A DNA stretch of 53,886 bases from Lacticaseibacillus yichunensis (GTDB taxonomy: Bacteria > Bacillota > Bacilli > Lactobacillales > Lactobacillaceae), in contig NZ_RHOG01000015.1 in assembly GCF_003946405.1 (NCBI RefSeq), forward strand, positions 1 to 53,886, read 5' to 3'. This document shows positions 1-53,886 of this stretch, one piece after another. A program made the translations under genes and the position numbers. Each line of letters opens with the position of its first letter. The first letter of the stretch is position 1. The notes under the pieces were generated by a model that saw only the letters and a list, made by a program, of their open reading frames with translations, made no database searches and was not told where the DNA came from.

Positions 1-63
1 GACGGGCAAACCTATCGTTTCCGGTACAAATTTACTACCAGCACCAAGAATATGGTGGCCTAG
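1..63 (+). CDS. C-terminal tail of an unidentified protein (partial)
   Basis: Frame 1 is open from the first base to a TAG at 61-63 and would encode about 20 residues ending KNMVA. The following 120 bp hold no other reading frame, which fits the end of a gene that begins outside the window. Twenty residues are too few to assign a family, and chance openness cannot be excluded. Confidence 0.25.
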   Translation, partial: DGQTYRFRYKFTTSTKNMVA

Positions 64-186
64 TTGAACAGCCACTAAGTACTTTTTGGCGGGTCATGGT
101 CTGATCGTTCCGAGAGCGTTCTCCCATAGGCACCAATCAGAAAATGCAATTATTAATATGCGCACTGCGCAAGGAGGATGTTTCTA

Positions 187-387
187 ATGGAACATGGGAC
201 AGTAAAGTGGTTTAACGCTGATAAAGGGTATGGTTTTATCACACGTGAGGATGGCAGCGATGTCTTCGTTCATTTCTCAGCGATCCAGGGCGACGGCTAC
301 AAGACGCTTGATGAAGGCCAATCTGTGACTTTCGAAGTTGAGCAGGGTGACCGCGGCGCACAAGCTGTGAACGTTAACAAAGACTAA
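187..387 (+). CDS. csp: Cold-shock protein, CspA family
   Basis: Small single-domain OB-fold protein (66 aa) that binds single-stranded RNA and DNA and acts as an RNA chaperone in the cytoplasm. The RNP1-like motif GYGFITRE (residues about 16-23) and the RNP2-like motif DVFVHFSAI (about 27-35) are both present, and the length is typical of the family. An ATG at 178 directly abuts the AAGGAGG at 171-177, so it is too close to be used. The ATG at 187 sits 9 nt downstream of that box and is the better start. The gene stands alone and is followed by a strong hairpin. Which Csp paralogue it is cannot be told from sequence alone. Confidence 0.95.
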
Positions 388-395
388 TTGATACG

Positions 396-438
396 AAATG
401 GCATCGCACACTCGACTTCGGGTGCGCGATGCCATTTT
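396..438. terminator. Bidirectional terminator between csp and the oxidoreductase gene
   Basis: AAATGGCATCGC (396-407) pairs with GCGATGCCATTT; an inner CACTCG/CGGGTG stem extends the hairpin. T and A runs flank the two sides, and the neighbouring genes converge on it. Confidence 0.8.
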
Positions 439-490
439 GATTCCGCAAAAATCGGGATGATTCAAGGTCATGAGCAGGTGAGGATTTCAC

Positions 491-1465
491 TCATAGATCC
501 GTTTCATCCGGATAGGTCACGCCCCATGCTCGGCGCGCCGCGGTGATGATAGTCATTGTGTCGCGGGTCCAGCGCAGTGTCGGGTCGCTGCCGGTCGTCA
601 CCGCGCTGGCCATGTCTTCGATCTCGTAGACAAAGGCCAGACTGTTGTCGCCGGCTTCGATCTGCTGGGTCTTGCCATCCAGGCCGGTGAAGATTGCGGT
701 GGTGGCCCGGCCGTAATCGGTGATCGTCAGATAGCCATTTTCATAAGCGACCACGCCGCGGTTCGGCAGATTGGTCTGAAGCGCCAGAGCAATCTGAGCC
801 TGTTCCTGATGCGCAGTGGTCAGCAGCAGGCTCGAGCGGTCATCGACGCCGGTAGCGGTGGGCACCATTTGCGTGGCGAGGAGGGTCGGCGACTCGGTCA
901 TGAAGCGCCGGGCAAAACTCAGCGCATAGATCCCGATATCCAGCATGGCCCCGCCGGCGAGTTGCGGATTGAGCAGGCGGTCTTCTGGGTCATTGGGAAC
1001 ATGGGTGCCGAATGCGACCTGAATCATTTTTGGCCGGCCAAGTTGGTGCGCGGCTTTGAATTCATCCAGCGTCTGATACAGCGGCATGTGATAAATGGTC
1101 TGCGCCTCCATCAAGATCAGACGGTGTTGGGCGGCCAGCAGCACCAAGTCATCCAGCTGGGCCTCGTTGAGGGTGATCGCTTTTTCGGCAAGGACATGCT
1201 TGCCTGCGTTCAGCGCCGCCTTGATATTGTCATAATGAAAATTGTGCGTTGTCGCGACATACACGATGTCGATCGCCGGGTCAGCCAACAGACTCGCGTA
1301 ATCTGGATAGGCGTGCGCCACATGGTGTTTGGCCGCAAATGCCGCGGCCCGGCCGTCGTCCTTGTGCGCGGCGACGCCATAAAGCTGTTGACTGGCCGGA
1401 AAGACCTCGGCAAAATAGTCGGCGATCCGACCCGTTCCAATAATGCCCCATTTATAACTTGTCAT
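491..1465 (-). CDS. Gfo/Idh/MocA-family NAD(P)-dependent oxidoreductase
   Basis: A 324-aa protein with an N-terminal Rossmann fold (WGIIGTGRIADYFAE, residues about 5-19, glycine-rich GxGxxA-type loop). It also has the family EKx motif in LAEKAITLN, where Lys is kept but the usual following Pro is Ala. The C-terminal alpha/beta domain contains GGAMLDIGIYAL, typical of the substrate domain. Members oxidise or reduce sugars, inositols or trans-dihydrodiols; the substrate cannot be read here. Start chosen at 1465 because AAAGGAGCG lies just upstream; the longer upstream frame lacks a ribosome binding site. It is divergent from the next gene, and a palindrome with a cre-like core lies in the shared promoter region, hinting at sugar-dependent control. 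Confidence 0.88.
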   Translation of the reverse strand: MTSYKWGIIGTGRIADYFAEVFPASQQLYGVAAHKDDGRAAAFAAKHHVAHAYPDYASLLADPAIDIVYVATTHNFHYDNIKAALNAGKHVLAEKAITLNEAQLDDLVLLAAQHRLILMEAQTIYHMPLYQTLDEFKAAHQLGRPKMIQVAFGTHVPNDPEDRLLNPQLAGGAMLDIGIYALSFARRFMTESPTLLATQMVPTATGVDDRSSLLLTTAHQEQAQIALALQTNLPNRGVVAYENGYLTITDYGRATTAIFTGLDGKTQQIEAGDNSLAFVYEIEDMASAVTTGSDPTLRWTRDTMTIITAARRAWGVTYPDETDL

Positions 1466-1508
1466 GATCAAACGCTCCTTTGTTTTCGTCCCGTCTATCG
1501 TAGCACGC

Positions 1509-1524
1509 CCGCAACCGCTTGCGG
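1509..1524. promoter_or_regulatory. Near-perfect 16-bp palindrome with cre-like core
   Basis: CCGCAACCGCTTGCGG has 7 of 8 positions symmetric and an AAnCGnTT core like CcpA or LacI-family operators. It lies between the -10-like TACGAT of the leftward oxidoreductase gene (1502-1497, minus strand) and the -10 of the rightward gene (1552-1557). That position suits an operator acting on both. Confidence 0.35.
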
Positions 1525-1548
1525 CACTATTTTCTTCAGGCGCGCTTC

Positions 1549-1557
1549 TGCTACAAT
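1549..1557 (+). promoter_or_regulatory. Extended -10 promoter for the 1576 gene
   Basis: TGC followed by TACAAT gives a TGn-extended -10 box. The predicted transcript start lies about 12 nt before the start codon, so the leader would hold little more than the ribosome binding site. Confidence 0.55.
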
Positions 1558-1575
1558 ATAGAGGAGGTGAGGAAG

Positions 1576-2079
1576 ATGAATGATCAAACATTAGTTGAAC
1601 TAGCCATCTTAACGACCCAGCAGCAATACGGCGCCAGCAGCACTTATCTGACCGATACGCTGTACATCCCAGTGGGCGCGGTGCTGCGCGGCCATGCCCA
1701 GCTGACAGCCAAGCAGCGCGAGAAGTTACGCTTCCTATTTACTGATTACGAGTGGATGCTCGCGCAAAAAATCGCGGTGCTAGCCGCCAGTGACCCGGAT
1801 ATCCGCAATGTGGCGTGGCGCTATCAGGATGCAAAATTGCAGATCGCTAAAAAGTGGCTGACATCGCCGCTTTTGGCCACGAGCTATTCAAAACAGCCCC
1901 GCGCCAACGGTACTGTCAGCGTGCACCTGCAGCTGCGCCTGCAATATGGCGACCACGGCTTGGAGGATATCCTGGACTTCGTGGTGTCCAGCCAAGAAGC
2001 CAAGCAATTGCAAAACGACAAACTCGATCTGCTGACCTGGACGAACCAGCAGATCGCGGATAATGCGAGTAGTAAATAA
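1576..2079 (+). CDS. Conserved protein of unknown function
   Basis: A 167-aa soluble protein with no signal peptide or membrane segment. It is rich in Gln and Ala and looks mostly helical at the N-terminus (QLTAKQREKLRFLF, WMLAQKIAVLAA). I do not recognise a domain. The start at 1576 is supported by GAGGAGGTGAGG immediately upstream and an extended -10 at 1549-1557. The next gene, a cell-wall hydrolase, begins 72 bp downstream on the same strand with its own ribosome binding site, and no terminator separates them, so the two may be cotranscribed. Confidence 0.75.
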   Translation: MNDQTLVELAILTTQQQYGASSTYLTDTLYIPVGAVLRGHAQLTAKQREKLRFLFTDYEWMLAQKIAVLAASDPDIRNVAWRYQDAKLQIAKKWLTSPLLATSYSKQPRANGTVSVHLQLRLQYGDHGLEDILDFVVSSQEAKQLQNDKLDLLTWTNQQIADNASSK

Positions 2080-2151
2080 TTAGCCGCCAGCGCGAAGCCT
2101 GAACGCCGGCCAAAGAACTTGCACCAAACCAAAACGGAAAGAGGCGAGACA

Positions 2152-2778
2152 ATGGCGCGGAAGAGTCATCGGAGACATAAATTGAAACTGCCGCGCGTGA
2201 TCTGGATCTTCTTGCTTCTTTTCATCGCGGCGATTGGGGTGGTGGGCGGCCAGATTTTGAGTCAGCGCGCACAGATTGCCGATGAGGCTCGCGCGCAGTC
2301 AGAAGCCACGGCCAAGCAAGAGGCATTTATTTCGCGACTTGCCCCATATGCGCAAGAGCTCCAGCAGGTCTATGGCGTTTTGCCCAGTATCACGTTAGCC
2401 CAGGCGATTCTTGAATCAAATTGGGGCACCAGTACCTTGGCGGCCAACTACCATAATCTTTTTGGCATCAAAGGCACCGATCCGGCGACCAGCCGCATCA
2501 TGACGACCAAGGAATATCAAAATGATCAGTGGGTCACGGTCCGCGCACGCTTTCGTGTGTATGCCAGTGACCAGGAGTCGATGAAAGATCATGCCTTGCT
2601 GTTGGTGAATGGCACCGATTGGAATGCAAAGCAGTATGCGGCGGTCTTGGCGGCCAAAGACTATGTCACGGCGGCCAAGGCGCTGCAGACGGCTGGCTAC
2701 GCGACGGATCCGGATTATCCCAGTAAGTTGATCGCGCTGATTCAGCAGTGGCATCTCGCGCAGTACGACGGTAATTGA
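2152..2778 (+). CDS. Membrane-anchored GH73 endo-beta-N-acetylglucosaminidase
   Basis: Predicted peptidoglycan hydrolase (208 aa) cutting the glycan strand outside the membrane. The N-terminus is highly basic (MARKSHRRHKLKL), followed by one transmembrane segment (about residues 17-37). The GH73/FlgJ-like domain then fills the rest. The motif LAQAILESNWGTS (about 83-95) carries the catalytic Glu of the family, and YHNLFGIKG and the DYPSKLIALI tail are characteristic. No separate wall-binding repeats (LysM or SH3) are present, so anchoring would be by the membrane segment alone. The start at 2152 follows GAAAGAGGCGAG; an upstream in-frame TTG at 2119 has no clear ribosome binding site. Confidence 0.88.
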   Translation: MARKSHRRHKLKLPRVIWIFLLLFIAAIGVVGGQILSQRAQIADEARAQSEATAKQEAFISRLAPYAQELQQVYGVLPSITLAQAILESNWGTSTLAANYHNLFGIKGTDPATSRIMTTKEYQNDQWVTVRARFRVYASDQESMKDHALLLVNGTDWNAKQYAAVLAAKDYVTAAKALQTAGYATDPDYPSKLIALIQQWHLAQYDGN

Positions 2779-2869
2779 GGCGCAACATTGCCTCAGCGCT
2801 GGCTGGTGGACAACTGCAGGTCCAATTTTTCCCACAACACCACGACATCGTAAAACAGGAGGCGATCTG

Positions 2870-3550
2870 ATGACAGTTCCGGAGATCATGACTACACTGC
2901 GGCAAGACATTGTGCGCGTGCCGAAGATCATGCATGAAGCGCCTGGCCTCAAGGTGCTTGGCCATACAATTCACACGCTGTTGTTCAGCACCGATGTCGC
3001 CCTGATTCGCAACACAGATGCCGATGGGGTGATCGCCGTTTATCCGTTCACGCCGCATCCAGCAATCATTCAGGCGATCTGCCAGGTCGCCGACATTCCG
3101 GTTTTTGCCGGGATCGGCGGGGGCTTGACCTCGGGCAAGCGCTCGGCAGATATTGGGCTGCTGGCGGAGGCGAATGGCGCGATCGGCATGGTCGTCAACG
3201 CGCCGACGACGCTGCGGACCGTTCAGATGATCAAAAAAACGGTCGATTCGCCGCTGGTGCTCAGCGTCGTGGCCGTCAACCAGGAGATCGATGCGTATCT
3301 TGAGGCTGGCGTCGCGTTAGTCAATGTGTCGGGCGGCCCGCACACACCCGAAATCGTGGCGCGTTTGCGGCGGCAATATCCGGACTTGCCGATCATTGCG
3401 ACTGGCGGGCCGACGGATGACTCGATTCGCGCGACGCTGGCGGCTGGCGCAAATGTCCTGACGTACACGCCGCCGACCAATGGGGAACTGTTTCGCCACA
3501 AGATGGACCGGTATCGCGAGCAGATTGCCAATGACTCAAAATCCGAATGA
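2870..3550 (+). CDS. Predicted beta/alpha-barrel protein (often annotated hydrolase in lactobacilli)
   Basis: A 226-aa cytoplasmic protein built of repeating beta-strand/helix units. A glycine loop GIGGGLTSGKRSAD (about residues 80-93) and a phosphate-binding-type end segment IIATGGPTDDSIRATLAAGAN (about 174-194, beta7/beta8) suggest a TIM barrel of the ThiG, TrpC or DUF561 type. Homologues in lactobacilli are, as I recall, labelled only hydrolase or barrel protein, and the reaction is unknown. The start is fixed by ACAGGAGG 9 nt upstream. A strong terminator follows at 3556-3582, so it ends its transcription unit before the purine genes. Confidence 0.7.
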   Translation: MTVPEIMTTLRQDIVRVPKIMHEAPGLKVLGHTIHTLLFSTDVALIRNTDADGVIAVYPFTPHPAIIQAICQVADIPVFAGIGGGLTSGKRSADIGLLAEANGAIGMVVNAPTTLRTVQMIKKTVDSPLVLSVVAVNQEIDAYLEAGVALVNVSGGPHTPEIVARLRRQYPDLPIIATGGPTDDSIRATLAAGANVLTYTPPTNGELFRHKMDRYREQIANDSKSE

Positions 3551-3555
3551 TCGAA

Positions 3556-3582
3556 GATTCGCAGCGATGCGGATCTTTTTTT
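3556..3582 (+). terminator. Rho-independent terminator
   Basis: GATTCGCA pairs with TGCGGATC around a GCGA tetraloop (one G-U), followed by seven T. Confidence 0.93.
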
Positions 3583-3648
3583 GATTCGCCGGTCAAAACA
3601 GGCGGCCGCGCGACTTTCGCTGGAAAATGCCAGAAAATGGTCACGTAA

Positions 3649-4317
<669 letters not shown>

Positions 4318-4329
4318 AGAGGAGGAGTC

Positions 4330-5784
4330 ATGCAAAAATCTGCGGATATCTCGAATCCAAAAGCCGCTGTGCTGGGCCTCCAGCACTTGCTTGCCATGTA
4401 TTCCGGCTCTGTGCTCGTGCCGATTCTGATCGGTAACGGACTGAATTTTAATGCGGAGCAGATGACGTATCTGGTCTCTATCGATATTTTCATGTGTGGG
4501 GTCGCCACGGCCCTTCAGGTATTCGCAAATAAGTTCTTTGGCATCGGCCTGCCAGTCGTCCTTGGCTGTGCGGTCCAGGCGGTCACGCCGCTGATCATGA
4601 TCGGCCAAAAATATCAGATTCAAACAATGTATGGCGCAATCATCGCCGCTGGGATCTTCGTCTTTTTGATCAGCGGGGTCTTCGCGAAAATTCGGCGGCT
4701 GTTTCCGCCATTGGTCACTGGGACGTTGATCACGGTGATCGGGTTGTCGCTGATTCCAGTCGCTTTTCAAAATCTTGGCGGCGGGGATACAGCCGCGAAA
4801 AGTTATGGCAGTCTGGCCAACCTGGGTATCGGTGTGTTCACCGTGCTGTTGATTCTCGCCCTCAATGTCTGGGGCCGCGGCTTCATTCGCTCGATCGCGA
4901 TCTTGATCGGGCTTGTCGCAGGCACGTTGCTCGCAGCGGCCTTTGGAATGGTCAGCTTGACGCCTGTTGCCGAAGCGAGCTGGTTCCATGTGCCAACGCC
5001 ATTTTATTTTGGCACGCCACATTTTGAGCTCAGCTCGATCGTGACGATGATCTTGATCTCCTTGGTTTCGATGGTCGAAAGCACCGGCGTCTTTTTTGCC
5101 CTCGGCGATGTCGTCGGGCGTAAGATCGGCGAAGAGGACTTGAAAAAGGGTTACCGTGCGGAAGGGCTGGCGGTCCTTCTTGGCGGGATCTTTAACACCT
5201 TCCCATACACCACATTCTCGCAAAACGTTGGCCTTGTGCAGCTGTCCGGCATCAAGACGCGCAAGCCGGTCATTTACTCAGCAGGCTTTCTGATTCTGCT
5301 GGGGCTTTTGCCAAAGGTCGGCGCGCTGGCAACAATCATTCCGTCGCCGGTGCTGGGCGGCGCGATGCTGGTGATGTTCGGCATGGTGGCGGTCCAGGGC
5401 ATTCGGATGTTGCAACAAGTCGATTTTCATAATGATAAAAATCTGTTGGTTGCCGCGATTTCGATTGGCCTCGGCCTGGGCGTCACAGTGCAGCCAGACA
5501 TCGTGCAGTTTTTGCCGAAAACGCTGCAACTGTTCCTGTCATCTGGCATTTTGATGGCCAGCCTCAGCGCGGTGGTCCTCAATTGGTTGTTCAATAATAA
5601 GGAACCACAGCCTGAGCTTGAGACGGCAGACGGGCTGAACGAACGCGACGACGAGGACGGGGCAGGCGCCGGGGCGACTGAACGCGTTGCGGGCGCCGCG
5701 GCACAGGTCGCGCTGCTCGCCGAGACGCCGGATGCGGCGCATCAGGATGTCCCGCAACACACGGAAGACACTAAAGAGCAGTAA
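4330..5784 (+). CDS. pbuX: Xanthine permease, NCS2 family, with acidic C-terminal tail
   Basis: Membrane transporter importing xanthine, the substrate of the Xpt encoded just upstream. The 484-aa protein has many hydrophobic segments and NCS2 signatures: GLQHLLAMYSGSVLVPILIG near the N-terminus, FPPLVTGT (about 120-127) and NTFPYTTFSQNVGLVQLSG (about 292-310). Typical NCS2 xanthine permeases end near residue 435. This one continues with a roughly 47-residue hydrophilic tail rich in Asp, Glu and Ala (NERDDEDGAGAG onward). The tail is not a known domain, is probably cytoplasmic, and might be regulatory or merely an extended reading frame. The start has GGAGGAG 6 nt upstream. Confidence 0.94.
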   Translation: MQKSADISNPKAAVLGLQHLLAMYSGSVLVPILIGNGLNFNAEQMTYLVSIDIFMCGVATALQVFANKFFGIGLPVVLGCAVQAVTPLIMIGQKYQIQTMYGAIIAAGIFVFLISGVFAKIRRLFPPLVTGTLITVIGLSLIPVAFQNLGGGDTAAKSYGSLANLGIGVFTVLLILALNVWGRGFIRSIAILIGLVAGTLLAAAFGMVSLTPVAEASWFHVPTPFYFGTPHFELSSIVTMILISLVSMVESTGVFFALGDVVGRKIGEEDLKKGYRAEGLAVLLGGIFNTFPYTTFSQNVGLVQLSGIKTRKPVIYSAGFLILLGLLPKVGALATIIPSPVLGGAMLVMFGMVAVQGIRMLQQVDFHNDKNLLVAAISIGLGLGVTVQPDIVQFLPKTLQLFLSSGILMASLSAVVLNWLFNNKEPQPELETADGLNERDDEDGAGAGATERVAGAAAQVALLAETPDAAHQDVPQHTEDTKEQ

Positions 5785-5797
5785 AGGAGCGATTTGC

Positions 5798-6913
5798 GTG
5801 GCACAATTCATCGAACCCGGAAGCGTCGTTGGCATCATCGGTGGGGGTGTGTTGGGGTACCGGTTGGCGCTGGCTGCCCGGCGGCTCGGCATGCACACGG
5901 TGGTGCTGGCGGGGCAGGGAGATGTCGCGCTTCAAGCCGCCGACATGAGTTTGGCTGGCGAGATCAACAACGAAGAGAACTTGAAGCGCTTGGCCAGTTT
6001 GGCGACGGTGATCACGTACGCCGATGAGACGATCGATGGAACCTTGCTCAGTCGCGTGGCGCGGCCGGAGCAGTTGCCATCCGGGACCGACATTTTGGCT
6101 GTCACCCAGGACCGTTATCTTGAAAAAGTGTACCTGGATGACTTGAACATGAACATTTTGCCCTATGCCCAGGTGGTCACCCCAAACGATATCGCCAAGG
6201 CCGTCGAAACGGTTGGCTTCCCTGCATTGCTCAAGCCGATTCAAAAAGGGGTCGGCGTCGATCAACAATTGCGATTGACACAGCCGCAAGATGTAGAACG
6301 GGCAGCTCAGCTCTTGCAGCAGCGGCCTTACATTGTCGAGGCGTGGCTCGATCAGCCGGAAGAGTTCTCCGTGCTGGTGGCCAAGGTCGATGATCAGGTC
6401 ACTGTCTTGCCCGTGGTGCAGAATTTCTTCGACCATCACCAGTTGACCGCCTCGTTGGTTCCGCCGGCGTGCGACGACGCGGTTCAACAGGAGATTCAAC
6501 GCGTGGCCGGGGTTTTGGCGAAAAAAATGGCCTACAACGGTGTCTTCGGCGTGGAGCTATTTTTGACGAAAAATAGGACGCTTTATGTGAAGCGTCTGTA
6601 TCCTGGCCCACAATTGTTCGGGGATGTCCTCGAGCACACGACGGGATATTCGCCTTATGAGCTCCATCTCCGCGCGCTGCTGGGATGGCCGCTGCCAACG
6701 CCCGTTGTGACGCGACCAGGCGCCTTATTGCCCCTGCGGCTGGGTGATCGAACCGCCGCAATGACGCAGGTGCAGATCAAACCGGACTGGCAATTCCATT
6801 TCTTCCCAGAAGGCGCGTCGCTGATCGGGGAGATCGCGGTGTTCGGCGAGTTGGCCGAGCTCAACAGTAGCATCAACGCCACGGAACATTTTCATATCGG
6901 CACTGGAAACTAG
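5798..6913 (+). CDS. purK: Divergent PurK-like ATP-grasp protein
   Basis: 371 aa with the layout of N5-carboxyaminoimidazole ribonucleotide synthase. It has an N-terminal Rossmann-like GIIGGGVLGYRLALAARRLG (about 12-31), a central ATP-grasp region (FPALLKPI, YIVEAWL, EFSVLVAKV) and FGVELFLT. Its place between pbuX and purB supports a purine role. However, the PurK glycine loop (GGYDGKGQ) is replaced by QKGVGVDQQ, and the metal/substrate motif NEIAPRPHNSGH is replaced by KRLYPGPQLFGD. It may therefore be a divergent paralogue rather than a standard PurK. The GTG at 5798 is preceded by AAAGGAGCG and gives a normal-length N-terminus; it lies 13 bp after pbuX. Confidence 0.72.
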   Translation: MAQFIEPGSVVGIIGGGVLGYRLALAARRLGMHTVVLAGQGDVALQAADMSLAGEINNEENLKRLASLATVITYADETIDGTLLSRVARPEQLPSGTDILAVTQDRYLEKVYLDDLNMNILPYAQVVTPNDIAKAVETVGFPALLKPIQKGVGVDQQLRLTQPQDVERAAQLLQQRPYIVEAWLDQPEEFSVLVAKVDDQVTVLPVVQNFFDHHQLTASLVPPACDDAVQQEIQRVAGVLAKKMAYNGVFGVELFLTKNRTLYVKRLYPGPQLFGDVLEHTTGYSPYELHLRALLGWPLPTPVVTRPGALLPLRLGDRTAAMTQVQIKPDWQFHFFPEGASLIGEIAVFGELAELNSSINATEHFHIGTGN

Positions 6914-7205
6914 GGCACTTGCGAAATGGCGGGACCATCCCGCGGGTTGCCACACCCTGATAGTTGGGTTCCAGCCCGCATGGCGAGGCCATCTAACCGA
7001 CTCGTGCACTCGATGGCCGAGTGCGCCATCAAGCACCCGAGCCAGGTTAGCTGGCTCGCCATCCCGCGGGTTGCCACACCCTGATAGTTGGGTTTCAGCC
7101 CGCATGGCGAGGCCATCTAACCGACTCGTGCACTCGATGGCCGAGTGCGCCACCAAGCACTCGAGCTTGGTTAGCTGGCTCGCCATCCCGCGGGCTTCCA
7201 CACCC
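6914..7205. repeat. Family A hairpin repeats, two units (array R1)
   Basis: The gap between purK and purB is filled by two 96-nt hairpins at 6975-7070 and 7099-7194. Arms read outside-in are CCCGC/GCGGG, ATGGCGAG/CTCGCCAT, CTAACC/GGTTAG, CTCG/CGAG and GATGG/CCATC or CCACC, with a 7-nt loop. A conserved linker (CACACCCTGATAGTTGGGTT) separates the units, and the last CACACCCTGT lies 2 bp before the purB -10 box. Confidence 0.9.
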
Positions 7206-7210
7206 TGTCT

Positions 7211-7216
7211 TATAAT
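7211..7216 (+). promoter_or_regulatory. -10 box of purB
   Basis: Perfect TATAAT, 18 nt before the start codon. No -35 match is visible at 17 bp; that position falls inside the repeat edge. Confidence 0.5.
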
Positions 7217-7233
7217 AGGAGGAGAACACACCA

Positions 7234-8532
7234 ATGATCGATCGATACAGTCGGCCAGAGATGGCCAGTGTTTGGACTGAAGAGAACCGTTACAAGGCAT
7301 GGCTCGAGGTCGAGATTTTAGCGGCAGAGGCCTGGTCGACGCTCGGCGAGATTCCAGAAGCGGATGTCAAAGCCTTGCGGAAAAACGCGTCATTCACCGT
7401 CGATCGCATTCACGAGATCGAGGCCGTGACGCGCCATGACGTGGTGGCCTTTACCCGGACCGTCTCCGAGAGCCTTGGCGATGAGAAAAAATGGGTTCAT
7501 TTTGGCCTGACGTCAACGGATGTTGTTGATACGGCGCAAGGCGCTGTTCTCAAGCAGGCAAACGCGATTTTACGCGGGGACATTGAGGCGTTGCTGACGG
7601 TGCTGGCGCGAGTGGCCAAACAGTACAAGCACACGGTCATGATGGGCCGGACCCATGGCGTGCATGCCGAGCCCACAACCTTTGGCCTGGTCGTTGCGAC
7701 CTGGTACTCCGAGATGAAACGCGATCTGGCGCGCTTCAATGAGGCGGCCGCGGATGTTGAAGCTGGGAAGATCTCTGGGGCGGTCGGCACCTTTGCCAAC
7801 ACGCCGCCAGCTGTCGAAGCCTATGTGTGCGAACATCTCGGCCTGCGCGCCCAAGAGATCTCGACGCAGGTGTTGCCGCGCGATCTGCACGCCCATTACA
7901 TTGAGATCCTTGGCCTGATCGCGACGTCGATCGAACGCTTTGCGCTTGAGGTACGCCACTTGCAACGGACCGAAGTGCATGAAGTCGAGGAACACTTCAA
8001 TCCTGGGCAAAAAGGTAGTTCCGCGATGCCGCATAAGCGTAACCCGATCAGCTCGGAAAACGTGACCGGCTTGGCGCGTGTCATTCGCGGATATATCACC
8101 CCGGCGCTGGAAGACGTCAGCCTCTGGCACGAGCGCGACATTTCCCACAGCTCCGCGGAACGGATGATTTTGCCGGATGCGACCGGCCTGCTGGATTATA
8201 TTTTGCACCGCTTCACGGGCATCATTGACACGTTGGATGTTTTTCCCGACACCATGCTTGCGAATATGCAAAAGACGCACGGCTTGATTTTCAGTCAGCG
8301 TGTGATGCTCAAACTCATCGAGACCGGCCTCAGTCGCGAGGCTGCCTACGACCTTGTGCAACCAAAGACGGCTCAAGCCTGGGATGAGCACCGCGATTTT
8401 CGCCAGTTACTGGAAGCGGATCCGGCTGTCACGGATCGCCTCACGAAGGCTACGCTGGATGATGCCTTCGATTATCATTATCACCTTCGCCATGTCGATG
8501 AGATCTTTGACCGGATTGGGCTTGGCGACTGA
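7234..8532 (+). CDS. purB: Adenylosuccinate lyase
   Basis: Cytoplasmic enzyme that releases fumarate twice in purine synthesis (SAICAR to AICAR, adenylosuccinate to AMP). The 432-aa length is normal. Fumarase/aspartase-superfamily motifs are clear: [15 protein letters not shown] (about 88-102), [16 protein letters not shown] (about 135-150) and the flexible signature loop [11 protein letters not shown] (about 260-270) that holds the catalytic Ser. AGGAGGAG lies 8 nt before the start. It is separated from purK by family A repeats and has its own -10, so it can be transcribed alone. It ends at a hairpin shared with the converging RNase H gene. Confidence 0.97.
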
Positions 8533-8562
8533 TTCCGCTGATCGACGACGCCAGTGGACGCA

Positions 8563-8599
8563 AAGAGGGGTCGGAACGATTTTCGTTCCGGCCCCTCTT
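8563..8599. terminator. Hairpin between convergent purB and RNase H genes
   Basis: AAGAGGGGTCGGAACGA pairs with TCGTTCCGGCCCCTCTT, a 17-bp stem with one G-U and a very short loop. The T tract is weak (TTGATG), but the hairpin serves both strands. Confidence 0.75.
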
Positions 8600-8620
8600 G
8601 ATGTATTCAAAGCTTGGTCC

Positions 8621-9340
8621 TTACAGTGACATGTAGCTGGTTGGCAGGCTCGTTGTGATTGGCAGATCTGCGGGCCAGGTGGTCGTCAACGTCGGGTTGG
8701 GGTGCATCTCACTGGAAACCGCGTTGCGCGCCATTTGGTCGGCCCATTCGTTGAATTTGACCCCGGTGTGGCCCCCGACGTTATGGAAATGGACATCGAT
8801 GCCAGATGCCGCTTGTGGCAGCAATTTTGCATATTCAATGGAAACGGGACTATTTTGGCCCCAGCCATAAGGGGTCGCAACGGTGCCGACATAATCATGC
8901 ACGAGGTCAACGCGGTCATAGCCGTTCGCCTTCGCCCACTGAATGGCGATCAGCGCGGCATTCAGCTCGCCGGTGATCTGGTTGGAGGTAGAAAATGTGG
9001 TGTTGGTGATGGAAAATGCCTGAATCGCGACGCCATCTTTGACCAAGATCACGCCGGAGCCGGAGTTGGCCACGCCTTTTGTGAAGGAGCCATCGATGAA
9101 TGCGAACAGCCCTTTGGTGTGGTCAAAAGGACTGAAGAATTCTTTCAGCTGAGGACTGTTGACGAACTTGTCGGCCTCGGCTTTTTGCGACTGCGTGAAG
9201 CTTTGGATGATCGTGTTGTTCTTGCCATCGCGACTCGTTGCCTTTAATGCCTTGATCTTCGCCTGACGTGCCGGGTTGCTTGGAAAAAGTCCGGTGAAGT
9301 TCTCCCCAGCCAGTGCATAGTAAAATGGTTTCTGTGCCAT
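8621..9340 (-). CDS. Ribonuclease H family protein with extended N-terminus
   Basis: 239-aa RNase H1-type fold, expected to cut the RNA strand of RNA-DNA hybrids. The acidic active-site set is visible: Asp in FAFIDGS (about 80-86), Glu in ITGELNAAL (about 124-132), Asp in DLVHDYVG (about 145-152) and Asp in EWADQMAR (about 197-204), plus the GHTG loop. About 70 residues precede the domain; their YYALAGENFTGLF start resembles, weakly, the viroplasmin-type hybrid-binding module seen in some RNases H. A divergent C-terminal tail follows. GGGAGGTC lies upstream of the start at 9340. The gene is divergent from the DUF1858 gene, with family A repeats between them. Confidence 0.85.
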   Translation of the reverse strand: MAQKPFYYALAGENFTGLFPSNPARQAKIKALKATSRDGKNNTIIQSFTQSQKAEADKFVNSPQLKEFFSPFDHTKGLFAFIDGSFTKGVANSGSGVILVKDGVAIQAFSITNTTFSTSNQITGELNAALIAIQWAKANGYDRVDLVHDYVGTVATPYGWGQNSPVSIEYAKLLPQAASGIDVHFHNVGGHTGVKFNEWADQMARNAVSSEMHPNPTLTTTWPADLPITTSLPTSYMSL

Positions 9341-9471
9341 TGTGTGACCTCCCAGAATTTAACTTGTTTGATGGGTCAATTATACCTGATATTAACTATT
9401 TTTCGAGGATTTTGAACAGTGTCTGCGCGTGCCGCTTTTTTCTTATATCTAGCCTAGTTGCTCGACCATCC

Positions 9472-9735
9472 CGCGCACCTGCGCACCTTAATCGGGCTCC
9501 GGTGCGCATGAGTGAGACGTCTAACTGTGCTGTGCACTCGGTGGCCAAGTGCGCCACCAAGCACCCAGCCCAAGTTAGCCGTTCACTCATCCCGCGCACC
9601 TGCGCACCTTTAACTGGGCTCCGGTGCGCATGGCGGAAGCATCTAGGCAACTCGTGCACTCGATGGCCAAATACGCCATCAAGCGCACGAGCCGACCTAG
9701 CTGTTCCACCATCCCGCGCACCTGCGCACCTTGTT
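9472..9735. repeat. Family A hairpin repeats, two units plus a half unit (array R2)
   Basis: Hairpins at 9502-9601 and 9624-9722. Outer arms are GGTGCGC/GCGCACC in both. The second modules differ but stay paired: ATGAGTGA/TCACTCAT in the first, ATGGCGGAA/TTCCACCAT in the second. The third modules are CTAACT/AGTTAG and CTAGG/CCTAG. Tips are GGTGGC/GCCACC and GATGGC/GCCATC. A stray right arm (CCCGCGCACC) precedes the first unit. Confidence 0.9.
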
Positions 9736-9744
9736 TGTTATACT
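9736..9744 (+). promoter_or_regulatory. Extended -10 promoter for the DUF1858-DUF438 operon
   Basis: TGT plus TATACT gives a TGn-extended -10, 14 bp after the last repeat arm. The leader would be about 15 nt. Confidence 0.55.
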
Positions 9745-9765
9745 ATGGTGAAGGAGCTGATGGTG

Positions 9766-9996
9766 ATGACGAAGATCAGTTTACAGACGCCGGTGCGCGA
9801 ACTTGTTCAAGCGCATCCGGAGGTCGTGCCGGTGATGGTCAAGATGGGCCTGTCCGGGGTGACCGATCCGGCCCTACTCAACACGGTGGGCCGGTTCATG
9901 ACACTTGAAAAGGGTGCCCGCATGAAGCACATCGCGCTGGCTGACTTACTGGCGGCGCTGACTGCGGCAGGATTTGAGGTGGAAAATAATGACTGA
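9766..9996 (+). CDS. DUF1858 domain protein
   Basis: 76-aa protein matching the short DUF1858 helical domain: TPVRELVQAHPEVVPVMVKMG (about 7-27) and MTLEKGARMKHIALADLLAAL. The family often accompanies DUF438 or hemerythrin proteins and is thought to relate to redox or metal-linked regulation, but its biochemical role is not established. Three nearby in-frame starts exist (9760, 9763, 9766); 9766 gives a 9-nt spacing from AAGGAG at 9751-9756. Its stop overlaps the start of the next gene (ATGACTGA), so the two are translationally coupled. Confidence 0.8.
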   Translation: MTKISLQTPVRELVQAHPEVVPVMVKMGLSGVTDPALLNTVGRFMTLEKGARMKHIALADLLAALTAAGFEVENND

Positions 9997-11542
9997 GACA
10001 CATGCGACTGATAGGCAAAAAAAAATCGTGGAAATTCTTCAGATGCTGCACCAAGGCGGCAGTTTTGAGGACGCGAAAAAGATCTTCGACGAGACATTTG
10101 ACGGCGTGGATGTTGCCGAGATCACAGGCGCAGAGCGAGAACTGATTGCCAGCGGCCTGAACCCGATGGAGATTCAAAACCTCTGTAATGTCCACGCGGC
10201 TGTTTTTCGCGGCAAGATCAATGACCATGCAAAAACGCCGATGGAAGAGACCCCAAGCCATCCCGTTCAAGTGATGAAGCTTGAAAACGTGGTGTTGGAG
10301 AGCCTTCTGAACGATGAGCTTTTACCGAGCCTGAAAAAATGGCAACAACAAGACCCCGCACAACCGGCCGGCCCAGATGATGCGATCTTACTCGCCCGGA
10401 TCAATAACGCGCTGGCTGATCTAACAACCATCAATAAGCATTATCAGCGGAAAGAGAATCTGATTTTCCCGTTGATGGACAAATATGGCATCACCGCGCC
10501 GCCCAAGGTCATGTGGGGCGTTGATGACGAGATTCGCGGCTGGATCAAAGACGCCCAACAACTCGCTTCCGCACCGGTCATCCCGGATCGCTATGCAGTC
10601 GAGGCGGCGATTCAAAAAGCGGCCAAAGAAGTCGACGAGATGGTCTTCAAAGAAGAGGAGATCATGTTGCCGATGGTGCTTGAAGTCTTCACTCCAAGCG
10701 ACTGGGGCATGATCGCCAAAGAATCGGACCCGATCGGCTAAACCCTGATCCCAGACCCGCTGCCGTGGCAGCCGACCGCAGAGGAGCTGGCCCAACAACC
10801 AAAACCATCCGCGCTGGCCAAGGAGCTCAACGAAATGGCCCAGCAATTGGCCGATAGCCAGCAATTGGGCTCTGCACGGCAAAATCAGACCTCAGAGCGC
10901 GATGTGATCAATGCCATTCACCAGGATACCCCGATGCCGGTGGCGCCGCCTGAAGTGATGGCAAAATTGCAGGCGGCCAAGGCCGCAGACGCTGGCGCAA
11001 TGACCACTCGTGCGCCACTTGCGGCCGGGGACAGCAACGCCCCGCGCATCAACGTCGCCCGGCCAGCCCAGCAACCAGCCGCCCTAGCCAGCGATGCGAC
11101 ATCTGGCACAGAGGAAGGCCGCATCGCAATCGATGGCATCAACCCAGCCAAGATTCTCTTGCCGACTGGGAGCTTTGACTTGGATCAGCTGACCAACGTC
11201 TTGCGCCTTTTGCCGCTGGACCTGACATTTGTCGACAACACCGACACTGTGCGCTGGTTCTCAGACTCTGGCAGTCGCGTCTTTCCGCGCACCACAGCCG
11301 TGATCGGGCGCTTGGTGCAGAACTGCCATCCGCCAAAGTCTGTGGACAAAGTCGAAAAGATTCTCGCTGATTTTCACAGTGGCAAGGAGACTCACGCCGA
11401 TTTTTGGATCGACATGCACGGTAAAATGGTTTACATCCGCTATTTTGCTATCACCGACCCAAGCGGCCACTATCTCGGCTGTCTCGAAGTCACGCAAGAC
11501 ATCACAGGCATCCGCGCCCTAGAAGGCGAAAAACGCTTGTAG
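9989..11542 (+). pseudogene. DUF438-hemerythrin-PAS sensor protein, interrupted by one in-frame TAA
   Basis: The frame encodes a DUF438 domain (about 10-90), a hemerythrin/HHE-like helical domain (about 95-245; INKHYQRKENLIFPLMDKYG and the EEEIMLPM motif) and, after a linker, a PAS-like domain (about 405-500; LPLDLTFVDNTDTVRWFS to LEVTQDITG). Such proteins are thought to sense oxygen, NO or redox state. Codon 251 (10739-10741) is TAA, and the same frame continues without shift for another 267 codons to 11542. Homologues read GY-T here, so TAC to TAA by one base change is the simplest explanation. Possible states are a nonsense mutant, a sequencing error, or two separate products, the second starting at ATG 10835. 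One hemerythrin His also seems lost (VMWGVDDEIR). The start at 9989 overlaps DUF1858. Confidence 0.8.
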
Positions 11543-11547
11543 CAACG

Positions 11548-11587
11548 AACGGCTTCACAGAGTGCGATAATCTGTGAGGCCGTTTTG
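11548..11587 (+). terminator. Rho-independent terminator
   Basis: AACGGCTTCACAGA pairs with TCTGTGAGGCCGTT, followed by TTTTGCTG. Confidence 0.85.
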
Positions 11588-11738
11588 CTGTATAAGTTGT
11601 GTAAAGCTAGACCGGTTTCTCGCAAGGTTTTGGTTGACCAGGGAGGAAAATCACGTTCTTAAGAATAGTCAAGGTGCGCGTTGTGCATTATTGGGAGGCG
11701 GCATCTAAGTTAATGTGGACTGATTGGGCTGAATATAA

Positions 11739-11866
11739 GGGTAGGCTTTGGCCAGAAATGGCTCAGCCCCTCGTCGTTGTAAGCTTTATGACCGCGACCT
11801 CTGCGGGCATAAAGTTACTTGTCCGCACTACTCCGGTCGCCGGCCGTTTATGGCCAGAGCATACCC
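11739..11866 (+). repeat. Family B multibranched repeat, copy 1 (128 nt)
   Basis: The outer helix GGGTA...GCTTTGGCCAGAAATGGC pairs with GCCGTTTATGGCCAGAGC...TACCC. The inner hairpin is GTAA-CTTTATG-CCGC / GCGG-CATAAAG-TTAC. Compared with copies 2 and 3 it lacks the GC-rich first inner hairpin and carries an extra segment (TGTCCGCACTACTCCGGTCG) before the closing arm. Confidence 0.85.
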
Positions 11867-11926
11867 GGGGCGTTACAGTTTAGTCCAGTCCACCACGCTG
11901 GCTCGCTACCGACCAAGTGCGGTTTC

Positions 11927-11935
11927 TGGTACAAT
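11927..11935 (+). promoter_or_regulatory. Extended -10 promoter of pcrA
   Basis: TGG plus TACAAT. The context TTCTGGTACA-TGG is nearly identical to that upstream of rlmCD (22200-22208), and both lie 60-75 bp after a family B repeat. Confidence 0.6.
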
Positions 11936-11973
11936 GGGAAGGACTCAAACGCGTTTTAGAAAGGACGTTATCA

Positions 11974-14244
11974 ATGCCAGCACCGATGCTTAAAGGAATG
12001 AACGACAAACAAACAGAAGCGGTCCTCGCCACTGAAGGACCGGTCCTCATCATGGCAGGAGCTGGCTCCGGGAAGACGCGGGTGCTGACTCACCGCATCG
12101 CTTATTTAATAGAAGAAAAAAACATTAACCCATGGCGCATCTTGGCTATCACCTTTACCAATAAGGCGGCACGCGAAATGAAAGAACGTGTCGGCAAGCT
12201 TCTCGATGCCGAGCTTGCCCAAGACGTGTGGGTCTCGACCTTCCATGCGCTCTGCGTGCGAATCTTACGGCGCGATATTGAAAAACTCGGCATGAGCCGC
12301 AGCTTCACCATCGCCGATCCCGCCGAACAGCGCACGTTGGTCAAACATATTCTGAAGGATCTGAATCTCGACCCGAAGCGTTTTGATCCAAAGGCCTTGC
12401 TCAGCGCGATCTCCAATGCGAAAAATGACCTGCTGACCCCAGAGGACTATGCAAAAACGGCGTCCTCGCCTTTTGCCCAAACGGCGGCCATCGTCTACAA
12501 AGAATATCAAAAACGGCTCCGCGGCGACCAAGCCATGGATTTTGATGACCTGATCATGCAGACGATCGTGTTGTTCCAGCAAGACCCAGAGACGCTGAAG
12601 TTTTACCAAAACAAATTTCAATACATTCACGTCGATGAGTATCAGGACACCAACGAAGCCCAGTATCAGCTGGTGCACCTGCTGGCCGACCAGTGGCAGA
12701 ATCTGTGCGTCGTCGGGGATGCCGACCAGAGTATCTACGGCTGGCGTGGCGCGAACATGCAGAACATCCTGGACTTCAAGAAGGATTACCCCAAGGCGCA
12801 GGTGATCTTGCTGGAGCAGAATTATCGTTCGACCAAGACCATCTTGGGCGCGGCCAATGATGTGATCAAAAACAACACCAAGCGCCAGGTCAAAACGCTG
12901 TGGACGGAAAATAAATCCGGTGAAAAGATCACCTATTATCGGGCCCAAAGCGAAATGGATGAGGCTTATTTTGTCATCCGCAACATTGAAAAACAGATGC
13001 GGGAGCACCATCGGCGATTTGGCGACTTCGCCATTTTGTATCGGACCAATGCCCAGTCTCGCACGATTGAGGAAGCGTTCATCAAGAGTAGCATTCCTTA
13101 CAAGATCGTTGGCGGCCACCGGTTCTACGATCGCAAAGAGATCAAGGATGCGCTCGCGTATTTTCGCCTGGTGGTCAATCCGGACGACGACATGAGTTTC
13201 AATCGCATCGTCAATGAGCCCAAACGCGGCATCGGCAATGGCAGTCTGGAAAAATTGCAGGAATTTGCCAACCAGAATAACTGGTCGCTGCTCACCGCCG
13301 CGCAAAACGCCGAGCTGTCGAATATTGGTGGCCGCGGGCGCCAGGCACTCAGTGATTTTGGCTTCATCATCAAGCAATTGCAGGCAAAAAAAGAGGCCGG
13401 CAGTGTTACGGACTTGATGCAGGCGATCTTGACGGATACCGGGTATCTTCCGGCGCTGCAGATGCAAACGGAAAGTGTCGAGGCCGAGACCCGCGTCGAC
13501 AACTTGAACGAATTGTTGTCGGTGACGCAAAATTTTGACAGCCGTTATGAGCCTGAAGACGAAGACAGCGATATCGATGCGGACTTTTTGGCCGAGTTGT
13601 CGTTGCTATCGGACCAAGACGAGATCGAAGAGGAAGCCCAAGAGGTCACCATGATGACGCTGCATGCGGCGAAAGGGCTGGAGTATCCCGTGGTGTTCCT
13701 CGTTGGCATGGAAGAGGGCATCTTCCCGCTGAGTCGCGCGGCCATGAATGAAAGTGACCTCGAGGAAGAGCGTCGCCTGGCGTATGTCGGTATTACCCGA
13801 GCCAAGGACAAGCTGTTTTTGACCAACGCTTATGCCCGCATGTTGTATGGTCAGCGGCAAAACAATCCGGAGAGTCGCTTCATCGCGGAGATCGACGAGG
13901 GCCTGCTGGAAACGGCCGGCAGTGCGGCGGCTCCGCGGACTGGGGTACCGTTCGTTGATCGGACGCGCGAAGCCGTGACTCCGGTGTATGGGGTGCATAG
14001 CCGCGAAACGGTCAAGACGCGCGGCGCCAAGACCGTGGTCACCCATTCGGTCGCACCGCAAACGCATGCCGGGCAAACCAGCTGGGCGGTTGGTGACAAG
14101 GTGGCGCACCGCAAGTGGGGAGAAGGCACCGTGGTCCGGGTGGCTGGGACAGGCGACGACCAGGAACTGGACATCGCGTTTAAGGCGCAAGGCATCAAAC
14201 GGCTGTTGGCCGCCTTTGCGCCGATCGTGAAGGCCGAATCTTAG
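11974..14244 (+). CDS. pcrA: ATP-dependent 3'-5' DNA helicase PcrA (UvrD/Rep family)
   Basis: Superfamily 1 helicase (756 aa) essential in Gram-positives; unwinds DNA in repair, plasmid replication and clearing RNA polymerase or RecA. Walker A AGAGSGKT (about 28-35), motif Ia AITFTNKAA, motif II VDEYQDTN (about 220-227), motif III GDADQSIYGWRGA, motif IV LEQNYRST, motif V TLHAAKGLEYP and motif VI RRLAYVGITRAK are all present. The C-terminal PcrA tail ends in the KVAHRKWGEGTVV Tudor-like segment that contacts RNA polymerase in relatives. The ATG at 11974 follows GAAAGGACG; the same frame is open upstream but there it crosses the promoter. First gene of the pcrA-ligA-camS unit, with ligA 12 bp downstream. 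Confidence 0.97.
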   Translation: MPAPMLKGMNDKQTEAVLATEGPVLIMAGAGSGKTRVLTHRIAYLIEEKNINPWRILAITFTNKAAREMKERVGKLLDAELAQDVWVSTFHALCVRILRRDIEKLGMSRSFTIADPAEQRTLVKHILKDLNLDPKRFDPKALLSAISNAKNDLLTPEDYAKTASSPFAQTAAIVYKEYQKRLRGDQAMDFDDLIMQTIVLFQQDPETLKFYQNKFQYIHVDEYQDTNEAQYQLVHLLADQWQNLCVVGDADQSIYGWRGANMQNILDFKKDYPKAQVILLEQNYRSTKTILGAANDVIKNNTKRQVKTLWTENKSGEKITYYRAQSEMDEAYFVIRNIEKQMREHHRRFGDFAILYRTNAQSRTIEEAFIKSSIPYKIVGGHRFYDRKEIKDALAYFRLVVNPDDDMSFNRIVNEPKRGIGNGSLEKLQEFANQNNWSLLTAAQNAELSNIGGRGRQALSDFGFIIKQLQAKKEAGSVTDLMQAILTDTGYLPALQMQTESVEAETRVDNLNELLSVTQNFDSRYEPEDEDSDIDADFLAELSLLSDQDEIEEEAQEVTMMTLHAAKGLEYPVVFLVGMEEGIFPLSRAAMNESDLEEERRLAYVGITRAKDKLFLTNAYARMLYGQRQNNPESRFIAEIDEGLLETAGSAAAPRTGVPFVDRTREAVTPVYGVHSRETVKTRGAKTVVTHSVAPQTHAGQTSWAVGDKVAHRKWGEGTVVRVAGTGDDQELDIAFKAQGIKRLLAAFAPIVKAES

Positions 14245-16278
<2,034 letters not shown>

Positions 16279-16287
16279 GGCTTATTG

Positions 16288-17442
16288 ATGAAGCGTTTTT
16301 GGATGGCGGTGACGCTACTTTTGACCGCTGGCGTGCTTGGCGCGTGCAGCAATCTTGGATTCAATGATTCAAGTGAAAGCACGGCGAGCTCTGGCACGAA
16401 AACAGCGACCTACCAAACGACAGGAACCGTGGACTCCGGCATGTACCAAGGGGTGATCAAAAACGGGCGCTACCAGACCAGCAAAACGCGCGGGCTGGCC
16501 ACGTCGACGAACACCCAAAGCGGGACCTATAACATCAAGAGCATGGAAAACGGGCTGCTCGATCTGGCCAAAAAACAATTTTCCACGTCGAAGTATGTCT
16601 TCCAAGAAGGCCAGCTGATCACCGAAGCAACTGCGGAAAACTGGCTGGGCCGGAAAAGTAAGGACAACGCCAATGGCCTCAATCCGGCCAGCAATGGCAA
16701 GCTCGATGAGGACACCCGTGCGCCGATCTACCTGCAAACGTTGCTTGAACAGGATTTTATGACCCAAAGCGGCAGCAAGCTCCAGCTCGGCGGGATCGCG
16801 ATCGCGCTGGGCATGAACGAATACGATTACTACCAGAAGGTCAAATACGGCGCGACGTACACCACGCATATTAGCGATGCCAAGCTCGTCTCAGAAGGCG
16901 AAAGCATGGCGGCTGAGATCGTGGCGCGGCTCCGGCGACTGTCAGGGGTCGGCAAAAACGTCCCGATTCTCGTCACACTGTATAAAAATGCCGGATCAGA
17001 CGCCCTGGTCGGCGGGACCTTTTTCCGCTCGGTCTTGTCCACGAGTGGCAGTGACCTCGGCAAATGGTCGACCATCGATCAGCAAAATGAGACACTGCCG
17101 ACCGTGAACAATGCAAAGCCGCTCGACAGCAATGTCTCGACTGATTTCTCGGATTTTTCCGAACAGATTGAGAATTTCTTCCCGACGCTGGCCGGGGTCA
17201 CGGCTCAGGCGCATTATCAGGATGGGTCGTTGGCTGGGCTCAACATCTCGATCAACACCCAGTTTTACAGTGAAACCGAGATCATGAGTTTCACCCAGTA
17301 TGTCGCGACCACCGCGCAGAAATATTTGCCTGATGGCGCGAAGATCGAGATCACGATCGCCTCGACGGCTGGGACTCAGGCACTGATCACACGTGAGGCA
17401 GGCGCCAAGGGATTTTACACCCATGTGTTTGGAAGCTATTGA
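16288..17442 (+). CDS. camS: CamS-family lipoprotein
   Basis: 384-aa predicted lipoprotein of the CamS sex-pheromone-precursor family; in enterococci and staphylococci the signal peptide of homologues yields a pheromone peptide. The signal peptide (MKRFWMAVTLLLTAGVLGAC) ends in the lipobox VLGAC with Cys at position 20. The mature part holds the CamS domain (GLATSTNTQSGTYNIKSMENGLL, then repeated SxxSDFSEQIENFFP segments). The cellular function of the mature lipoprotein is unclear. The ATG at 16288 uses GTGAGG, which contains the ligA stop. It sits in the typical Firmicutes position after ligA and is followed by a terminator before gatC. Confidence 0.93.
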   Translation: MKRFWMAVTLLLTAGVLGACSNLGFNDSSESTASSGTKTATYQTTGTVDSGMYQGVIKNGRYQTSKTRGLATSTNTQSGTYNIKSMENGLLDLAKKQFSTSKYVFQEGQLITEATAENWLGRKSKDNANGLNPASNGKLDEDTRAPIYLQTLLEQDFMTQSGSKLQLGGIAIALGMNEYDYYQKVKYGATYTTHISDAKLVSEGESMAAEIVARLRRLSGVGKNVPILVTLYKNAGSDALVGGTFFRSVLSTSGSDLGKWSTIDQQNETLPTVNNAKPLDSNVSTDFSDFSEQIENFFPTLAGVTAQAHYQDGSLAGLNISINTQFYSETEIMSFTQYVATTAQKYLPDGAKIEITIASTAGTQALITREAGAKGFYTHVFGSY

Positions 17443-17473
17443 TTTATGTTAAACTCATAATGGTTTCGCGCAG

Positions 17474-17510
17474 AAACAGGGCTTGCCGTCATGCGCGGCG
17501 GCCCTGTTTT
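17474..17510 (+). terminator. Rho-independent terminator after camS
   Basis: AAACAGGGC pairs with GCCCTGTTTT, with inner CCG/CGG pairing, giving a short T tract. Confidence 0.8.
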
Positions 17511-17540
17511 GCCAATTTAAGCGAAGAAAGTAGGGAGCAC

Positions 17541-17837
17541 ATGATCACCAAAGATAGTGTGGCACATGTTGCCGATCTTGCCCGCCTCAGTTTCACGGAC
17601 GACGAGCTTGAGCAATACACCAGTCAGCTCGACGAGATCTTGAACATGGTCGACCAACTGGCAGAAGTTGACACGGAAGGCGTGGCGACCACCACGCAAA
17701 GCGTCCATCTGGAAAATGTGATGCGCGCGGATGTCGCCGTAGCCCAGGCCGACTTGACGCCGATTCTGGCCAATGTTCCGACGCATAAGGGAACACTGAT
17801 TCAGGTGCCGGCAATCATCGACAAGGAGGAGGACTAA
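17541..17837 (+). CDS. gatC: Asp-tRNA(Asn)/Glu-tRNA(Gln) amidotransferase subunit C
   Basis: Small subunit (98 aa) that tethers GatA and GatB in the transamidation of Glu-tRNA(Gln) and Asp-tRNA(Asn). Family features are [20 protein letters not shown] (about 8-27), [19 protein letters not shown] and the C-terminal [19 protein letters not shown]. The ATG at 17541 is preceded by TAGGGAG. The in-frame upstream extension overlaps the camS end and terminator and is not used. First gene of gatCAB-dagK; gatA follows after 2 bp. Confidence 0.97.
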
Positions 17838-17839
17838 GC

Positions 17840-19291
17840 GTGGATTTTTTCAAAAATGATCTTTCTGCACTGCATGATCAGCTCGCAAGCGGCGAACTGA
17901 CGGCTTCCACCTTGACGGATGAGACGCTGGCGGCCATTCACGCGCACGATGACGTCGATGCGTTTTTGGCGCTGAACGATGACGCGGCAAAGGCCCAAGC
18001 CAAGGCGCTGGACGAAGCCGGCACCTTTGCGAGCCCGCTGGCTGGTCTGCCGATCGCAATCAAGGATAATATCGTCACCAAGGGCCTGACCACCACGGCC
18101 TCCTCGAAAATTCTGGGGAATTTTGTGCCACCTTATGACGCCACGGTGATTGAAAAACTCAATGCCGCCGGGGCAATCAATGTCGGCAAGACCAACCTCG
18201 ATGAATTTGCCATGGGCTCGTCCACCGAAAATTCGGCCTTCAAGGTCACCAAGAACGCCTGGGATCACACCAAGGTGCCGGGTGGTTCGTCAGGTGGCTC
18301 AGCGGCAGCCGTTGCCTCTGGCCTGGTACCCGCTGCCTTGGGTTCCGATACAGGTGGCTCGATTCGCCAGCCCGCGGCGTTCAATGGCATCTTCGGCTTC
18401 AAGCCAACATACGGCCGCGTGTCGCGCTGGGGGCTGATTGCTTTTTCATCAAGCCTGGACCAGATCGGCACGTTGACCCGCACGGTGAAGGACTCCGCGC
18501 TGGTGCTCAATGTGATCGCCGGCCATGATGACAAAGACGCCACCACCGCCGAACAGCCGGTTCCGGATTTCACGGCCAAGATCGGCCAAAGCATCAAAGG
18601 CATGAAGATCGCCTTGCCGACCGAATATCTCGGCGAAGGTGTTGATCCGCAGGTGGCCGACCAGATTCGTAAGGCCGCCGATCAGTTGCGCAGCCTGGGG
18701 GCAACGGTGGATGAAGTGTCCTTGCCGCACACGAAATATGCGGTGCCGACGTATTACATCATCGCAAGTTCTGAGGCCAGCTCGAACCTCCAGCGTTTTG
18801 ATGGCATTCGGTATGGGTTCCGCGCCGAAGATGTCAAAAATCTGAAGGATGTTTATGTGCGCTCGCGCTCTGAAGGCTTTGGCCCAGAAGTGAAGCGCCG
18901 TATCATGTTGGGGACCTTCAGTCTGTCCGCCGGCTTCTATGACGCCTACTTCAAAAAAGCCGCGCAGGTGCGGACGTTGATCACGAATGATTTTGCCAAG
19001 GTATTTGAAAATTACGATCTGATCATCGGCCCGACCACGCCGACCACGGCCTTTACGATCGGGGAAAAAGTGACAGATCCGCTGACCATGTACATGAACG
19101 ATATTTTGACGATTCCGGCGAACCTCGCTGGGCTGCCGGCTGCGTCTGTTCCTGCCGGGTTTGTTGACGGGATGCCAGTGGGGCTGCACATGATCGGCAA
19201 GCATTTTGACGAGCAGACGATTTATCAAGTCGCCGCCGCCTTTGAAGCTGCGAATGATTATGTCGCTCAGATTCCGGGAGGTGCGCGTTAA
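17840..19291 (+). CDS. gatA: Asp-tRNA(Asn)/Glu-tRNA(Gln) amidotransferase subunit A
   Basis: Amidase-signature subunit (483 aa) that releases ammonia from glutamine for tRNA transamidation. The Ser-cisSer-Lys triad lies in the expected blocks: Lys in [12 protein letters not shown] (about 71-82), and the two Ser in the signature [16 protein letters not shown] (about 149-164) and [13 protein letters not shown]. The GTG at 17840 is used, with GGAGGAGG 7 nt upstream overlapping the end of gatC. The stop shares a base with the gatB start (TAATG). Confidence 0.98.
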
Positions 19292-20721
19292 TGAATTTTG
19301 AAACGACCATCGGACTAGAAGTCCATGTGGAATTGAAGACCAAGTCGAAGATGTTTTCGCCGTCGCCGGTCAGCTATGGCGCCGAGCCCAACGTCAATAC
19401 AAATGTGATCGATTGGGGCTACCCGGGCGTTTTGCCGAGCATCAACCAGGGCGCTTACAGCCTGGGGATCATGGTGGCCTTAGCGCTGCATGCCGACATC
19501 GCGCACTGGACGCATTTTGACCGGAAGAACTATTTTTACCCGGATAATCCAAAAGCTTACCAGATCACCCAAAGTGAGCAACCACTGGCCACGAATGGCT
19601 GGATCGAGATCGAAGTTGATGGCAAGAAGAAAAAGATCGGCATCGCGGAGCTTCATGTCGAGGAAGATGCGGGGAAAAACCAGCATGAAGATGATGGCTA
19701 CTCCTATGTCGATCTGAACCGGCAGGGCACACCTTTGGTCGAGATCGTCTCAAAGCCAGACATCGCCAGTCCGGAAGAAGCCTATCAGTATCTTGAACAG
19801 CTACGCCAGCTCGTGCAATTCACCGGCGCCTCTGACGTCAAGATGGAGGAAGGCTCGATGCGGGTGGACACCAATCTGTCTGTTCGTCCCGTTGGCCAGG
19901 ATCATTTTGGCACGAAGACGGAGATCAAGAACCTGAACTCCTTCAACCATGTGCGCGATGGGCTCGCTTATGAGCAGCAGCGCCAGATTCAGACGCTGAT
20001 GGCTGGCGGCGCGATTCGCCAGGAGACCCGGCGCTGGGATGTGGACAAGAAGGAAACGATCCTGATGCGTGTCAAGGAAGGGGCGGATGATTACCGCTAC
20101 TTCCCTGAGCCGGACCTGCCGCCGATTCATGTCACTCAGACCTGGATCGAAAAGGTCGCCGCGCAATTGCCAGAGGCTGCGGCCAAGCGCCGTGAGCGGT
20201 ATGTGAGTCAGTGGAATATTCCCGCCTATGATGCCGGGGTGCTCACACTGACCAAGGAAATGGCCGACTTTTTCGAAGCAACTGTTGCCTTGGGGGCTGA
20301 TCCAAAATTGGCCTCAAACTGGCTGATGGGTGAGGTCTCCGGTTATCTGAACGCCAATCATTTGGAACTGGCGCAAGTGGCCCTGACCCCGGCGCATTTG
20401 GCGAAAATGATTGCGTTGATTCAAGATGGCACCATTTCCAGCAAGATCGCGAAAAAAGTCTTCCAGGAGATCATCGCCAACGACACGGATCCGGAGCAAT
20501 GGGTCAACGATCAAGGGCTCATTCAGCTGTCCGACCCGGCAAAATTGACCCCGGTCATCGACGGCGTGCTCGATGCCAACCAGCAGAGCATTGATGATTT
20601 CAAGGATGGCAAGGATCGTGCGATCGGCTTTTTGGTCGGCCAGATCATGAAGCAGACGCATGGCAAGGCTAATCCAAAAGTGGTCAATCAGCTGTTGATG
20701 GCTGAGATCAAGAAACGCTAA
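19291..20721 (+). CDS. gatB: Asp-tRNA(Asn)/Glu-tRNA(Gln) amidotransferase subunit B
   Basis: tRNA-binding and kinase-like subunit (476 aa) that activates the mischarged tRNA. It opens with the family block [19 protein letters not shown] (about 4-22). [35 protein letters not shown] and [10 protein letters not shown] follow, then the C-terminal YqeY-like tail domain (about 330-476). Start overlaps the gatA stop by one base, with GGGAGGTGC upstream, so translation is coupled. Confidence 0.98.
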
Positions 20722-20737
20722 CGGAGGGCACCTGACG

Positions 20738-21745
20738 ATGACACAGCGTGCACGTTTGATCTATAATCCGACAGCCGGCAACGAGGGCATGACTCGTTAC
20801 GTGGCTGAGATCTTGAATGTGCTGGAAAGTGCCGGCTATGAAGCCAGCGCCTTTCAGACAACGCCGGAACCATTTTCGGCCAAAAAAGAGGCGTCCCGGG
20901 CGACCGAAGACGGGTTTGACCTCGTGGTTGCGGCAGGCGGCGACGGCACCATTAATGAAGTCGTCAATGGCATCGCGCCGCATCAACGGCGGCCGAAAAT
21001 GGCCATCATTCCGGCTGGGACGACGAACGACTATGCCCGCGCCTTGAAAATTCCGCGGGAAGATCCGGTCGCGGCGGCGAAGGTCGTCGCATCCGGCAAA
21101 ACGCTACGGATGGACATTGGCCAGGCTAATGATACCTACTTCATGAACATCGCAGCTGGCGGGCTGCTCACCGAGCTGACCTATGCCGTACCATCAGAAT
21201 TCAAATCGATCTTCGGCTATTTTGCCTATGTCATGAAAGGCGCAGAAATGTTGCCAGCGGTGCGGCGCTTCCCGTTGCACTTGGAATACGACGAAGGCAC
21301 CTATGACGGCCCGGCAAGCATGTTTTTGCTGGCGATGACCAACAGCATCGGCGGATTCGAGCAGATCGTCCCGGATTCCGCGCTGGGCGATGGCAAGTTC
21401 TCCCTGATCGTGGTAAAGACCGCGAACATGGCCGACATTCTGGTCCTGATGGGAAAAGTGTTGACCGGTGGCCGGCATGTCGATGATCCGAATATCATCT
21501 ACACCAAAACGCGTGTGCTCAAAGCCGCGCGCGGGGATGGCGATGAAATGAAGATCAACTTGGATGGCGAATACGGCGGCTCGGCTCCGATGACCTTCAC
21601 CAACCTGAAGCAGCACATCGAGATGTACGCCAACGTGGACGAAATTCCAGCGGCGGCGCTCGGTGGCGCAGCGGATCACGTCAAAGAAGTCGAAACAATT
21701 GCCCATCAAGACATCGACGGCGATGGCAAGATCGGCATCAAATAG
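20738..21745 (+). CDS. dagK: Diacylglycerol kinase DagK
   Basis: Soluble lipid kinase (335 aa) that phosphorylates diacylglycerol, recycling it into phospholipid synthesis after lipoteichoic acid assembly. The NAD-kinase-like fold is marked by RLIYNPTAGNE (about 6-16) and AAGGDGTINEVVNGI (about 66-80), followed by IPAGTTNDYARAL. The C-terminus carries an extra tail ending DIDGDGKIGIK, which resembles a Ca-binding EF-hand or dockerin loop (Dx[DN]GDG); whether it binds metal is unknown. It is cotranscribed with gatCAB, the usual Firmicutes arrangement, and ends at a strong terminator. Confidence 0.95.
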   Translation: MTQRARLIYNPTAGNEGMTRYVAEILNVLESAGYEASAFQTTPEPFSAKKEASRATEDGFDLVVAAGGDGTINEVVNGIAPHQRRPKMAIIPAGTTNDYARALKIPREDPVAAAKVVASGKTLRMDIGQANDTYFMNIAAGGLLTELTYAVPSEFKSIFGYFAYVMKGAEMLPAVRRFPLHLEYDEGTYDGPASMFLLAMTNSIGGFEQIVPDSALGDGKFSLIVVKTANMADILVLMGKVLTGGRHVDDPNIIYTKTRVLKAARGDGDEMKINLDGEYGGSAPMTFTNLKQHIEMYANVDEIPAAALGGAADHVKEVETIAHQDIDGDGKIGIK

Positions 21746-21752
21746 CACACGG

Positions 21753-21782
21753 AAAAGCGGCGAAGCGATTCGCTGCTTTTTT
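21753..21782 (+). terminator. Rho-independent terminator after dagK
   Basis: AAGCGGCGAA pairs with TTCGCTGCTT around a GCGA tetraloop, with six T. Confidence 0.93.
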
Positions 21783-21981
21783 GATTCTGGGCGGAAGGAC
21801 TCGATGTAGACTTCGACAAGACCAGTGCACATCTTTCCTGTTGCATGAAGTCAAACTAGAGTCCGTATAATCTATGTTGGCAACTTGGCCGTTAATGGTG
21901 TTGAGCTGTGACAAAAGAACCTGCAGAATGTGCAAGGGGGGGGCGAGATCTTGGCCGAAGTTGATACGATGAACTACGTGA

Positions 21982-22128
21982 GGGTGGACTATGGCCAGAA
22001 ATGGCTCAGCCCCCTCGTCGGTGTTAGCGGCTCTGCCGCTTACACCGAAAGTGAGCTTTAAGACCGCGCACTTTGCGGGCTTAAAGTCACTTGGGAGCGT
22101 TCCAGCCATTTCTGGCCATAGCCCACCC
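21982..22128 (+). repeat. Family B multibranched repeat, copy 2 (147 nt)
   Basis: The outer helix GGGTGG + CTATGGCCAGAAATGGCT pairs perfectly over 18 bp with AGCCATTTCTGGCCATAG + CCCACC. Inner hairpin 1 is GGTGT-AGCGGC-tct-GCCGCT-ACACC. Inner hairpin 2 is AGTGA-CTTTAAG-CCGC / GCGG-CTTAAAG-TCACT. The 200 bp before it (21783-21981) hold no gene I can support; a TTGCAT/TATAAT pair with a long 19-bp spacer at 21841-21871 is a possible promoter. Confidence 0.88.
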
Positions 22129-22199
22129 GGGCTTTATTACAGACTTGCAAAGCAACACTGCTGTCGAGTCTTCGCCCTCTAGCGTCGTACACGCAATTC

Positions 22200-22208
22200 T
22201 GGTACACT
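22200..22208 (+). promoter_or_regulatory. Extended -10 promoter of rlmCD
   Basis: TGG plus TACACT, 72 bp after the family B repeat; predicted leader about 32 nt. Confidence 0.55.
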
Positions 22209-22246
22209 GGACGGGACTTTAGGCAGACTAATTAGGAGGCAGCAAC

Positions 22247-23623
22247 GTGCAGACACCGGTGCAAAAAAATCAGGAACTGACCGTGACGATCGCGGATCTC
22301 ACATATGAAGGCATGGGCGTCGCCAAGATCGACGGCTACCCCTTATTCATCGAGGACGCCTTGCCCGGCGAAGAAGCACGCATTCATGTGTTGAAGGTGC
22401 AAAAACAGTACGGCTTTGCCAAAATGGTGACGCTACTCAAGGCGTCGCCGGACCGTGTGGCACCGGTGGATGCGGCGCTCACGCAAACGGGCATCGCGCC
22501 GCTTCAACACTTGGCGTACCCCGCTCAACTCCAATTCAAGCAACGCCAGATCGAGCTGCTCTATCACAAGGCTCATTTGGATGATATTCCGGTATTGCCG
22601 ACGCTGGGTATGGCGGACCCGACCCATTACCGCAACAAGGCACAGATTCCGGTGCGCGAGATCAACGGGGTGCTGGAGACTGGTTTTTATAAGCGGCGCT
22701 CACATGAATTGGTCCCGATGACCGATTTTTACATTCAGGACCCATTGATCGACCAGGCTGTCGTCGTCGTGCGTGACCTACTGCGACAATACGGGGTGTC
22801 TGGCTATGATGAAGCGCGTGATCACGGGTTGGTGCGTCACATCATGGTGCGGCGCGCCCGCGCAACCGGCGAGATGATGGTCGTCTTGATCACTCGCAAC
22901 TGGGCGGTGCCGCATCTGGCCGAGCTCGTGGCTGGTATCACAGAGGCCTTGCCGCAGGTCGTTTCGGTGATGCAGGACCTCAATGCCAAGCGCACGAACG
23001 TGATCATGGGCAATGAGGTCAAAGTGTTAGCCGGCCGCGACTATATTGAAGATGAGCTGTTGGGACACCGATTCCGAATTTCCGCGCTCAGTTTTTACCA
23101 GGTCAATCCCCAGCAGACCGCAGTCTTGTATCAGACCGCGATCGATGCAGCGGCGCTGACAGGGGATGAGGTCGTGATCGATGCGTATTCCGGTATCGGG
23201 ACGATCTCGATCGCGCTGGCCGAGCACGCGCGGCGCGTTGAAGGGGTTGAGATCGTGCCAGCTGCCGTCGCTGATGCGCGTCTGAATGCCAGTCTTAACG
23301 GGCTCACCAACGTCCAATTCACCGTTGGCAAAGCCGAAGAGGTGATGCAGACCTGGCAGGCGCAGGGCATGAAGGCGGATGTGTTGATGGTGGATCCGCC
23401 GCGTAAAGGCCTTGCACCAGAATTTTTGGCGGCTGTGGGTCAGATCCTGCCGCCAAAAATGGTGTATATTTCCTGCAATCCGGCGACGCTGGCCCGTGAC
23501 TTGGTCGAGCTCCGCAGTTTTGGCTACACGGCGCGCAGCACCCAGCCGGTGGATATGTTCCCGCAAACGACACACATTGAATCCGTCACCGTTTTGACGC
23601 TGAGTGATCAGGCCGCGGAGTAG
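22247..23623 (+). CDS. rlmD: 23S rRNA (uracil-5-)-methyltransferase, RlmCD/RumA type
   Basis: SAM-dependent enzyme (458 aa) forming 5-methyluridine in 23S rRNA; Gram-positive homologues modify both U747 and U1939. It has an N-terminal TRAM RNA-binding domain (about 8-65: VTIADLTYEGMGVAKIDGYPLF), SAM-binding DAYSGIGTISIALAEHA, the DPPRKG motif and the catalytic Cys in SCNPATLARDL (about residue 410). The four Fe-S cysteines that follow TRAM in E. coli RumA are absent (ALTQTGIAPLQHLAYP instead). The GTG start at 22247 follows AGGAGG. It probably shares a transcript with the UPF0158 gene. Confidence 0.93.
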   Translation: MQTPVQKNQELTVTIADLTYEGMGVAKIDGYPLFIEDALPGEEARIHVLKVQKQYGFAKMVTLLKASPDRVAPVDAALTQTGIAPLQHLAYPAQLQFKQRQIELLYHKAHLDDIPVLPTLGMADPTHYRNKAQIPVREINGVLETGFYKRRSHELVPMTDFYIQDPLIDQAVVVVRDLLRQYGVSGYDEARDHGLVRHIMVRRARATGEMMVVLITRNWAVPHLAELVAGITEALPQVVSVMQDLNAKRTNVIMGNEVKVLAGRDYIEDELLGHRFRISALSFYQVNPQQTAVLYQTAIDAAALTGDEVVIDAYSGIGTISIALAEHARRVEGVEIVPAAVADARLNASLNGLTNVQFTVGKAEEVMQTWQAQGMKADVLMVDPPRKGLAPEFLAAVGQILPPKMVYISCNPATLARDLVELRSFGYTARSTQPVDMFPQTTHIESVTVLTLSDQAAE

Positions 23624-23661
23624 GGGAAAATTGTTTACTGAAGAACAAAGGAGTGGGTCAC

Positions 23662-24078
23662 ATGGTTCAAGTTGCGATTCAGGATATTGTGGATGCCATC
23701 GGGATGACCGGCACCGAGGATCAATATTATCTTGATCTGGGTACCGGCGACCTGCTATTTTATTCAGACATGGCCGCGGATGAAGATGATGTTCAAGAGC
23801 GGCTCGAGGCGGGGGATGACCAGTTATTGCCATTGCCTGATCTGTATGAGATCAACGATTATGCGACAATGTCGGCCTTTGTCGACAGGCAGGACGATCC
23901 GATCAATGCCGAGTTGGCCCGTGCGATTCAGGGCCGCGGGGCGTTTCGCCGGTTCAAGGATGAGGTCATCCGCCTCGGCGTTGCTCAAACCTGGTATGCG
24001 TTTGAAGCGGCCGCGCACGATGAGCTTGCCGTGGCCTGGTGCAACGAGAACCATGTGACCTTCACCGAAAAATCGTGA
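23662..24078 (+). CDS. UPF0158-family protein
   Basis: 138-aa protein resembling UPF0158: VAIQDIVDAIGMTGTEDQYYLDLGTGDLLF at the start and WYAFEAAAHDELAVAWCNENHV at the end. It is strongly acidic, soluble and of unknown function. AAAGGAGTG supports the ATG at 23662; a GTG at 23653 lies within the ribosome binding site. It is 38 bp after rlmCD with no terminator between, and ends at a large bidirectional hairpin. Confidence 0.8.
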   Translation: MVQVAIQDIVDAIGMTGTEDQYYLDLGTGDLLFYSDMAADEDDVQERLEAGDDQLLPLPDLYEINDYATMSAFVDRQDDPINAELARAIQGRGAFRRFKDEVIRLGVAQTWYAFEAAAHDELAVAWCNENHVTFTEKS

Positions 24079-24090
24079 TCATGACAAAAT

Positions 24091-24152
24091 AAAAAGCCGG
24101 TGCGATGCCGCTGCAAGTTTTCGCTTGCAGCTGACACATCGCGCCGGTTTTT
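24091..24152. terminator. Bidirectional terminator between UPF0158 and the SPFH gene
   Basis: AAAAAGCCGGTGCGATG pairs with CATCGCGCCGGTTTTT, with an inner GCTGCAAG/CTTGCAGC stem. Runs of five A and five T serve both directions. Confidence 0.92.
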
Positions 24153-24160
24153 GCGTGGCC

Positions 24161-25084
24161 TTATTTCTTTTGATTGGTGGTTGCGGCCAGCACTTGGCCA
24201 ACTGCTGGCAAACTGCCCAGCGAATCGACGGCGGTGCTTGGCAAAACAACGGTGTTGCTGGTTCCTTTGGCGAGGGCCTCAAGTGCTTCAACGTTCTTGT
24301 ACTTGAGGTACCGATCGCCGTTGTTTTCAAGACCGGCATTGATCGAGTTGATCTGATCCTTGATGGCGTCGGCGATCAGGCGCTGACTTTCAGCGCGGCC
24401 CTGGGCTTCCAGAATCTGGGTCTGTTTATTGGCCTCAGCCTCGAGAATCGCGGATTGCTTTTCACCTTCCGCTTTGGCGATGGCGGCCTGCTTGAGCCCT
24501 TCAGCCTCCATGATGTTGGCTTCCTTTTCACGGGAGGCGCGCAGTAGTTTGTTCATCGATTCCTGAATTGTCTTATCGACCTGAATCGAATCGATGTTGA
24601 CGCGATCGACATTCAGCCCATAGCCGGCCGTGGTCGTCGCAATCTGTTGAAAAAGTGTCTGGTTGATGTTCTCGGTGCCGTTGAGCACATCGTTGAGGTC
24701 CATGTTCCCGATGATGCCACGCAGATTGGCGCGGGTGTCCTGGACCATGGAGAGAACGGAATCCTTGTTTTGATAAACATACGCATTGACGTCGGTGATG
24801 TGATATTTCAATGTTTCGGAAATCCGCACCACCACGTTGTCCTTCGTGATCACTTCCTGCTCGTCGACCTTCAGTGGAATCTGCTTCATGTTGACGATCT
24901 CGGTGATGCGATAGACCAATGGCGGCACGACATGAAACCCAGGTTGCAGGGTCTGAACGTATTTACCCAAGCGCTCGACGATACCGACTTCCCCAGTGTG
25001 GATGATCGCGACGCTGGAAAACAGAATGACCAGCAGCGCAATGACAACGATCACAATGACAATACCAATGATGAGACCTGTCAT
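24161..25084 (-). CDS. SPFH/Band 7 (stomatin/prohibitin-like) membrane protein
   Basis: 307-aa membrane scaffold protein. One N-terminal transmembrane segment (about 4-27) is followed by the SPFH domain (about 28-190; IIHTGEVGIVERLGKYVQTLQPGFH, DNVVVRISETLKYHI, DTRANLRGIIGNMDLNDVL). A long Ala/Glu/Lys-rich coiled coil (about 185-255; AEGLKQAAIAKAEGEKQSAILEA) comes next. Such proteins oligomerise in lipid microdomains; the exact client is unknown. GGAGGGATTTGAC precedes the start. It lies 27 bp after a small NfeD-like gene on the same strand; NfeD and SPFH genes are commonly paired, which supports both calls. Confidence 0.92.
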   Translation of the reverse strand: MTGLIIGIVIVIVVIALLVILFSSVAIIHTGEVGIVERLGKYVQTLQPGFHVVPPLVYRITEIVNMKQIPLKVDEQEVITKDNVVVRISETLKYHITDVNAYVYQNKDSVLSMVQDTRANLRGIIGNMDLNDVLNGTENINQTLFQQIATTTAGYGLNVDRVNIDSIQVDKTIQESMNKLLRASREKEANIMEAEGLKQAAIAKAEGEKQSAILEAEANKQTQILEAQGRAESQRLIADAIKDQINSINAGLENNGDRYLKYKNVEALEALAKGTSNTVVLPSTAVDSLGSLPAVGQVLAATTNQKK

Positions 25085-25111
25085 GTCAAATCCCTCCTCG
25101 AAGACAATTTC

Positions 25112-25303
25112 TCAGTACTTCAACTGACGATCCGAGCGGCGCACTTCAAGGCCGAGTCGACCCACGGCCACAATCACGACCTGATCGCCGGGCCGCGCAT
25201 CGTCCAGAACGTGAAAATGGTAATGGATGCCAAACAGCACGACAGCTTGCACGGGTGGTTCTGGTAGGATGAAAATACTGCCGATCAGCCGTTCATCAAG
25301 CAT
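25112..25303 (-). CDS. Small NfeD-like OB-fold protein
   Basis: 63-aa protein. Its C-terminal half (VLDDARPGDQVVIVAVGRLGLEVRR) resembles the OB-fold domain of NfeD proteins. The transmembrane and protease parts of full NfeD are absent, so this would be a free OB domain. AAAGGAGGGG upstream of 25303 marks the start; an upstream ATG at 25345 lacks one. It is the first gene of a two-gene unit with the SPFH gene, expected to be its partner. The family call rests on short similarity plus context. Confidence 0.65.
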   Translation of the reverse strand: MLDERLIGSIFILPEPPVQAVVLFGIHYHFHVLDDARPGDQVVIVAVGRLGLEVRRSDRQLKY

Positions 25304-25370
25304 GGCCGCCCCTCCTTTATGAATGCGCTTCGTCAACACAATCATACGCCAAAACGTCGGAAAAAACAGG

Positions 25371-25548
25371 GTGCGGAGCCGAGCGGTTAGGGGCGGGCAG
25401 GTAGTCCGGCCTGGGCGGTTGATGGCTCACTTGGCCATCGGGCGACCAGGACGACTACATGTCCCGCCCCTGCTCGGCGAAGCCCAACTTCAAACAGGGT
25501 GCGGAGCCGAGCGGTTAGGGGTGGGTAGGTAGTGCAGCCTGGGAGATT
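25371..25548. repeat. Family A hairpin repeats, one full and one truncated unit (array R3)
   Basis: The full hairpin at 25378-25478 has outer arms GCCGAGC/GCTCGGC, then GGGGCGGG/CCCGCCCC and GTAGT/ACTAC, and tip TTGATGGC/GGCCATCG. The second unit starts at 25506 (GCCGAGCGGTTAGGGGTGGG) but stops after the 5' half near 25548, so it cannot fold. Orientation is inverted relative to R1, R2, R4 and R6. Confidence 0.88.
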
Positions 25549-25685
25549 TCCGTCTGAGGTGACGATGCTTCTGACGTTTTTCCTTCAGAATGATAAGTCC
25601 GCATCCCAATTTCGGCGGAAAGGCTGGTTTTCCGCCGATAGTTCGCTACACTAACAGAAGAGACTTCGCGAAAGGAGGGACCGAG

Positions 25686-26432
25686 ATGCCGCGCAAACAA
25701 GTCAAACCGATCTACGCCGATACTTACCAGCGGCATCACCGCCGCCTGGTGCTCGCGGGCATCGCGGCCGTTGTGCTGGCTGCCGCGCTGGTGCTGGTCG
25801 TGGTGTTCGTGCACCTGCAGAAGCCGCCTGCCTTGCGCGACAATCCCGTCCAAGGCGTCGTTCTGAGTCAAGATGACGCGACGCAGGATTTCTCAGCCTT
25901 GAAGAAAGCGGGGCTACGTTTCGCTTATCTCAAAACGACAGAAGGTGCGAGCTATTTTGACGATCGCTTCTCTGCCAATTATGACCAGAGCCGAGGCGGG
26001 CAATTAGCAATCGGGGTGTACCATCAATTCAGTTTTGACAGCACGCCCGCCGCACAAGCGCAACATTTCATCGCAAAAGTCGGCAGTGACATCGGCACCT
26101 TACCCATTGGCATCGCGCTAAGTTATCACGGGGATTATGCCGAAGACCCGCCAGCTGCCGCCTCTTTTCAGCGCGATCTGACCACCTTCATCAACCTACT
26201 TCAGGCGCATTACAACCGGGCTGTGGTCCTAATGGGCAGCGCGCAAGTTCTCAAGGCAGTGCAGGCTGTGGCCCCAACTGCCGGACGGTGGGTGACGGCA
26301 TCCGCCAAGCCCGCCCACGCGCAGTATTGGCAATATGGCAGTGGCACAGTCGCTGGCCAGACGCTGACCCGGGTCGCATTTCTCGGGACTGCCACCAGTT
26401 TTGCCAATCAATCTAACAAAACTGTTCGCTGA
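25686..26432 (+). CDS. GH25-fold (lysozyme-like) membrane protein lacking catalytic acids
   Basis: 248-aa protein with a basic cytoplasmic tail, one transmembrane segment (about 23-42) and an extracellular domain shaped like GH25 muramidases: GLRFAYLKTTEGASYFDDRFSANY, GVYHQFSF, then LPIGIALSYHG. In active GH25 enzymes the first strand reads GIDVS and a later strand LDIE or LDVE. Here these read GVVLSQ and IALS, so two of the usual acidic residues are missing; only the TEG Glu remains. It is likely a non-catalytic glycan-binding relative or a decayed enzyme. AAAGGAGGG precedes the ATG at 25686. Confidence 0.78.
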   Translation: MPRKQVKPIYADTYQRHHRRLVLAGIAAVVLAAALVLVVVFVHLQKPPALRDNPVQGVVLSQDDATQDFSALKKAGLRFAYLKTTEGASYFDDRFSANYDQSRGGQLAIGVYHQFSFDSTPAAQAQHFIAKVGSDIGTLPIGIALSYHGDYAEDPPAAASFQRDLTTFINLLQAHYNRAVVLMGSAQVLKAVQAVAPTAGRWVTASAKPAHAQYWQYGSGTVAGQTLTRVAFLGTATSFANQSNKTVR

Positions 26433-26498
26433 GTGTTCGCCAAAGCCATGGCATCGCCGCCGAATTGTTGGCATACTAAGCGGTGAGGTGAGTTCAAT

Positions 26499-26861
26499 AT
26501 GAAAAAATTTCTGATCGGGCTAGTCGTGCTCGTGGTTCTGGTCTTCGGCGGGTTGAAACTATACAGTGTCACGAATTATGGCGGCACGTCGTATTACACC
26601 CAGATCACGACGGACGGCAAGAAGATCACGCAAAAAGACGACAACGGCGCGACCTACACCGATTATGAGTACACCCTGGTCGGCTATGACGAAAATGGGG
26701 CACCGCGGACGCTGAATTTCAACGCGAACAAGGCCCGACCTTTGAAGAAAAACGCCTATCTCAAGCTGGTCTACAACGAGAAAAAAGGCGTCACCAGCTG
26801 GGAAGCAGTCGATGACGTCGATGTGCCAAAACAGGCAATGACCAAACTCGAACAGGAGTAA
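26499..26861 (+). CDS. YxeA-family small secreted or membrane-anchored protein
   Basis: 120-aa protein of the YxeA (DUF1093) type. An N-terminal signal or anchor (MKKFLIGLVVLVVLVFGGLKLYS) is followed by an OB-like domain (YYTQITTDGK, YTDYEYTLVGYDENGAPRTLNF, ARPLKKNAYLKLVYNEKKGVTSWEAV). It acts outside the membrane; function is unknown. GAGGTGAG precedes the start. It is 66 bp after the GH25-like gene on the same strand and ends at a bidirectional hairpin. Confidence 0.85.
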   Translation: MKKFLIGLVVLVVLVFGGLKLYSVTNYGGTSYYTQITTDGKKITQKDDNGATYTDYEYTLVGYDENGAPRTLNFNANKARPLKKNAYLKLVYNEKKGVTSWEAVDDVDVPKQAMTKLEQE

Positions 26862-26863
26862 CG

Positions 26864-26919
26864 AAAAAAAGTGGGAGAAATGGTTGGCGCAATTGCGCTG
26901 ACATCTCTTCCACTTTTTG
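26864..26919. terminator. Bidirectional terminator
   Basis: AAAAAAAGTGG...AGA...ATG pairs with CAT...TCT...CCACTTTTT, with a GCGC/GCGC tip; it lies between convergent genes. Confidence 0.88.
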
Positions 26920-26930
26920 TCTGTTGATTT

Positions 26931-27323
26931 TTACCCGCGTTCATCCGGGTTGTCTTCATCATCGGCCGGCCGGGGGACATTTGGATTAAAGATCGCATAG
27001 GTCGCATCTTCCGCTTCATCATACACAGACTCCGGCCCGTGTGCGCCGTTGGTAATGATCAGCTCATAGCCGTAATGGTCGAGGAATGTCAGCTTGGCCG
27101 TTGTGATGCCGGTGACCTGACCAGGCAGGGAGCGGCCATCGATCTGAATGTCCAGCTCAGGGGAGACACTGAGCTGATGGCTTTTGTTGGTCAGCTCATC
27201 TAAAAACGCATACTTGCCCGTATAGTGACCGGCCAGCGTCAACGCTGGGTTCGGTGCCGCTTTTGGCTTTTTCCGCAGCGCCTGGCTCAGGCCACTGGCG
27301 AGTCGATGGAAGCCCAATGCCAT
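26931..27323 (-). CDS. DUF4828-like protein
   Basis: 130-aa soluble protein with a beta-rich core (YTGKYAFLDELTNKSHQLSVSPELDIQIDGRSLPGQVTGI, LTFLDHYGYELIITNG) and an acidic tail (PADDEDNPDERG). The core resembles DUF4828 proteins of lactobacilli, whose role is unknown. The N-terminus is basic without a convincing signal peptide. GAGGAGGGACG precedes the start at 27323. It is divergent from the next oxidoreductase gene. Confidence 0.68.
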   Translation of the reverse strand: MALGFHRLASGLSQALRKKPKAAPNPALTLAGHYTGKYAFLDELTNKSHQLSVSPELDIQIDGRSLPGQVTGITTAKLTFLDHYGYELIITNGAHGPESVYDEAEDATYAIFNPNVPRPADDEDNPDERG

Positions 27324-27401
27324 TTTCGTCCCTCCTCGTTTCGTTCCCCATCATGATAGCACGAAGCAATGGGAGGCGGGTAGGTTGGCCTGCTTTCTCA
27401 A

Positions 27402-27431
27402 GCAATTACTGTTAAAATGAAAAGTAATTGC
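27402..27431 (+). promoter_or_regulatory. Promoter embedded in a perfect 9-bp inverted repeat
   Basis: GCAATTACT (27402-27410) and AGTAATTGC (27423-27431) flank an extended -10 (TGT plus TAAAAT, 27410-27418). A repressor bound here would cover the promoter of the oxidoreductase gene that starts at 27459. Confidence 0.6.
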
Positions 27432-27458
27432 AACAATTGTCATAAAAGGAGCGACGTT

Positions 27459-28436
27459 ATGAAACTCGGTGTGATCGGCACCAACTGGATCTCAGAACAA
27501 TTTGTCGCCGCGGCAACGGCCAGCGGTTTATATCAGCTCACGGCTGTGTATTCCCGGCGGCTCGAGACGGCGGAAAAATTCATCGCCAAAACGGCGCCGG
27601 CGCGAGCCTATGTGGACATGGGGGCGTTTCTTGCCGCGGATTTTGACGTTCTTTACATCGCCAGCCCCAACAGCCTTCATGCCGCGCAGACCATCGCCGG
27701 CCTGAACGCGGGCAAGCATGTGATCTGTGAAAAACCAATGGTCGCAGATCTAGGGGAGCTTGCGGCCCTTGAAAAAGCGCGCGCAACTCACCCAACGCTG
27801 CTGGTCTTTGAAGCGGCGCGGCATCTGTATGATCCAAATTTTGCGGTCATCAAAGATTATGCCCAAAATCAGCCGATCAGTGGGGCAACCTTGTCCTATG
27901 TGAAATATTCGTCGCGTTATGACGCGTACCTGGCCGGCGAGCAGCCGAATGTTTTTTCACCCGCATTTGCCGGTGGGGCACTGATGGATCTTGGGGTCTA
28001 TCTGATCTATGCAGCTGTGGCCTGGTTTGGTGTGCCAAACGCCGCGCAGTATTTGCCACACCTGTTGGCCAGCGGCGTCGATGGCGATGGGGTGGTGCGC
28101 TTTGCGTATGATGATTTTGCCGTGACAATGCTGTGCGGTAAGACCACGAATTCGTATGCGCCAAGTGAGATCTATTCCGGGCGGGCCACGCTGAGTTTCG
28201 ACAGTCCCGGGGAATTGAATTCACTGGCCCTGATCGATGGGGCGCGCCAGGATCTGACGCAGCCCAAGGACGACAACCCGATGGCCGATGAAGTGCGGGT
28301 GTTCGCCCAAGTCATCGCGGCCGGCGACCAAGCATTTGCTCAGCGCCAATTCGATTTGGCGACGCAGGTCCATACCCTGATGTGGCAGTTGCGCCAGCAG
28401 GCCGGGATTCATTTTCCAAGCGACCCGGTCAACTAG
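27459..28436 (+). CDS. Gfo/Idh/MocA-family oxidoreductase
   Basis: 325-aa NAD(P)-dependent oxidoreductase. The Rossmann N-terminus is LGVIGTNWISEQFV (about 3-16), followed by DVLYIASPNSLHAAQTIAGLNAGKHVICEKPMVADL with the canonical EKP motif. The substrate domain holds FAGGALMDLGVYLIYAAVAWFG. The substrate is unknown. It is a distant paralogue of the gene at 491-1465, differing in that it keeps EKP. AAAGGAGCG precedes the ATG at 27459. Its promoter lies inside a 9-bp inverted repeat. The helicase gene follows after 9 bp and is likely cotranscribed. Confidence 0.9.
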   Translation: MKLGVIGTNWISEQFVAAATASGLYQLTAVYSRRLETAEKFIAKTAPARAYVDMGAFLAADFDVLYIASPNSLHAAQTIAGLNAGKHVICEKPMVADLGELAALEKARATHPTLLVFEAARHLYDPNFAVIKDYAQNQPISGATLSYVKYSSRYDAYLAGEQPNVFSPAFAGGALMDLGVYLIYAAVAWFGVPNAAQYLPHLLASGVDGDGVVRFAYDDFAVTMLCGKTTNSYAPSEIYSGRATLSFDSPGELNSLALIDGARQDLTQPKDDNPMADEVRVFAQVIAAGDQAFAQRQFDLATQVHTLMWQLRQQAGIHFPSDPVN

Positions 28437-28445
28437 GAGGAGAAC

Positions 28446-29762
28446 ATGACAATTTCAGAGATCTTTCAGCCGTTGTGGCAGGCAGCCGGCTTTCAGGCCC
28501 CAACCCCGATTCAAGAGGCGGTCTATGCGCCGCTGAAAAATGATGAGAACATCGTCGGCCTCGCCCCGACTGGCTCAGGCAAAACATTGGCATTTGGCCT
28601 ACCACTACTGGAAAAATTGGTTCCAGGCGATGGCCTTCAGCTACTGATCTTGGCGCCTTCGCAGGAACTGGCGGTGCAGACGCGCGATGTGCTGCGGCCT
28701 TATGCCAAGGTGGCTGGGCTGACAGTGCAAAGTGTGACCGGGTCGGCGAATGTGAAGCGCCAACTGGAACAACTCAAAGCCAAGCCGGAAGTGATCGTCG
28801 GTACCGCTGGTCGGCTATTGGAACTGGTCTCAAGTGGCCGGCTAAAGCTCAGCGGCCTGCAGACGATCGTCATCGATGAGGCGGATGAATTGCTGCGCGA
28901 CCCTGGCCTTGATCAGGTTCGCGAACTTGCGATGGCCGCGCCGGCGGAAGTCCAGCTGGCCTTTTTCTCAGCCACGGCGAGTCAGATGATCAACAGCATT
29001 CCGCAGTGGTTTGGCCAAGAGGTGCAAGTGATCGATGTCCGCGACATCGACCACACCCAAGGCGCCGTGCAGCATCTTTTCATCCAAACGGACAACGCCC
29101 ACCGCGCGCTGTGGTTGCGGCGCCTCGCCCATCTGGATCACTTCCAGGCACTCGTGTTTTTCAACCAAAACGCGGTGATGGAAAGCGTCGCGCGCACATT
29201 GCGGCATCAGGCCGTGAAATTCGCCATGCTGTCGCGCAATGACCGCTCGATCGTGCGGGCGCAGGCGCTGACGGCATTGCGCAAGGGCAAGATCACGTTG
29301 CTTTTGGTGACCGATCTGGCTGGGCGTGGGCTCGACATTCCGAAGCTGCCTGCGGTGATCAATTACCAGGCGCCAAGTCGCAAGGAAGCCTACATTCACC
29401 GCGCCGGGCGCACCGGCCGAATGGGTGTGCCGGGGACGGTGATCACGCTGGGCGATGACCACGACCGCCGTGATCTGCAGCGCCTCTTGCCGCATTACGA
29501 TATTCAGCGGGGCTATTTGGTCGATGGCAAATTGTCGACGGACGCGCCGGAAAACGAGACGCCTGTTGCAAGTGTGACACCAGCGAAAACGGAAACCGCA
29601 ACGCCGCGCCTGCAGTCGACACATCAGTTGGCCCAGACCGCAAGTGAGGCGACCGAGCAAACTGCCCGGCCTGCACAGATGCCAAAGCCACGCACACCGC
29701 ATAAAAAAAATCGGCTGCGCGACCGAAAGAACAAAGGGAAGCACAAGCCGAAATCGAAATAA
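28446..29762 (+). CDS. DEAD-box ATP-dependent RNA helicase
   Basis: 438-aa superfamily 2 helicase with the full motif set: Q motif FQAPTPIQEAVY, Walker A APTGSGKT (about 40-47), motif Ib-like GTAGRLLEL, VIDEADELL (a DEAD box; about 141-149), FFSATAS, TDLAGRGLDIP and motif VI HRAGRTGRMG. The C-terminal 80 residues are low-complexity, ending in a very basic tail (KNRLRDRKNKGKHKPKSK) suited to RNA binding. It resembles CshB/YfmL-type helicases of Firmicutes involved in ribosome assembly or cold adaptation, but the paralogue cannot be fixed. AGGAGGAG precedes the start. Confidence 0.92.
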   Translation: MTISEIFQPLWQAAGFQAPTPIQEAVYAPLKNDENIVGLAPTGSGKTLAFGLPLLEKLVPGDGLQLLILAPSQELAVQTRDVLRPYAKVAGLTVQSVTGSANVKRQLEQLKAKPEVIVGTAGRLLELVSSGRLKLSGLQTIVIDEADELLRDPGLDQVRELAMAAPAEVQLAFFSATASQMINSIPQWFGQEVQVIDVRDIDHTQGAVQHLFIQTDNAHRALWLRRLAHLDHFQALVFFNQNAVMESVARTLRHQAVKFAMLSRNDRSIVRAQALTALRKGKITLLLVTDLAGRGLDIPKLPAVINYQAPSRKEAYIHRAGRTGRMGVPGTVITLGDDHDRRDLQRLLPHYDIQRGYLVDGKLSTDAPENETPVASVTPAKTETATPRLQSTHQLAQTASEATEQTARPAQMPKPRTPHKKNRLRDRKNKGKHKPKSK

Positions 29763-29766
29763 TTGG

Positions 29767-30078
29767 TTAGCGGTCGCCGGCACTCATTTGGCGGGCATCG
29801 ATCGCCGCACTATTGAGGAACCAGTGGCGGTGCCAGTCGCCGCTCAAGGCTGTGAAGGGCACCGGCGTTTGACCGGCTGCGGCCACCTTTTCCAATAGGT
29901 AGTTGCGCATGATCCACGGATCTTCAAGTGAGGTCTGGGTCAGCGTCATGATGTGATCGAACTTTGCCGCTGAGATCCGGAGGTCGGCGCAGACCTGCGC
30001 TTGGGTCAGCCCGGTTTTGGCAAAATTCTCCGCGAGTTCGCGTTGGGTTGCGGCCTTTTGTTCAGGTGTTAAGGACAT
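29767..30078 (-). CDS. DUF2316-family protein
   Basis: 103-aa protein matching DUF2316: MSLTPEQKAATQRELAENFA at the start, a helix-turn-helix-like middle (GLTQAQVCADLRISAAKFDHIM), then PWIMRNYLLEKVAAAG and FTALSGDWHRHWFLN. The middle suggests nucleic-acid binding but the function is unknown. The start at 30078 follows GGAAGC; the longer upstream frame is unsupported. It converges on the helicase with only 4 bp between stops and no visible terminator. Confidence 0.82.
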   Translation of the reverse strand: MSLTPEQKAATQRELAENFAKTGLTQAQVCADLRISAAKFDHIMTLTQTSLEDPWIMRNYLLEKVAAAGQTPVPFTALSGDWHRHWFLNSAAIDARQMSAGDR

Positions 30079-30230
30079 GATTTTGCTTCCTTTCAAAAGT
30101 CCCGGCTGTGGAAACGGTTTTACTTTCGCAAAGGGGACGTGTAGAGTTATCACTAAAGCGGCGTTCAGTGTAACACAAGCCGCCACTTCACACCGTGTTT
30201 TTTCCCGGTGTGTCATAAGGGGGAACCATA

Positions 30231-30665
30231 ATGGTCATTGAAACGGATGTTGACGTTCCAGTTGCATTTTTCTATCAGCGCGTGATCGCGTCTGTTCTGT
30301 ACGATATCAAGCAGGCGACTGGCCAGGATGTGCCGGCGTCAAAGCTTCAGGGTTATTCTTACGGCAAGAGTTTTGGCAAAAACAAGAGCGGCCGTATTGT
30401 GATCACCAAGAACATCCTGAACAAGGGCTATGCGTTTGAGACGCGGACGGCCAGCGGGACTTACTCGGTCGATTATGACATTCAGGAAACGCAAGCCGGC
30501 ACGACGCATGTGGTCTATAACGAGACCAGTGAGTTTAACAGCGCCAGTCAAAACGCCAATCAGGGCATCATGGCCTTTGTCTTTGGCCGCCGCCGCAAGC
30601 GCCAATTCAAACTGATGATGGACCAAATCGCCGCCAGTTATCGGGACGGGTCGGTCGGGGCGTAA
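30231..30665 (+). CDS. DUF3284-family protein
   Basis: 144-aa soluble protein resembling DUF3284 (MVIETDVDVPVAFFYQRVIASVLYDI, LQGYSYGKSFGKNKSG, YDIQETQAGTTHVVYNETSEF, RRRKRQFKLMMDQI). The layout resembles SRPBCC or START-like lipid-binding folds, but no ligand is known. GGGGGAACC precedes the start. It ends at a terminator just before the tRNA. Confidence 0.78.
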   Translation: MVIETDVDVPVAFFYQRVIASVLYDIKQATGQDVPASKLQGYSYGKSFGKNKSGRIVITKNILNKGYAFETRTASGTYSVDYDIQETQAGTTHVVYNETSEFNSASQNANQGIMAFVFGRRRKRQFKLMMDQIAASYRDGSVGA

Positions 30666-30668
30666 AAC

Positions 30669-30710
30669 AAAGTGAAAGGGCGGTTCACATTGACAGCCTT
30701 TTCACTTTTT
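30669..30710 (+). terminator. Rho-independent terminator
   Basis: AAAGTGAAAGGGC pairs with GCCTTTTCACTTTTT. Confidence 0.85.
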
Positions 30711-30728
30711 GGCAAAATGGGTAAGTTC

Positions 30729-30802
30729 GCACTCTTAGCTCAGCAGGATAGAGCGACCGCCTCCTAAGCGGTAGGTCATCGGTTCGATTCCGATAGAGTG
30801 CA
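30729..30802 (+). tRNA. tRNA-Arg, anticodon CCT
   Basis: Complete cloverleaf: acceptor GCACTCT/AGAGTGC with discriminator A; D arm GCTC/GAGC; anticodon arm ACCGC/GCGGT with loop CTCCTAA (anticodon CCT, reading AGG); T arm ATCGG/CCGAT with loop TTCGATT. The 3' CCA is not encoded. It is a single tRNA gene between two terminators. Confidence 0.97.
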
Positions 30803-30807
30803 GTCGT

Positions 30808-30847
30808 GGTCGTGACACTGGCAAAGGTCAGTTGTCGCGGCCTTTTT
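30808..30847 (+). terminator. Terminator of the tRNA gene
   Basis: GGTCGTGACA pairs with TGTCGCGGCC (two G-U) with inner CTG/CAG, then five T. Confidence 0.88.
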
Positions 30848-30868
30848 GATTTAAACGGAGGTGAGTGG

Positions 30869-31552
30869 ATGTCTGTTTGGCAGAGTTTACTTGAAACAGC
30901 TGGCGCAAGCTTTGCGATTCTTGTGGGCGCGACGGTTGGATTGTCCTGGCTCAACGGCCTTTTGGTGCAACACATTGTGAACCGGCGCGGCAAAGCCTCT
31001 AGTCAGCTTTGGGTCATGAAACCTGGGTTGCTCGTGCATGAGAGTCTGCACGCGCTGGTCGGCAAATTATTCGGTCTACACATTGCCGAGTATTCCTTGC
31101 GTCCAGATGCAAGTGGCCGAACCGCGGGACATGTGACGTTCACGTATTCAAAAAAAACGTTGTGGCAACGGCTGGGCCTGAGCGTTGCCGCCAGCGCCCC
31201 GCTGTGGGGTATTTCTGCGATCCTAGTGCTGAGTGGCAAATGGATCTTGTGGCCGGGTCAGCCGTGGCGGACGATCAGTGTCGCCACAATTTCCGCGCCT
31301 TGGTGGCAGATTCTGCTTTGGGTGGGGGTGGCGTTGCTGCTTAGCTTTGGGGCAAATCTGTCGCCGCAGGATCTACGAGGGGCGGCGAAAGGATTGCCGT
31401 TTCTCCTGATCGCATTGATCGCGATGTTTGCACTTGGCTGGTGGCTCGTGCCTGCGTTGTTGCTCGGCTGGCGGCAAGTTAACCTTGTGGCGTGTGGCGT
31501 TGTCTTGCTGCTTGGGTGTTTTGCCGGACTGGCTGCGGTGATCACGCGGTAA
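30869..31552 (+). CDS. Predicted integral-membrane zinc metalloprotease-like protein
   Basis: 227-aa polytopic membrane protein (about five or six hydrophobic segments) with an HExxH-type motif HESLHALVGKLFG (about residues 56-68), the zinc-binding signature of zincins. The fold resembles M50-like or DUF3267-type proteins, in which the motif lies near the membrane. No third metal ligand is obvious. Activity and substrate are unknown. GGAGGTGAG precedes the ATG. No separate promoter is seen; the frame is open upstream into the tRNA terminator, but the internal ATG is preferred. Confidence 0.65.
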   Translation: MSVWQSLLETAGASFAILVGATVGLSWLNGLLVQHIVNRRGKASSQLWVMKPGLLVHESLHALVGKLFGLHIAEYSLRPDASGRTAGHVTFTYSKKTLWQRLGLSVAASAPLWGISAILVLSGKWILWPGQPWRTISVATISAPWWQILLWVGVALLLSFGANLSPQDLRGAAKGLPFLLIALIAMFALGWWLVPALLLGWRQVNLVACGVVLLLGCFAGLAAVITR

Positions 31553-31589
31553 GAACAACCGGCTTTTCGGCTTGTTCTCATCACGCCAT

Positions 31590-32018
31590 CCCGCGTACCT
31601 GCGCACCCCTAAGCGCTCGGCTGCGCACCCTTTTCAGTCGGGCTCCGCCGAGCAGGGGTGGGACATCTAACTGTCTTGTGCACTCGAGGCGAAGACCGCC
31701 TCAAGCACCCAAGCCAAGTTAGCTGCCCACCCCTAAGCGCTCGGCTGCGCACCCTTTTCAGTCGGGCTCCGCCGAGCAGGGGTGGGACATCTAACTGTCT
31801 TGTGCACTCGAGGCGAAGACCGCCTCAAGCACCCAAGCCAAGTTAGCTGCCCACCCCTAAGCGCTCGGCTGCGCACCCTTTTCAGTCGGGCTCCGCCGAG
31901 CAGGGGTGGGACATCTAACTGTCTTGTGCACTCGAGGCGAAGACCGCCTCAAGCACCCAAGCCAAGTTAGCTGCCCACCCCAAAACCACTCGGCTGCGCA
32001 CCCTTTTTCTATGACATT
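31590..32018. repeat. Family A hairpin repeats, three identical 124-bp tandem units (array R4)
   Basis: Hairpins at 31647-31745, 31771-31869 and 31895-31994, one every 124 bp. Units 1 and 2 look identical; unit 3 differs only at its right edge (CCCCAAAACCACTCGGC). Arms are GCCGAGC/GCTCGGC, AGGGGTGGG/CCCACCCCT, CTAACT/AGTTAG, TTG-GC/GC-CAA and GAGGCG/CGCCTC with loop AAGA or similar. The 25-nt linker (GCGCACCC...GGGCTCC) can itself pair as an alternative hairpin. Confidence 0.93.
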
Positions 32019-32280
32019 GAATCTAAATAGGTCCTTGGCCTGAGGTGACAGGGGCGCGGCTGTGCGATGATCGTACCCATGTGACAAAGCGTCGCTCAGG
32101 CGGCGTTCGCGGCGTCTTGGCGTAAGCCAGCGGTGTGCCTCGTTTCATTATTTTGCAGGCGAAGTGCCAAGACGCAACGTGCTACTATAAAAGAGATAAC
32201 TGGCAAGATCGATCATTGCGACGGGGGAGTCCTGCTGTCGCCGCCCGACCACTGTCAATTTTTATGAAGGAAGTGCTCAC
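32019..32280 (+). other. Gene-free leader region of the ABC transporter gene
   Basis: No gene is supported here. Besides the operator/promoter at 32112-32188 it holds a CCTGAG/CTCAGG inverted repeat (about 32040-32100) and a small GCGAC/GTCGC hairpin about 35 bp before the transporter's GTG. Confidence 0.5.
32112..32188 (+). promoter_or_regulatory. Extended -10 promoter with flanking 9-bp inverted repeat
   Basis: GCGTCTTGG (32112-32120) and CCAAGACGC (32167-32175) form a perfect inverted repeat with a 46-bp spacer. The right arm ends just before TGC plus TACTAT (32180-32188). Spaced operator arms could allow DNA looping. Confidence 0.4.
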
Positions 32281-34608
32281 GTGCTCGAACTTAAACACAT
32301 CAAGAAATACTATCAAGTCGGCGACACGCTGACCAAGGCGCAAGACGATGTTTCCGTCGCGTTTCGCAAACAGGAATTCGTCGCGATTCTCGGGCCATCG
32401 GGTTCCGGGAAAACAACGATGCTCAACATCATCGGTGGGCTGGATCGCTATGATTCGGGAGACCTTTTGATCAAGGGCAAGTCGACCAAGGATTTTAAGG
32501 ATGCCGATTGGGACGCCTACCGCAATAATTCGGTCGGCTTTATTTTCCAGTCGTATAACCTGATCTCTCATCTCTCGATCATTCAAAACGTCGAGATGGG
32601 GATGACCTTGTCCGGCGTCGCCAGTGCGGAAAAGCGTCAGCGCGCCGAAGACGCCTTGATCCGCGTCGGCCTCAAGGATCACATGCACAAACAGCCGAGC
32701 CAGCTTTCTGGGGGCCAGATGCAGCGGGTGGCCATTGCCCGTGCAATCGCAAATGACCCTGAGATTCTGTTGGCCGATGAACCGACCGGCGCGCTGGATT
32801 CCGAGACGTCGGAAGAGATCATGCAGCTGATCAAGGAATTGTCCAAAGAGCGGCTGGTCATCATGGTCACGCATAATCCGGACCTCGCGCATAAATATGC
32901 CGACCGGGTGATCGAGTTTGCCGATGGGAGCATTCAGCACGACTCCCATCCCCATGTCGAAGGCACCAAGTCCGACCAGTTCAACCTCAAGCGCACCAAG
33001 ATGAGCTACTTCACCGCGCTTAATCTGTCGTTCAACAACATTCGGACGAAAAAAGGGCGCACGTTCCTCACTGTTTTTGCCTCGAGCATTGGGATCATCG
33101 GCATCGCCGTCGTTCTGGCGCTGTCCAACGGCTTCCAAAAGCAGATCAACCAGACCCAATCTGAGGCGATGGCCTCTATGCCAGTGACGATCTCGCAGGT
33201 CGGCTCCGATAACACGGCGATGACAGGGACGTCGCAGAAGAGTTTTTCCAAGGCTGACCAAGTGACAGCCAAGACGTCGGCGGCGGATAAAGCCCAGCAT
33301 GTCAATAAGCTGTCCGATGCCTATCTGGACTATGTGGAAAAAATGCCGGCGAAGGATGCCAAAAACATCGCGGTCTCATATGGCACCGGGATGAACCTGA
33401 TGCGCGAAGTCGATGGCAAATACAAAACGGTCTCGTTTTCCAACAGCAATCCGGACAGCACGACCTTCAACGCGTCTGCCATGTTGGCCAGCACCACGGG
33501 CGTTGGCGGCAGCATTTACCCGATCGATCGCGATGGCAAGCAGAGTTTTCTGAAGACTTACTATAAGACGATCGCCGGCAAGTATCCGACTAAGGCGACC
33601 GATTTGGTGCTGGTGGTCAACAAGGACAACAGCATTAATATCAACGCGCTGAAGAACCTTGGCTTTAACGTCAAGGAAAACGAGCACTTCGATTACGATC
33701 AGCTGGTTGGCACCCAGATCAAACTGGTGGCCAACGACGACTACTACACCAAGTTGCCGACGGGGACCTACATCCCTTCCCAAAAGCTCGATGACTTGGC
33801 CGCAAAGCCGAAGACTCAGACGCTGACCATCACTGGCATCGTGCGCGTGAAGTCGAAAAACTCGGATGGCCTGCTGGCGGCGGGTGTGGCTTACAGCAGC
33901 AAGCTCACCGAAATGGTCTTGAATGAAAATAAAGACTCGGCGATCGTCACGGCGCAAAAGGCCAGCGCGACCAACGTGATGACTGGCCAGACGATGGATG
34001 CCTCGACGAAGGCAAGCGTCCTCACAGTCCTTGGTGGAAGCAGTACCCCGGCCTCCATTCAGATCTATCCGACGACCTTCAAGCTCAAGGACAAGGTGCT
34101 CAGCTACCTCGACAAGTGGAACAAGGGTAAGGACAAGGCGGATAAAGTCATCTACACCGACTTGGCCGGAACCGTTTCCGACATGACAGGCGGGTTGATG
34201 GACGCAATCACCTATGTGCTGGTGGCCTTTGCCGGTATCAGCTTGGTCACCTCGATGATCATGATCGCGATCATTACTTACACCAGTGTGCTGGAGCGGA
34301 CTAAAGAGATCGGTGTGCTCAAGGCCTTGGGTGCGCGGAAGAAGGACATCACCCGCGTATTCGATGCAGAGACCTTCATCCTCGGCTTTGGCGCCGGACT
34401 ATTCGGGATCTTCGTCGCGTGGTTGTTGACCTTCCCAATCAATATCGTGCTTGAAAATGTGACCGGCCTCGCCGGTGTGGCGGTGCTTAATCCCGTCCAT
34501 GCCATCGTGCTCGTCATTATCAGTACCATCTTGACCCTGCTGGGCGGCCATGTGCCGGCCCGCATGGCGGCTAAGAAAGACGCAGCCGTGGCGTTGCGCG
34601 CCGAATAA
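32281..34608 (+). CDS. MacB-like ABC transporter, ATPase fused to FtsX-type permease
   Basis: 775-aa fusion. Residues 1-225 form the ATPase: Walker A GPSGSGKTT (about 40-48), signature LSGGQMQRVA (about 141-150), Walker B ILLADEPTGALD (about 162-173), H-loop THNPDLA. From about 255 follows the FtsX/MacB permease: one transmembrane helix (about 260-285), a large extracellular domain (about 290-620), then three helices near the C-terminus, with ERTKEIGVLKALGARKKDI before the last pair. Relatives export peptides or resist antimicrobial peptides, or act as mechanotransmitters; the substrate here is unknown. GTG start with GAAGGAAG upstream. Confidence 0.9.
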   Translation: MLELKHIKKYYQVGDTLTKAQDDVSVAFRKQEFVAILGPSGSGKTTMLNIIGGLDRYDSGDLLIKGKSTKDFKDADWDAYRNNSVGFIFQSYNLISHLSIIQNVEMGMTLSGVASAEKRQRAEDALIRVGLKDHMHKQPSQLSGGQMQRVAIARAIANDPEILLADEPTGALDSETSEEIMQLIKELSKERLVIMVTHNPDLAHKYADRVIEFADGSIQHDSHPHVEGTKSDQFNLKRTKMSYFTALNLSFNNIRTKKGRTFLTVFASSIGIIGIAVVLALSNGFQKQINQTQSEAMASMPVTISQVGSDNTAMTGTSQKSFSKADQVTAKTSAADKAQHVNKLSDAYLDYVEKMPAKDAKNIAVSYGTGMNLMREVDGKYKTVSFSNSNPDSTTFNASAMLASTTGVGGSIYPIDRDGKQSFLKTYYKTIAGKYPTKATDLVLVVNKDNSININALKNLGFNVKENEHFDYDQLVGTQIKLVANDDYYTKLPTGTYIPSQKLDDLAAKPKTQTLTITGIVRVKSKNSDGLLAAGVAYSSKLTEMVLNENKDSAIVTAQKASATNVMTGQTMDASTKASVLTVLGGSSTPASIQIYPTTFKLKDKVLSYLDKWNKGKDKADKVIYTDLAGTVSDMTGGLMDAITYVLVAFAGISLVTSMIMIAIITYTSVLERTKEIGVLKALGARKKDITRVFDAETFILGFGAGLFGIFVAWLLTFPINIVLENVTGLAGVAVLNPVHAIVLVIISTILTLLGGHVPARMAAKKDAAVALRAE

Positions 34609-34618
34609 CGCCTGCAAT

Positions 34619-34667
34619 GAAAAATCGCTCATCCAACCGCAAGTTGCGGAAGATGAGCGATTTTTTC
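34619..34667. terminator. Terminator after the ABC transporter, possibly bidirectional
   Basis: AAAAATCGCTCATC pairs with GATGAGCGATTTTTT; inner CCGCA/TGCGG. It lies between convergent genes. Confidence 0.93.
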
Positions 34668-34715
34668 GTGGGACGGACATTTGTCAGGTGCGCTTTTTTT
34701 GAAAAATAGCTGGCA

Positions 34716-35948
34716 TTAGGCCCAGTCGCCATTACGGAAAACAGGAACGACGGTGCCGTCCGCCTTGATGCCATCGATGTTCATTTCCGCTGACCCCATC
34801 ATGAAATCGACGTGGGTATCACTGCGGTTGAGGCCGTGCGCGGTGAGCGCCGCATCATCCATGCTGGTGCCACCTTTCACTGAAAATGGATAGGCAGAGC
34901 CAAGGGCCATATGATCGGAGGCATTTTCGTCATAAAGCGTGTTGAAAAAGATCAGGCCGGACTGAGAGATCGACGATGGGTCCGGCACCAGCGAGATCTC
35001 ACCCAAGGAGCGCGCGCCACGAATGGCAAGGAGATGTTGCAACACCGCATCGCCTTGGTCCGCATGAGCGGCAACGACCTGCCCCTTTTCAAAGGTGAAG
35101 TGCATGCCCTGCAGAATCGTGCCGGCGTATGACAACGGCTTGGTCGAGGCAACGGTGCCATCGATGCGACGGTTGTCCGGGGCGGTGAAGACTTCCTCGG
35201 TCGGCATGTTGGCCATGAACGCCTCACCATGATTATTTTGCGTGCCGCCGCCAGCCCAGACATGGTCTTTCGGCAAGCCGACCGTCAGATCTGTGCCTGG
35301 GGCTTGATAATGAAGGCGGTCAAATTGCTGCGCGTTGAGCCAGTCCGCCTTGGCATGCAATTTGGCGTTGTGGGCCTGCCACGCAGCCTCGGGATCATCT
35401 TGGTCGATACGCGTGGTCTTAAAGATTGCTTGCCACAGGGCGGTCGTTGCGTCTTCGGCGGACAGTTCCGGAAAGACTTTTTGTGCCCATTTTGGCGAAG
35501 CCGCCCCGATGATCGTCCAGGAGATATCATTGTTGGAGATCGCGTTGATCAGCGGGGCGTAGACTTTCTGGAAAGCGTCCTGGTAGCCAGCGATGCGTTC
35601 GGCGGGCAGGCCCGCTAAATTGTCCGGATCGGCCGAGATCACGGTGATGCGCTTGGCTTGATGGGCGAGCCAATACTCAAACTGGACGCCGATGTGCGGT
35701 GGAATGTTGAAAAGACGCTCCTCGGTCATGTGGGCCATGTCCAGTCGCTTGAGCGTGTCGTCTTGCCACTGCACCTGAACCTCGGCAGCCCCGCGGTCAT
35801 ATGCGGCTGTCACGATGCGACGTGCCAGGTCGGCCTGGTCAACGGCGACCTGCACGTACACCGTGTCGCCCGGCTTCACCTTCACCCCAACATCGACAGC
35901 CAATTCGGCATAGCTTTGAAGCGCTTGGTCAAAAGTTTTCTCTGTCAT
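34716..35948 (-). CDS. M29-family aminopeptidase (AmpS/PepS type)
   Basis: 410-aa thermophilic-aminopeptidase (M29) family enzyme that removes N-terminal residues from peptides in the cytoplasm using a dinuclear metal site. Landmarks: SYAELAVDVGVKVKPGDTVYVQV at the N-terminus; the metal-ligand segment NNHGEAFMANMPTEEVFTAPD (about 246-266, conserved Glu, His and Thr-Glu-Glu); GTVASTKPLSYAG; and the C-terminal HVDFMMGSAEMNIDGI. GGGAGAG precedes the start at 35948; upstream in-frame sequence runs through a repeat fragment and is not coding. Confidence 0.93.
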   Translation of the reverse strand: MTEKTFDQALQSYAELAVDVGVKVKPGDTVYVQVAVDQADLARRIVTAAYDRGAAEVQVQWQDDTLKRLDMAHMTEERLFNIPPHIGVQFEYWLAHQAKRITVISADPDNLAGLPAERIAGYQDAFQKVYAPLINAISNNDISWTIIGAASPKWAQKVFPELSAEDATTALWQAIFKTTRIDQDDPEAAWQAHNAKLHAKADWLNAQQFDRLHYQAPGTDLTVGLPKDHVWAGGGTQNNHGEAFMANMPTEEVFTAPDNRRIDGTVASTKPLSYAGTILQGMHFTFEKGQVVAAHADQGDAVLQHLLAIRGARSLGEISLVPDPSSISQSGLIFFNTLYDENASDHMALGSAYPFSVKGGTSMDDAALTAHGLNRSDTHVDFMMGSAEMNIDGIKADGTVVPVFRNGDWA

Positions 35949-35989
35949 ACTCTCCCAACTTTCTATTTGTTTGCTTAACTGTACCATAG

Positions 35990-36040
35990 AAAGGGTGCTC
36001 CGCCGACTGGAAAAGGGTGCGCAGGTGCGCGGGATGGTGG
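35990..36040. repeat. Family A repeat fragment (R5)
   Basis: AAAGGGTGCTCCGCCGACTGG and AAAAGGGTGCGCAGGTGCGC match linker and outer-arm sequence of family A, followed by GGGATGGTGGGGG (second arm). No complementary half follows, so this is a remnant. Confidence 0.7.
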
Positions 36041-36377
36041 GGGTAGAAAGCAAACTGCCAATTGCCAGCGACAATCCTTGATCACCTCTACAAAACGCGC
36101 AGTAGCCGGCTTGAACCATTCACGGCGCGAATGTATCGAATATAACGAATATATTGTGAGACCCTGAGGCAAATGGCCCGTAGTCCTTGTTATACAAGCT
36201 CTTCGGGCAATGGGTGAAGATAAACTTCATAATTCGTGGTATTTAATGATTGCGTTTCCGCTAGACTTTGGTAAAATAACGTTAAAAGTTGCTGTAAATG
36301 TAAAGAGTCGGTGTAAAGACAGGACGCGGTCGGCAACTGCTGTCGTCTAGTGTAAGCAACGAAAGTGGGGGAACACT
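36041..36377 (+). other. Gene-free region upstream of the TetR regulator
   Basis: No gene is supported. It is AT-richer than its surroundings, with tandem CGAATATAA/CGAATATAT (about 36137-36153) and repeated TGTAAA words in the predicted tetR leader. These could be regulator sites but are not diagnostic. Confidence 0.4.
36250..36277 (+). promoter_or_regulatory. Promoter of the TetR-family gene
   Basis: TTGCGT, 16-bp spacer, then TAAAAT with a TGG extension. The predicted leader is about 90 nt. Confidence 0.55.
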
Positions 36378-36977
36378 TTGGCACGGAAGAAAACGATCAC
36401 CAAGGATCAGATTCTGACGGCTGCATATGATCTGGTTGTTGAAGAAGGATTCAAGAGCTTTACTGCGCGGAATATTGCGCGGGCCATGAATTGTTCGACG
36501 CAACCGATCTACCTTGAATTCACCTCGATGGGCGAACTCAAGCAAGCTGTCATGGACGAGATCAAATCAACGCTTCGCACGAAAATGGCGCGGCGTTTCA
36601 CCCAGGATCCAATCGTCGATCTGGGATTGTCCTATATTAATTTTGCGCTGGAAAATCGGCCGCTGTACCGGGCCGTTTTCGTCGAGGACCACTTCGGCGT
36701 TGACGAGATGCGCGAATACGCACTTGGCACCGCGATGGAGCGCCTGCAAACATATGCACCGGCGCAACATCTCAGCGACGAGCAGCAGCGCAACACCATC
36801 TCCGGGCTGTGGATCGTCGCGACCGGCATTGCCAATCTGATGGCGCCGGGCTTCATCGACATCACGCGCGAGCAGATGATCGATATTCTCAAAGCGGTCA
36901 TTCACGACTTTATCGTCAACGGCCGTTTCTCCGACAAGGCAACAATCGTGGATCTTTCCACGACCTTGGCCGGCTGA
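36378..36977 (+). CDS. TetR-family transcriptional regulator
   Basis: 199-aa regulator. Helix-turn-helix at about 24-50 (FTARNIARAMNCSTQPIYLEFTSMGELKQAV), with the typical QPIY-F-S recognition-helix pattern. The ligand domain ends in GLWIVATGIANLMAPGFID and a WHG-type C-terminus. The family usually represses neighbouring genes in response to a small ligand. Candidates are its own gene and the DUF2252 gene downstream, though a terminator and repeats separate them. TTG start at 36378 with a GGGGG-rich ribosome binding site. Confidence 0.88.
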   Translation: MARKKTITKDQILTAAYDLVVEEGFKSFTARNIARAMNCSTQPIYLEFTSMGELKQAVMDEIKSTLRTKMARRFTQDPIVDLGLSYINFALENRPLYRAVFVEDHFGVDEMREYALGTAMERLQTYAPAQHLSDEQQRNTISGLWIVATGIANLMAPGFIDITREQMIDILKAVIHDFIVNGRFSDKATIVDLSTTLAG

Positions 36978-36994
36978 GCCGAAAATTGAATGTG

Positions 36995-37022
36995 GGAACT
37001 GGCCATTGGCTGGTTCTTTTTT
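36995..37022 (+). terminator. Rho-independent terminator
   Basis: GAACTGGC pairs with GCTGGTTC, followed by six T. Confidence 0.85.
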
Positions 37023-37044
37023 GTTTCTCTGGAAAAGCTGGACC

Positions 37045-37316
37045 ACCATCCCGCGCCCCTGCGCACCATAGTTGGGCTGCGCCGAGCAGGGATGCGACGC
37101 CTAACTGGTCCCGTCACTCGGGGCCAAAGTACAGCCCCAAGCGCCAGGCCCAAGTTAGCCGCTCACCCCAAAGCGCTCGGCTCTGCACCGTAGTTGGACT
37201 GCGCCGAGCAGGTCTGAGACAGATAGTCGTCCCAGTCGTTCGATGGCCAAGTGCGCCATCAACCGCCCAGGCCGGACTATTTGCTCAGACCTAAGCGCTC
37301 GGCTCCGCACCCTGTC
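37045..37316. repeat. Family A hairpin repeats, two units (array R6)
   Basis: Hairpins at 37081-37181 and 37203-37303, both with GCCGAGC/GCTCGGC outer arms. The inner modules differ: the first has CTAACT/AGTTAG and GGGGC/GCCCC at the tip; the second has GGTCTGAG/CTCAGACC, TAGTC/GACTA and GATGGC/GCCATC. A stray right arm precedes the first. Confidence 0.9.
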
Positions 37317-37370
37317 TTTTTCCTTGCGCCATCGTATTTGTTGTTGTAGCGTAGCCATGAGGTGACCCGT

Positions 37371-38744
37371 ATGAAAAAGACGATGCTTCAGCAGCTTTTG
37401 CGCGATCAAAGCGTGATGAAAAACGACACCGCACTGGATGCGCTCAAGGCGCAGGGCAAGGCGCTGCGGGACACTGTTCCAGCGGCGACACTCGGCGAGC
37501 GGACAAGCACGGGGCGTGATCCGGTGGCCTACATAGAGGCGATCGAACAAAATCTGATTCAGGAACTCATGCCGCAGCGTCATGGCAAAATGGCAGCGAG
37601 TCCGGCTGCGTTTTTCCGTGGCACCGCCGAATTGATGGCGTATGACCTGAGCCGTGAGCCGCAATCGGGTATTCGCGTGCTCAGCGATGGGGATGCCCAT
37701 CTGCAGAACTTCGGTTTCTATGCGTCGCCTGAGCGCAACTTACTGTTTGATCTCAACGATTTTGACGAAGCTGCGCCGAACTCATTTGAATTCGATCTCA
37801 AGCGCTTGGCCACCAGTGTTTATTTGCTGGGCGCCCAGCGGCATTTCGATGAAGCGCCGATGGATGAACTCGTGCAAAATTTGGTGCGGACGTATCGCAA
37901 GGCACTGAAGCACGCCTTTAAGGAAGGGGCGCTTGAACGTTTTTACGCCTCGTCCAATGTTGAGCAGTTGCTGGCGGCGTTGCCGGATGAAGACGATGTC
38001 GAATTCGTGAAACGCGTGATGGCCAAGGCGCAAAAGCAGACGAATGAATCGGTCGTCGCCAAATACACCGAGCGGGCCACGGCCACGCGCCTTCGCTTTA
38101 AGGATGCGGCGCCGCGGTCGGTGCATGTGGAGCCGGGGCGGGAGATTGCGTTGATGCGCGGGTACCTGGATTATCAAAAGACCACGCGTGCGGATATCAC
38201 GTTGCTGCTGGGCCAATATCATGTCTCTGATATTATTCGCCACAGTGTTGGCATTGGCAGCTTTGGAACCTATTGCTACCTGATCTTGCTCACTGGGCTG
38301 GGCGGCAGTCACCTGGTCCTGCAGGTCAAAGAGGCGCTGCCACGGCGGCGCGAGCTCGCGCCAAACAATCTGGCGGTCACGCTGGATCGCGAAGTCAGTG
38401 AGGGCCAGCGCATCATCGCGGCCCAGCAGATCTTGCAAAAGGCATCTGATCCATTTTTAGGCTGGTTCAACTTGGATGGAAAGAGCTTTTACGTTCGCCA
38501 GTTCCGGGACATGAAGGAATCCATCAACCTCGACCGGCTGGAATGGGGGCAGTTCGAAGCCTATTGCCGGATCTGTGCGTACCTGTTGGCAATGGCGCAT
38601 GCGCAAAGTCCGACCGCCGCGGTGGCTGATGGGTATCTCAACCGCGACGCCGATGTCGCCATCCAAAGCTGGGCGAAGGACTACCTGCACCAGGTGGTCG
38701 ATGACTACGCCGCGTTTGTGGCAAAATACGGCGCGGATCAGTGA
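37371..38744 (+). CDS. DUF2252 family protein (kinase-like fold)
   Basis: 457-aa cytoplasmic protein with the DUF2252 core: FFRGTAELMAYDLS, VLSDGDAHLQNFGFYASPE (about 103-121) and FDLNDFDEAAPNSFEFDLKRLATS (about 126-149). The GDxHxxNFG and D-NDFDE pattern resembles the catalytic and metal loops of aminoglycoside-phosphotransferase-like kinases, so a phosphotransfer role is possible but unproven. GAGGTG lies 5 nt before the ATG at 37371. Terminator follows. Confidence 0.88.
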   Translation: MKKTMLQQLLRDQSVMKNDTALDALKAQGKALRDTVPAATLGERTSTGRDPVAYIEAIEQNLIQELMPQRHGKMAASPAAFFRGTAELMAYDLSREPQSGIRVLSDGDAHLQNFGFYASPERNLLFDLNDFDEAAPNSFEFDLKRLATSVYLLGAQRHFDEAPMDELVQNLVRTYRKALKHAFKEGALERFYASSNVEQLLAALPDEDDVEFVKRVMAKAQKQTNESVVAKYTERATATRLRFKDAAPRSVHVEPGREIALMRGYLDYQKTTRADITLLLGQYHVSDIIRHSVGIGSFGTYCYLILLTGLGGSHLVLQVKEALPRRRELAPNNLAVTLDREVSEGQRIIAAQQILQKASDPFLGWFNLDGKSFYVRQFRDMKESINLDRLEWGQFEAYCRICAYLLAMAHAQSPTAAVADGYLNRDADVAIQSWAKDYLHQVVDDYAAFVAKYGADQ

Positions 38745-38823
38745 CCGGCGCAGGCCAGCCATTTTTCAAGCAATTTACTTGTGTCACCCGAAAATGAGTT
38801 TTACAATTATCAACAATAACTGA

Positions 38824-38879
38824 ACGCGTCACGGCTCCTTAGACCAAACTAGGTAGGGGAGTAGTGACGCGTTTTTTTT
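38824..38879 (+). terminator. Rho-independent terminator
   Basis: AACGCGTCAC pairs with GTGACGCGTT, with inner CTCC/GGGAG, then eight T. Confidence 0.93.
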
Positions 38880-38899
38880 CGAAATAAGGATGTGAGTCA

Positions 38900-40612
38900 A
38901 TGTTTACGATCGTGATGCAACACTTGCGCGGCAAGGCCCGCCTCGCATTTTTTGCCGCGCCGTTGATCATGTTGGGCGAAGTCTTCTGCGACCTGCAGCA
39001 ACCCACCCTGATGTCTCAGATCATCGACAATGGGTTGGCCAAAGGGGACATGGGCTATGTGGTCCGACTATCCGGGCTGATGCTGCTGTTTGCGCTGCTC
39101 GGCTTGCTGTGCGGCGCAGGCTCCGGCGTGTTCGGCACCATCGCGTCGCTGAAAATGGGCGAAGCGCTGCGCAGTCACATGCTCCAAGTCGCCTTGGAAA
39201 ATCGGGACCCGGCTGGGTTGAAGCCGGCGACTTTGATCACGCGCATCACTAACGATGTCACCCAGATGCAAAACTTGGTGATGATGGTGACCCGCGGCAT
39301 GGTGCGTTCGCCGATGCTCTTGTTTGGAGGCATCGTCATGTCTGTCATCGTGTGCCCGAACTTGGCGCCAATCTTGCTGATCGCGATGCCGCTGCTGGTG
39401 ATCTTCATGCTGATCATCGTGCGCCGCAGCATTCCGCTGTACACGAAGATGCAGCAAGCCGTTGACCGGGTGAACCTGGTGATGCGGGAAAATCTGCAAG
39501 GCGCCAAGACCATCAAGGCCTATGTGCTGGAAGATCACCAAAAGGCCCAGTTCGACGACGACAACGTCAACTTGCAGGACACGAGCTTACGCGCGGCCAT
39601 GGCGACGGTTCCGCTTGCACCGGTTATTCAGTTGGTGCTGAACCTCGGCGTTGTGGCGGCGCTGGCCTATGGTGGCAATCTGACCATCGCGGGGACGATC
39701 AGCGACGGCCAGATCATCGCATTTGTCAATTACATGATCCAGATCACGAACGCGATGGTCCAGACTGTCAACATCATCACCGCCTTTTCCCGCGCAATCA
39801 CCAGTGCGACTCGGGTGCAGGCGGTCCTGGCTGAAACACCTGCGCCGCAGGAATTGCCCGAGACGCCGGCCGCGCCGCAAGACAGCAGTATCGCCTTCAA
39901 GAACGTCACATTTGGCTACCAGCAAAGTGAGCCGATCTTGGATCAATTGACCTTCACGGTGCCGGCAGGGGGCTGGCTTGGCATTATTGGCGCGACCGGG
40001 AGTGGCAAATCCTCTGTGATCAATCTCCTGACGCGCACGAATGACGCTTACACCGGGTCGATCACGATCGGTGGCGCGGATATCCAGCAGATGCCGCTGG
40101 CGGCGGTGCATCGGGAAGTCGCGGTGGCCTTGCAGGACTCGTTGCTATTTTCCGGCACGATCAAAAGCAATCTCGTCTACGGCGCACCGGCTGCGACCCC
40201 CTCGCAGCTTCAAGTCGCCGCAGACATTGCGGCGGCCACTGAGTTCATCGCCCCGCGTGACCTCGGCTTTGACGCACCGGTTGAACAACTCGGGAAAAAT
40301 TTTTCCGGCGGTCAGCGCCAGCGGTTGAACATTGCCCGGGCGGTGGTGCCGGATGCGCCGATTCTGGTAATGGACGATGCTACCTCTGCCGTGGATCAGG
40401 TCACCAATGCCGCGATCAAAGAGAACCTAGCCAAGGCGCGGCGGAATAAGACCACGGTGATCATTTCCCAGCGCGTGACCAACGTGATGGATTGTGATCA
40501 GATCATCGTGCTGGATGGCGGACGCATTGCCGCGCGGGGCACGCACCAGGAGCTGTTGACCCGCTCGCCATTTTACGCGCAGCTTGTGCAGACGCAGTTA
40601 GGAGGCGAGTAG
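38900..40612 (+). CDS. ABC exporter half-transporter A (degenerate ATP site)
   Basis: 570-aa half-transporter: six-helix membrane domain (about 1-310), then ATPase with Walker A GATGSGKSS (about 363-371), signature NFSGGQRQRLN (about 472-482) and Walker B ILVMDDATSAVD. The catalytic Glu after Walker B is Asp here, and the switch His is Gln (VIISQRVTN). Such changes mark the degenerate-site partner in heterodimeric exporters of the BmrCD, LmrCD and TM287/288 kind. Its partner begins 1 bp downstream. Drug or lipid export is likely; the substrate is unknown. Confidence 0.93.
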   Translation: MFTIVMQHLRGKARLAFFAAPLIMLGEVFCDLQQPTLMSQIIDNGLAKGDMGYVVRLSGLMLLFALLGLLCGAGSGVFGTIASLKMGEALRSHMLQVALENRDPAGLKPATLITRITNDVTQMQNLVMMVTRGMVRSPMLLFGGIVMSVIVCPNLAPILLIAMPLLVIFMLIIVRRSIPLYTKMQQAVDRVNLVMRENLQGAKTIKAYVLEDHQKAQFDDDNVNLQDTSLRAAMATVPLAPVIQLVLNLGVVAALAYGGNLTIAGTISDGQIIAFVNYMIQITNAMVQTVNIITAFSRAITSATRVQAVLAETPAPQELPETPAAPQDSSIAFKNVTFGYQQSEPILDQLTFTVPAGGWLGIIGATGSGKSSVINLLTRTNDAYTGSITIGGADIQQMPLAAVHREVAVALQDSLLFSGTIKSNLVYGAPAATPSQLQVAADIAAATEFIAPRDLGFDAPVEQLGKNFSGGQRQRLNIARAVVPDAPILVMDDATSAVDQVTNAAIKENLAKARRNKTTVIISQRVTNVMDCDQIIVLDGGRIAARGTHQELLTRSPFYAQLVQTQLGGE

Positions 40613-40613
40613 C

Positions 40614-42407
40614 ATGGACATGAGACGACATGGCCCGCGCAACATTCATCAGGAAAAAGTCGTCCTGGTCGATTGGAAACAGACGGTCCGCCGCGTGTGG
40701 GGATATTTGGAAGGCGGCCGGACAAAATTAGTGATCGTGTTTGCGCTGACGCTTCTGACGACCCTGGTCACCATTCTCGGCACGCGGCTGAACGGCATCG
40801 TGATCGATCAATACATTGCCAAGGGGTTGGTGAAGACGCTGATGCTGGTCTGCGCCGGCATGGCCGTGATCTACGCGATATCGGCGGTCTGCACGTATTT
40901 TCAAAATGCTTTGATCATCGGCGTTGCCCAGCGCACGTCGACGCGGATCCGGCGCGATGTGTTTGCCAACATGCAGCGCCTGCCGATGCGGTATTTTGAC
41001 ACCCATGACAACGGCGACATCATGAGCCGGCTGACAAATGATGTCGACAATATTAATACGGCGTTGATGCAGACCTTCGTCCAGCTGTTCACCGGCATCA
41101 TCAGCGTCGTTGGGGTAGGGATGGCGATGATCTTACTGTCGCCGCTTTTGACCTTGATTGCCCTGGCCGCCTCTTTTGTCACGTTCTTGTTCACCCGCGC
41201 GGTCTCACATGTGACGCAAAAGGCGTTTGCCACGCAACAAGAGAAGCTTGGCAGCTTGAACACGCAGATCGAGGAATCCGTGTCCGGTAAACAGGTCGTG
41301 CAGCTCTTTGACCATCTCGACGAAACGATGGCGACGTTTGATCAGACCAATGCGCAGTACACCGCGGCGGCCATTAAGGCGCAGACTTTTTCTAGCATGA
41401 TCGGCCCGTTTTTCAACATGACCAACAACATTGCGTACCTCCTGATCACCGCGGCGGGCGCAATTTCCATCATCACGGGCAACACCGCGGTGACGGTCGG
41501 CGTGATCTTCACCTTCCTGATCTACCTGCGCAACTTCACCGGCCCAATCAACAACGTGCTGGATCTGATCAACACCTTGCAACTGTCGCTAGCTTCGGCG
41601 GAGCGCGTCTTCGCGTTGATCGATGAAAAACCGGAAGTGGATGCCCCAGATGCGGTCGCCATGCCGCAAACGACTGGGCATGTCCGCTTCGATGATGTCT
41701 CGTTTGCCTATGACACACGGCCGATCTTGACCGATGTCAGCTTGACCGCCGAACCTGGGCAGGTCGTCGCGTTGGTCGGGCCGACTGGGGCCGGCAAGAC
41801 GACGATCATGAATCTGTTGACGAATCTGTATCCACTGCAAAAAGGGCGGGTGCTGCTGGATGGCGTGGATGTTGCGCACATTCGGCGGGCGGATCTGCGG
41901 CGCCTCGTCACCGTGGTGCAACAGGAACCCTATCTCTTTTCCCTGTCGATCAAGGAAAATATTCGGCTGGGGCGGCCTAGCGCGACGGATGAAGACGTGA
42001 TTCAAGCCGCAAAAAATGCCGGGGCGGATTCCTTCATCAGCCAGTTGCCAGACGGATACGACACTGAGCTCAGCGAAAATGCGGCCAGTTTGTCGCAAGG
42101 CCAGCGTCAGCTCTTGAGCATTGCGCGCGCCTTCACCGCCGCCGCGCCGGTCCTGGTGCTGGATGAGGCGACCGCGTCGATCGACTCCAACACCGAAGCC
42201 GCGGTGCAACGCGCCATGACCGCCTTGATGGCCGACAAGACCAGCTTCGTGATCGCCCACCGGCTGTCGACCATTCGCCGCGCGGATCAGATCTTGGTGA
42301 TCGACGGCGGACGCGTGATCGAGCGAGGCACACATGACGCCTTGCTCAAGCAAAATGGGTTTTACGCGAAGCTCTACTACAGCCAATTTGATACCGCTTC
42401 GGCGTAA
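40614..42407 (+). CDS. ABC exporter half-transporter B (catalytic partner)
   Basis: 597-aa half-transporter: cytoplasmic N-terminal extension, six-helix membrane domain (about 35-330), ATPase with Walker A GPTGAGKTT, Walker B LVLDEATASID (canonical Glu) and H-loop FVIAHRLST. Its signature motif is SLSQGQRQLL rather than LSGGQ. That altered signature faces the partner's Asp-containing site, while its own intact Walker motifs pair with the partner's FSGGQ. One consensus and one degenerate site are therefore predicted. GGAGGCGAG lies upstream, within the end of the previous gene. Confidence 0.94.
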   Translation: MDMRRHGPRNIHQEKVVLVDWKQTVRRVWGYLEGGRTKLVIVFALTLLTTLVTILGTRLNGIVIDQYIAKGLVKTLMLVCAGMAVIYAISAVCTYFQNALIIGVAQRTSTRIRRDVFANMQRLPMRYFDTHDNGDIMSRLTNDVDNINTALMQTFVQLFTGIISVVGVGMAMILLSPLLTLIALAASFVTFLFTRAVSHVTQKAFATQQEKLGSLNTQIEESVSGKQVVQLFDHLDETMATFDQTNAQYTAAAIKAQTFSSMIGPFFNMTNNIAYLLITAAGAISIITGNTAVTVGVIFTFLIYLRNFTGPINNVLDLINTLQLSLASAERVFALIDEKPEVDAPDAVAMPQTTGHVRFDDVSFAYDTRPILTDVSLTAEPGQVVALVGPTGAGKTTIMNLLTNLYPLQKGRVLLDGVDVAHIRRADLRRLVTVVQQEPYLFSLSIKENIRLGRPSATDEDVIQAAKNAGADSFISQLPDGYDTELSENAASLSQGQRQLLSIARAFTAAAPVLVLDEATASIDSNTEAAVQRAMTALMADKTSFVIAHRLSTIRRADQILVIDGGRVIERGTHDALLKQNGFYAKLYYSQFDTASA

Positions 42408-42453
42408 AAAAATCAGGCGCACCCGGGTCTTTCGGATGTGCCTGACTTTTTTT
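42405..42453. terminator. Bidirectional terminator between the exporter and mgsA
   Basis: AAAAAAATCAGGCGCACCCG pairs with CGGATGTGCCTGACTTTTTTT, with A and T runs on both sides; the genes converge. Confidence 0.93.
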
Positions 42454-42880
42454 ATTCTGTATAGTGGTCATGCTTTGTTTCGTCACCGGAGACCAGCGAG
42501 CGGAAATTCAGAAAACCCGCATTCAGTCCGCGCAGGAGGACTTCCGCGGAGCCGAGATTGGTGGCCAGCGGCACATTGTACACATCGGCAAGTCTGATCA
42601 GCGCATTCACATCAGGCTCATGCGGCTGGGCGGTCAGCGGATCACGCAAAAAGATCACGAGGTCCAATTGATTCTGGGCGATCAACGCCCCAATCTCCTG
42701 GTCGCCGCCCAGCGGCCCGGAATTGAACGCGTGCACCCGCAGTCCCGTCTCCTCAGCGACCAATTGCCCTGTATGCCCGGTCGCAAACAACTCGTGTCCC
42801 TGCAAAAAAGGCTGGTACGCCCGCACCAGCTGGCGCATCATCGGCTTCTTCTCATCATGCGCGATCAACGCGATCTTCAT
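42452..42880 (-). CDS. mgsA: Methylglyoxal synthase
   Basis: 142-aa enzyme converting dihydroxyacetone phosphate to methylglyoxal and phosphate, a glycolysis bypass used when phosphate is short. The catalytic Asp lies in [13 protein letters not shown] (Asp60, equivalent to Asp71 of E. coli). His8-Asp9 (ALIAHDEKK), TGHTG (phosphate loop, about 34-38) and LRDPL are also present. Length is normal. GAGGTGATAAGG precedes the start at 42880. Its stop lies inside the shared terminator. Confidence 0.95.
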
Positions 42881-42986
42881 CCTTATCACCTCGCTTCTAT
42901 TATACAGGACAATCTGAGCGGAAAGGGCGGGGAGAGACTGGCAGCTTCCTCTCATCGAACTTCTGAAATCAGTTTGCGGAAGCGCA

Positions 42987-43051
42987 CGGGTGCGCTCCGG
43001 CCAGAAATGGCTGGCGACCGGAGTAGAGCGGACAAACGACTTTGAGCCCGC
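42987..43051 (-). repeat. Family B repeat, partial inverted copy 4
   Basis: The reverse complement matches the 3' half of copy 1, including the TTGTCCGC...TACTCCGGTCGCC segment that copies 2 and 3 lack, and the closing arm AGCCATTTCTGGCCGGAGCG. The 5' half is missing. Confidence 0.78.
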
Positions 43052-43060
43052 ATTGCTGGT

Positions 43061-43254
43061 GGAGGAATTGGATTAGTTCGAACGCTAAACTCTGAATTTG
43101 CGCGTCGTGTTCGTCAGAGTCATGATTGTTCCCTATTAAAATTGCGTCACCCTCTTAACTGGCCAGGCATAGGTTGATAGTCGTTCGAAACCAAAGATAG
43201 GCTTTTGACCGACAGCTCGGCAACTAGAATGGTAAATTCAGATGTTCTATATGA
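43061..43254 (+). other. Gene-free region between two family B copies
   Basis: No open frame or strong promoter is supported. It is AT-richer than its surroundings, and a TTGACC/TAGAAT pair (43205-43230) is too closely spaced (14 bp) to call. Confidence 0.4.
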
Positions 43255-43401
43255 GGGTGGGCTGCGGCCAGAAATGGCTCAGCCCCCTCGTCGTTGTTGG
43301 CGGCTCTGCCGCCTACAACGAAAGTGAGCTTTAAGACCGTGGACTTTACGGGCTTAAAGTCACTTGGGAGCGTTCCAGCCATTTCTGGCCGCGGACCACC
43401 C
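43255..43401 (+). repeat. Family B multibranched repeat, copy 3 (147 nt)
   Basis: Outer helix GGTGG + CTGCGGCCAGAAATGGCT pairs with AGCCATTTCTGGCCGCGG + CCACC. Inner hairpin 1 is CGTTGT-GGCGGC-tct-GCCGCC-ACAACG; inner hairpin 2 is AGTGA-CTTTAAG-CCGT / ACGG-CTTAAAG-TCACT. Same length as copy 2. Confidence 0.9.
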
Positions 43402-43521
43402 GGGGCTTACGTGACGTCAGCACTTTGAACAAAAAAATTTGCCAAGGTGTTAGCGAGTCAAAATCTTTGCCTTTTTTGCCAAACGGGGTTAACCTTTGCA
43501 GCAAACAGGGAGGTGGCTGAA

Positions 43522-43881
43522 ATGGCGCTTGAGACGATCTTGCAGGCAATGGCGGACAACGCAGTGAAAGTGGACAGCAACGATCCGGCTGTGATCGCGC
43601 TGGTCTTTGCGCTGTCCGACTACTGGCCAGTCGCGCGGCCAATCAACCATTTGGCGGCCAAAATGACTCCGGAGCAGTTTCGCGCCGCGGTGGCAAGGCA
43701 ACTACTGGATCCGGCAAACCAGAACATCGAATTGACCCTTAAGCCGACGCATGCGTTGCTGGGCCGCTATTTTGGCGAAGACATGACGGCGGTCCGCGCG
43801 CTATTTTTCGCAAGTGCGCCGTATCGCATTCGCCTCCTTGCGCCGACGCACCTCGTCTTCATCAAGAAGGCGCTGCCCTGA
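43522..43881 (+). CDS. Hypothetical protein
   Basis: 119-aa soluble protein, predicted mostly helical, with no recognised domain (ALETILQAMADNAVKVDSND at the start; YRIRLLAPTHLVFIKKALP at the end). GGGAGGTGG precedes the ATG at 43522; the frame is open further upstream but without a ribosome binding site. It lies alone between a family B repeat and the wecB promoter. Confidence 0.65.
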   Translation: MALETILQAMADNAVKVDSNDPAVIALVFALSDYWPVARPINHLAAKMTPEQFRAAVARQLLDPANQNIELTLKPTHALLGRYFGEDMTAVRALFFASAPYRIRLLAPTHLVFIKKALP

Positions 43882-43939
43882 GCCGCGCAAGAATTCGCCG
43901 CTACAGGTAAAAATCGCGTCGAGCTCGCCCCGCCATCTC

Positions 43940-43948
43940 TGCTATACT
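43940..43948 (+). promoter_or_regulatory. Extended -10 promoter of wecB
   Basis: TGC plus TATACT, about 28 nt before the GTG start. Confidence 0.6.
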
Positions 43949-43976
43949 GAAATCAAACGAAGAACGGGGTGGCAAT

Positions 43977-45143
43977 GTGCAAAAAATCAAAGTGATGACC
44001 GTGTTTGGCACGCGGCCGGAAGCAATCAAGATGGCGCCGGTCGTGCTCGCGCTGAAAAAAGATCCGGCGCATTTTGAAACGGTGGTCACGGTCACCGCGC
44101 AGCATCGCGAGATGCTCGACCAGGTGCTGGCGATCTTTCACATCACGCCGGGCCATGATCTGAATATCATGAAGCAGCGCCAGACGCTTGATGGCATCAC
44201 CAGCAATGTGCTCACCGAGCTGGGCGGCGTGATCGATGCGGAAAAGCCGGACATCATTTTGGTCCACGGCGACACGACCACCACGTTTGCGGCCAGCGTC
44301 GCAGCGTTTTATCATCACGTCGCGGTCGGGCATGTGGAAGCTGGGCTGCGCACCTGGAACAAGAACAGTCCGTATCCCGAGGAAATGAATCGCCAGCTGA
44401 CTGATGTCCTGGCCGATCTGTATTTTGCGCCGACGGATCAAAGCCGGGCGAATCTTTTGCAGGAAAATCATCCCGCGGACCGTATTTTCGTGACGGGCAA
44501 CACCGCCATTGATGCGCTGAAGGAAACGGTGCGGCCGGATTATCACCATGCAGTGCTCGACATGGTCGATCCGGCTAAGCGATTGATTTTGGTGACGATG
44601 CACCGGCGCGAGAACCTCGGCACCCCGATGCGGCGAGTCCTGACGGCGATGCGGGCGGTGATCGAGGCCCATCCGGATACCGAGATGATCTATCCGGTCC
44701 ACCTCAATCCCGCGGTGCAACAGGTCGCGCATGAGGTGCTGGACGGGTCGCCGCGCATTCATCTGATCGACCCGCTGGATGTGCTGGACTTTCACAACCT
44801 GGCGGCTCGCAGCAATTTCATCATGACCGATTCCGGCGGTGTGCAGGAAGAGGCGCCATCGCTTGGCAAGCCGGTGCTGGTGCTGCGCGACACCACGGAG
44901 CGGCCGGAAGGAGTCACGGCTGGTACGCTGAAACTGGTGGGCACCGAGCCGGCCACGGTGACCGCGGCGATGACGCAATTGCTCGATGATCCGGCCGAGT
45001 ATCAGCGCATGGCCAGCGCGAAAAATCCATACGGGGATGGCCACGCGACCGCCCGTATTTTGCAGGCCGTGCAGTATTATTTTGAGCAAGTACCAGAGGC
45101 GCCGCAGCCATTTCGCGGCGGGGTAAAGGGGGAGCAGGCATGA
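43977..45143 (+). CDS. wecB: UDP-N-acetylglucosamine 2-epimerase (non-hydrolysing)
   Basis: 388-aa cytoplasmic enzyme interconverting UDP-GlcNAc and UDP-ManNAc, supplying ManNAc for wall teichoic acid linkage units or polysaccharides. Family blocks: KVMTVFGTRPEAIKMAPVVLAL (about 5-26), VHGDTTTTFAASVAAF (about 94-109), GHVEAGLRTWNKNSPYPEEMNRQL, TMHRRENLG and TDSGGVQEEAPSLGKPVLVLRDTTERPEG near the C-terminus. GTG start at 43977 with GGGGTGG upstream. It overlaps the next gene by 4 bp (ATGA), so the two are translationally coupled. Confidence 0.96.
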   Translation: MQKIKVMTVFGTRPEAIKMAPVVLALKKDPAHFETVVTVTAQHREMLDQVLAIFHITPGHDLNIMKQRQTLDGITSNVLTELGGVIDAEKPDIILVHGDTTTTFAASVAAFYHHVAVGHVEAGLRTWNKNSPYPEEMNRQLTDVLADLYFAPTDQSRANLLQENHPADRIFVTGNTAIDALKETVRPDYHHAVLDMVDPAKRLILVTMHRRENLGTPMRRVLTAMRAVIEAHPDTEMIYPVHLNPAVQQVAHEVLDGSPRIHLIDPLDVLDFHNLAARSNFIMTDSGGVQEEAPSLGKPVLVLRDTTERPEGVTAGTLKLVGTEPATVTAAMTQLLDDPAEYQRMASAKNPYGDGHATARILQAVQYYFEQVPEAPQPFRGGVKGEQA

Positions 45144-46045
45144 CATACGCAATGATCGGCACATGGGCGATGGCGCTGGGTGGCGTGCAGCGCGCCGCAG
45201 CGACACTGGCCGCTGATGGCACCGCGGGGGATGCGGTGGAGACCGCGATTCAGGTGATCGAAGACGATCCATCGTTGACCTCGGTCGGCTATGGTGGCCT
45301 GCCGAATGAACAGGGCATGGTCCAGCTGGATGGGGCCTACATGAACGGGGACAATTTTCAGATCGGTGCCGTCGCCGGTGTGGAAGATGTCGCAAGCCCG
45401 ATCGCGTTGGCTCGGCTACTGGCCAAGGAGCGGGTCAATAATTTTCTCGTCGGCACCGGCGCTGAGGCTTATGCGGATCAGCACGGCTTGGCGCGGAAAA
45501 ACATGCTGACAAGTGGCGCCAAGTCCGCTTGGCAAAAACGGCAGGTGGAAGTTGGCCAAGGCGGGCGGCTGACGCCATATGACGGCCATGACACAGTCGG
45601 CATGATCGCCCTGGATGCGCGCGGCCACATCCGCGTTGGCACCTCGACATCCGGGCTATTCATGAAGCACGCCGGGCGGGTCGGCGATTCCCCGCAGCCC
45701 GGCAATGGCTTTTACGCCGACAGCGCGGTGGGGGCGGCCGCCGCAACAGGCCTGGGCGAGGATCTGATGAAGCGGCCGCTGTGCTTTGAGATCGTGTCGC
45801 TGATGGCGCAGGGGATGCCGGTGCAAGCCGCGATGGACAAGGCCGTTTACACCTTCATCGATCAGCTTCAGGCGCGCAATGGGGCCGTGGGCGAATTTTC
45901 CTATATCGCGCTGGATCATCAGGGCAACTTCGGCGTGGCAACAAATGTTGAGTTCCAGTACGCGGTCTTCAGCGATCGCGTGGCGCCGCGGCTGTATCTT
46001 GCGACGCCGGGCAACGACCACCATGTCACCATCACGCCGGCATAA
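45140..46045 (+). CDS. Glycosylasparaginase/plant-type asparaginase family (Ntn hydrolase)
   Basis: 301-aa member of the T2 N-terminal-nucleophile family, which hydrolyses GlcNAc-Asn (glycosylasparaginase) or beta-aspartyl bonds. The self-cleavage motif is GHDTVGMIALD, with predicted nucleophile Thr152. RVGDSPQPGNGFYAD and GAAAATGLGEDLMK carry the usual substrate-binding residues. No signal peptide, so it is cytoplasmic. Coupling to wecB suggests a link to amino-sugar handling, with GlcNAc-Asn as the more attractive substrate, but this is inference. Confidence 0.88.
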   Translation: MTYAMIGTWAMALGGVQRAAATLAADGTAGDAVETAIQVIEDDPSLTSVGYGGLPNEQGMVQLDGAYMNGDNFQIGAVAGVEDVASPIALARLLAKERVNNFLVGTGAEAYADQHGLARKNMLTSGAKSAWQKRQVEVGQGGRLTPYDGHDTVGMIALDARGHIRVGTSTSGLFMKHAGRVGDSPQPGNGFYADSAVGAAAATGLGEDLMKRPLCFEIVSLMAQGMPVQAAMDKAVYTFIDQLQARNGAVGEFSYIALDHQGNFGVATNVEFQYAVFSDRVAPRLYLATPGNDHHVTITPA

Positions 46046-46138
46046 ATCATTTTCAGACAACGGGGGCGCAGCGATGCGTCCTTTTTTCTTTGGTCAGGCT
46101 GGCAAAAACGGCTGGCGACTGAATTCTAGGCCCCGCTT

Positions 46139-46147
46139 TGATATAAT
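46139..46147 (+). promoter_or_regulatory. Extended -10 promoter of the YihY gene
   Basis: TGA plus perfect TATAAT, 29 nt before the start codon. Confidence 0.6.
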
Positions 46148-46176
46148 TAACTTAATTAGGGGAAAGGAGCGGGCGT

Positions 46177-47235
46177 ATGGCCAAGAAAAAGGCAAATCGG
46201 CACGCAAAAAAAACCGTTCAACGGTTGACGCCGGCGCAACAGGCGGCAATCAAGGACGGCCGCGTGCCGCTGGCTGACATGAAGCTGCCGCGCAAAGTCA
46301 AGTTCCGTGAATTTCTGAAAATGGCGTTCACGCGCATCAATGACGCGCAGATCGGGGCCGCGTCAGCGAGTTTGGCCTATTATGCACTGCTTTCACTTTT
46401 TCCCATGCTGATCACAGTGGGGAACTTGCTACCAGTATTCGGGCTGAGTTACGAAAATATCAGCGGCTATCTCACGCAGGTGGTGCCAAGCGATATCATG
46501 AAATGGATCGACCCGATCATCTCAAACCTGCTCAACAGCACCAGCGGCGGCATCCTTTCGATCGGGGCCGTCGCCACGTTGTGGGCGGCGGGGCTCGGCA
46601 TCAGCGGGCTGAAAAATGCGATGAACCGCGCGTATGGGGTGACCTCGTCCTCGAATTACCTGATCCAGCGGCTGCTGGCGATGGTGTCGATGTTCGTCTT
46701 GATCTTCCTGCTGGGCTCCGTCATGATCGCGTTTGCGTTTGGCCGCCAGTTCCTGGAATGGCTGGGGCCAATCGTCGGTCTGTCGGATGCCTGGCTGAAC
46801 ACCTTCAATGCGTTGCGTTGGCCCGTCACGGTGGCGGCGTTGTTGATCGTGATCTTGTTCATCGATTACTTTTTGCCAAACGTTCGCGTGAAGTTCCGGA
46901 CGATCTTGCCGGGCACCGCGTTCACCTCGGTAGGCTGGTTGCTGTTGGCGCAGGCGTTTTCCTGGTACATGAAGCAGTTCGGCACCCGGTATAACTCCTA
47001 TGGGACGATTGGGACGTTGATCGTGTTATTGCTGTGGTTGAATTTTTCGGCGATGATGCTGCTGATCGGCGTGGTGCTCAACGCCGTGATCGCAGAATAC
47101 TTCACAGGTGAGTTGCATCGTAGCCGCGGCAAGGTCCATGACTTTGTGCGCAAACGCGCAACACATTTTCGCACCCAGCGCGATGCCCGCGCGGCCGAAC
47201 ATGAAGTCGAAGAAACAACATCGCTCAACGAATAA
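46177..47235 (+). CDS. YihY/BrkB-family inner membrane protein
   Basis: 352-aa polytopic membrane protein of the YihY/virulence-factor BrkB family. It has a basic cytoplasmic N-terminus (MAKKKANRHAKKTVQRL), then about six transmembrane segments beginning with AASASLAYYALLSLFPMLI (about 61-79). The family block FRTILPGTAFTSVGWLL and NSYGTIGTLIVLLLWLNFSAMMLLIGVVLNAV precede a charged C-terminal tail. It was once misannotated as RNase BN; its true role is unknown. AAAGGAGCG precedes the ATG. Confidence 0.93.
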   Translation: MAKKKANRHAKKTVQRLTPAQQAAIKDGRVPLADMKLPRKVKFREFLKMAFTRINDAQIGAASASLAYYALLSLFPMLITVGNLLPVFGLSYENISGYLTQVVPSDIMKWIDPIISNLLNSTSGGILSIGAVATLWAAGLGISGLKNAMNRAYGVTSSSNYLIQRLLAMVSMFVLIFLLGSVMIAFAFGRQFLEWLGPIVGLSDAWLNTFNALRWPVTVAALLIVILFIDYFLPNVRVKFRTILPGTAFTSVGWLLLAQAFSWYMKQFGTRYNSYGTIGTLIVLLLWLNFSAMMLLIGVVLNAVIAEYFTGELHRSRGKVHDFVRKRATHFRTQRDARAAEHEVEETTSLNE

Positions 47236-47237
47236 AA

Positions 47238-47283
47238 GAAGCCTGTCGCATGCGGGTTAGAGATCTCATGCGACAGGCTTTTC
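47238..47283. terminator. Bidirectional terminator
   Basis: AAGCCTGTCGCATG pairs with CATGCGACAGGCTT, between the convergent YihY and peroxidase genes. Confidence 0.9.
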
Positions 47284-47330
47284 GATTCGGTTGCGTGAGG
47301 GCGTCTAACTGCTGTGGGTGCCGCGCTTGG

Positions 47331-47807
47331 TTAGTTTGCGAGCAGCTTGGCGATGTCTGGGGCGATCTTATCCGGCGTGGTCTTCGGCGCGTAACGCTTG
47401 ACCACATTGCCGTTTTGGTCGACCAGAAACTTGGTGAAATTCCACTTGATCGCCTTGCCAAGCGCACCCGGCGCGGCGTCCTTGAGCTCGTCGAACAGCG
47501 GCAGGGCATCGTCGCCGTTGACGCTGACCATGCTGTGCATCGGGAAGGTCACGCCATACGTGGTGCGACAGGCCTCCGCTGCGGCTTGCCCGTCTGCCAA
47601 CTCTTGATGGAATTGATCGGACGGAAAGCCCAGCACGACCAGCCCTTGGTCCTTGTATTCCTGATATAGCGCTTCAAGCCCGGCAAACTGCGGAGAAAAG
47701 CCACACTTGGTCGCGGTGTTCACGATCAGAAGCGGATGACCCGCATATTTGGCAAGCGTATAGTCCGTGCCATCTTCGAGCGTCACTTGTTCATCATAGA
47801 TCGACAT
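47331..47807 (-). CDS. Glutathione peroxidase-family thiol peroxidase
   Basis: 158-aa Gpx-family peroxidase that reduces hydroperoxides. The peroxidatic Cys35 lies in NTATKCGFSPQ, where selenoenzymes carry Sec. GLVVLGFPSDQF (about 55-66) and IKWNFTKFLVDQNGNVVKRYAP (with Trp and Asn of the catalytic tetrad) are conserved. Bacterial members usually depend on thioredoxin rather than glutathione. A second Cys (EACRTTYG, about residue 79) could act in resolution. The start at 47807 has only a weak AAGGCG. A TATAAT on the minus strand (47837-47832) offers a -10 box. Confidence 0.93.
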   Translation of the reverse strand: MSIYDEQVTLEDGTDYTLAKYAGHPLLIVNTATKCGFSPQFAGLEALYQEYKDQGLVVLGFPSDQFHQELADGQAAAEACRTTYGVTFPMHSMVSVNGDDALPLFDELKDAAPGALGKAIKWNFTKFLVDQNGNVVKRYAPKTTPDKIAPDIAKLLAN

Positions 47808-47912
47808 CTCTTTCGCCTTCTTTCTGTCTTTATTATACACTTTCGTTTTGTAAGCGTGATAGTTGTCAGCGCTAGACAAAAATAGACCGCCGCAGCGATC
47901 TTTTTTGCCCAA

Positions 47913-48371
47913 TTACATGGCAGCTTGTTTGTCGACCAAGTCCTTCGTGAATTTTTCAAGTGCGGTGATGTCATCGGCTTCTGGGGCGAGGTCAATCTTG
48001 ACGTTCGTCGCGCCTTGCGTGGCACCGGTCTCGGCAAACGCCTTGGCGAAGTCGTCGACACTTGTCGCAAAGGCGTCGTAGAATTTATCGCCACTGCCGC
48101 AGCAGCCGTACACTTTGCCGGTCAGGTCCAACTCTTTGAGATCCTCGTAAAAATCGACCGCTTCGTCGGGCAAGACGCCGTCGCCAACATCCGAATACGT
48201 GTAAGTTGCGACGACGCAGATATCCGCATCCTCAAAATCCTCGGCGACGGCCTGCGAAACTTCGGTGACCGTGGTGTCGACGCCATATTTTTGCAATTCG
48301 TCCTCAACGATGCCGGCGATCTCTTCGTTGTTGCCGGTCATGCTGGCATAGACGATCTTTGCCACTACCAT
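47913..48371 (-). CDS. Flavodoxin
   Basis: 152-aa FMN-binding electron carrier. The phosphate loop is VYASMTGNNEEIA (about 7-19); TYTYSDVGDGVLPD (about 57-70) and VYGCCGSGDKFYD (about 87-99) form the isoalloxazine-binding loops. Very acidic, as usual for flavodoxins. GGAAGG precedes the start at 48371. It lies upstream of the peroxidase on the same strand, 105 bp apart; the peroxidase has its own -10, so linkage is uncertain. Confidence 0.94.
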   Translation of the reverse strand: MVVAKIVYASMTGNNEEIAGIVEDELQKYGVDTTVTEVSQAVAEDFEDADICVVATYTYSDVGDGVLPDEAVDFYEDLKELDLTGKVYGCCGSGDKFYDAFATSVDDFAKAFAETGATQGATNVKIDLAPEADDITALEKFTKDLVDKQAAM

Positions 48372-48435
48372 GTGCTAACTTCCTTCCATCCTTGCGTTTT
48401 GTCCTAAGCATTATAGCAGACAAGCGGCGGGAAAA

Positions 48436-48853
48436 GAAAGGGTGCGGAGGTGCGCGTTTAGGGGTGGGCAGGTAGTGCGGGCTAGGCGGTTGATGGCGCA
48501 CTTGGCCATCGAGCGACCGGGCCGACTACATGTCCCACCCCTGCTCGGCGGAGCCCAACTAGAAAGGGTGCGGAGGTGCGCGGGATGGTGGGGCAGCTAG
48601 CTTGGCTCGGGTGCTTGGTGGCGTGCTTAGCCACCGAGTGCACGAGACAGTTAGATGTCCCCACCATGCGCACCGGAGCCCGACTAGAAAGGGTGCGGAG
48701 CCGAGCGTTTAGGGGTGGGCAGGTAGTGCGGGCTGGGCGGTTGATGGCGCACTTGGCCATCGAGCGACCGGGCCGACTACATGCCCCCCCTGCTCGGCGG
48801 AGCCCAATTAGAAAGGGTGCGGAGGTGCGCGGGATGGTGCCCCGCCTCGCCAC
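48436..48853. repeat. Family A hairpin repeats, three units plus half unit (array R7)
   Basis: Hairpins at 48449-48549, 48575-48674 and 48700-48798. The middle one has GGTGCGC/GCGCACC outer arms and GGATGGTGGGG/CCCCACCAT. The third has GCCGAGC/GCTCGGC, with a damaged right second arm (CCCCCCC). The first has a GGTGCGC left arm but a GCTCGGC right arm, which do not pair well, so it looks like a hybrid of two subtypes. A trailing left half (GGTGCGCGGGATGG) follows. Orientation matches R3 and R8. Confidence 0.9.
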
Positions 48854-48874
48854 CCTGTTTTCAGTTGCATCTTG

Positions 48875-48883
48875 TGTTACACT
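48875..48883 (+). promoter_or_regulatory. Extended -10 promoter of map
   Basis: TGT plus TACACT, about 23 bp after the last repeat sequence. Confidence 0.5.
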
Positions 48884-48935
48884 AAGTTTTGAAAATATTG
48901 AAGCAGAATGCCATTTTAAATAGGAGATGCGAATT

Positions 48936-49730
48936 TTGATCACATTAAAGTCGCCGCGTGAAATTGAGGGCATGGCAAAGTCCGGCGCAATCTTGGCCGG
49001 GATGCATAAGGCCGTCGCAGAGATCATCAAACCAGGGGTGTCGAGCTGGGAGATTGAAAAAGTCGGCCGTGAATATATTGAAAGTCACGGGGCGATTCCC
49101 GCGGAACTTGGTTTTGAGGGGTACAAATACGCCACCTGCGTCTCGATCAACGATGAAGTGGCGCATGCGGTGCCGCGCAAGGGTCTGTTTTTAAAGGAAG
49201 GCGACATCGTGGCGGTTGATACCGTCGTCGACTTCAACGGCTACTTCAGCGACTCCTGCTGGACATACGCGGTCGGTCAGATCTCTGAAGAGAAACAGAA
49301 ACTGATGGATGTCACCAAGAAGGCGCTGTATCTTGGCATCGATCAGGCCGTTGTCGGCAACCGGCTCGGCGATATCGGGTATGCGATTCAGCACTATACC
49401 GAAGATGAAAATGGGTACGGGGATGTCCGCGACCTGATCGGCCATGGCATTCAGCCCACGATGCACGAAGCGCCAAACGTGCCGCATTATGGCGAGCCCG
49501 GCCACGGCCTGCGTTTGAAGGCGGGCATGACCATCACGATCGAGCCGATGATCACCACCGGCACTTGGAAGATCAAGGCCAAGCAGGTGCCAAATGATGA
49601 TTGGGAATATTATGTGACCGCCGATGGTTCTCCGTGCGCCCAGTACGAGCACACGCTGGTCATCACCGATGACGGCCCAAAGATCTTGACCAGTCAGGAT
49701 CCGGAGTTTGACGCAAAATATCTCCTGTAA
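48936..49730 (+). CDS. map: Type I methionine aminopeptidase
   Basis: 264-aa dinuclear metalloenzyme that removes the initiator Met from new proteins. Metal ligands lie in VDTVVDFNGYFSD (two Asp; about 86-98), GHGIQPTMHEAPNV (His; about 168-181), IEPMI (Glu) and YEHTLVIT (Glu). An ATG at 48927 directly abuts AGGAG (48922-48926) and is too close. The in-frame TTG at 48936 lies 9 nt after the box and gives the usual MITLKSPREIE N-terminus, so it is preferred. Monocistronic, with a terminator. Confidence 0.96.
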   Translation: MITLKSPREIEGMAKSGAILAGMHKAVAEIIKPGVSSWEIEKVGREYIESHGAIPAELGFEGYKYATCVSINDEVAHAVPRKGLFLKEGDIVAVDTVVDFNGYFSDSCWTYAVGQISEEKQKLMDVTKKALYLGIDQAVVGNRLGDIGYAIQHYTEDENGYGDVRDLIGHGIQPTMHEAPNVPHYGEPGHGLRLKAGMTITIEPMITTGTWKIKAKQVPNDDWEYYVTADGSPCAQYEHTLVITDDGPKILTSQDPEFDAKYLL

Positions 49731-49735
49731 AAGAG

Positions 49736-49764
49736 GCGGGTCATCCCAGCGATGACCCGTTTTG
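49736..49764 (+). terminator. Rho-independent terminator after map
   Basis: GCGGGTCATC pairs with GATGACCCGT, then TTTTGTGT. Confidence 0.85.
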
Positions 49765-49769
49765 TGTGT

Positions 49770-49945
49770 CAGGGTGTGGAGGACCGCGGGATGGTCGAGT
49801 AGCTAGATTGGCTTGGGCGCTTGAGGCGGTCTTTGCCTCGAGTGCACGAGCCAACTAGATACCTCGACCATGCGGGCCGGAACCCAACTACAAAAGGTGC
49901 GGCGACCCGCGGGATGGCGGGGCAGCTAGTTCAGGCTGGAATCTT
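49770..49945. repeat. Family A hairpin repeats, one full and one truncated unit (array R8)
   Basis: Hairpin at 49784-49876: CCGC/GCGG, ATGGTCGAG/CTCGACCAT, CTAG/CTAG and GAGGC/GCCTC at the tip. The second unit (49896-49938) has only its 5' half (ACCCGCGGGATGGCGGGGCA, CTAG) and ends abruptly near the mvaK2 promoter. Confidence 0.87.
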
Positions 49946-49974
49946 TCCCGTGTCGACGAGAAAATCCAAAAAAG

Positions 49975-50003
49975 TTGCACGAAAGCCGTTCGTTCTCTAG
50001 AAT
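49975..50003 (+). promoter_or_regulatory. Promoter of the phosphomevalonate kinase gene
   Basis: TTGCAC, 17-bp spacer, TAGAAT: the best-spaced -35/-10 pair in the window. The predicted leader of about 90 nt includes a GCCCCGC/GCGGGC hairpin. Confidence 0.7.
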
Positions 50004-50098
50004 AGAAAAGGCTTTTCTTCAAAAAGAGTAACGCTTTTCGCGAGTTCGCCCCGCGGCTTGCGGGCAAGCGTATACTTCAGCATGGAGTTAATCAAAAA

Positions 50099-51193
50099 GT
50101 GAAGGGTTCTGATGGATTGGTAACAGCACAGGCGCCAGGCAAATTATATGTGGCTGGTGAATATGCAGTCGTTGAAACGGGGTACCCCGCGATCATCGTC
50201 GCAGTGGATCAGTTTGTGACCGTGAACGTGACGGCCGCAGCCGATGCCTATGGGAGCATCGTCTCCAAGCAATACCAGGAGAACTCCCTTTTTTGGCAGC
50301 GCAATGGCGACGAGATGGTCTTCGACAACCGCGATAATCCGTTTCACTATATTCTCTCGGCAATCAAGCTCACCGAGACCTACGCCCGCGAGCAGGGGAA
50401 AGACCTTGCGCTGTATCGGCTGGACATCGATTCAGACCTCGATTCGACCGATGGCAAAAAATACGGCTTGGGCAGTTCTGCGGCGGTCACCGTGGCCACG
50501 GTCAAAGCGCTGAACCTGTTTTACCAATTGAACATGACCCCGGACATGATCTACAAACTCGCCGCGATCGCCCATCTGGACATCCAGGGCAACGGCAGCT
50601 TGGGCGACATCGCCGCGTCTGTATATGGCGGGTGGATCGCCTATCGCAGTTTCGATAAATCCTGGCTGGCGGCACAGCGCCGCAATTATTCACTGAGTCA
50701 ACTGATCACGATGGATTGGCCGGAGCTTTCGATCGAGTTGTTGACGGCTCCGGCCGCCTTGAAGTTGGTGATCGGCTGGACCGGCTCGCCGGCTTCGACC
50801 AGCCAGCTCGTCGACAAGATCGCAATCGCCAAGGCTGAAAAACGGGCGCAGTACACCCAGTTCTTGGAGGCAAGCCGCGAGACCATCGAAAGTCTCATTC
50901 AGGGCTTCCGCGACAAGGCGCTAGAAAAAATTCAGGCGGGCATTCGCGACAATCGCCGACTGCTCAATGAGCTTGCGGCCTTTTCCGGCGTCGCCATCGA
51001 AACGCCGAAGCTGACGACCATGTGTGATCTGGCTGAATCAGTTGGCGGGGCCGCCAAGTCCTCTGGGGCAGGCGGCGGCGACTGCGGCATCGTCTTGTTG
51101 GATGAACAGATCGAGACCGCCCCGCTGTTTGATCAGTGGCGGGAACAGGCCATCGAACCGTTGACATTTCAGGTCCATGAGTTGGCAAAATAA
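50099..51193 (+). CDS. mvaK2: Phosphomevalonate kinase
   Basis: 364-aa GHMP-family kinase converting phosphomevalonate to diphosphomevalonate in the mevalonate route to isoprenoids. Motif 1 is APGKLYVAGEYAVVE, motif 2 the ATP loop KYGLGSSAAVTVATVKAL (about 121-138), and motif 3 GGAAKSSGAGGGDCGIVL (about 318-335). The start is ambiguous: GTG 50099 (weak GGAG 11 nt upstream) or in-frame TTG 50117 (GAAGGG 10 nt upstream). No other mevalonate gene adjoins it, although mvaK1-mvaD-mvaK2 operons are common in Gram-positive cocci. Confidence 0.93.
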   Translation: MKGSDGLVTAQAPGKLYVAGEYAVVETGYPAIIVAVDQFVTVNVTAAADAYGSIVSKQYQENSLFWQRNGDEMVFDNRDNPFHYILSAIKLTETYAREQGKDLALYRLDIDSDLDSTDGKKYGLGSSAAVTVATVKALNLFYQLNMTPDMIYKLAAIAHLDIQGNGSLGDIAASVYGGWIAYRSFDKSWLAAQRRNYSLSQLITMDWPELSIELLTAPAALKLVIGWTGSPASTSQLVDKIAIAKAEKRAQYTQFLEASRETIESLIQGFRDKALEKIQAGIRDNRRLLNELAAFSGVAIETPKLTTMCDLAESVGGAAKSSGAGGGDCGIVLLDEQIETAPLFDQWREQAIEPLTFQVHELAK

Positions 51194-51208
51194 AGCGAGA
51201 TAATAGAT

Positions 51209-51246
51209 ACACCTGGGCATGCATCGTGGCCTGGGTGTGTTTTTTC
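51209..51246 (+). terminator. Rho-independent terminator
   Basis: ACACCTGGGC pairs with GCCTGGGTGT (two G-U), then a run of seven T. Confidence 0.88.
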
Positions 51247-51379
51247 TCCGGCAGCAGGTTTTCCTCAGCCGAAAAATAGGCCCCAGCAAGATTGCAGGAC
51301 GCAGGATGATTTTTCCCGAAATGTGATGCGCGACTGGCTGGCTAAGTATGCGACTATCGCTCTGACAGGAGGGTGCGCG

Positions 51380-51952
51380 ATGAACAGGGGCAGGCTAGAG
51401 GCGTTTACGGATGCGGTGATCGCGATCGCGGCGACCATCATGGTGCTGGAGCTGCGGCCGCCAAAATCAGTCAGCTTGCGCGGCTTGGCGGCGGATTGGC
51501 CGATCATGGTCGCTTATGTTTTCAGCTTCACGATGATCTATGTGGTTTGGTATTCCCACCACAATCTTTTCAACAAGGCAAAGATCATCTCGACCAGGAC
51601 GTACCTTTTCAACGGTTTGTGGTTGTTCAGCCTGACCTTAGTGCCGGCCAGCACTGCCTGGGTGGGGCAACACGCCGACAAAACGCTGCCGGAAGTCGTT
51701 TACCTTGGGGTGCTCTTGCTGTGGTCGCTGGCGTTTCAGCTGATGGACGAGTCGGTGATCAAGGACAATCCCGGCATTAGTCGTGATGTCTCGAACAATG
51801 TGGCGGCGCGGCTGTGGCTCTATGGCGGGTATGTTGCCGGCATTTTGGTCGCGCTGGTGTGGCCGATCGGGGCGCTGCTCATCGTCGGCGGCATTAGTCT
51901 CGGATTGACGGGGCAATTGTTGCGCACCAAGCCGACGCCGGTGAATAAGTGA
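51380..51952 (+). CDS. TMEM175-family (DUF1211) putative potassium channel
   Basis: 190-aa membrane protein with about six hydrophobic segments. The N-terminal RLEAFTDAVIAIAATIMVLEL (about 4-24) matches the R-x-x-x-F(S/T)D pore-lining motif of bacterial TMEM175 proteins, which form tetrameric K+-conducting channels. YVVWYSHHNLFNKAKII (about 55-71) is also typical. AGGAGGGTG precedes the ATG at 51380. Single gene with its own terminator. Confidence 0.88.
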   Translation: MNRGRLEAFTDAVIAIAATIMVLELRPPKSVSLRGLAADWPIMVAYVFSFTMIYVVWYSHHNLFNKAKIISTRTYLFNGLWLFSLTLVPASTAWVGQHADKTLPEVVYLGVLLLWSLAFQLMDESVIKDNPGISRDVSNNVAARLWLYGGYVAGILVALVWPIGALLIVGGISLGLTGQLLRTKPTPVNK

Positions 51953-51977
51953 AATAGGGTCGTGTCGAGATAAAAAT

Positions 51978-52012
51978 AGCCCGCTGCGTTTTTTGCGCAG
52001 GGGGCTTCTTTT
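51978..52012 (+). terminator. Rho-independent terminator
   Basis: AGCCCGCTGCG pairs with CGCAGGGGGCT with one mismatch, then TTCTTTT. Confidence 0.8.
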
Positions 52013-52106
52013 GACAACGCTTCAAAAAATTTGTCGATCTTGGTTGCAACGATGGCTCGCGACACTGCGAATAGCCGTCCTCTGTGACACTTTTTTCCAA
52101 AAACTA

Positions 52107-52931
52107 TTACAGCGTGCTGGCCAAGGTGATCACGGTGCGCTGGCGCCACGGCTCGCCCGGCTGAAGGTGCAAGGCCCCGTCATCGGGTGCAACGAGTGGC
52201 CGCAAGCCCGCGGCGATGTGGGGCTGGCCGACGATGCCGTTGAAGTTGTCCACGGCGCTGATCTGCGGATACGAGCTGACGCAAAGGCCAGGCGCATCAG
52301 TCTCAAGGGCGAGTTGCCAAAGCGGCGCAGTCAGGGTGGCTGTCGTTTCCTTCGTCAGGCGGTCAACCACCGGCATCTCAACGGTTTTGGCGCCGAGGGT
52401 CAGCCGTTGGTCCATGATCGTCTGGGCCGGGTCACCAGTCAAGGCAAACGCGAGGTCGATCGTCGGCCGCAGTGCGACTGGTTCGCTGGTCTCGATCCAC
52501 CAGTCGATCGTCCAATGATTGTCGTTGTCCAAGGTGTGTGCGATCTTCACCTCGCGCGCGCCGGGCAGGCCATCTGCGCCGTCCGGCAAGCGCAGGCTCA
52601 TGATCAAGGTCGCGCTGTCGCCGTGGCGCTGCAGGTCGCCTTGCCAATTGAAATTTTGCCAGCCATTGTGGGGATGCGAGGTGGCATCTTGCAGGTCCGG
52701 TCCCAAGACGGCGCCAAATGTGCCCGGCCGCTCCAAATAATCCTGTAAGGTGACATAGCCCAACAACAGATTGGGGTTGCCGCCCGGATGATGTGGACTG
52801 GGTAGGCGCAACCGCTGGACTCTGGCGCCAAAGGTGATGAAACTGAGCGACATTTCGCGATCATTTTCGATCGTGTACTGGGTGATCTCCTGTTTGCCGA
52901 CGCGCGCAAACAGCTTCGTGGATAATTGCAT
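52107..52931 (-). CDS. Aldose 1-epimerase (GalM)-fold protein, catalytic residues not evident
   Basis: 274-aa beta-sandwich protein of the galactose-mutarotase superfamily. The N-terminus (YTIENDREMSLSFITFGARVQRLRLPS, LLLGYVTLQDYLERPGTFGAVLGP) and C-terminus (LHLQPGEPW) follow GalM. However, the NHxYFNL motif with the catalytic His is replaced by PTIDLAFAL, and the catalytic Glu segment (LEPQ-PDA) reads GLRPLVAPDDG. The protein is also about 60 residues shorter than GalM. It may bind sugars without mutarotase activity. The start at 52931 follows AAGGGAAG, and a cre-like sequence overlaps it. Confidence 0.78.
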   Translation of the reverse strand: MQLSTKLFARVGKQEITQYTIENDREMSLSFITFGARVQRLRLPSPHHPGGNPNLLLGYVTLQDYLERPGTFGAVLGPDLQDATSHPHNGWQNFNWQGDLQRHGDSATLIMSLRLPDGADGLPGAREVKIAHTLDNDNHWTIDWWIETSEPVALRPTIDLAFALTGDPAQTIMDQRLTLGAKTVEMPVVDRLTKETTATLTAPLWQLALETDAPGLCVSSYPQISAVDNFNGIVGQPHIAAGLRPLVAPDDGALHLQPGEPWRQRTVITLASTL

Positions 52932-52944
52932 GCAACCGCTTCCC
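52931..52944 (-). promoter_or_regulatory. cre-like site overlapping the GalM-like start codon
   Basis: On the minus strand GGGAAGCGGTTGCA matches 11 of 14 positions of TGWAANCGNTNWCA, including the AAnCGnT core. It would suit CcpA control of a sugar gene. Its overlap with the ribosome binding site leaves room for coincidence. Confidence 0.35.
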
Positions 52945-52949
52945 TTCAT

Positions 52950-53269
52950 TTTTTTTTTTGGGGCGAGAACCCTCTGACTGTTGTCAGAGGAGGTAAGCCC
53001 GCTGTCGCTGATGTTAGTCAGCCTTTTTGCTTGGGCGTCCCGCCTTCTCCCTTCTGTTTTTGGATTTTAAAGATAATTAGTGGCTGTTTCTCTGGACATA
53101 TCACCAGGTGTCTCAATCCAATAGCTATGGAGACCCATAGTGGTGAAAGATTTACGCTGGCCCTTAACGTATGAATTAAATAATCTTAAAAAATATATAC
53201 AGTGCCCGTATTTACCTATAAAGATAATTATTTGGACAGATAGACTCGCCAGATTCTACCATTCCATTG
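52950..53269 (+). other. Structured, partly AT-rich gene-free stretch upstream of tnpB
   Basis: It starts with ten T, then GGGC...CCTCTGAC-TGTT-GTCAGAGG...GCCC (52961-53000, perfect 8-bp inner stem) and GCTGA/TCAGC followed by five T (53007-53028). A second inverted repeat, TCACCA...GTCTC / GAGAC...TGGTGA, lies at 53101-53146. AAAGATAATTA occurs twice, at 53069 and 53220. Composition differs from the GC-rich surroundings. It may contain the left end of the insertion sequence, or IS remnants. Confidence 0.5.
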
Positions 53270-53275
53270 TATAAT
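53270..53275 (+). promoter_or_regulatory. -10 box upstream of tnpB
   Basis: Perfect TATAAT, 25 nt before the ATG. No -35 at normal spacing. Confidence 0.4.
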
Positions 53276-53299
53276 TTAGGCGTAAGGAGGTGAAACTAT

Positions 53300-53886
53300 A
53301 TGACTAAGAAAATGGCCGACTTAACCATATTACTATGGCTTAAAGATGCGCCTCTTTCCTTCGTCTGAACAGATGCGGATCATTGACAACAACATTAACG
53401 CCAGCCGTTTTGCTTACAATGAGATGGTGGCGATCGACAAAGAACTCTACTTGCTTCAACAAGTTCAGATACCGATCTCGATCGTTCAAGACCGTATTGC
53501 TTATCTAAAACGACGCAGGAACAACACTCAACTGCTGTTTGCCATTCACCCTTGGTTGGCCGGCACAGGTATTGGCACCGATGTGATCGACCAAGCCAGG
53601 AGAGCTTATCAAGCGGCGTGGCACATGTTTCGTCAAGTCCACCAGGCTGGTGTCCCCGTCTTCCACCGCAAGAGCTATGATGGCAGTTATCAGTTGCCTA
53701 CTCGATACACCAAGACCGAAGCGGGTCTAACGAGCGGCTCCAACCGATTTCTCGATACCAAGCACGTTACGATCAGCGGACTGGGAAAGCTCCGCGTTTC
53801 GGGTTCACGAAAGCGCTTGTTCAGTCATGCCGATAGTATCCGTGTCGGCACTATCACAGTGCGCCGTGACGCGACTGGTCGTTACT
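53300..53886 (+). mobile_element. tnpB: IS200/IS605-type tnpB (OrfB), N-terminally frameshifted and cut by the window end
   Basis: AAGGAGGTG precedes ATG 53300, which encodes nine residues (MTKKMADLT) in frame and then diverges to a TGA at 53366. From 53328 the +1 frame continues as YYYGLKMRLFPSSEQMRIID, followed by NASRFAYNEMVAIDKELYLL and KLRVSGSRKRL, and stays open to the last base. This matches the N-terminal half of TnpB proteins, the RNA-guided nucleases of IS200/IS605 elements. One extra base near 53327 explains the break. The next usable start in the new frame, ATG 53346, has no ribosome binding site. No tnpA is seen upstream. Confidence 0.85.

Follow-up and report, generated by a model that had tools for sequence, protein, structure and literature searches.

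A stretch of 53,886 nucleotides of Lacticaseibacillus yichunensis DNA (the window) carries, at several places, long hairpins that resemble each other more in shape than in letters. This raises the question of what kind of repeat they are, and whether their fold is maintained for the sake of one DNA strand, of both or of a transcript.

Architecture of the repeating unit

A preliminary description had counted 14 complete units at seven loci and a fragment at an eighth; the sequence bears out this count (Table 1), and the arm sequences cited there are present in the window units. The proposed size of about 100 nt is right for the hairpin alone, while the repeating unit, including a spacer of ~26 nt, measures ~124 nt. 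Complete units (119–126 nt each) are arranged in head-to-tail order, and each array of the window has an additional partial unit at one end.

Table 1. Hairpin units of the window; strands refer to B, which folds better than A, and bits are scores of model R1
Feature	Position	Strand	Evidence
Array 1, complete unit	6961..7083	-	R1 115.7 bits; fold -75.6 (B) vs -62.8 (A) kcal/mol
Array 1, complete unit	7085..7207	-	R1 112 bits
Array 1, terminal partial, 3'-truncated in B orientation	6935..6958	-	sequence
Array 2, complete unit	9490..9610	-	R1 125 bits; fold -70.0 (B) vs -58.8 (A)
Array 2, complete unit, hairpin nearly perfect	9611..9733	-	R1 127.2 bits; -81.9 (B) vs -63.0 (A), z -9.6
Array 2, terminal partial unit	9453..9489	-	repeat families, sequence
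Array 3, complete unit	25364..25490	+	R1 130.7 bits at 25367-25490
Array 3, terminal partial unit	25491..25548	+	nhmmer 25496-25548
Array 4, complete unit	31635..31756	-	R1 124.1 bits
Array 4, complete unit, aligned row identical to 31635-31756	31759..31880	-	R1 124.1 bits
Array 4, complete unit	31883..32005	-	R1 114.1 bits
Array 4, terminal partial arm remnants	31580..31632	-	sequence; repeat family D6
Isolated fragment (R5 of the preliminary description)	35987..36045	+	repeat families D10, D13; sequence
Array 6, complete unit	37069..37190	-	R1 116 bits
Array 6, complete unit	37191..37314	-	R1 121.4 bits
Array 6, terminal partial unit	37033..37068	-	repeat family D15
Array 7, complete unit, 5' and 3' outer arms mismatched	48438..48561	+	R1 120.1 bits; fold
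Array 7, complete unit	48564..48686	+	R1 130.6 bits
Array 7, complete unit	48689..48810	+	R1 121.2 bits
Array 7, terminal partial unit	48812..48842	+	sequence
Array 8, complete unit	49770..49890	+	R1 113.1 bits
Array 8, terminal partial unit	49892..49926	+	sequence

One unit makes one long hairpin of 44–47 pairs, read on strand B. A GC.GC foot forms the base. Above it stand an outer arm of 7 bp that ends in GC, a bulge on one side only and the second arm; then come a UA/UA step that hardly varies, the long upper stem, in which U·G and G·A are preferred at fixed places, and a small loop. The window alignment comprised 13 of the 14 units (31757–31880 was omitted, its aligned row being that of 31633–31756). 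Its fold has 47 pairs, with 93.5% of 603 cells paired vs 79.1% in shuffles, 27 pairs changed on both sides vs 14.8, and a covariation score of 0.465 vs 0.203; none of 500 shuffles reached any of these values. Eight of the 500 shuffles reached the observed number of extra pair types, and slid controls were 32–40% paired. Pairing is, thus, kept despite base change, as had been claimed, and genome-wide pairing and covariation, scored by our own measures against shuffles and not by R-scape, did not refute it. In the larger alignments, which were fitted to the models so that pairing counts lean upward and in which rows of one genome are related, 94.6% of cells were paired in the own genome (best 150 of 186 units; 37 of 47 pairs changed on both sides), 95.6% in the genus (54 distinct rows; 43 of 44) and 91.6% outside it (57 rows; 42 of 44), the last set having extra pair types not above shuffles (254 of 500). 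Counts of covarying cells overstate independent events, because copies at one site differ partly through swaps of whole hairpins. Units may be as little as 60–75% alike within one genome or at one orthologous site and still retain the fold. At all three levels, own genome, genus and more distant genomes, it is strand B whose fold is maintained.

Distribution and relation to known repeats

The own genome contains at least 186 units in 98 arrays; a simple pattern search of it found two places, no more than a reversed control. Model R1 had matches in 25 of 30 Lacticaseibacillus genomes and in none of 30 genomes outside the genus. This zero is a limit of the model, because the broader model R2 found copies in two genomes of the same 30 (G031, G037). 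R2, whose training set (A6) includes L003:1500, a reverse-strand row, and L005:1870, a partial, had matches in 37 of 121 Lactobacillaceae and, among 198 genomes drawn from Lactobacillales, in nine genomes of four other families. At E<=1e-5 it gave 137 matches in one genome of the genus and at least 150 in another. E-values are rough. Beyond the genus, generic long hairpins score with R2 as well, and homology of the copies there rests on retained end, bulge and loop motifs. Copies occur on chromosomes and on plasmids, the latter in 15 Pediococcus and Lacticaseibacillus records, one being merely a 39-nt piece. The repeat family as an entity is solid, and the best explanation of the window units is that they are a local branch of a small interspersed hairpin repeat family across Lactobacillales.

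This family is apparently undescribed, being set apart from EFAR/Efa-1 and the S. suis boxes by their descriptions. The initial statement that it belongs to no named family agrees with Rfam release 15 and with the literature searched, where these two were compared by description. In the window, Rfam recognised a tRNA alone at gathering score, with no match over units. Hairpins of 40 further loci attracted sub-threshold microRNA or plastid models only; RNase P (L311) and an L20 leader (L347) adjoin units there, and a T-box match (L345, 29-466; 93.5 bits at a cut-off of 93) spans a unit as if the latter were inserted.

EFAR integrates into stem-loops, which is comparable to the arrays behind terminator-like sites described below, and EFAR/Efa-1 of Enterococcus faecalis is, like our units, an intergenic palindromic repeat of the same order. 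It is nevertheless quite unlikely that the units represent such a streptococcal or enterococcal family (EFAR/Efa-1 or S. suis BOX-type) extended to Lactobacillaceae. Matches in four other families of the order are in line with this, as are the S. suis boxE and boxF modules of mean 115 and 133 nt given in PMC3049150, but Efa-1, which we infer to be the same as EFAR, consists, according to PMC2267715, of two adjacent stem-loops and is listed there with a length of 163, and here a single ~100-nt hairpin is found in the window folds and all aligned sets. BOX of S. pneumoniae and S. suis is also modular, with repeated central modules and strong predicted RNA folds in Lactobacillales (PMC3049150), but it combines modules A, B and C, and here, judging by that description, there is one repeated unit and a spacer.

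With REP, REPIN and BIME the units share intergenic position, high copy number and hairpin form. TnpA-REP recognises its hairpin strand-specifically. REP stems are, however, 5–13 bp long with a GTAG or CGTC tag, as against 44–47 pairs here, and the transposase domain Y1_Tnp (PF01797) has no match in repeat-rich genomes G001, G006, G011 and G014 with 50, at least 59, 55 and 54 copies; two matches are present in the own genome. Mobilisation by RAYT was rejected on account of its absence from these four genomes. Complementary alternatives in the stem letters and many GT pairs, as described for the GTAG and CGTC families of REP (PMC3733652), are common to both and not sufficient for membership. 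Like MITEs, ERIC, NEMIS/Correia, RUP and bcr1, as PMC3733652 and PMC10969869 describe them, the units are non-coding, short, intergenic or dispersed, and foldable. Target duplications and terminal inverted repeats that match a transposase characterise MITEs; neither was demonstrated here, where the GC.GC foot helix makes a very short terminal inverted repeat; moreover, MITE-type families are recognised by sequence, and here the fold stays at 60–75% likeness.

Strand preference and gene context

The fold belongs to one strand, B. Strand B was better folded than strand A in all 11 of the 14 window units tested, with z from −4.3 to −9.6 and none reached by any of 200 shuffles; on strand A z was −1.6 to −6.9, and 13 of 200 shuffles reached unit 37069. 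Among relatives, B folded better in 49 of 53 distinct rows, two of the four exceptions being reverse-strand matches of the same copies and one a partial. On strand B, G·U exceeded A·C by 479 to 55 in the own genome (147 distinct copies among the best 150 of 186), by 147 to 12 in 50 copies from genus relatives and by 101 to 23 in 57 copies outside the genus. Outside seven upper-stem columns the ratio was only ~2:1 (107:46). Rows L033:1500+, L057:1500+ and L068 as well as duplicates were omitted from the A3 alignment for these counts. Preference of G·T over A·C is expected in DNA as well as in RNA, and therefore RNA is as compatible with this bias as DNA is.

Orthologous copies were compared with the sister species L. 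mingshuiensis, leaving out pairs below 85% identity, which removes swapped hairpins. In 56 orthologous unit pairs 194 of 4998 paired sites (3.9%) had changed vs 182 of 1755 unpaired ones (10.4%; P 8e-22); inner flanks had 481 changes in 5790, segments below 75% identity being dropped. On strand B WC->GU changes prevailed over WC->AC by 95 to 43 (P 1e-5). No gene-orientation class deviated from this direction, not even the arrays lying antisense to both neighbours: 22:10 in '++' (P 0.05), 24:10 in '+-' (P 0.02), 13:7 in '-+' (P 0.26) and 22:9 in '--' arrays (P 0.03), with 14:7 in arrays overlapping an ORF call (P 0.19). Selection on the fold, as initially proposed, is supported by covariation and by this in-place constraint; the strand-neutral plain cruciform is not, since the fold belongs to strand B. 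Orthology was mapped for 65 of the 98 arrays from 59 sister-genome stretches around repeats, and 33 arrays were left unmapped probably because all these stretches lay around repeats. Two of the loci concerned were then searched in full length; the 1802 array of L147 is reduced to remnants in the sister, and the third array of L168 falls at contig ends.

Long near-perfect hairpins are hotspots of quasipalindrome correction, so complementarity might be kept by template switching between arms without any selection. Double changes preserving pairing do exist (23 of 31, both comparison directions counted), but this process should make double changes common, and 229 single changes at WC pairs (95+43+91) stand against the 31 double ones. 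As it predicts neither the bias of G·U over A·C nor conserved bulges, it is a very improbable explanation.

All four classes of gene orientation occur around the arrays, those antisense to both neighbours vs sense ones numbering 27 vs 18 in the own genome and 24 vs 25 in the sister (gene calls came from a crude ORF heuristic that missed purK, and 12 of 96 classified own arrays overlap such a call). The bias to strand B is independent of the direction of neighbouring genes. That it is found, together with the constraint, even where arrays run antisense to both neighbours speaks against an ordinary sense-mRNA hairpin. It is a serious, if tentative, alternative that the hairpin acts as strand-B RNA, either as a transcribed small RNA or as an element of processing or stability, for instance one cut by RNase III; such roles were proposed for NEMIS, ERIC and BOX. 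The G·U and G·A preferences at fixed upper-stem places and the conserved loop and end motifs fit it. So does the position of many units close behind a co-directional upstream gene (median 1–47 nt over classes, by the crude calls), with overlap or direct succession to the purB stop codon in two Secundilactobacillus species, and the plasmid array in B sense between co-directional genes for PTS IID and DUF956. Against it, antisense-to-both arrays are as common as sense ones, with the same bias and constraint, the G·U excess shrinks outside the seven columns, and 17 of 96 arrays begin directly behind a terminator-like site.

The latter number compares with 90 of 1920 random positions, a weak control as these include genes, and targeting of terminators is suggestive only. 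Array 8 of the window begins directly after a terminator-like hairpin with a T-run, downstream of map (identified by NCBIfam). GATTC between T-run and unit is shared by 10 of 96 arrays, and at the IID/DUF956 plasmid site a terminator-like hairpin seems, by eye, to precede the element. That the units themselves serve as bidirectional terminators or insulators in transcripts of neighbours, in either orientation, is unlikely. All four orientation classes, strong folds on both strands and T-runs seen by eye behind the hairpin at some A-strand ends are in its favour, but it predicts strand-A wobbles in '--' arrays, where the 22 vs 9 excess lies on B; by eye, the T-runs seem not to be conserved throughout the family, and plasmid elements sit between co-directional PTS genes (IIB/IIC in another case, besides IID/DUF956). 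Targeting of a replication strand was not supported either: 58 vs 62 arrays in two genomes revealed no bias to replication direction with the origin assumed at base 1 (125 rows of G027 and G005 among the matches listed, five tandem neighbours dropped, about one per array; G020 left out).

Turnover of arrays and a possible mode of recognition

The copies behave mostly as resident sites, because 61 of 65 mapped arrays are still occupied in the sister species. Arrays grow and shrink: unit number was equal in 23 of 59 orthologous arrays and different in 36, and one plasmid site occurs in three array states. At 4 of 9 single-copy orthologous sites and, further, at a plasmid PTS site and a Levilactobacillus site, another member of the family has taken the place of the whole hairpin, with little change in the flanks. 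Partial copies are unevenly placed: by motif, one stands behind the B 3' end in 59 of 96 arrays, and ahead of the 5' end in a single array of the 96; by nhmmer, the two sides gave 21 vs 2 of 95 arrays, and 14 vs 1 of 98 in the sister. Arrays have a sharp B 5' end and 3'-truncated partials, which is 5' truncation on strand A. Retrotransposition, considered for this asymmetry, is unlikely, as the own genome (G000) has no match to reverse transcriptase (PF00078); neither have G001, G006 and G011, and the enzyme is present in some other genomes, e.g. G014. Better-preserved units at the array 5' end were not significantly in excess (38:23, P 0.08; sister 30:23, P 0.33). Insertion with target duplication was not seen among five apparent empty sites examined; four look like deletions because remnants remain, and one (L192) looks clean, without obvious duplication.

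Based on this turnover and on the strand preference, one can assume, with a probability of roughly 0.4, that the units are exchangeable, non-autonomous hairpin elements and that it is their strand-B fold that is recognised, probably in single-stranded DNA and possibly in RNA. A putative trans-acting factor would read the shape of folded strand B, most likely of single-stranded DNA exposed in replication gaps or extruded as a hairpin, and would nick, copy or exchange it. With recognition by shape, stem letters would be free to drift, and the shape and the short motifs at the ends would be conserved; present copies would be mostly resident sites, turned over by slippage, deletion and exchange. 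The in-place constraint points to a function of resident copies, for which a purely selfish element would have no need, and this counts against the mobile-element reading. So do the negative searches for an enzyme (Y1_Tnp and reverse transcriptase, in the genomes named above), the want of an insertion with target duplication among the five sites and the even split relative to replication direction. Integron attC sites are imperfect one-strand hairpins recognised by shape, with variable sequence, and they offer a comparison in way of working only: the units are ~124 nt apart, with no room for cassette genes. Whether the units are order-wide exchangeable hairpin cassettes, swapped between sites with little-changed flanks by a factor that reads the shape of one DNA strand and not its sequence, with free turnover of the stem letters, is doubtful though conceivable; such a system would follow the logic of attC, but with neither cassette genes nor a known recombinase.

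Since the usual definition of small hairpin repeats is by sequence, a family defined by shape escapes detection; it should be sought with a covariance model and not with BLAST, and comparable families may exist in other orders. If it is true that the one-strand fold is kept whatever the gene direction, this separates DNA-level recognition from messenger-level function, which is an open question for REP-like repeats. The arrays may also become a practical marker, since unit number differs between close relatives, and copies adjoin sugar-transport genes on plasmids of food bacteria.

Hairpin units and their arrays

The window (53,886 bases, 56% GC, contig G000:C7 of the own assembly) contains 14 complete units at seven places plus one fragment, as the preliminary description had counted them. 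A ~98-nt hairpin together with a ~26-nt spacer, which is conserved, makes up each unit of ~124 nt. Within an array the units follow one another head-to-tail, and in every array one end has an additional incomplete unit. Orientation is given relative to the better-folding strand B, defined as the strand with sequence AAGGGTGCGGAG...GGAGCCCAACTA, strand A being its complement.

Repeats in the window and orientation of strand B
Feature	Positions	Strand B
Array units	6961-7207	minus
Array units	9490-9733	minus
Array units	25364-25490	plus
Array units	31635-32005	minus
Array units	37069-37314	minus
Array units	48438-48810	plus
Array units	49770-49890	plus
Second repeat family	11733-11867	
Second repeat family	21968-22136	
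Second repeat family	43241-43409	
Second repeat family, fragment	42982-43052	

Thirteen of the 14 units were aligned, omitting 31757-31880, whose row is the same as that of 31633-31756. Across 47 pairs 93.5% of cells (row by pair positions) were able to pair and 27 pairs had changed on both sides, which bears out the earlier claim that stems differ between copies yet stay paired. The percentage paired, the number of pairs with both-side changes and the covariation score were each reached by none of 500 shuffles, and the number of extra pair types by 8 of 500. Search model R1 found at least 150 units in the own genome, and at least 186 at E ≤ 1e-10 in the window and 52 array regions (492 kb). 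The genome holds 98 arrays of up to 6 units, two of them consisting of partial units only. In the best 150 of the 186 units 94.6% of cells were paired, with both-side changes in 37 of 47 pairs; these counts do not refute the preliminary description. We regard the entity as a shape-conserved interspersed hairpin repeat with a probability of about 0.95.

Outer arms of the unit at 48438-48561 are mismatched, while those of neighbouring units are matched; arm types seem to be reshuffled among neighbouring units within an array. The second family has a branched fold with GGCCAGAAATGGCT-type ends and is MITE-like. Its copy at 11733-11867 is missing at the corresponding site of locus L061, and L. mingshuiensis contains about 20 matches to a related segment, L168:12465-12671. 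The cspA thermoregulator model matched positions 67-433 (+) with E 8.9e-12, under its gathering score.

Distribution and relation to known families

PurB indicates the genus Lacticaseibacillus; among named species L. mingshuiensis comes closest (99% by PurB). R1 matched 25 of 30 Lacticaseibacillus genomes, own included, and none of 30 genomes outside the genus. R2, a broader model derived from 55 rows with both-side changes in 43 of 44 pairs, gave matches in 37 of 121 Lactobacillaceae genomes (17 of 40 genera) and in 13 of 198 genomes sampled across the order, nine of these belonging to four other families; genomes G031 and G037 were R1-negative yet R2-positive. Since the extra-genus copies examined retain the ends ~AGAGxGxGGAG ... 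GGAGCxCGTTTA, the GCG-x-TTAG bulge, the UA step and the small loop, they are more than generic hairpins; in 57 such rows 91.6% of cells were paired, with both-side changes in 42 of 44 pairs. A copy from genome G027 matched 15 plasmid records of Pediococcus and Lacticaseibacillus (one by a 39-nt piece only). Neither the window query nor a copy taken from a different genus matched any plasmid, and two queries against phages gave no match. Upstream of purB in L. nasuensis (locus L070, 5600-6000) there is a unit whose position and orientation match those of the first window array; it is adjoined by a second related-looking hairpin, where the model gave no match.

Rfam holds no such family, in agreement with the earlier statement that no named one was known, and no description of such a hairpin repeat was found in the openly licensed papers searched. 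As a dispersed intergenic hairpin it resembles REPs and MITEs. Alternative complementary stems and GT pairs, reported for REPs (PMC3733652), are common to both; identity with REPs was rejected because the stem length differs and Y1_Tnp is missing in four repeat-rich genomes. MITE status is not established, since no MITE-type target duplication was seen at the five apparent empty sites examined. Efa-1, described as two neighbouring stem-loops, differs from this repeat, which is one stem-loop.

Turnover and array ends

Unit number was unequal at 36 of 59 orthologous arrays. At four of the five apparent empty sites, remaining spacers or arms suggest deletion, and one (L192) was clean-looking. On plasmids three states of the PTS IID/DUF956 interval occur among strains: two units with a mini-hairpin, a single unit, and just the mini-hairpin; the PTS IIB/IIC interval has two different hairpins or a remnant between nearly identical flanks. 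At a Levilactobacillus site two species have one hairpin in common and a third species has another. At 4 of the 9 sites with a single unit in both the own genome and its sister species L. mingshuiensis, one whole hairpin has taken the place of another (identity 66-75%, against 91-99% for the flanks); the copies have 84-96% matches elsewhere in the own genome.

The 5' end of arrays on strand B is sharp. A motif search placed a partial copy behind the 3' end in 59 of 96 arrays and ahead of the 5' end in 1; with nhmmer these numbers were 21 and 2 of 95. Ten of the 96 arrays (L164:1802, L169:713, L176:17911, L178:17648 and L187:1802 among them) have GATTC in common between T-runs of unrelated terminators and the first unit (TTTTTGATTC|AGGGTG). 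In L345 a T-box leader match at 29-466 (93.5 bits, cut-off 93) encloses the unit at positions 201-324, as though this had been inserted into the leader.

Constraint in place and the folded strand

Strand B folded better than A in all 11 window units tested; the same held for 49 of the 53 distinct rows from within-genus relatives and for 51 of the 57 extra-genus rows. In stem columns G·U exceeded A·C in the own genome (479 vs 55), in relatives within the genus (147 vs 12) and in extra-genus copies (101 vs 23). Seven upper-stem columns contain 372 of the own-genome wobbles, the remaining ones giving 107 G·U vs 46 A·C. Outside the genus purine-purine mismatches also favour B (G·A or A·G 112 vs C·T 14). 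Because G·T is more stable than A·C in RNA and single-stranded DNA alike, stability alone cannot separate the two.

Via both flanks 65 of 98 arrays were mapped to L. mingshuiensis, where 61 are still occupied. Among 56 unit pairs that were reciprocal best matches (≥85% identical), the rate of change was 3.9% at paired and 10.4% at unpaired sites, and 8.3% in inner flanks with segments below 75% identity dropped; Watson-Crick pairs had changed to G·U in 95 and to A·C in 43 cases. Arm-to-arm template switching, for which double changes should be common, is disfavoured by the counts (31 double vs 229 single). The same direction of bias was found in every gene-orientation class, including arrays antisense to both neighbours (paired 3.4%, unpaired 8.6%, GU:AC 22:9) and sense to both (4.1%, 13.3%, 22:10). 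Selection on a sense transcript should flip the bias in antisense arrays, and the lack of a flip speaks against it. Per-class GU:AC ratios are singly weak (P 0.02 to 0.26); their agreement in direction carries the weight and decides most.

Neither Y1 transposase nor reverse transcriptase tracked with the repeats: PF01797 had no match in the repeat-rich genomes G001, G006, G011 and G014, nor PF00078 in G000, G001, G006 and G011. No replication-direction bias was registered (58 vs 62 arrays), which is no help to a reading based on single-stranded DNA, since IS200/IS605-type single-strand transposons target the lagging strand template (PMC6006769). RNA of strand B as the working form is a close rival, possible rather than probable; by eye, the sequences flanking the 5' end of B seem to vary too much for a promoter at every array. 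Irrelevance of gene context, varied 5' flanks and exchange of whole hairpins incline us, tentatively, towards the DNA reading, in which folded strand B would be recognised as single-stranded DNA by a putative factor.
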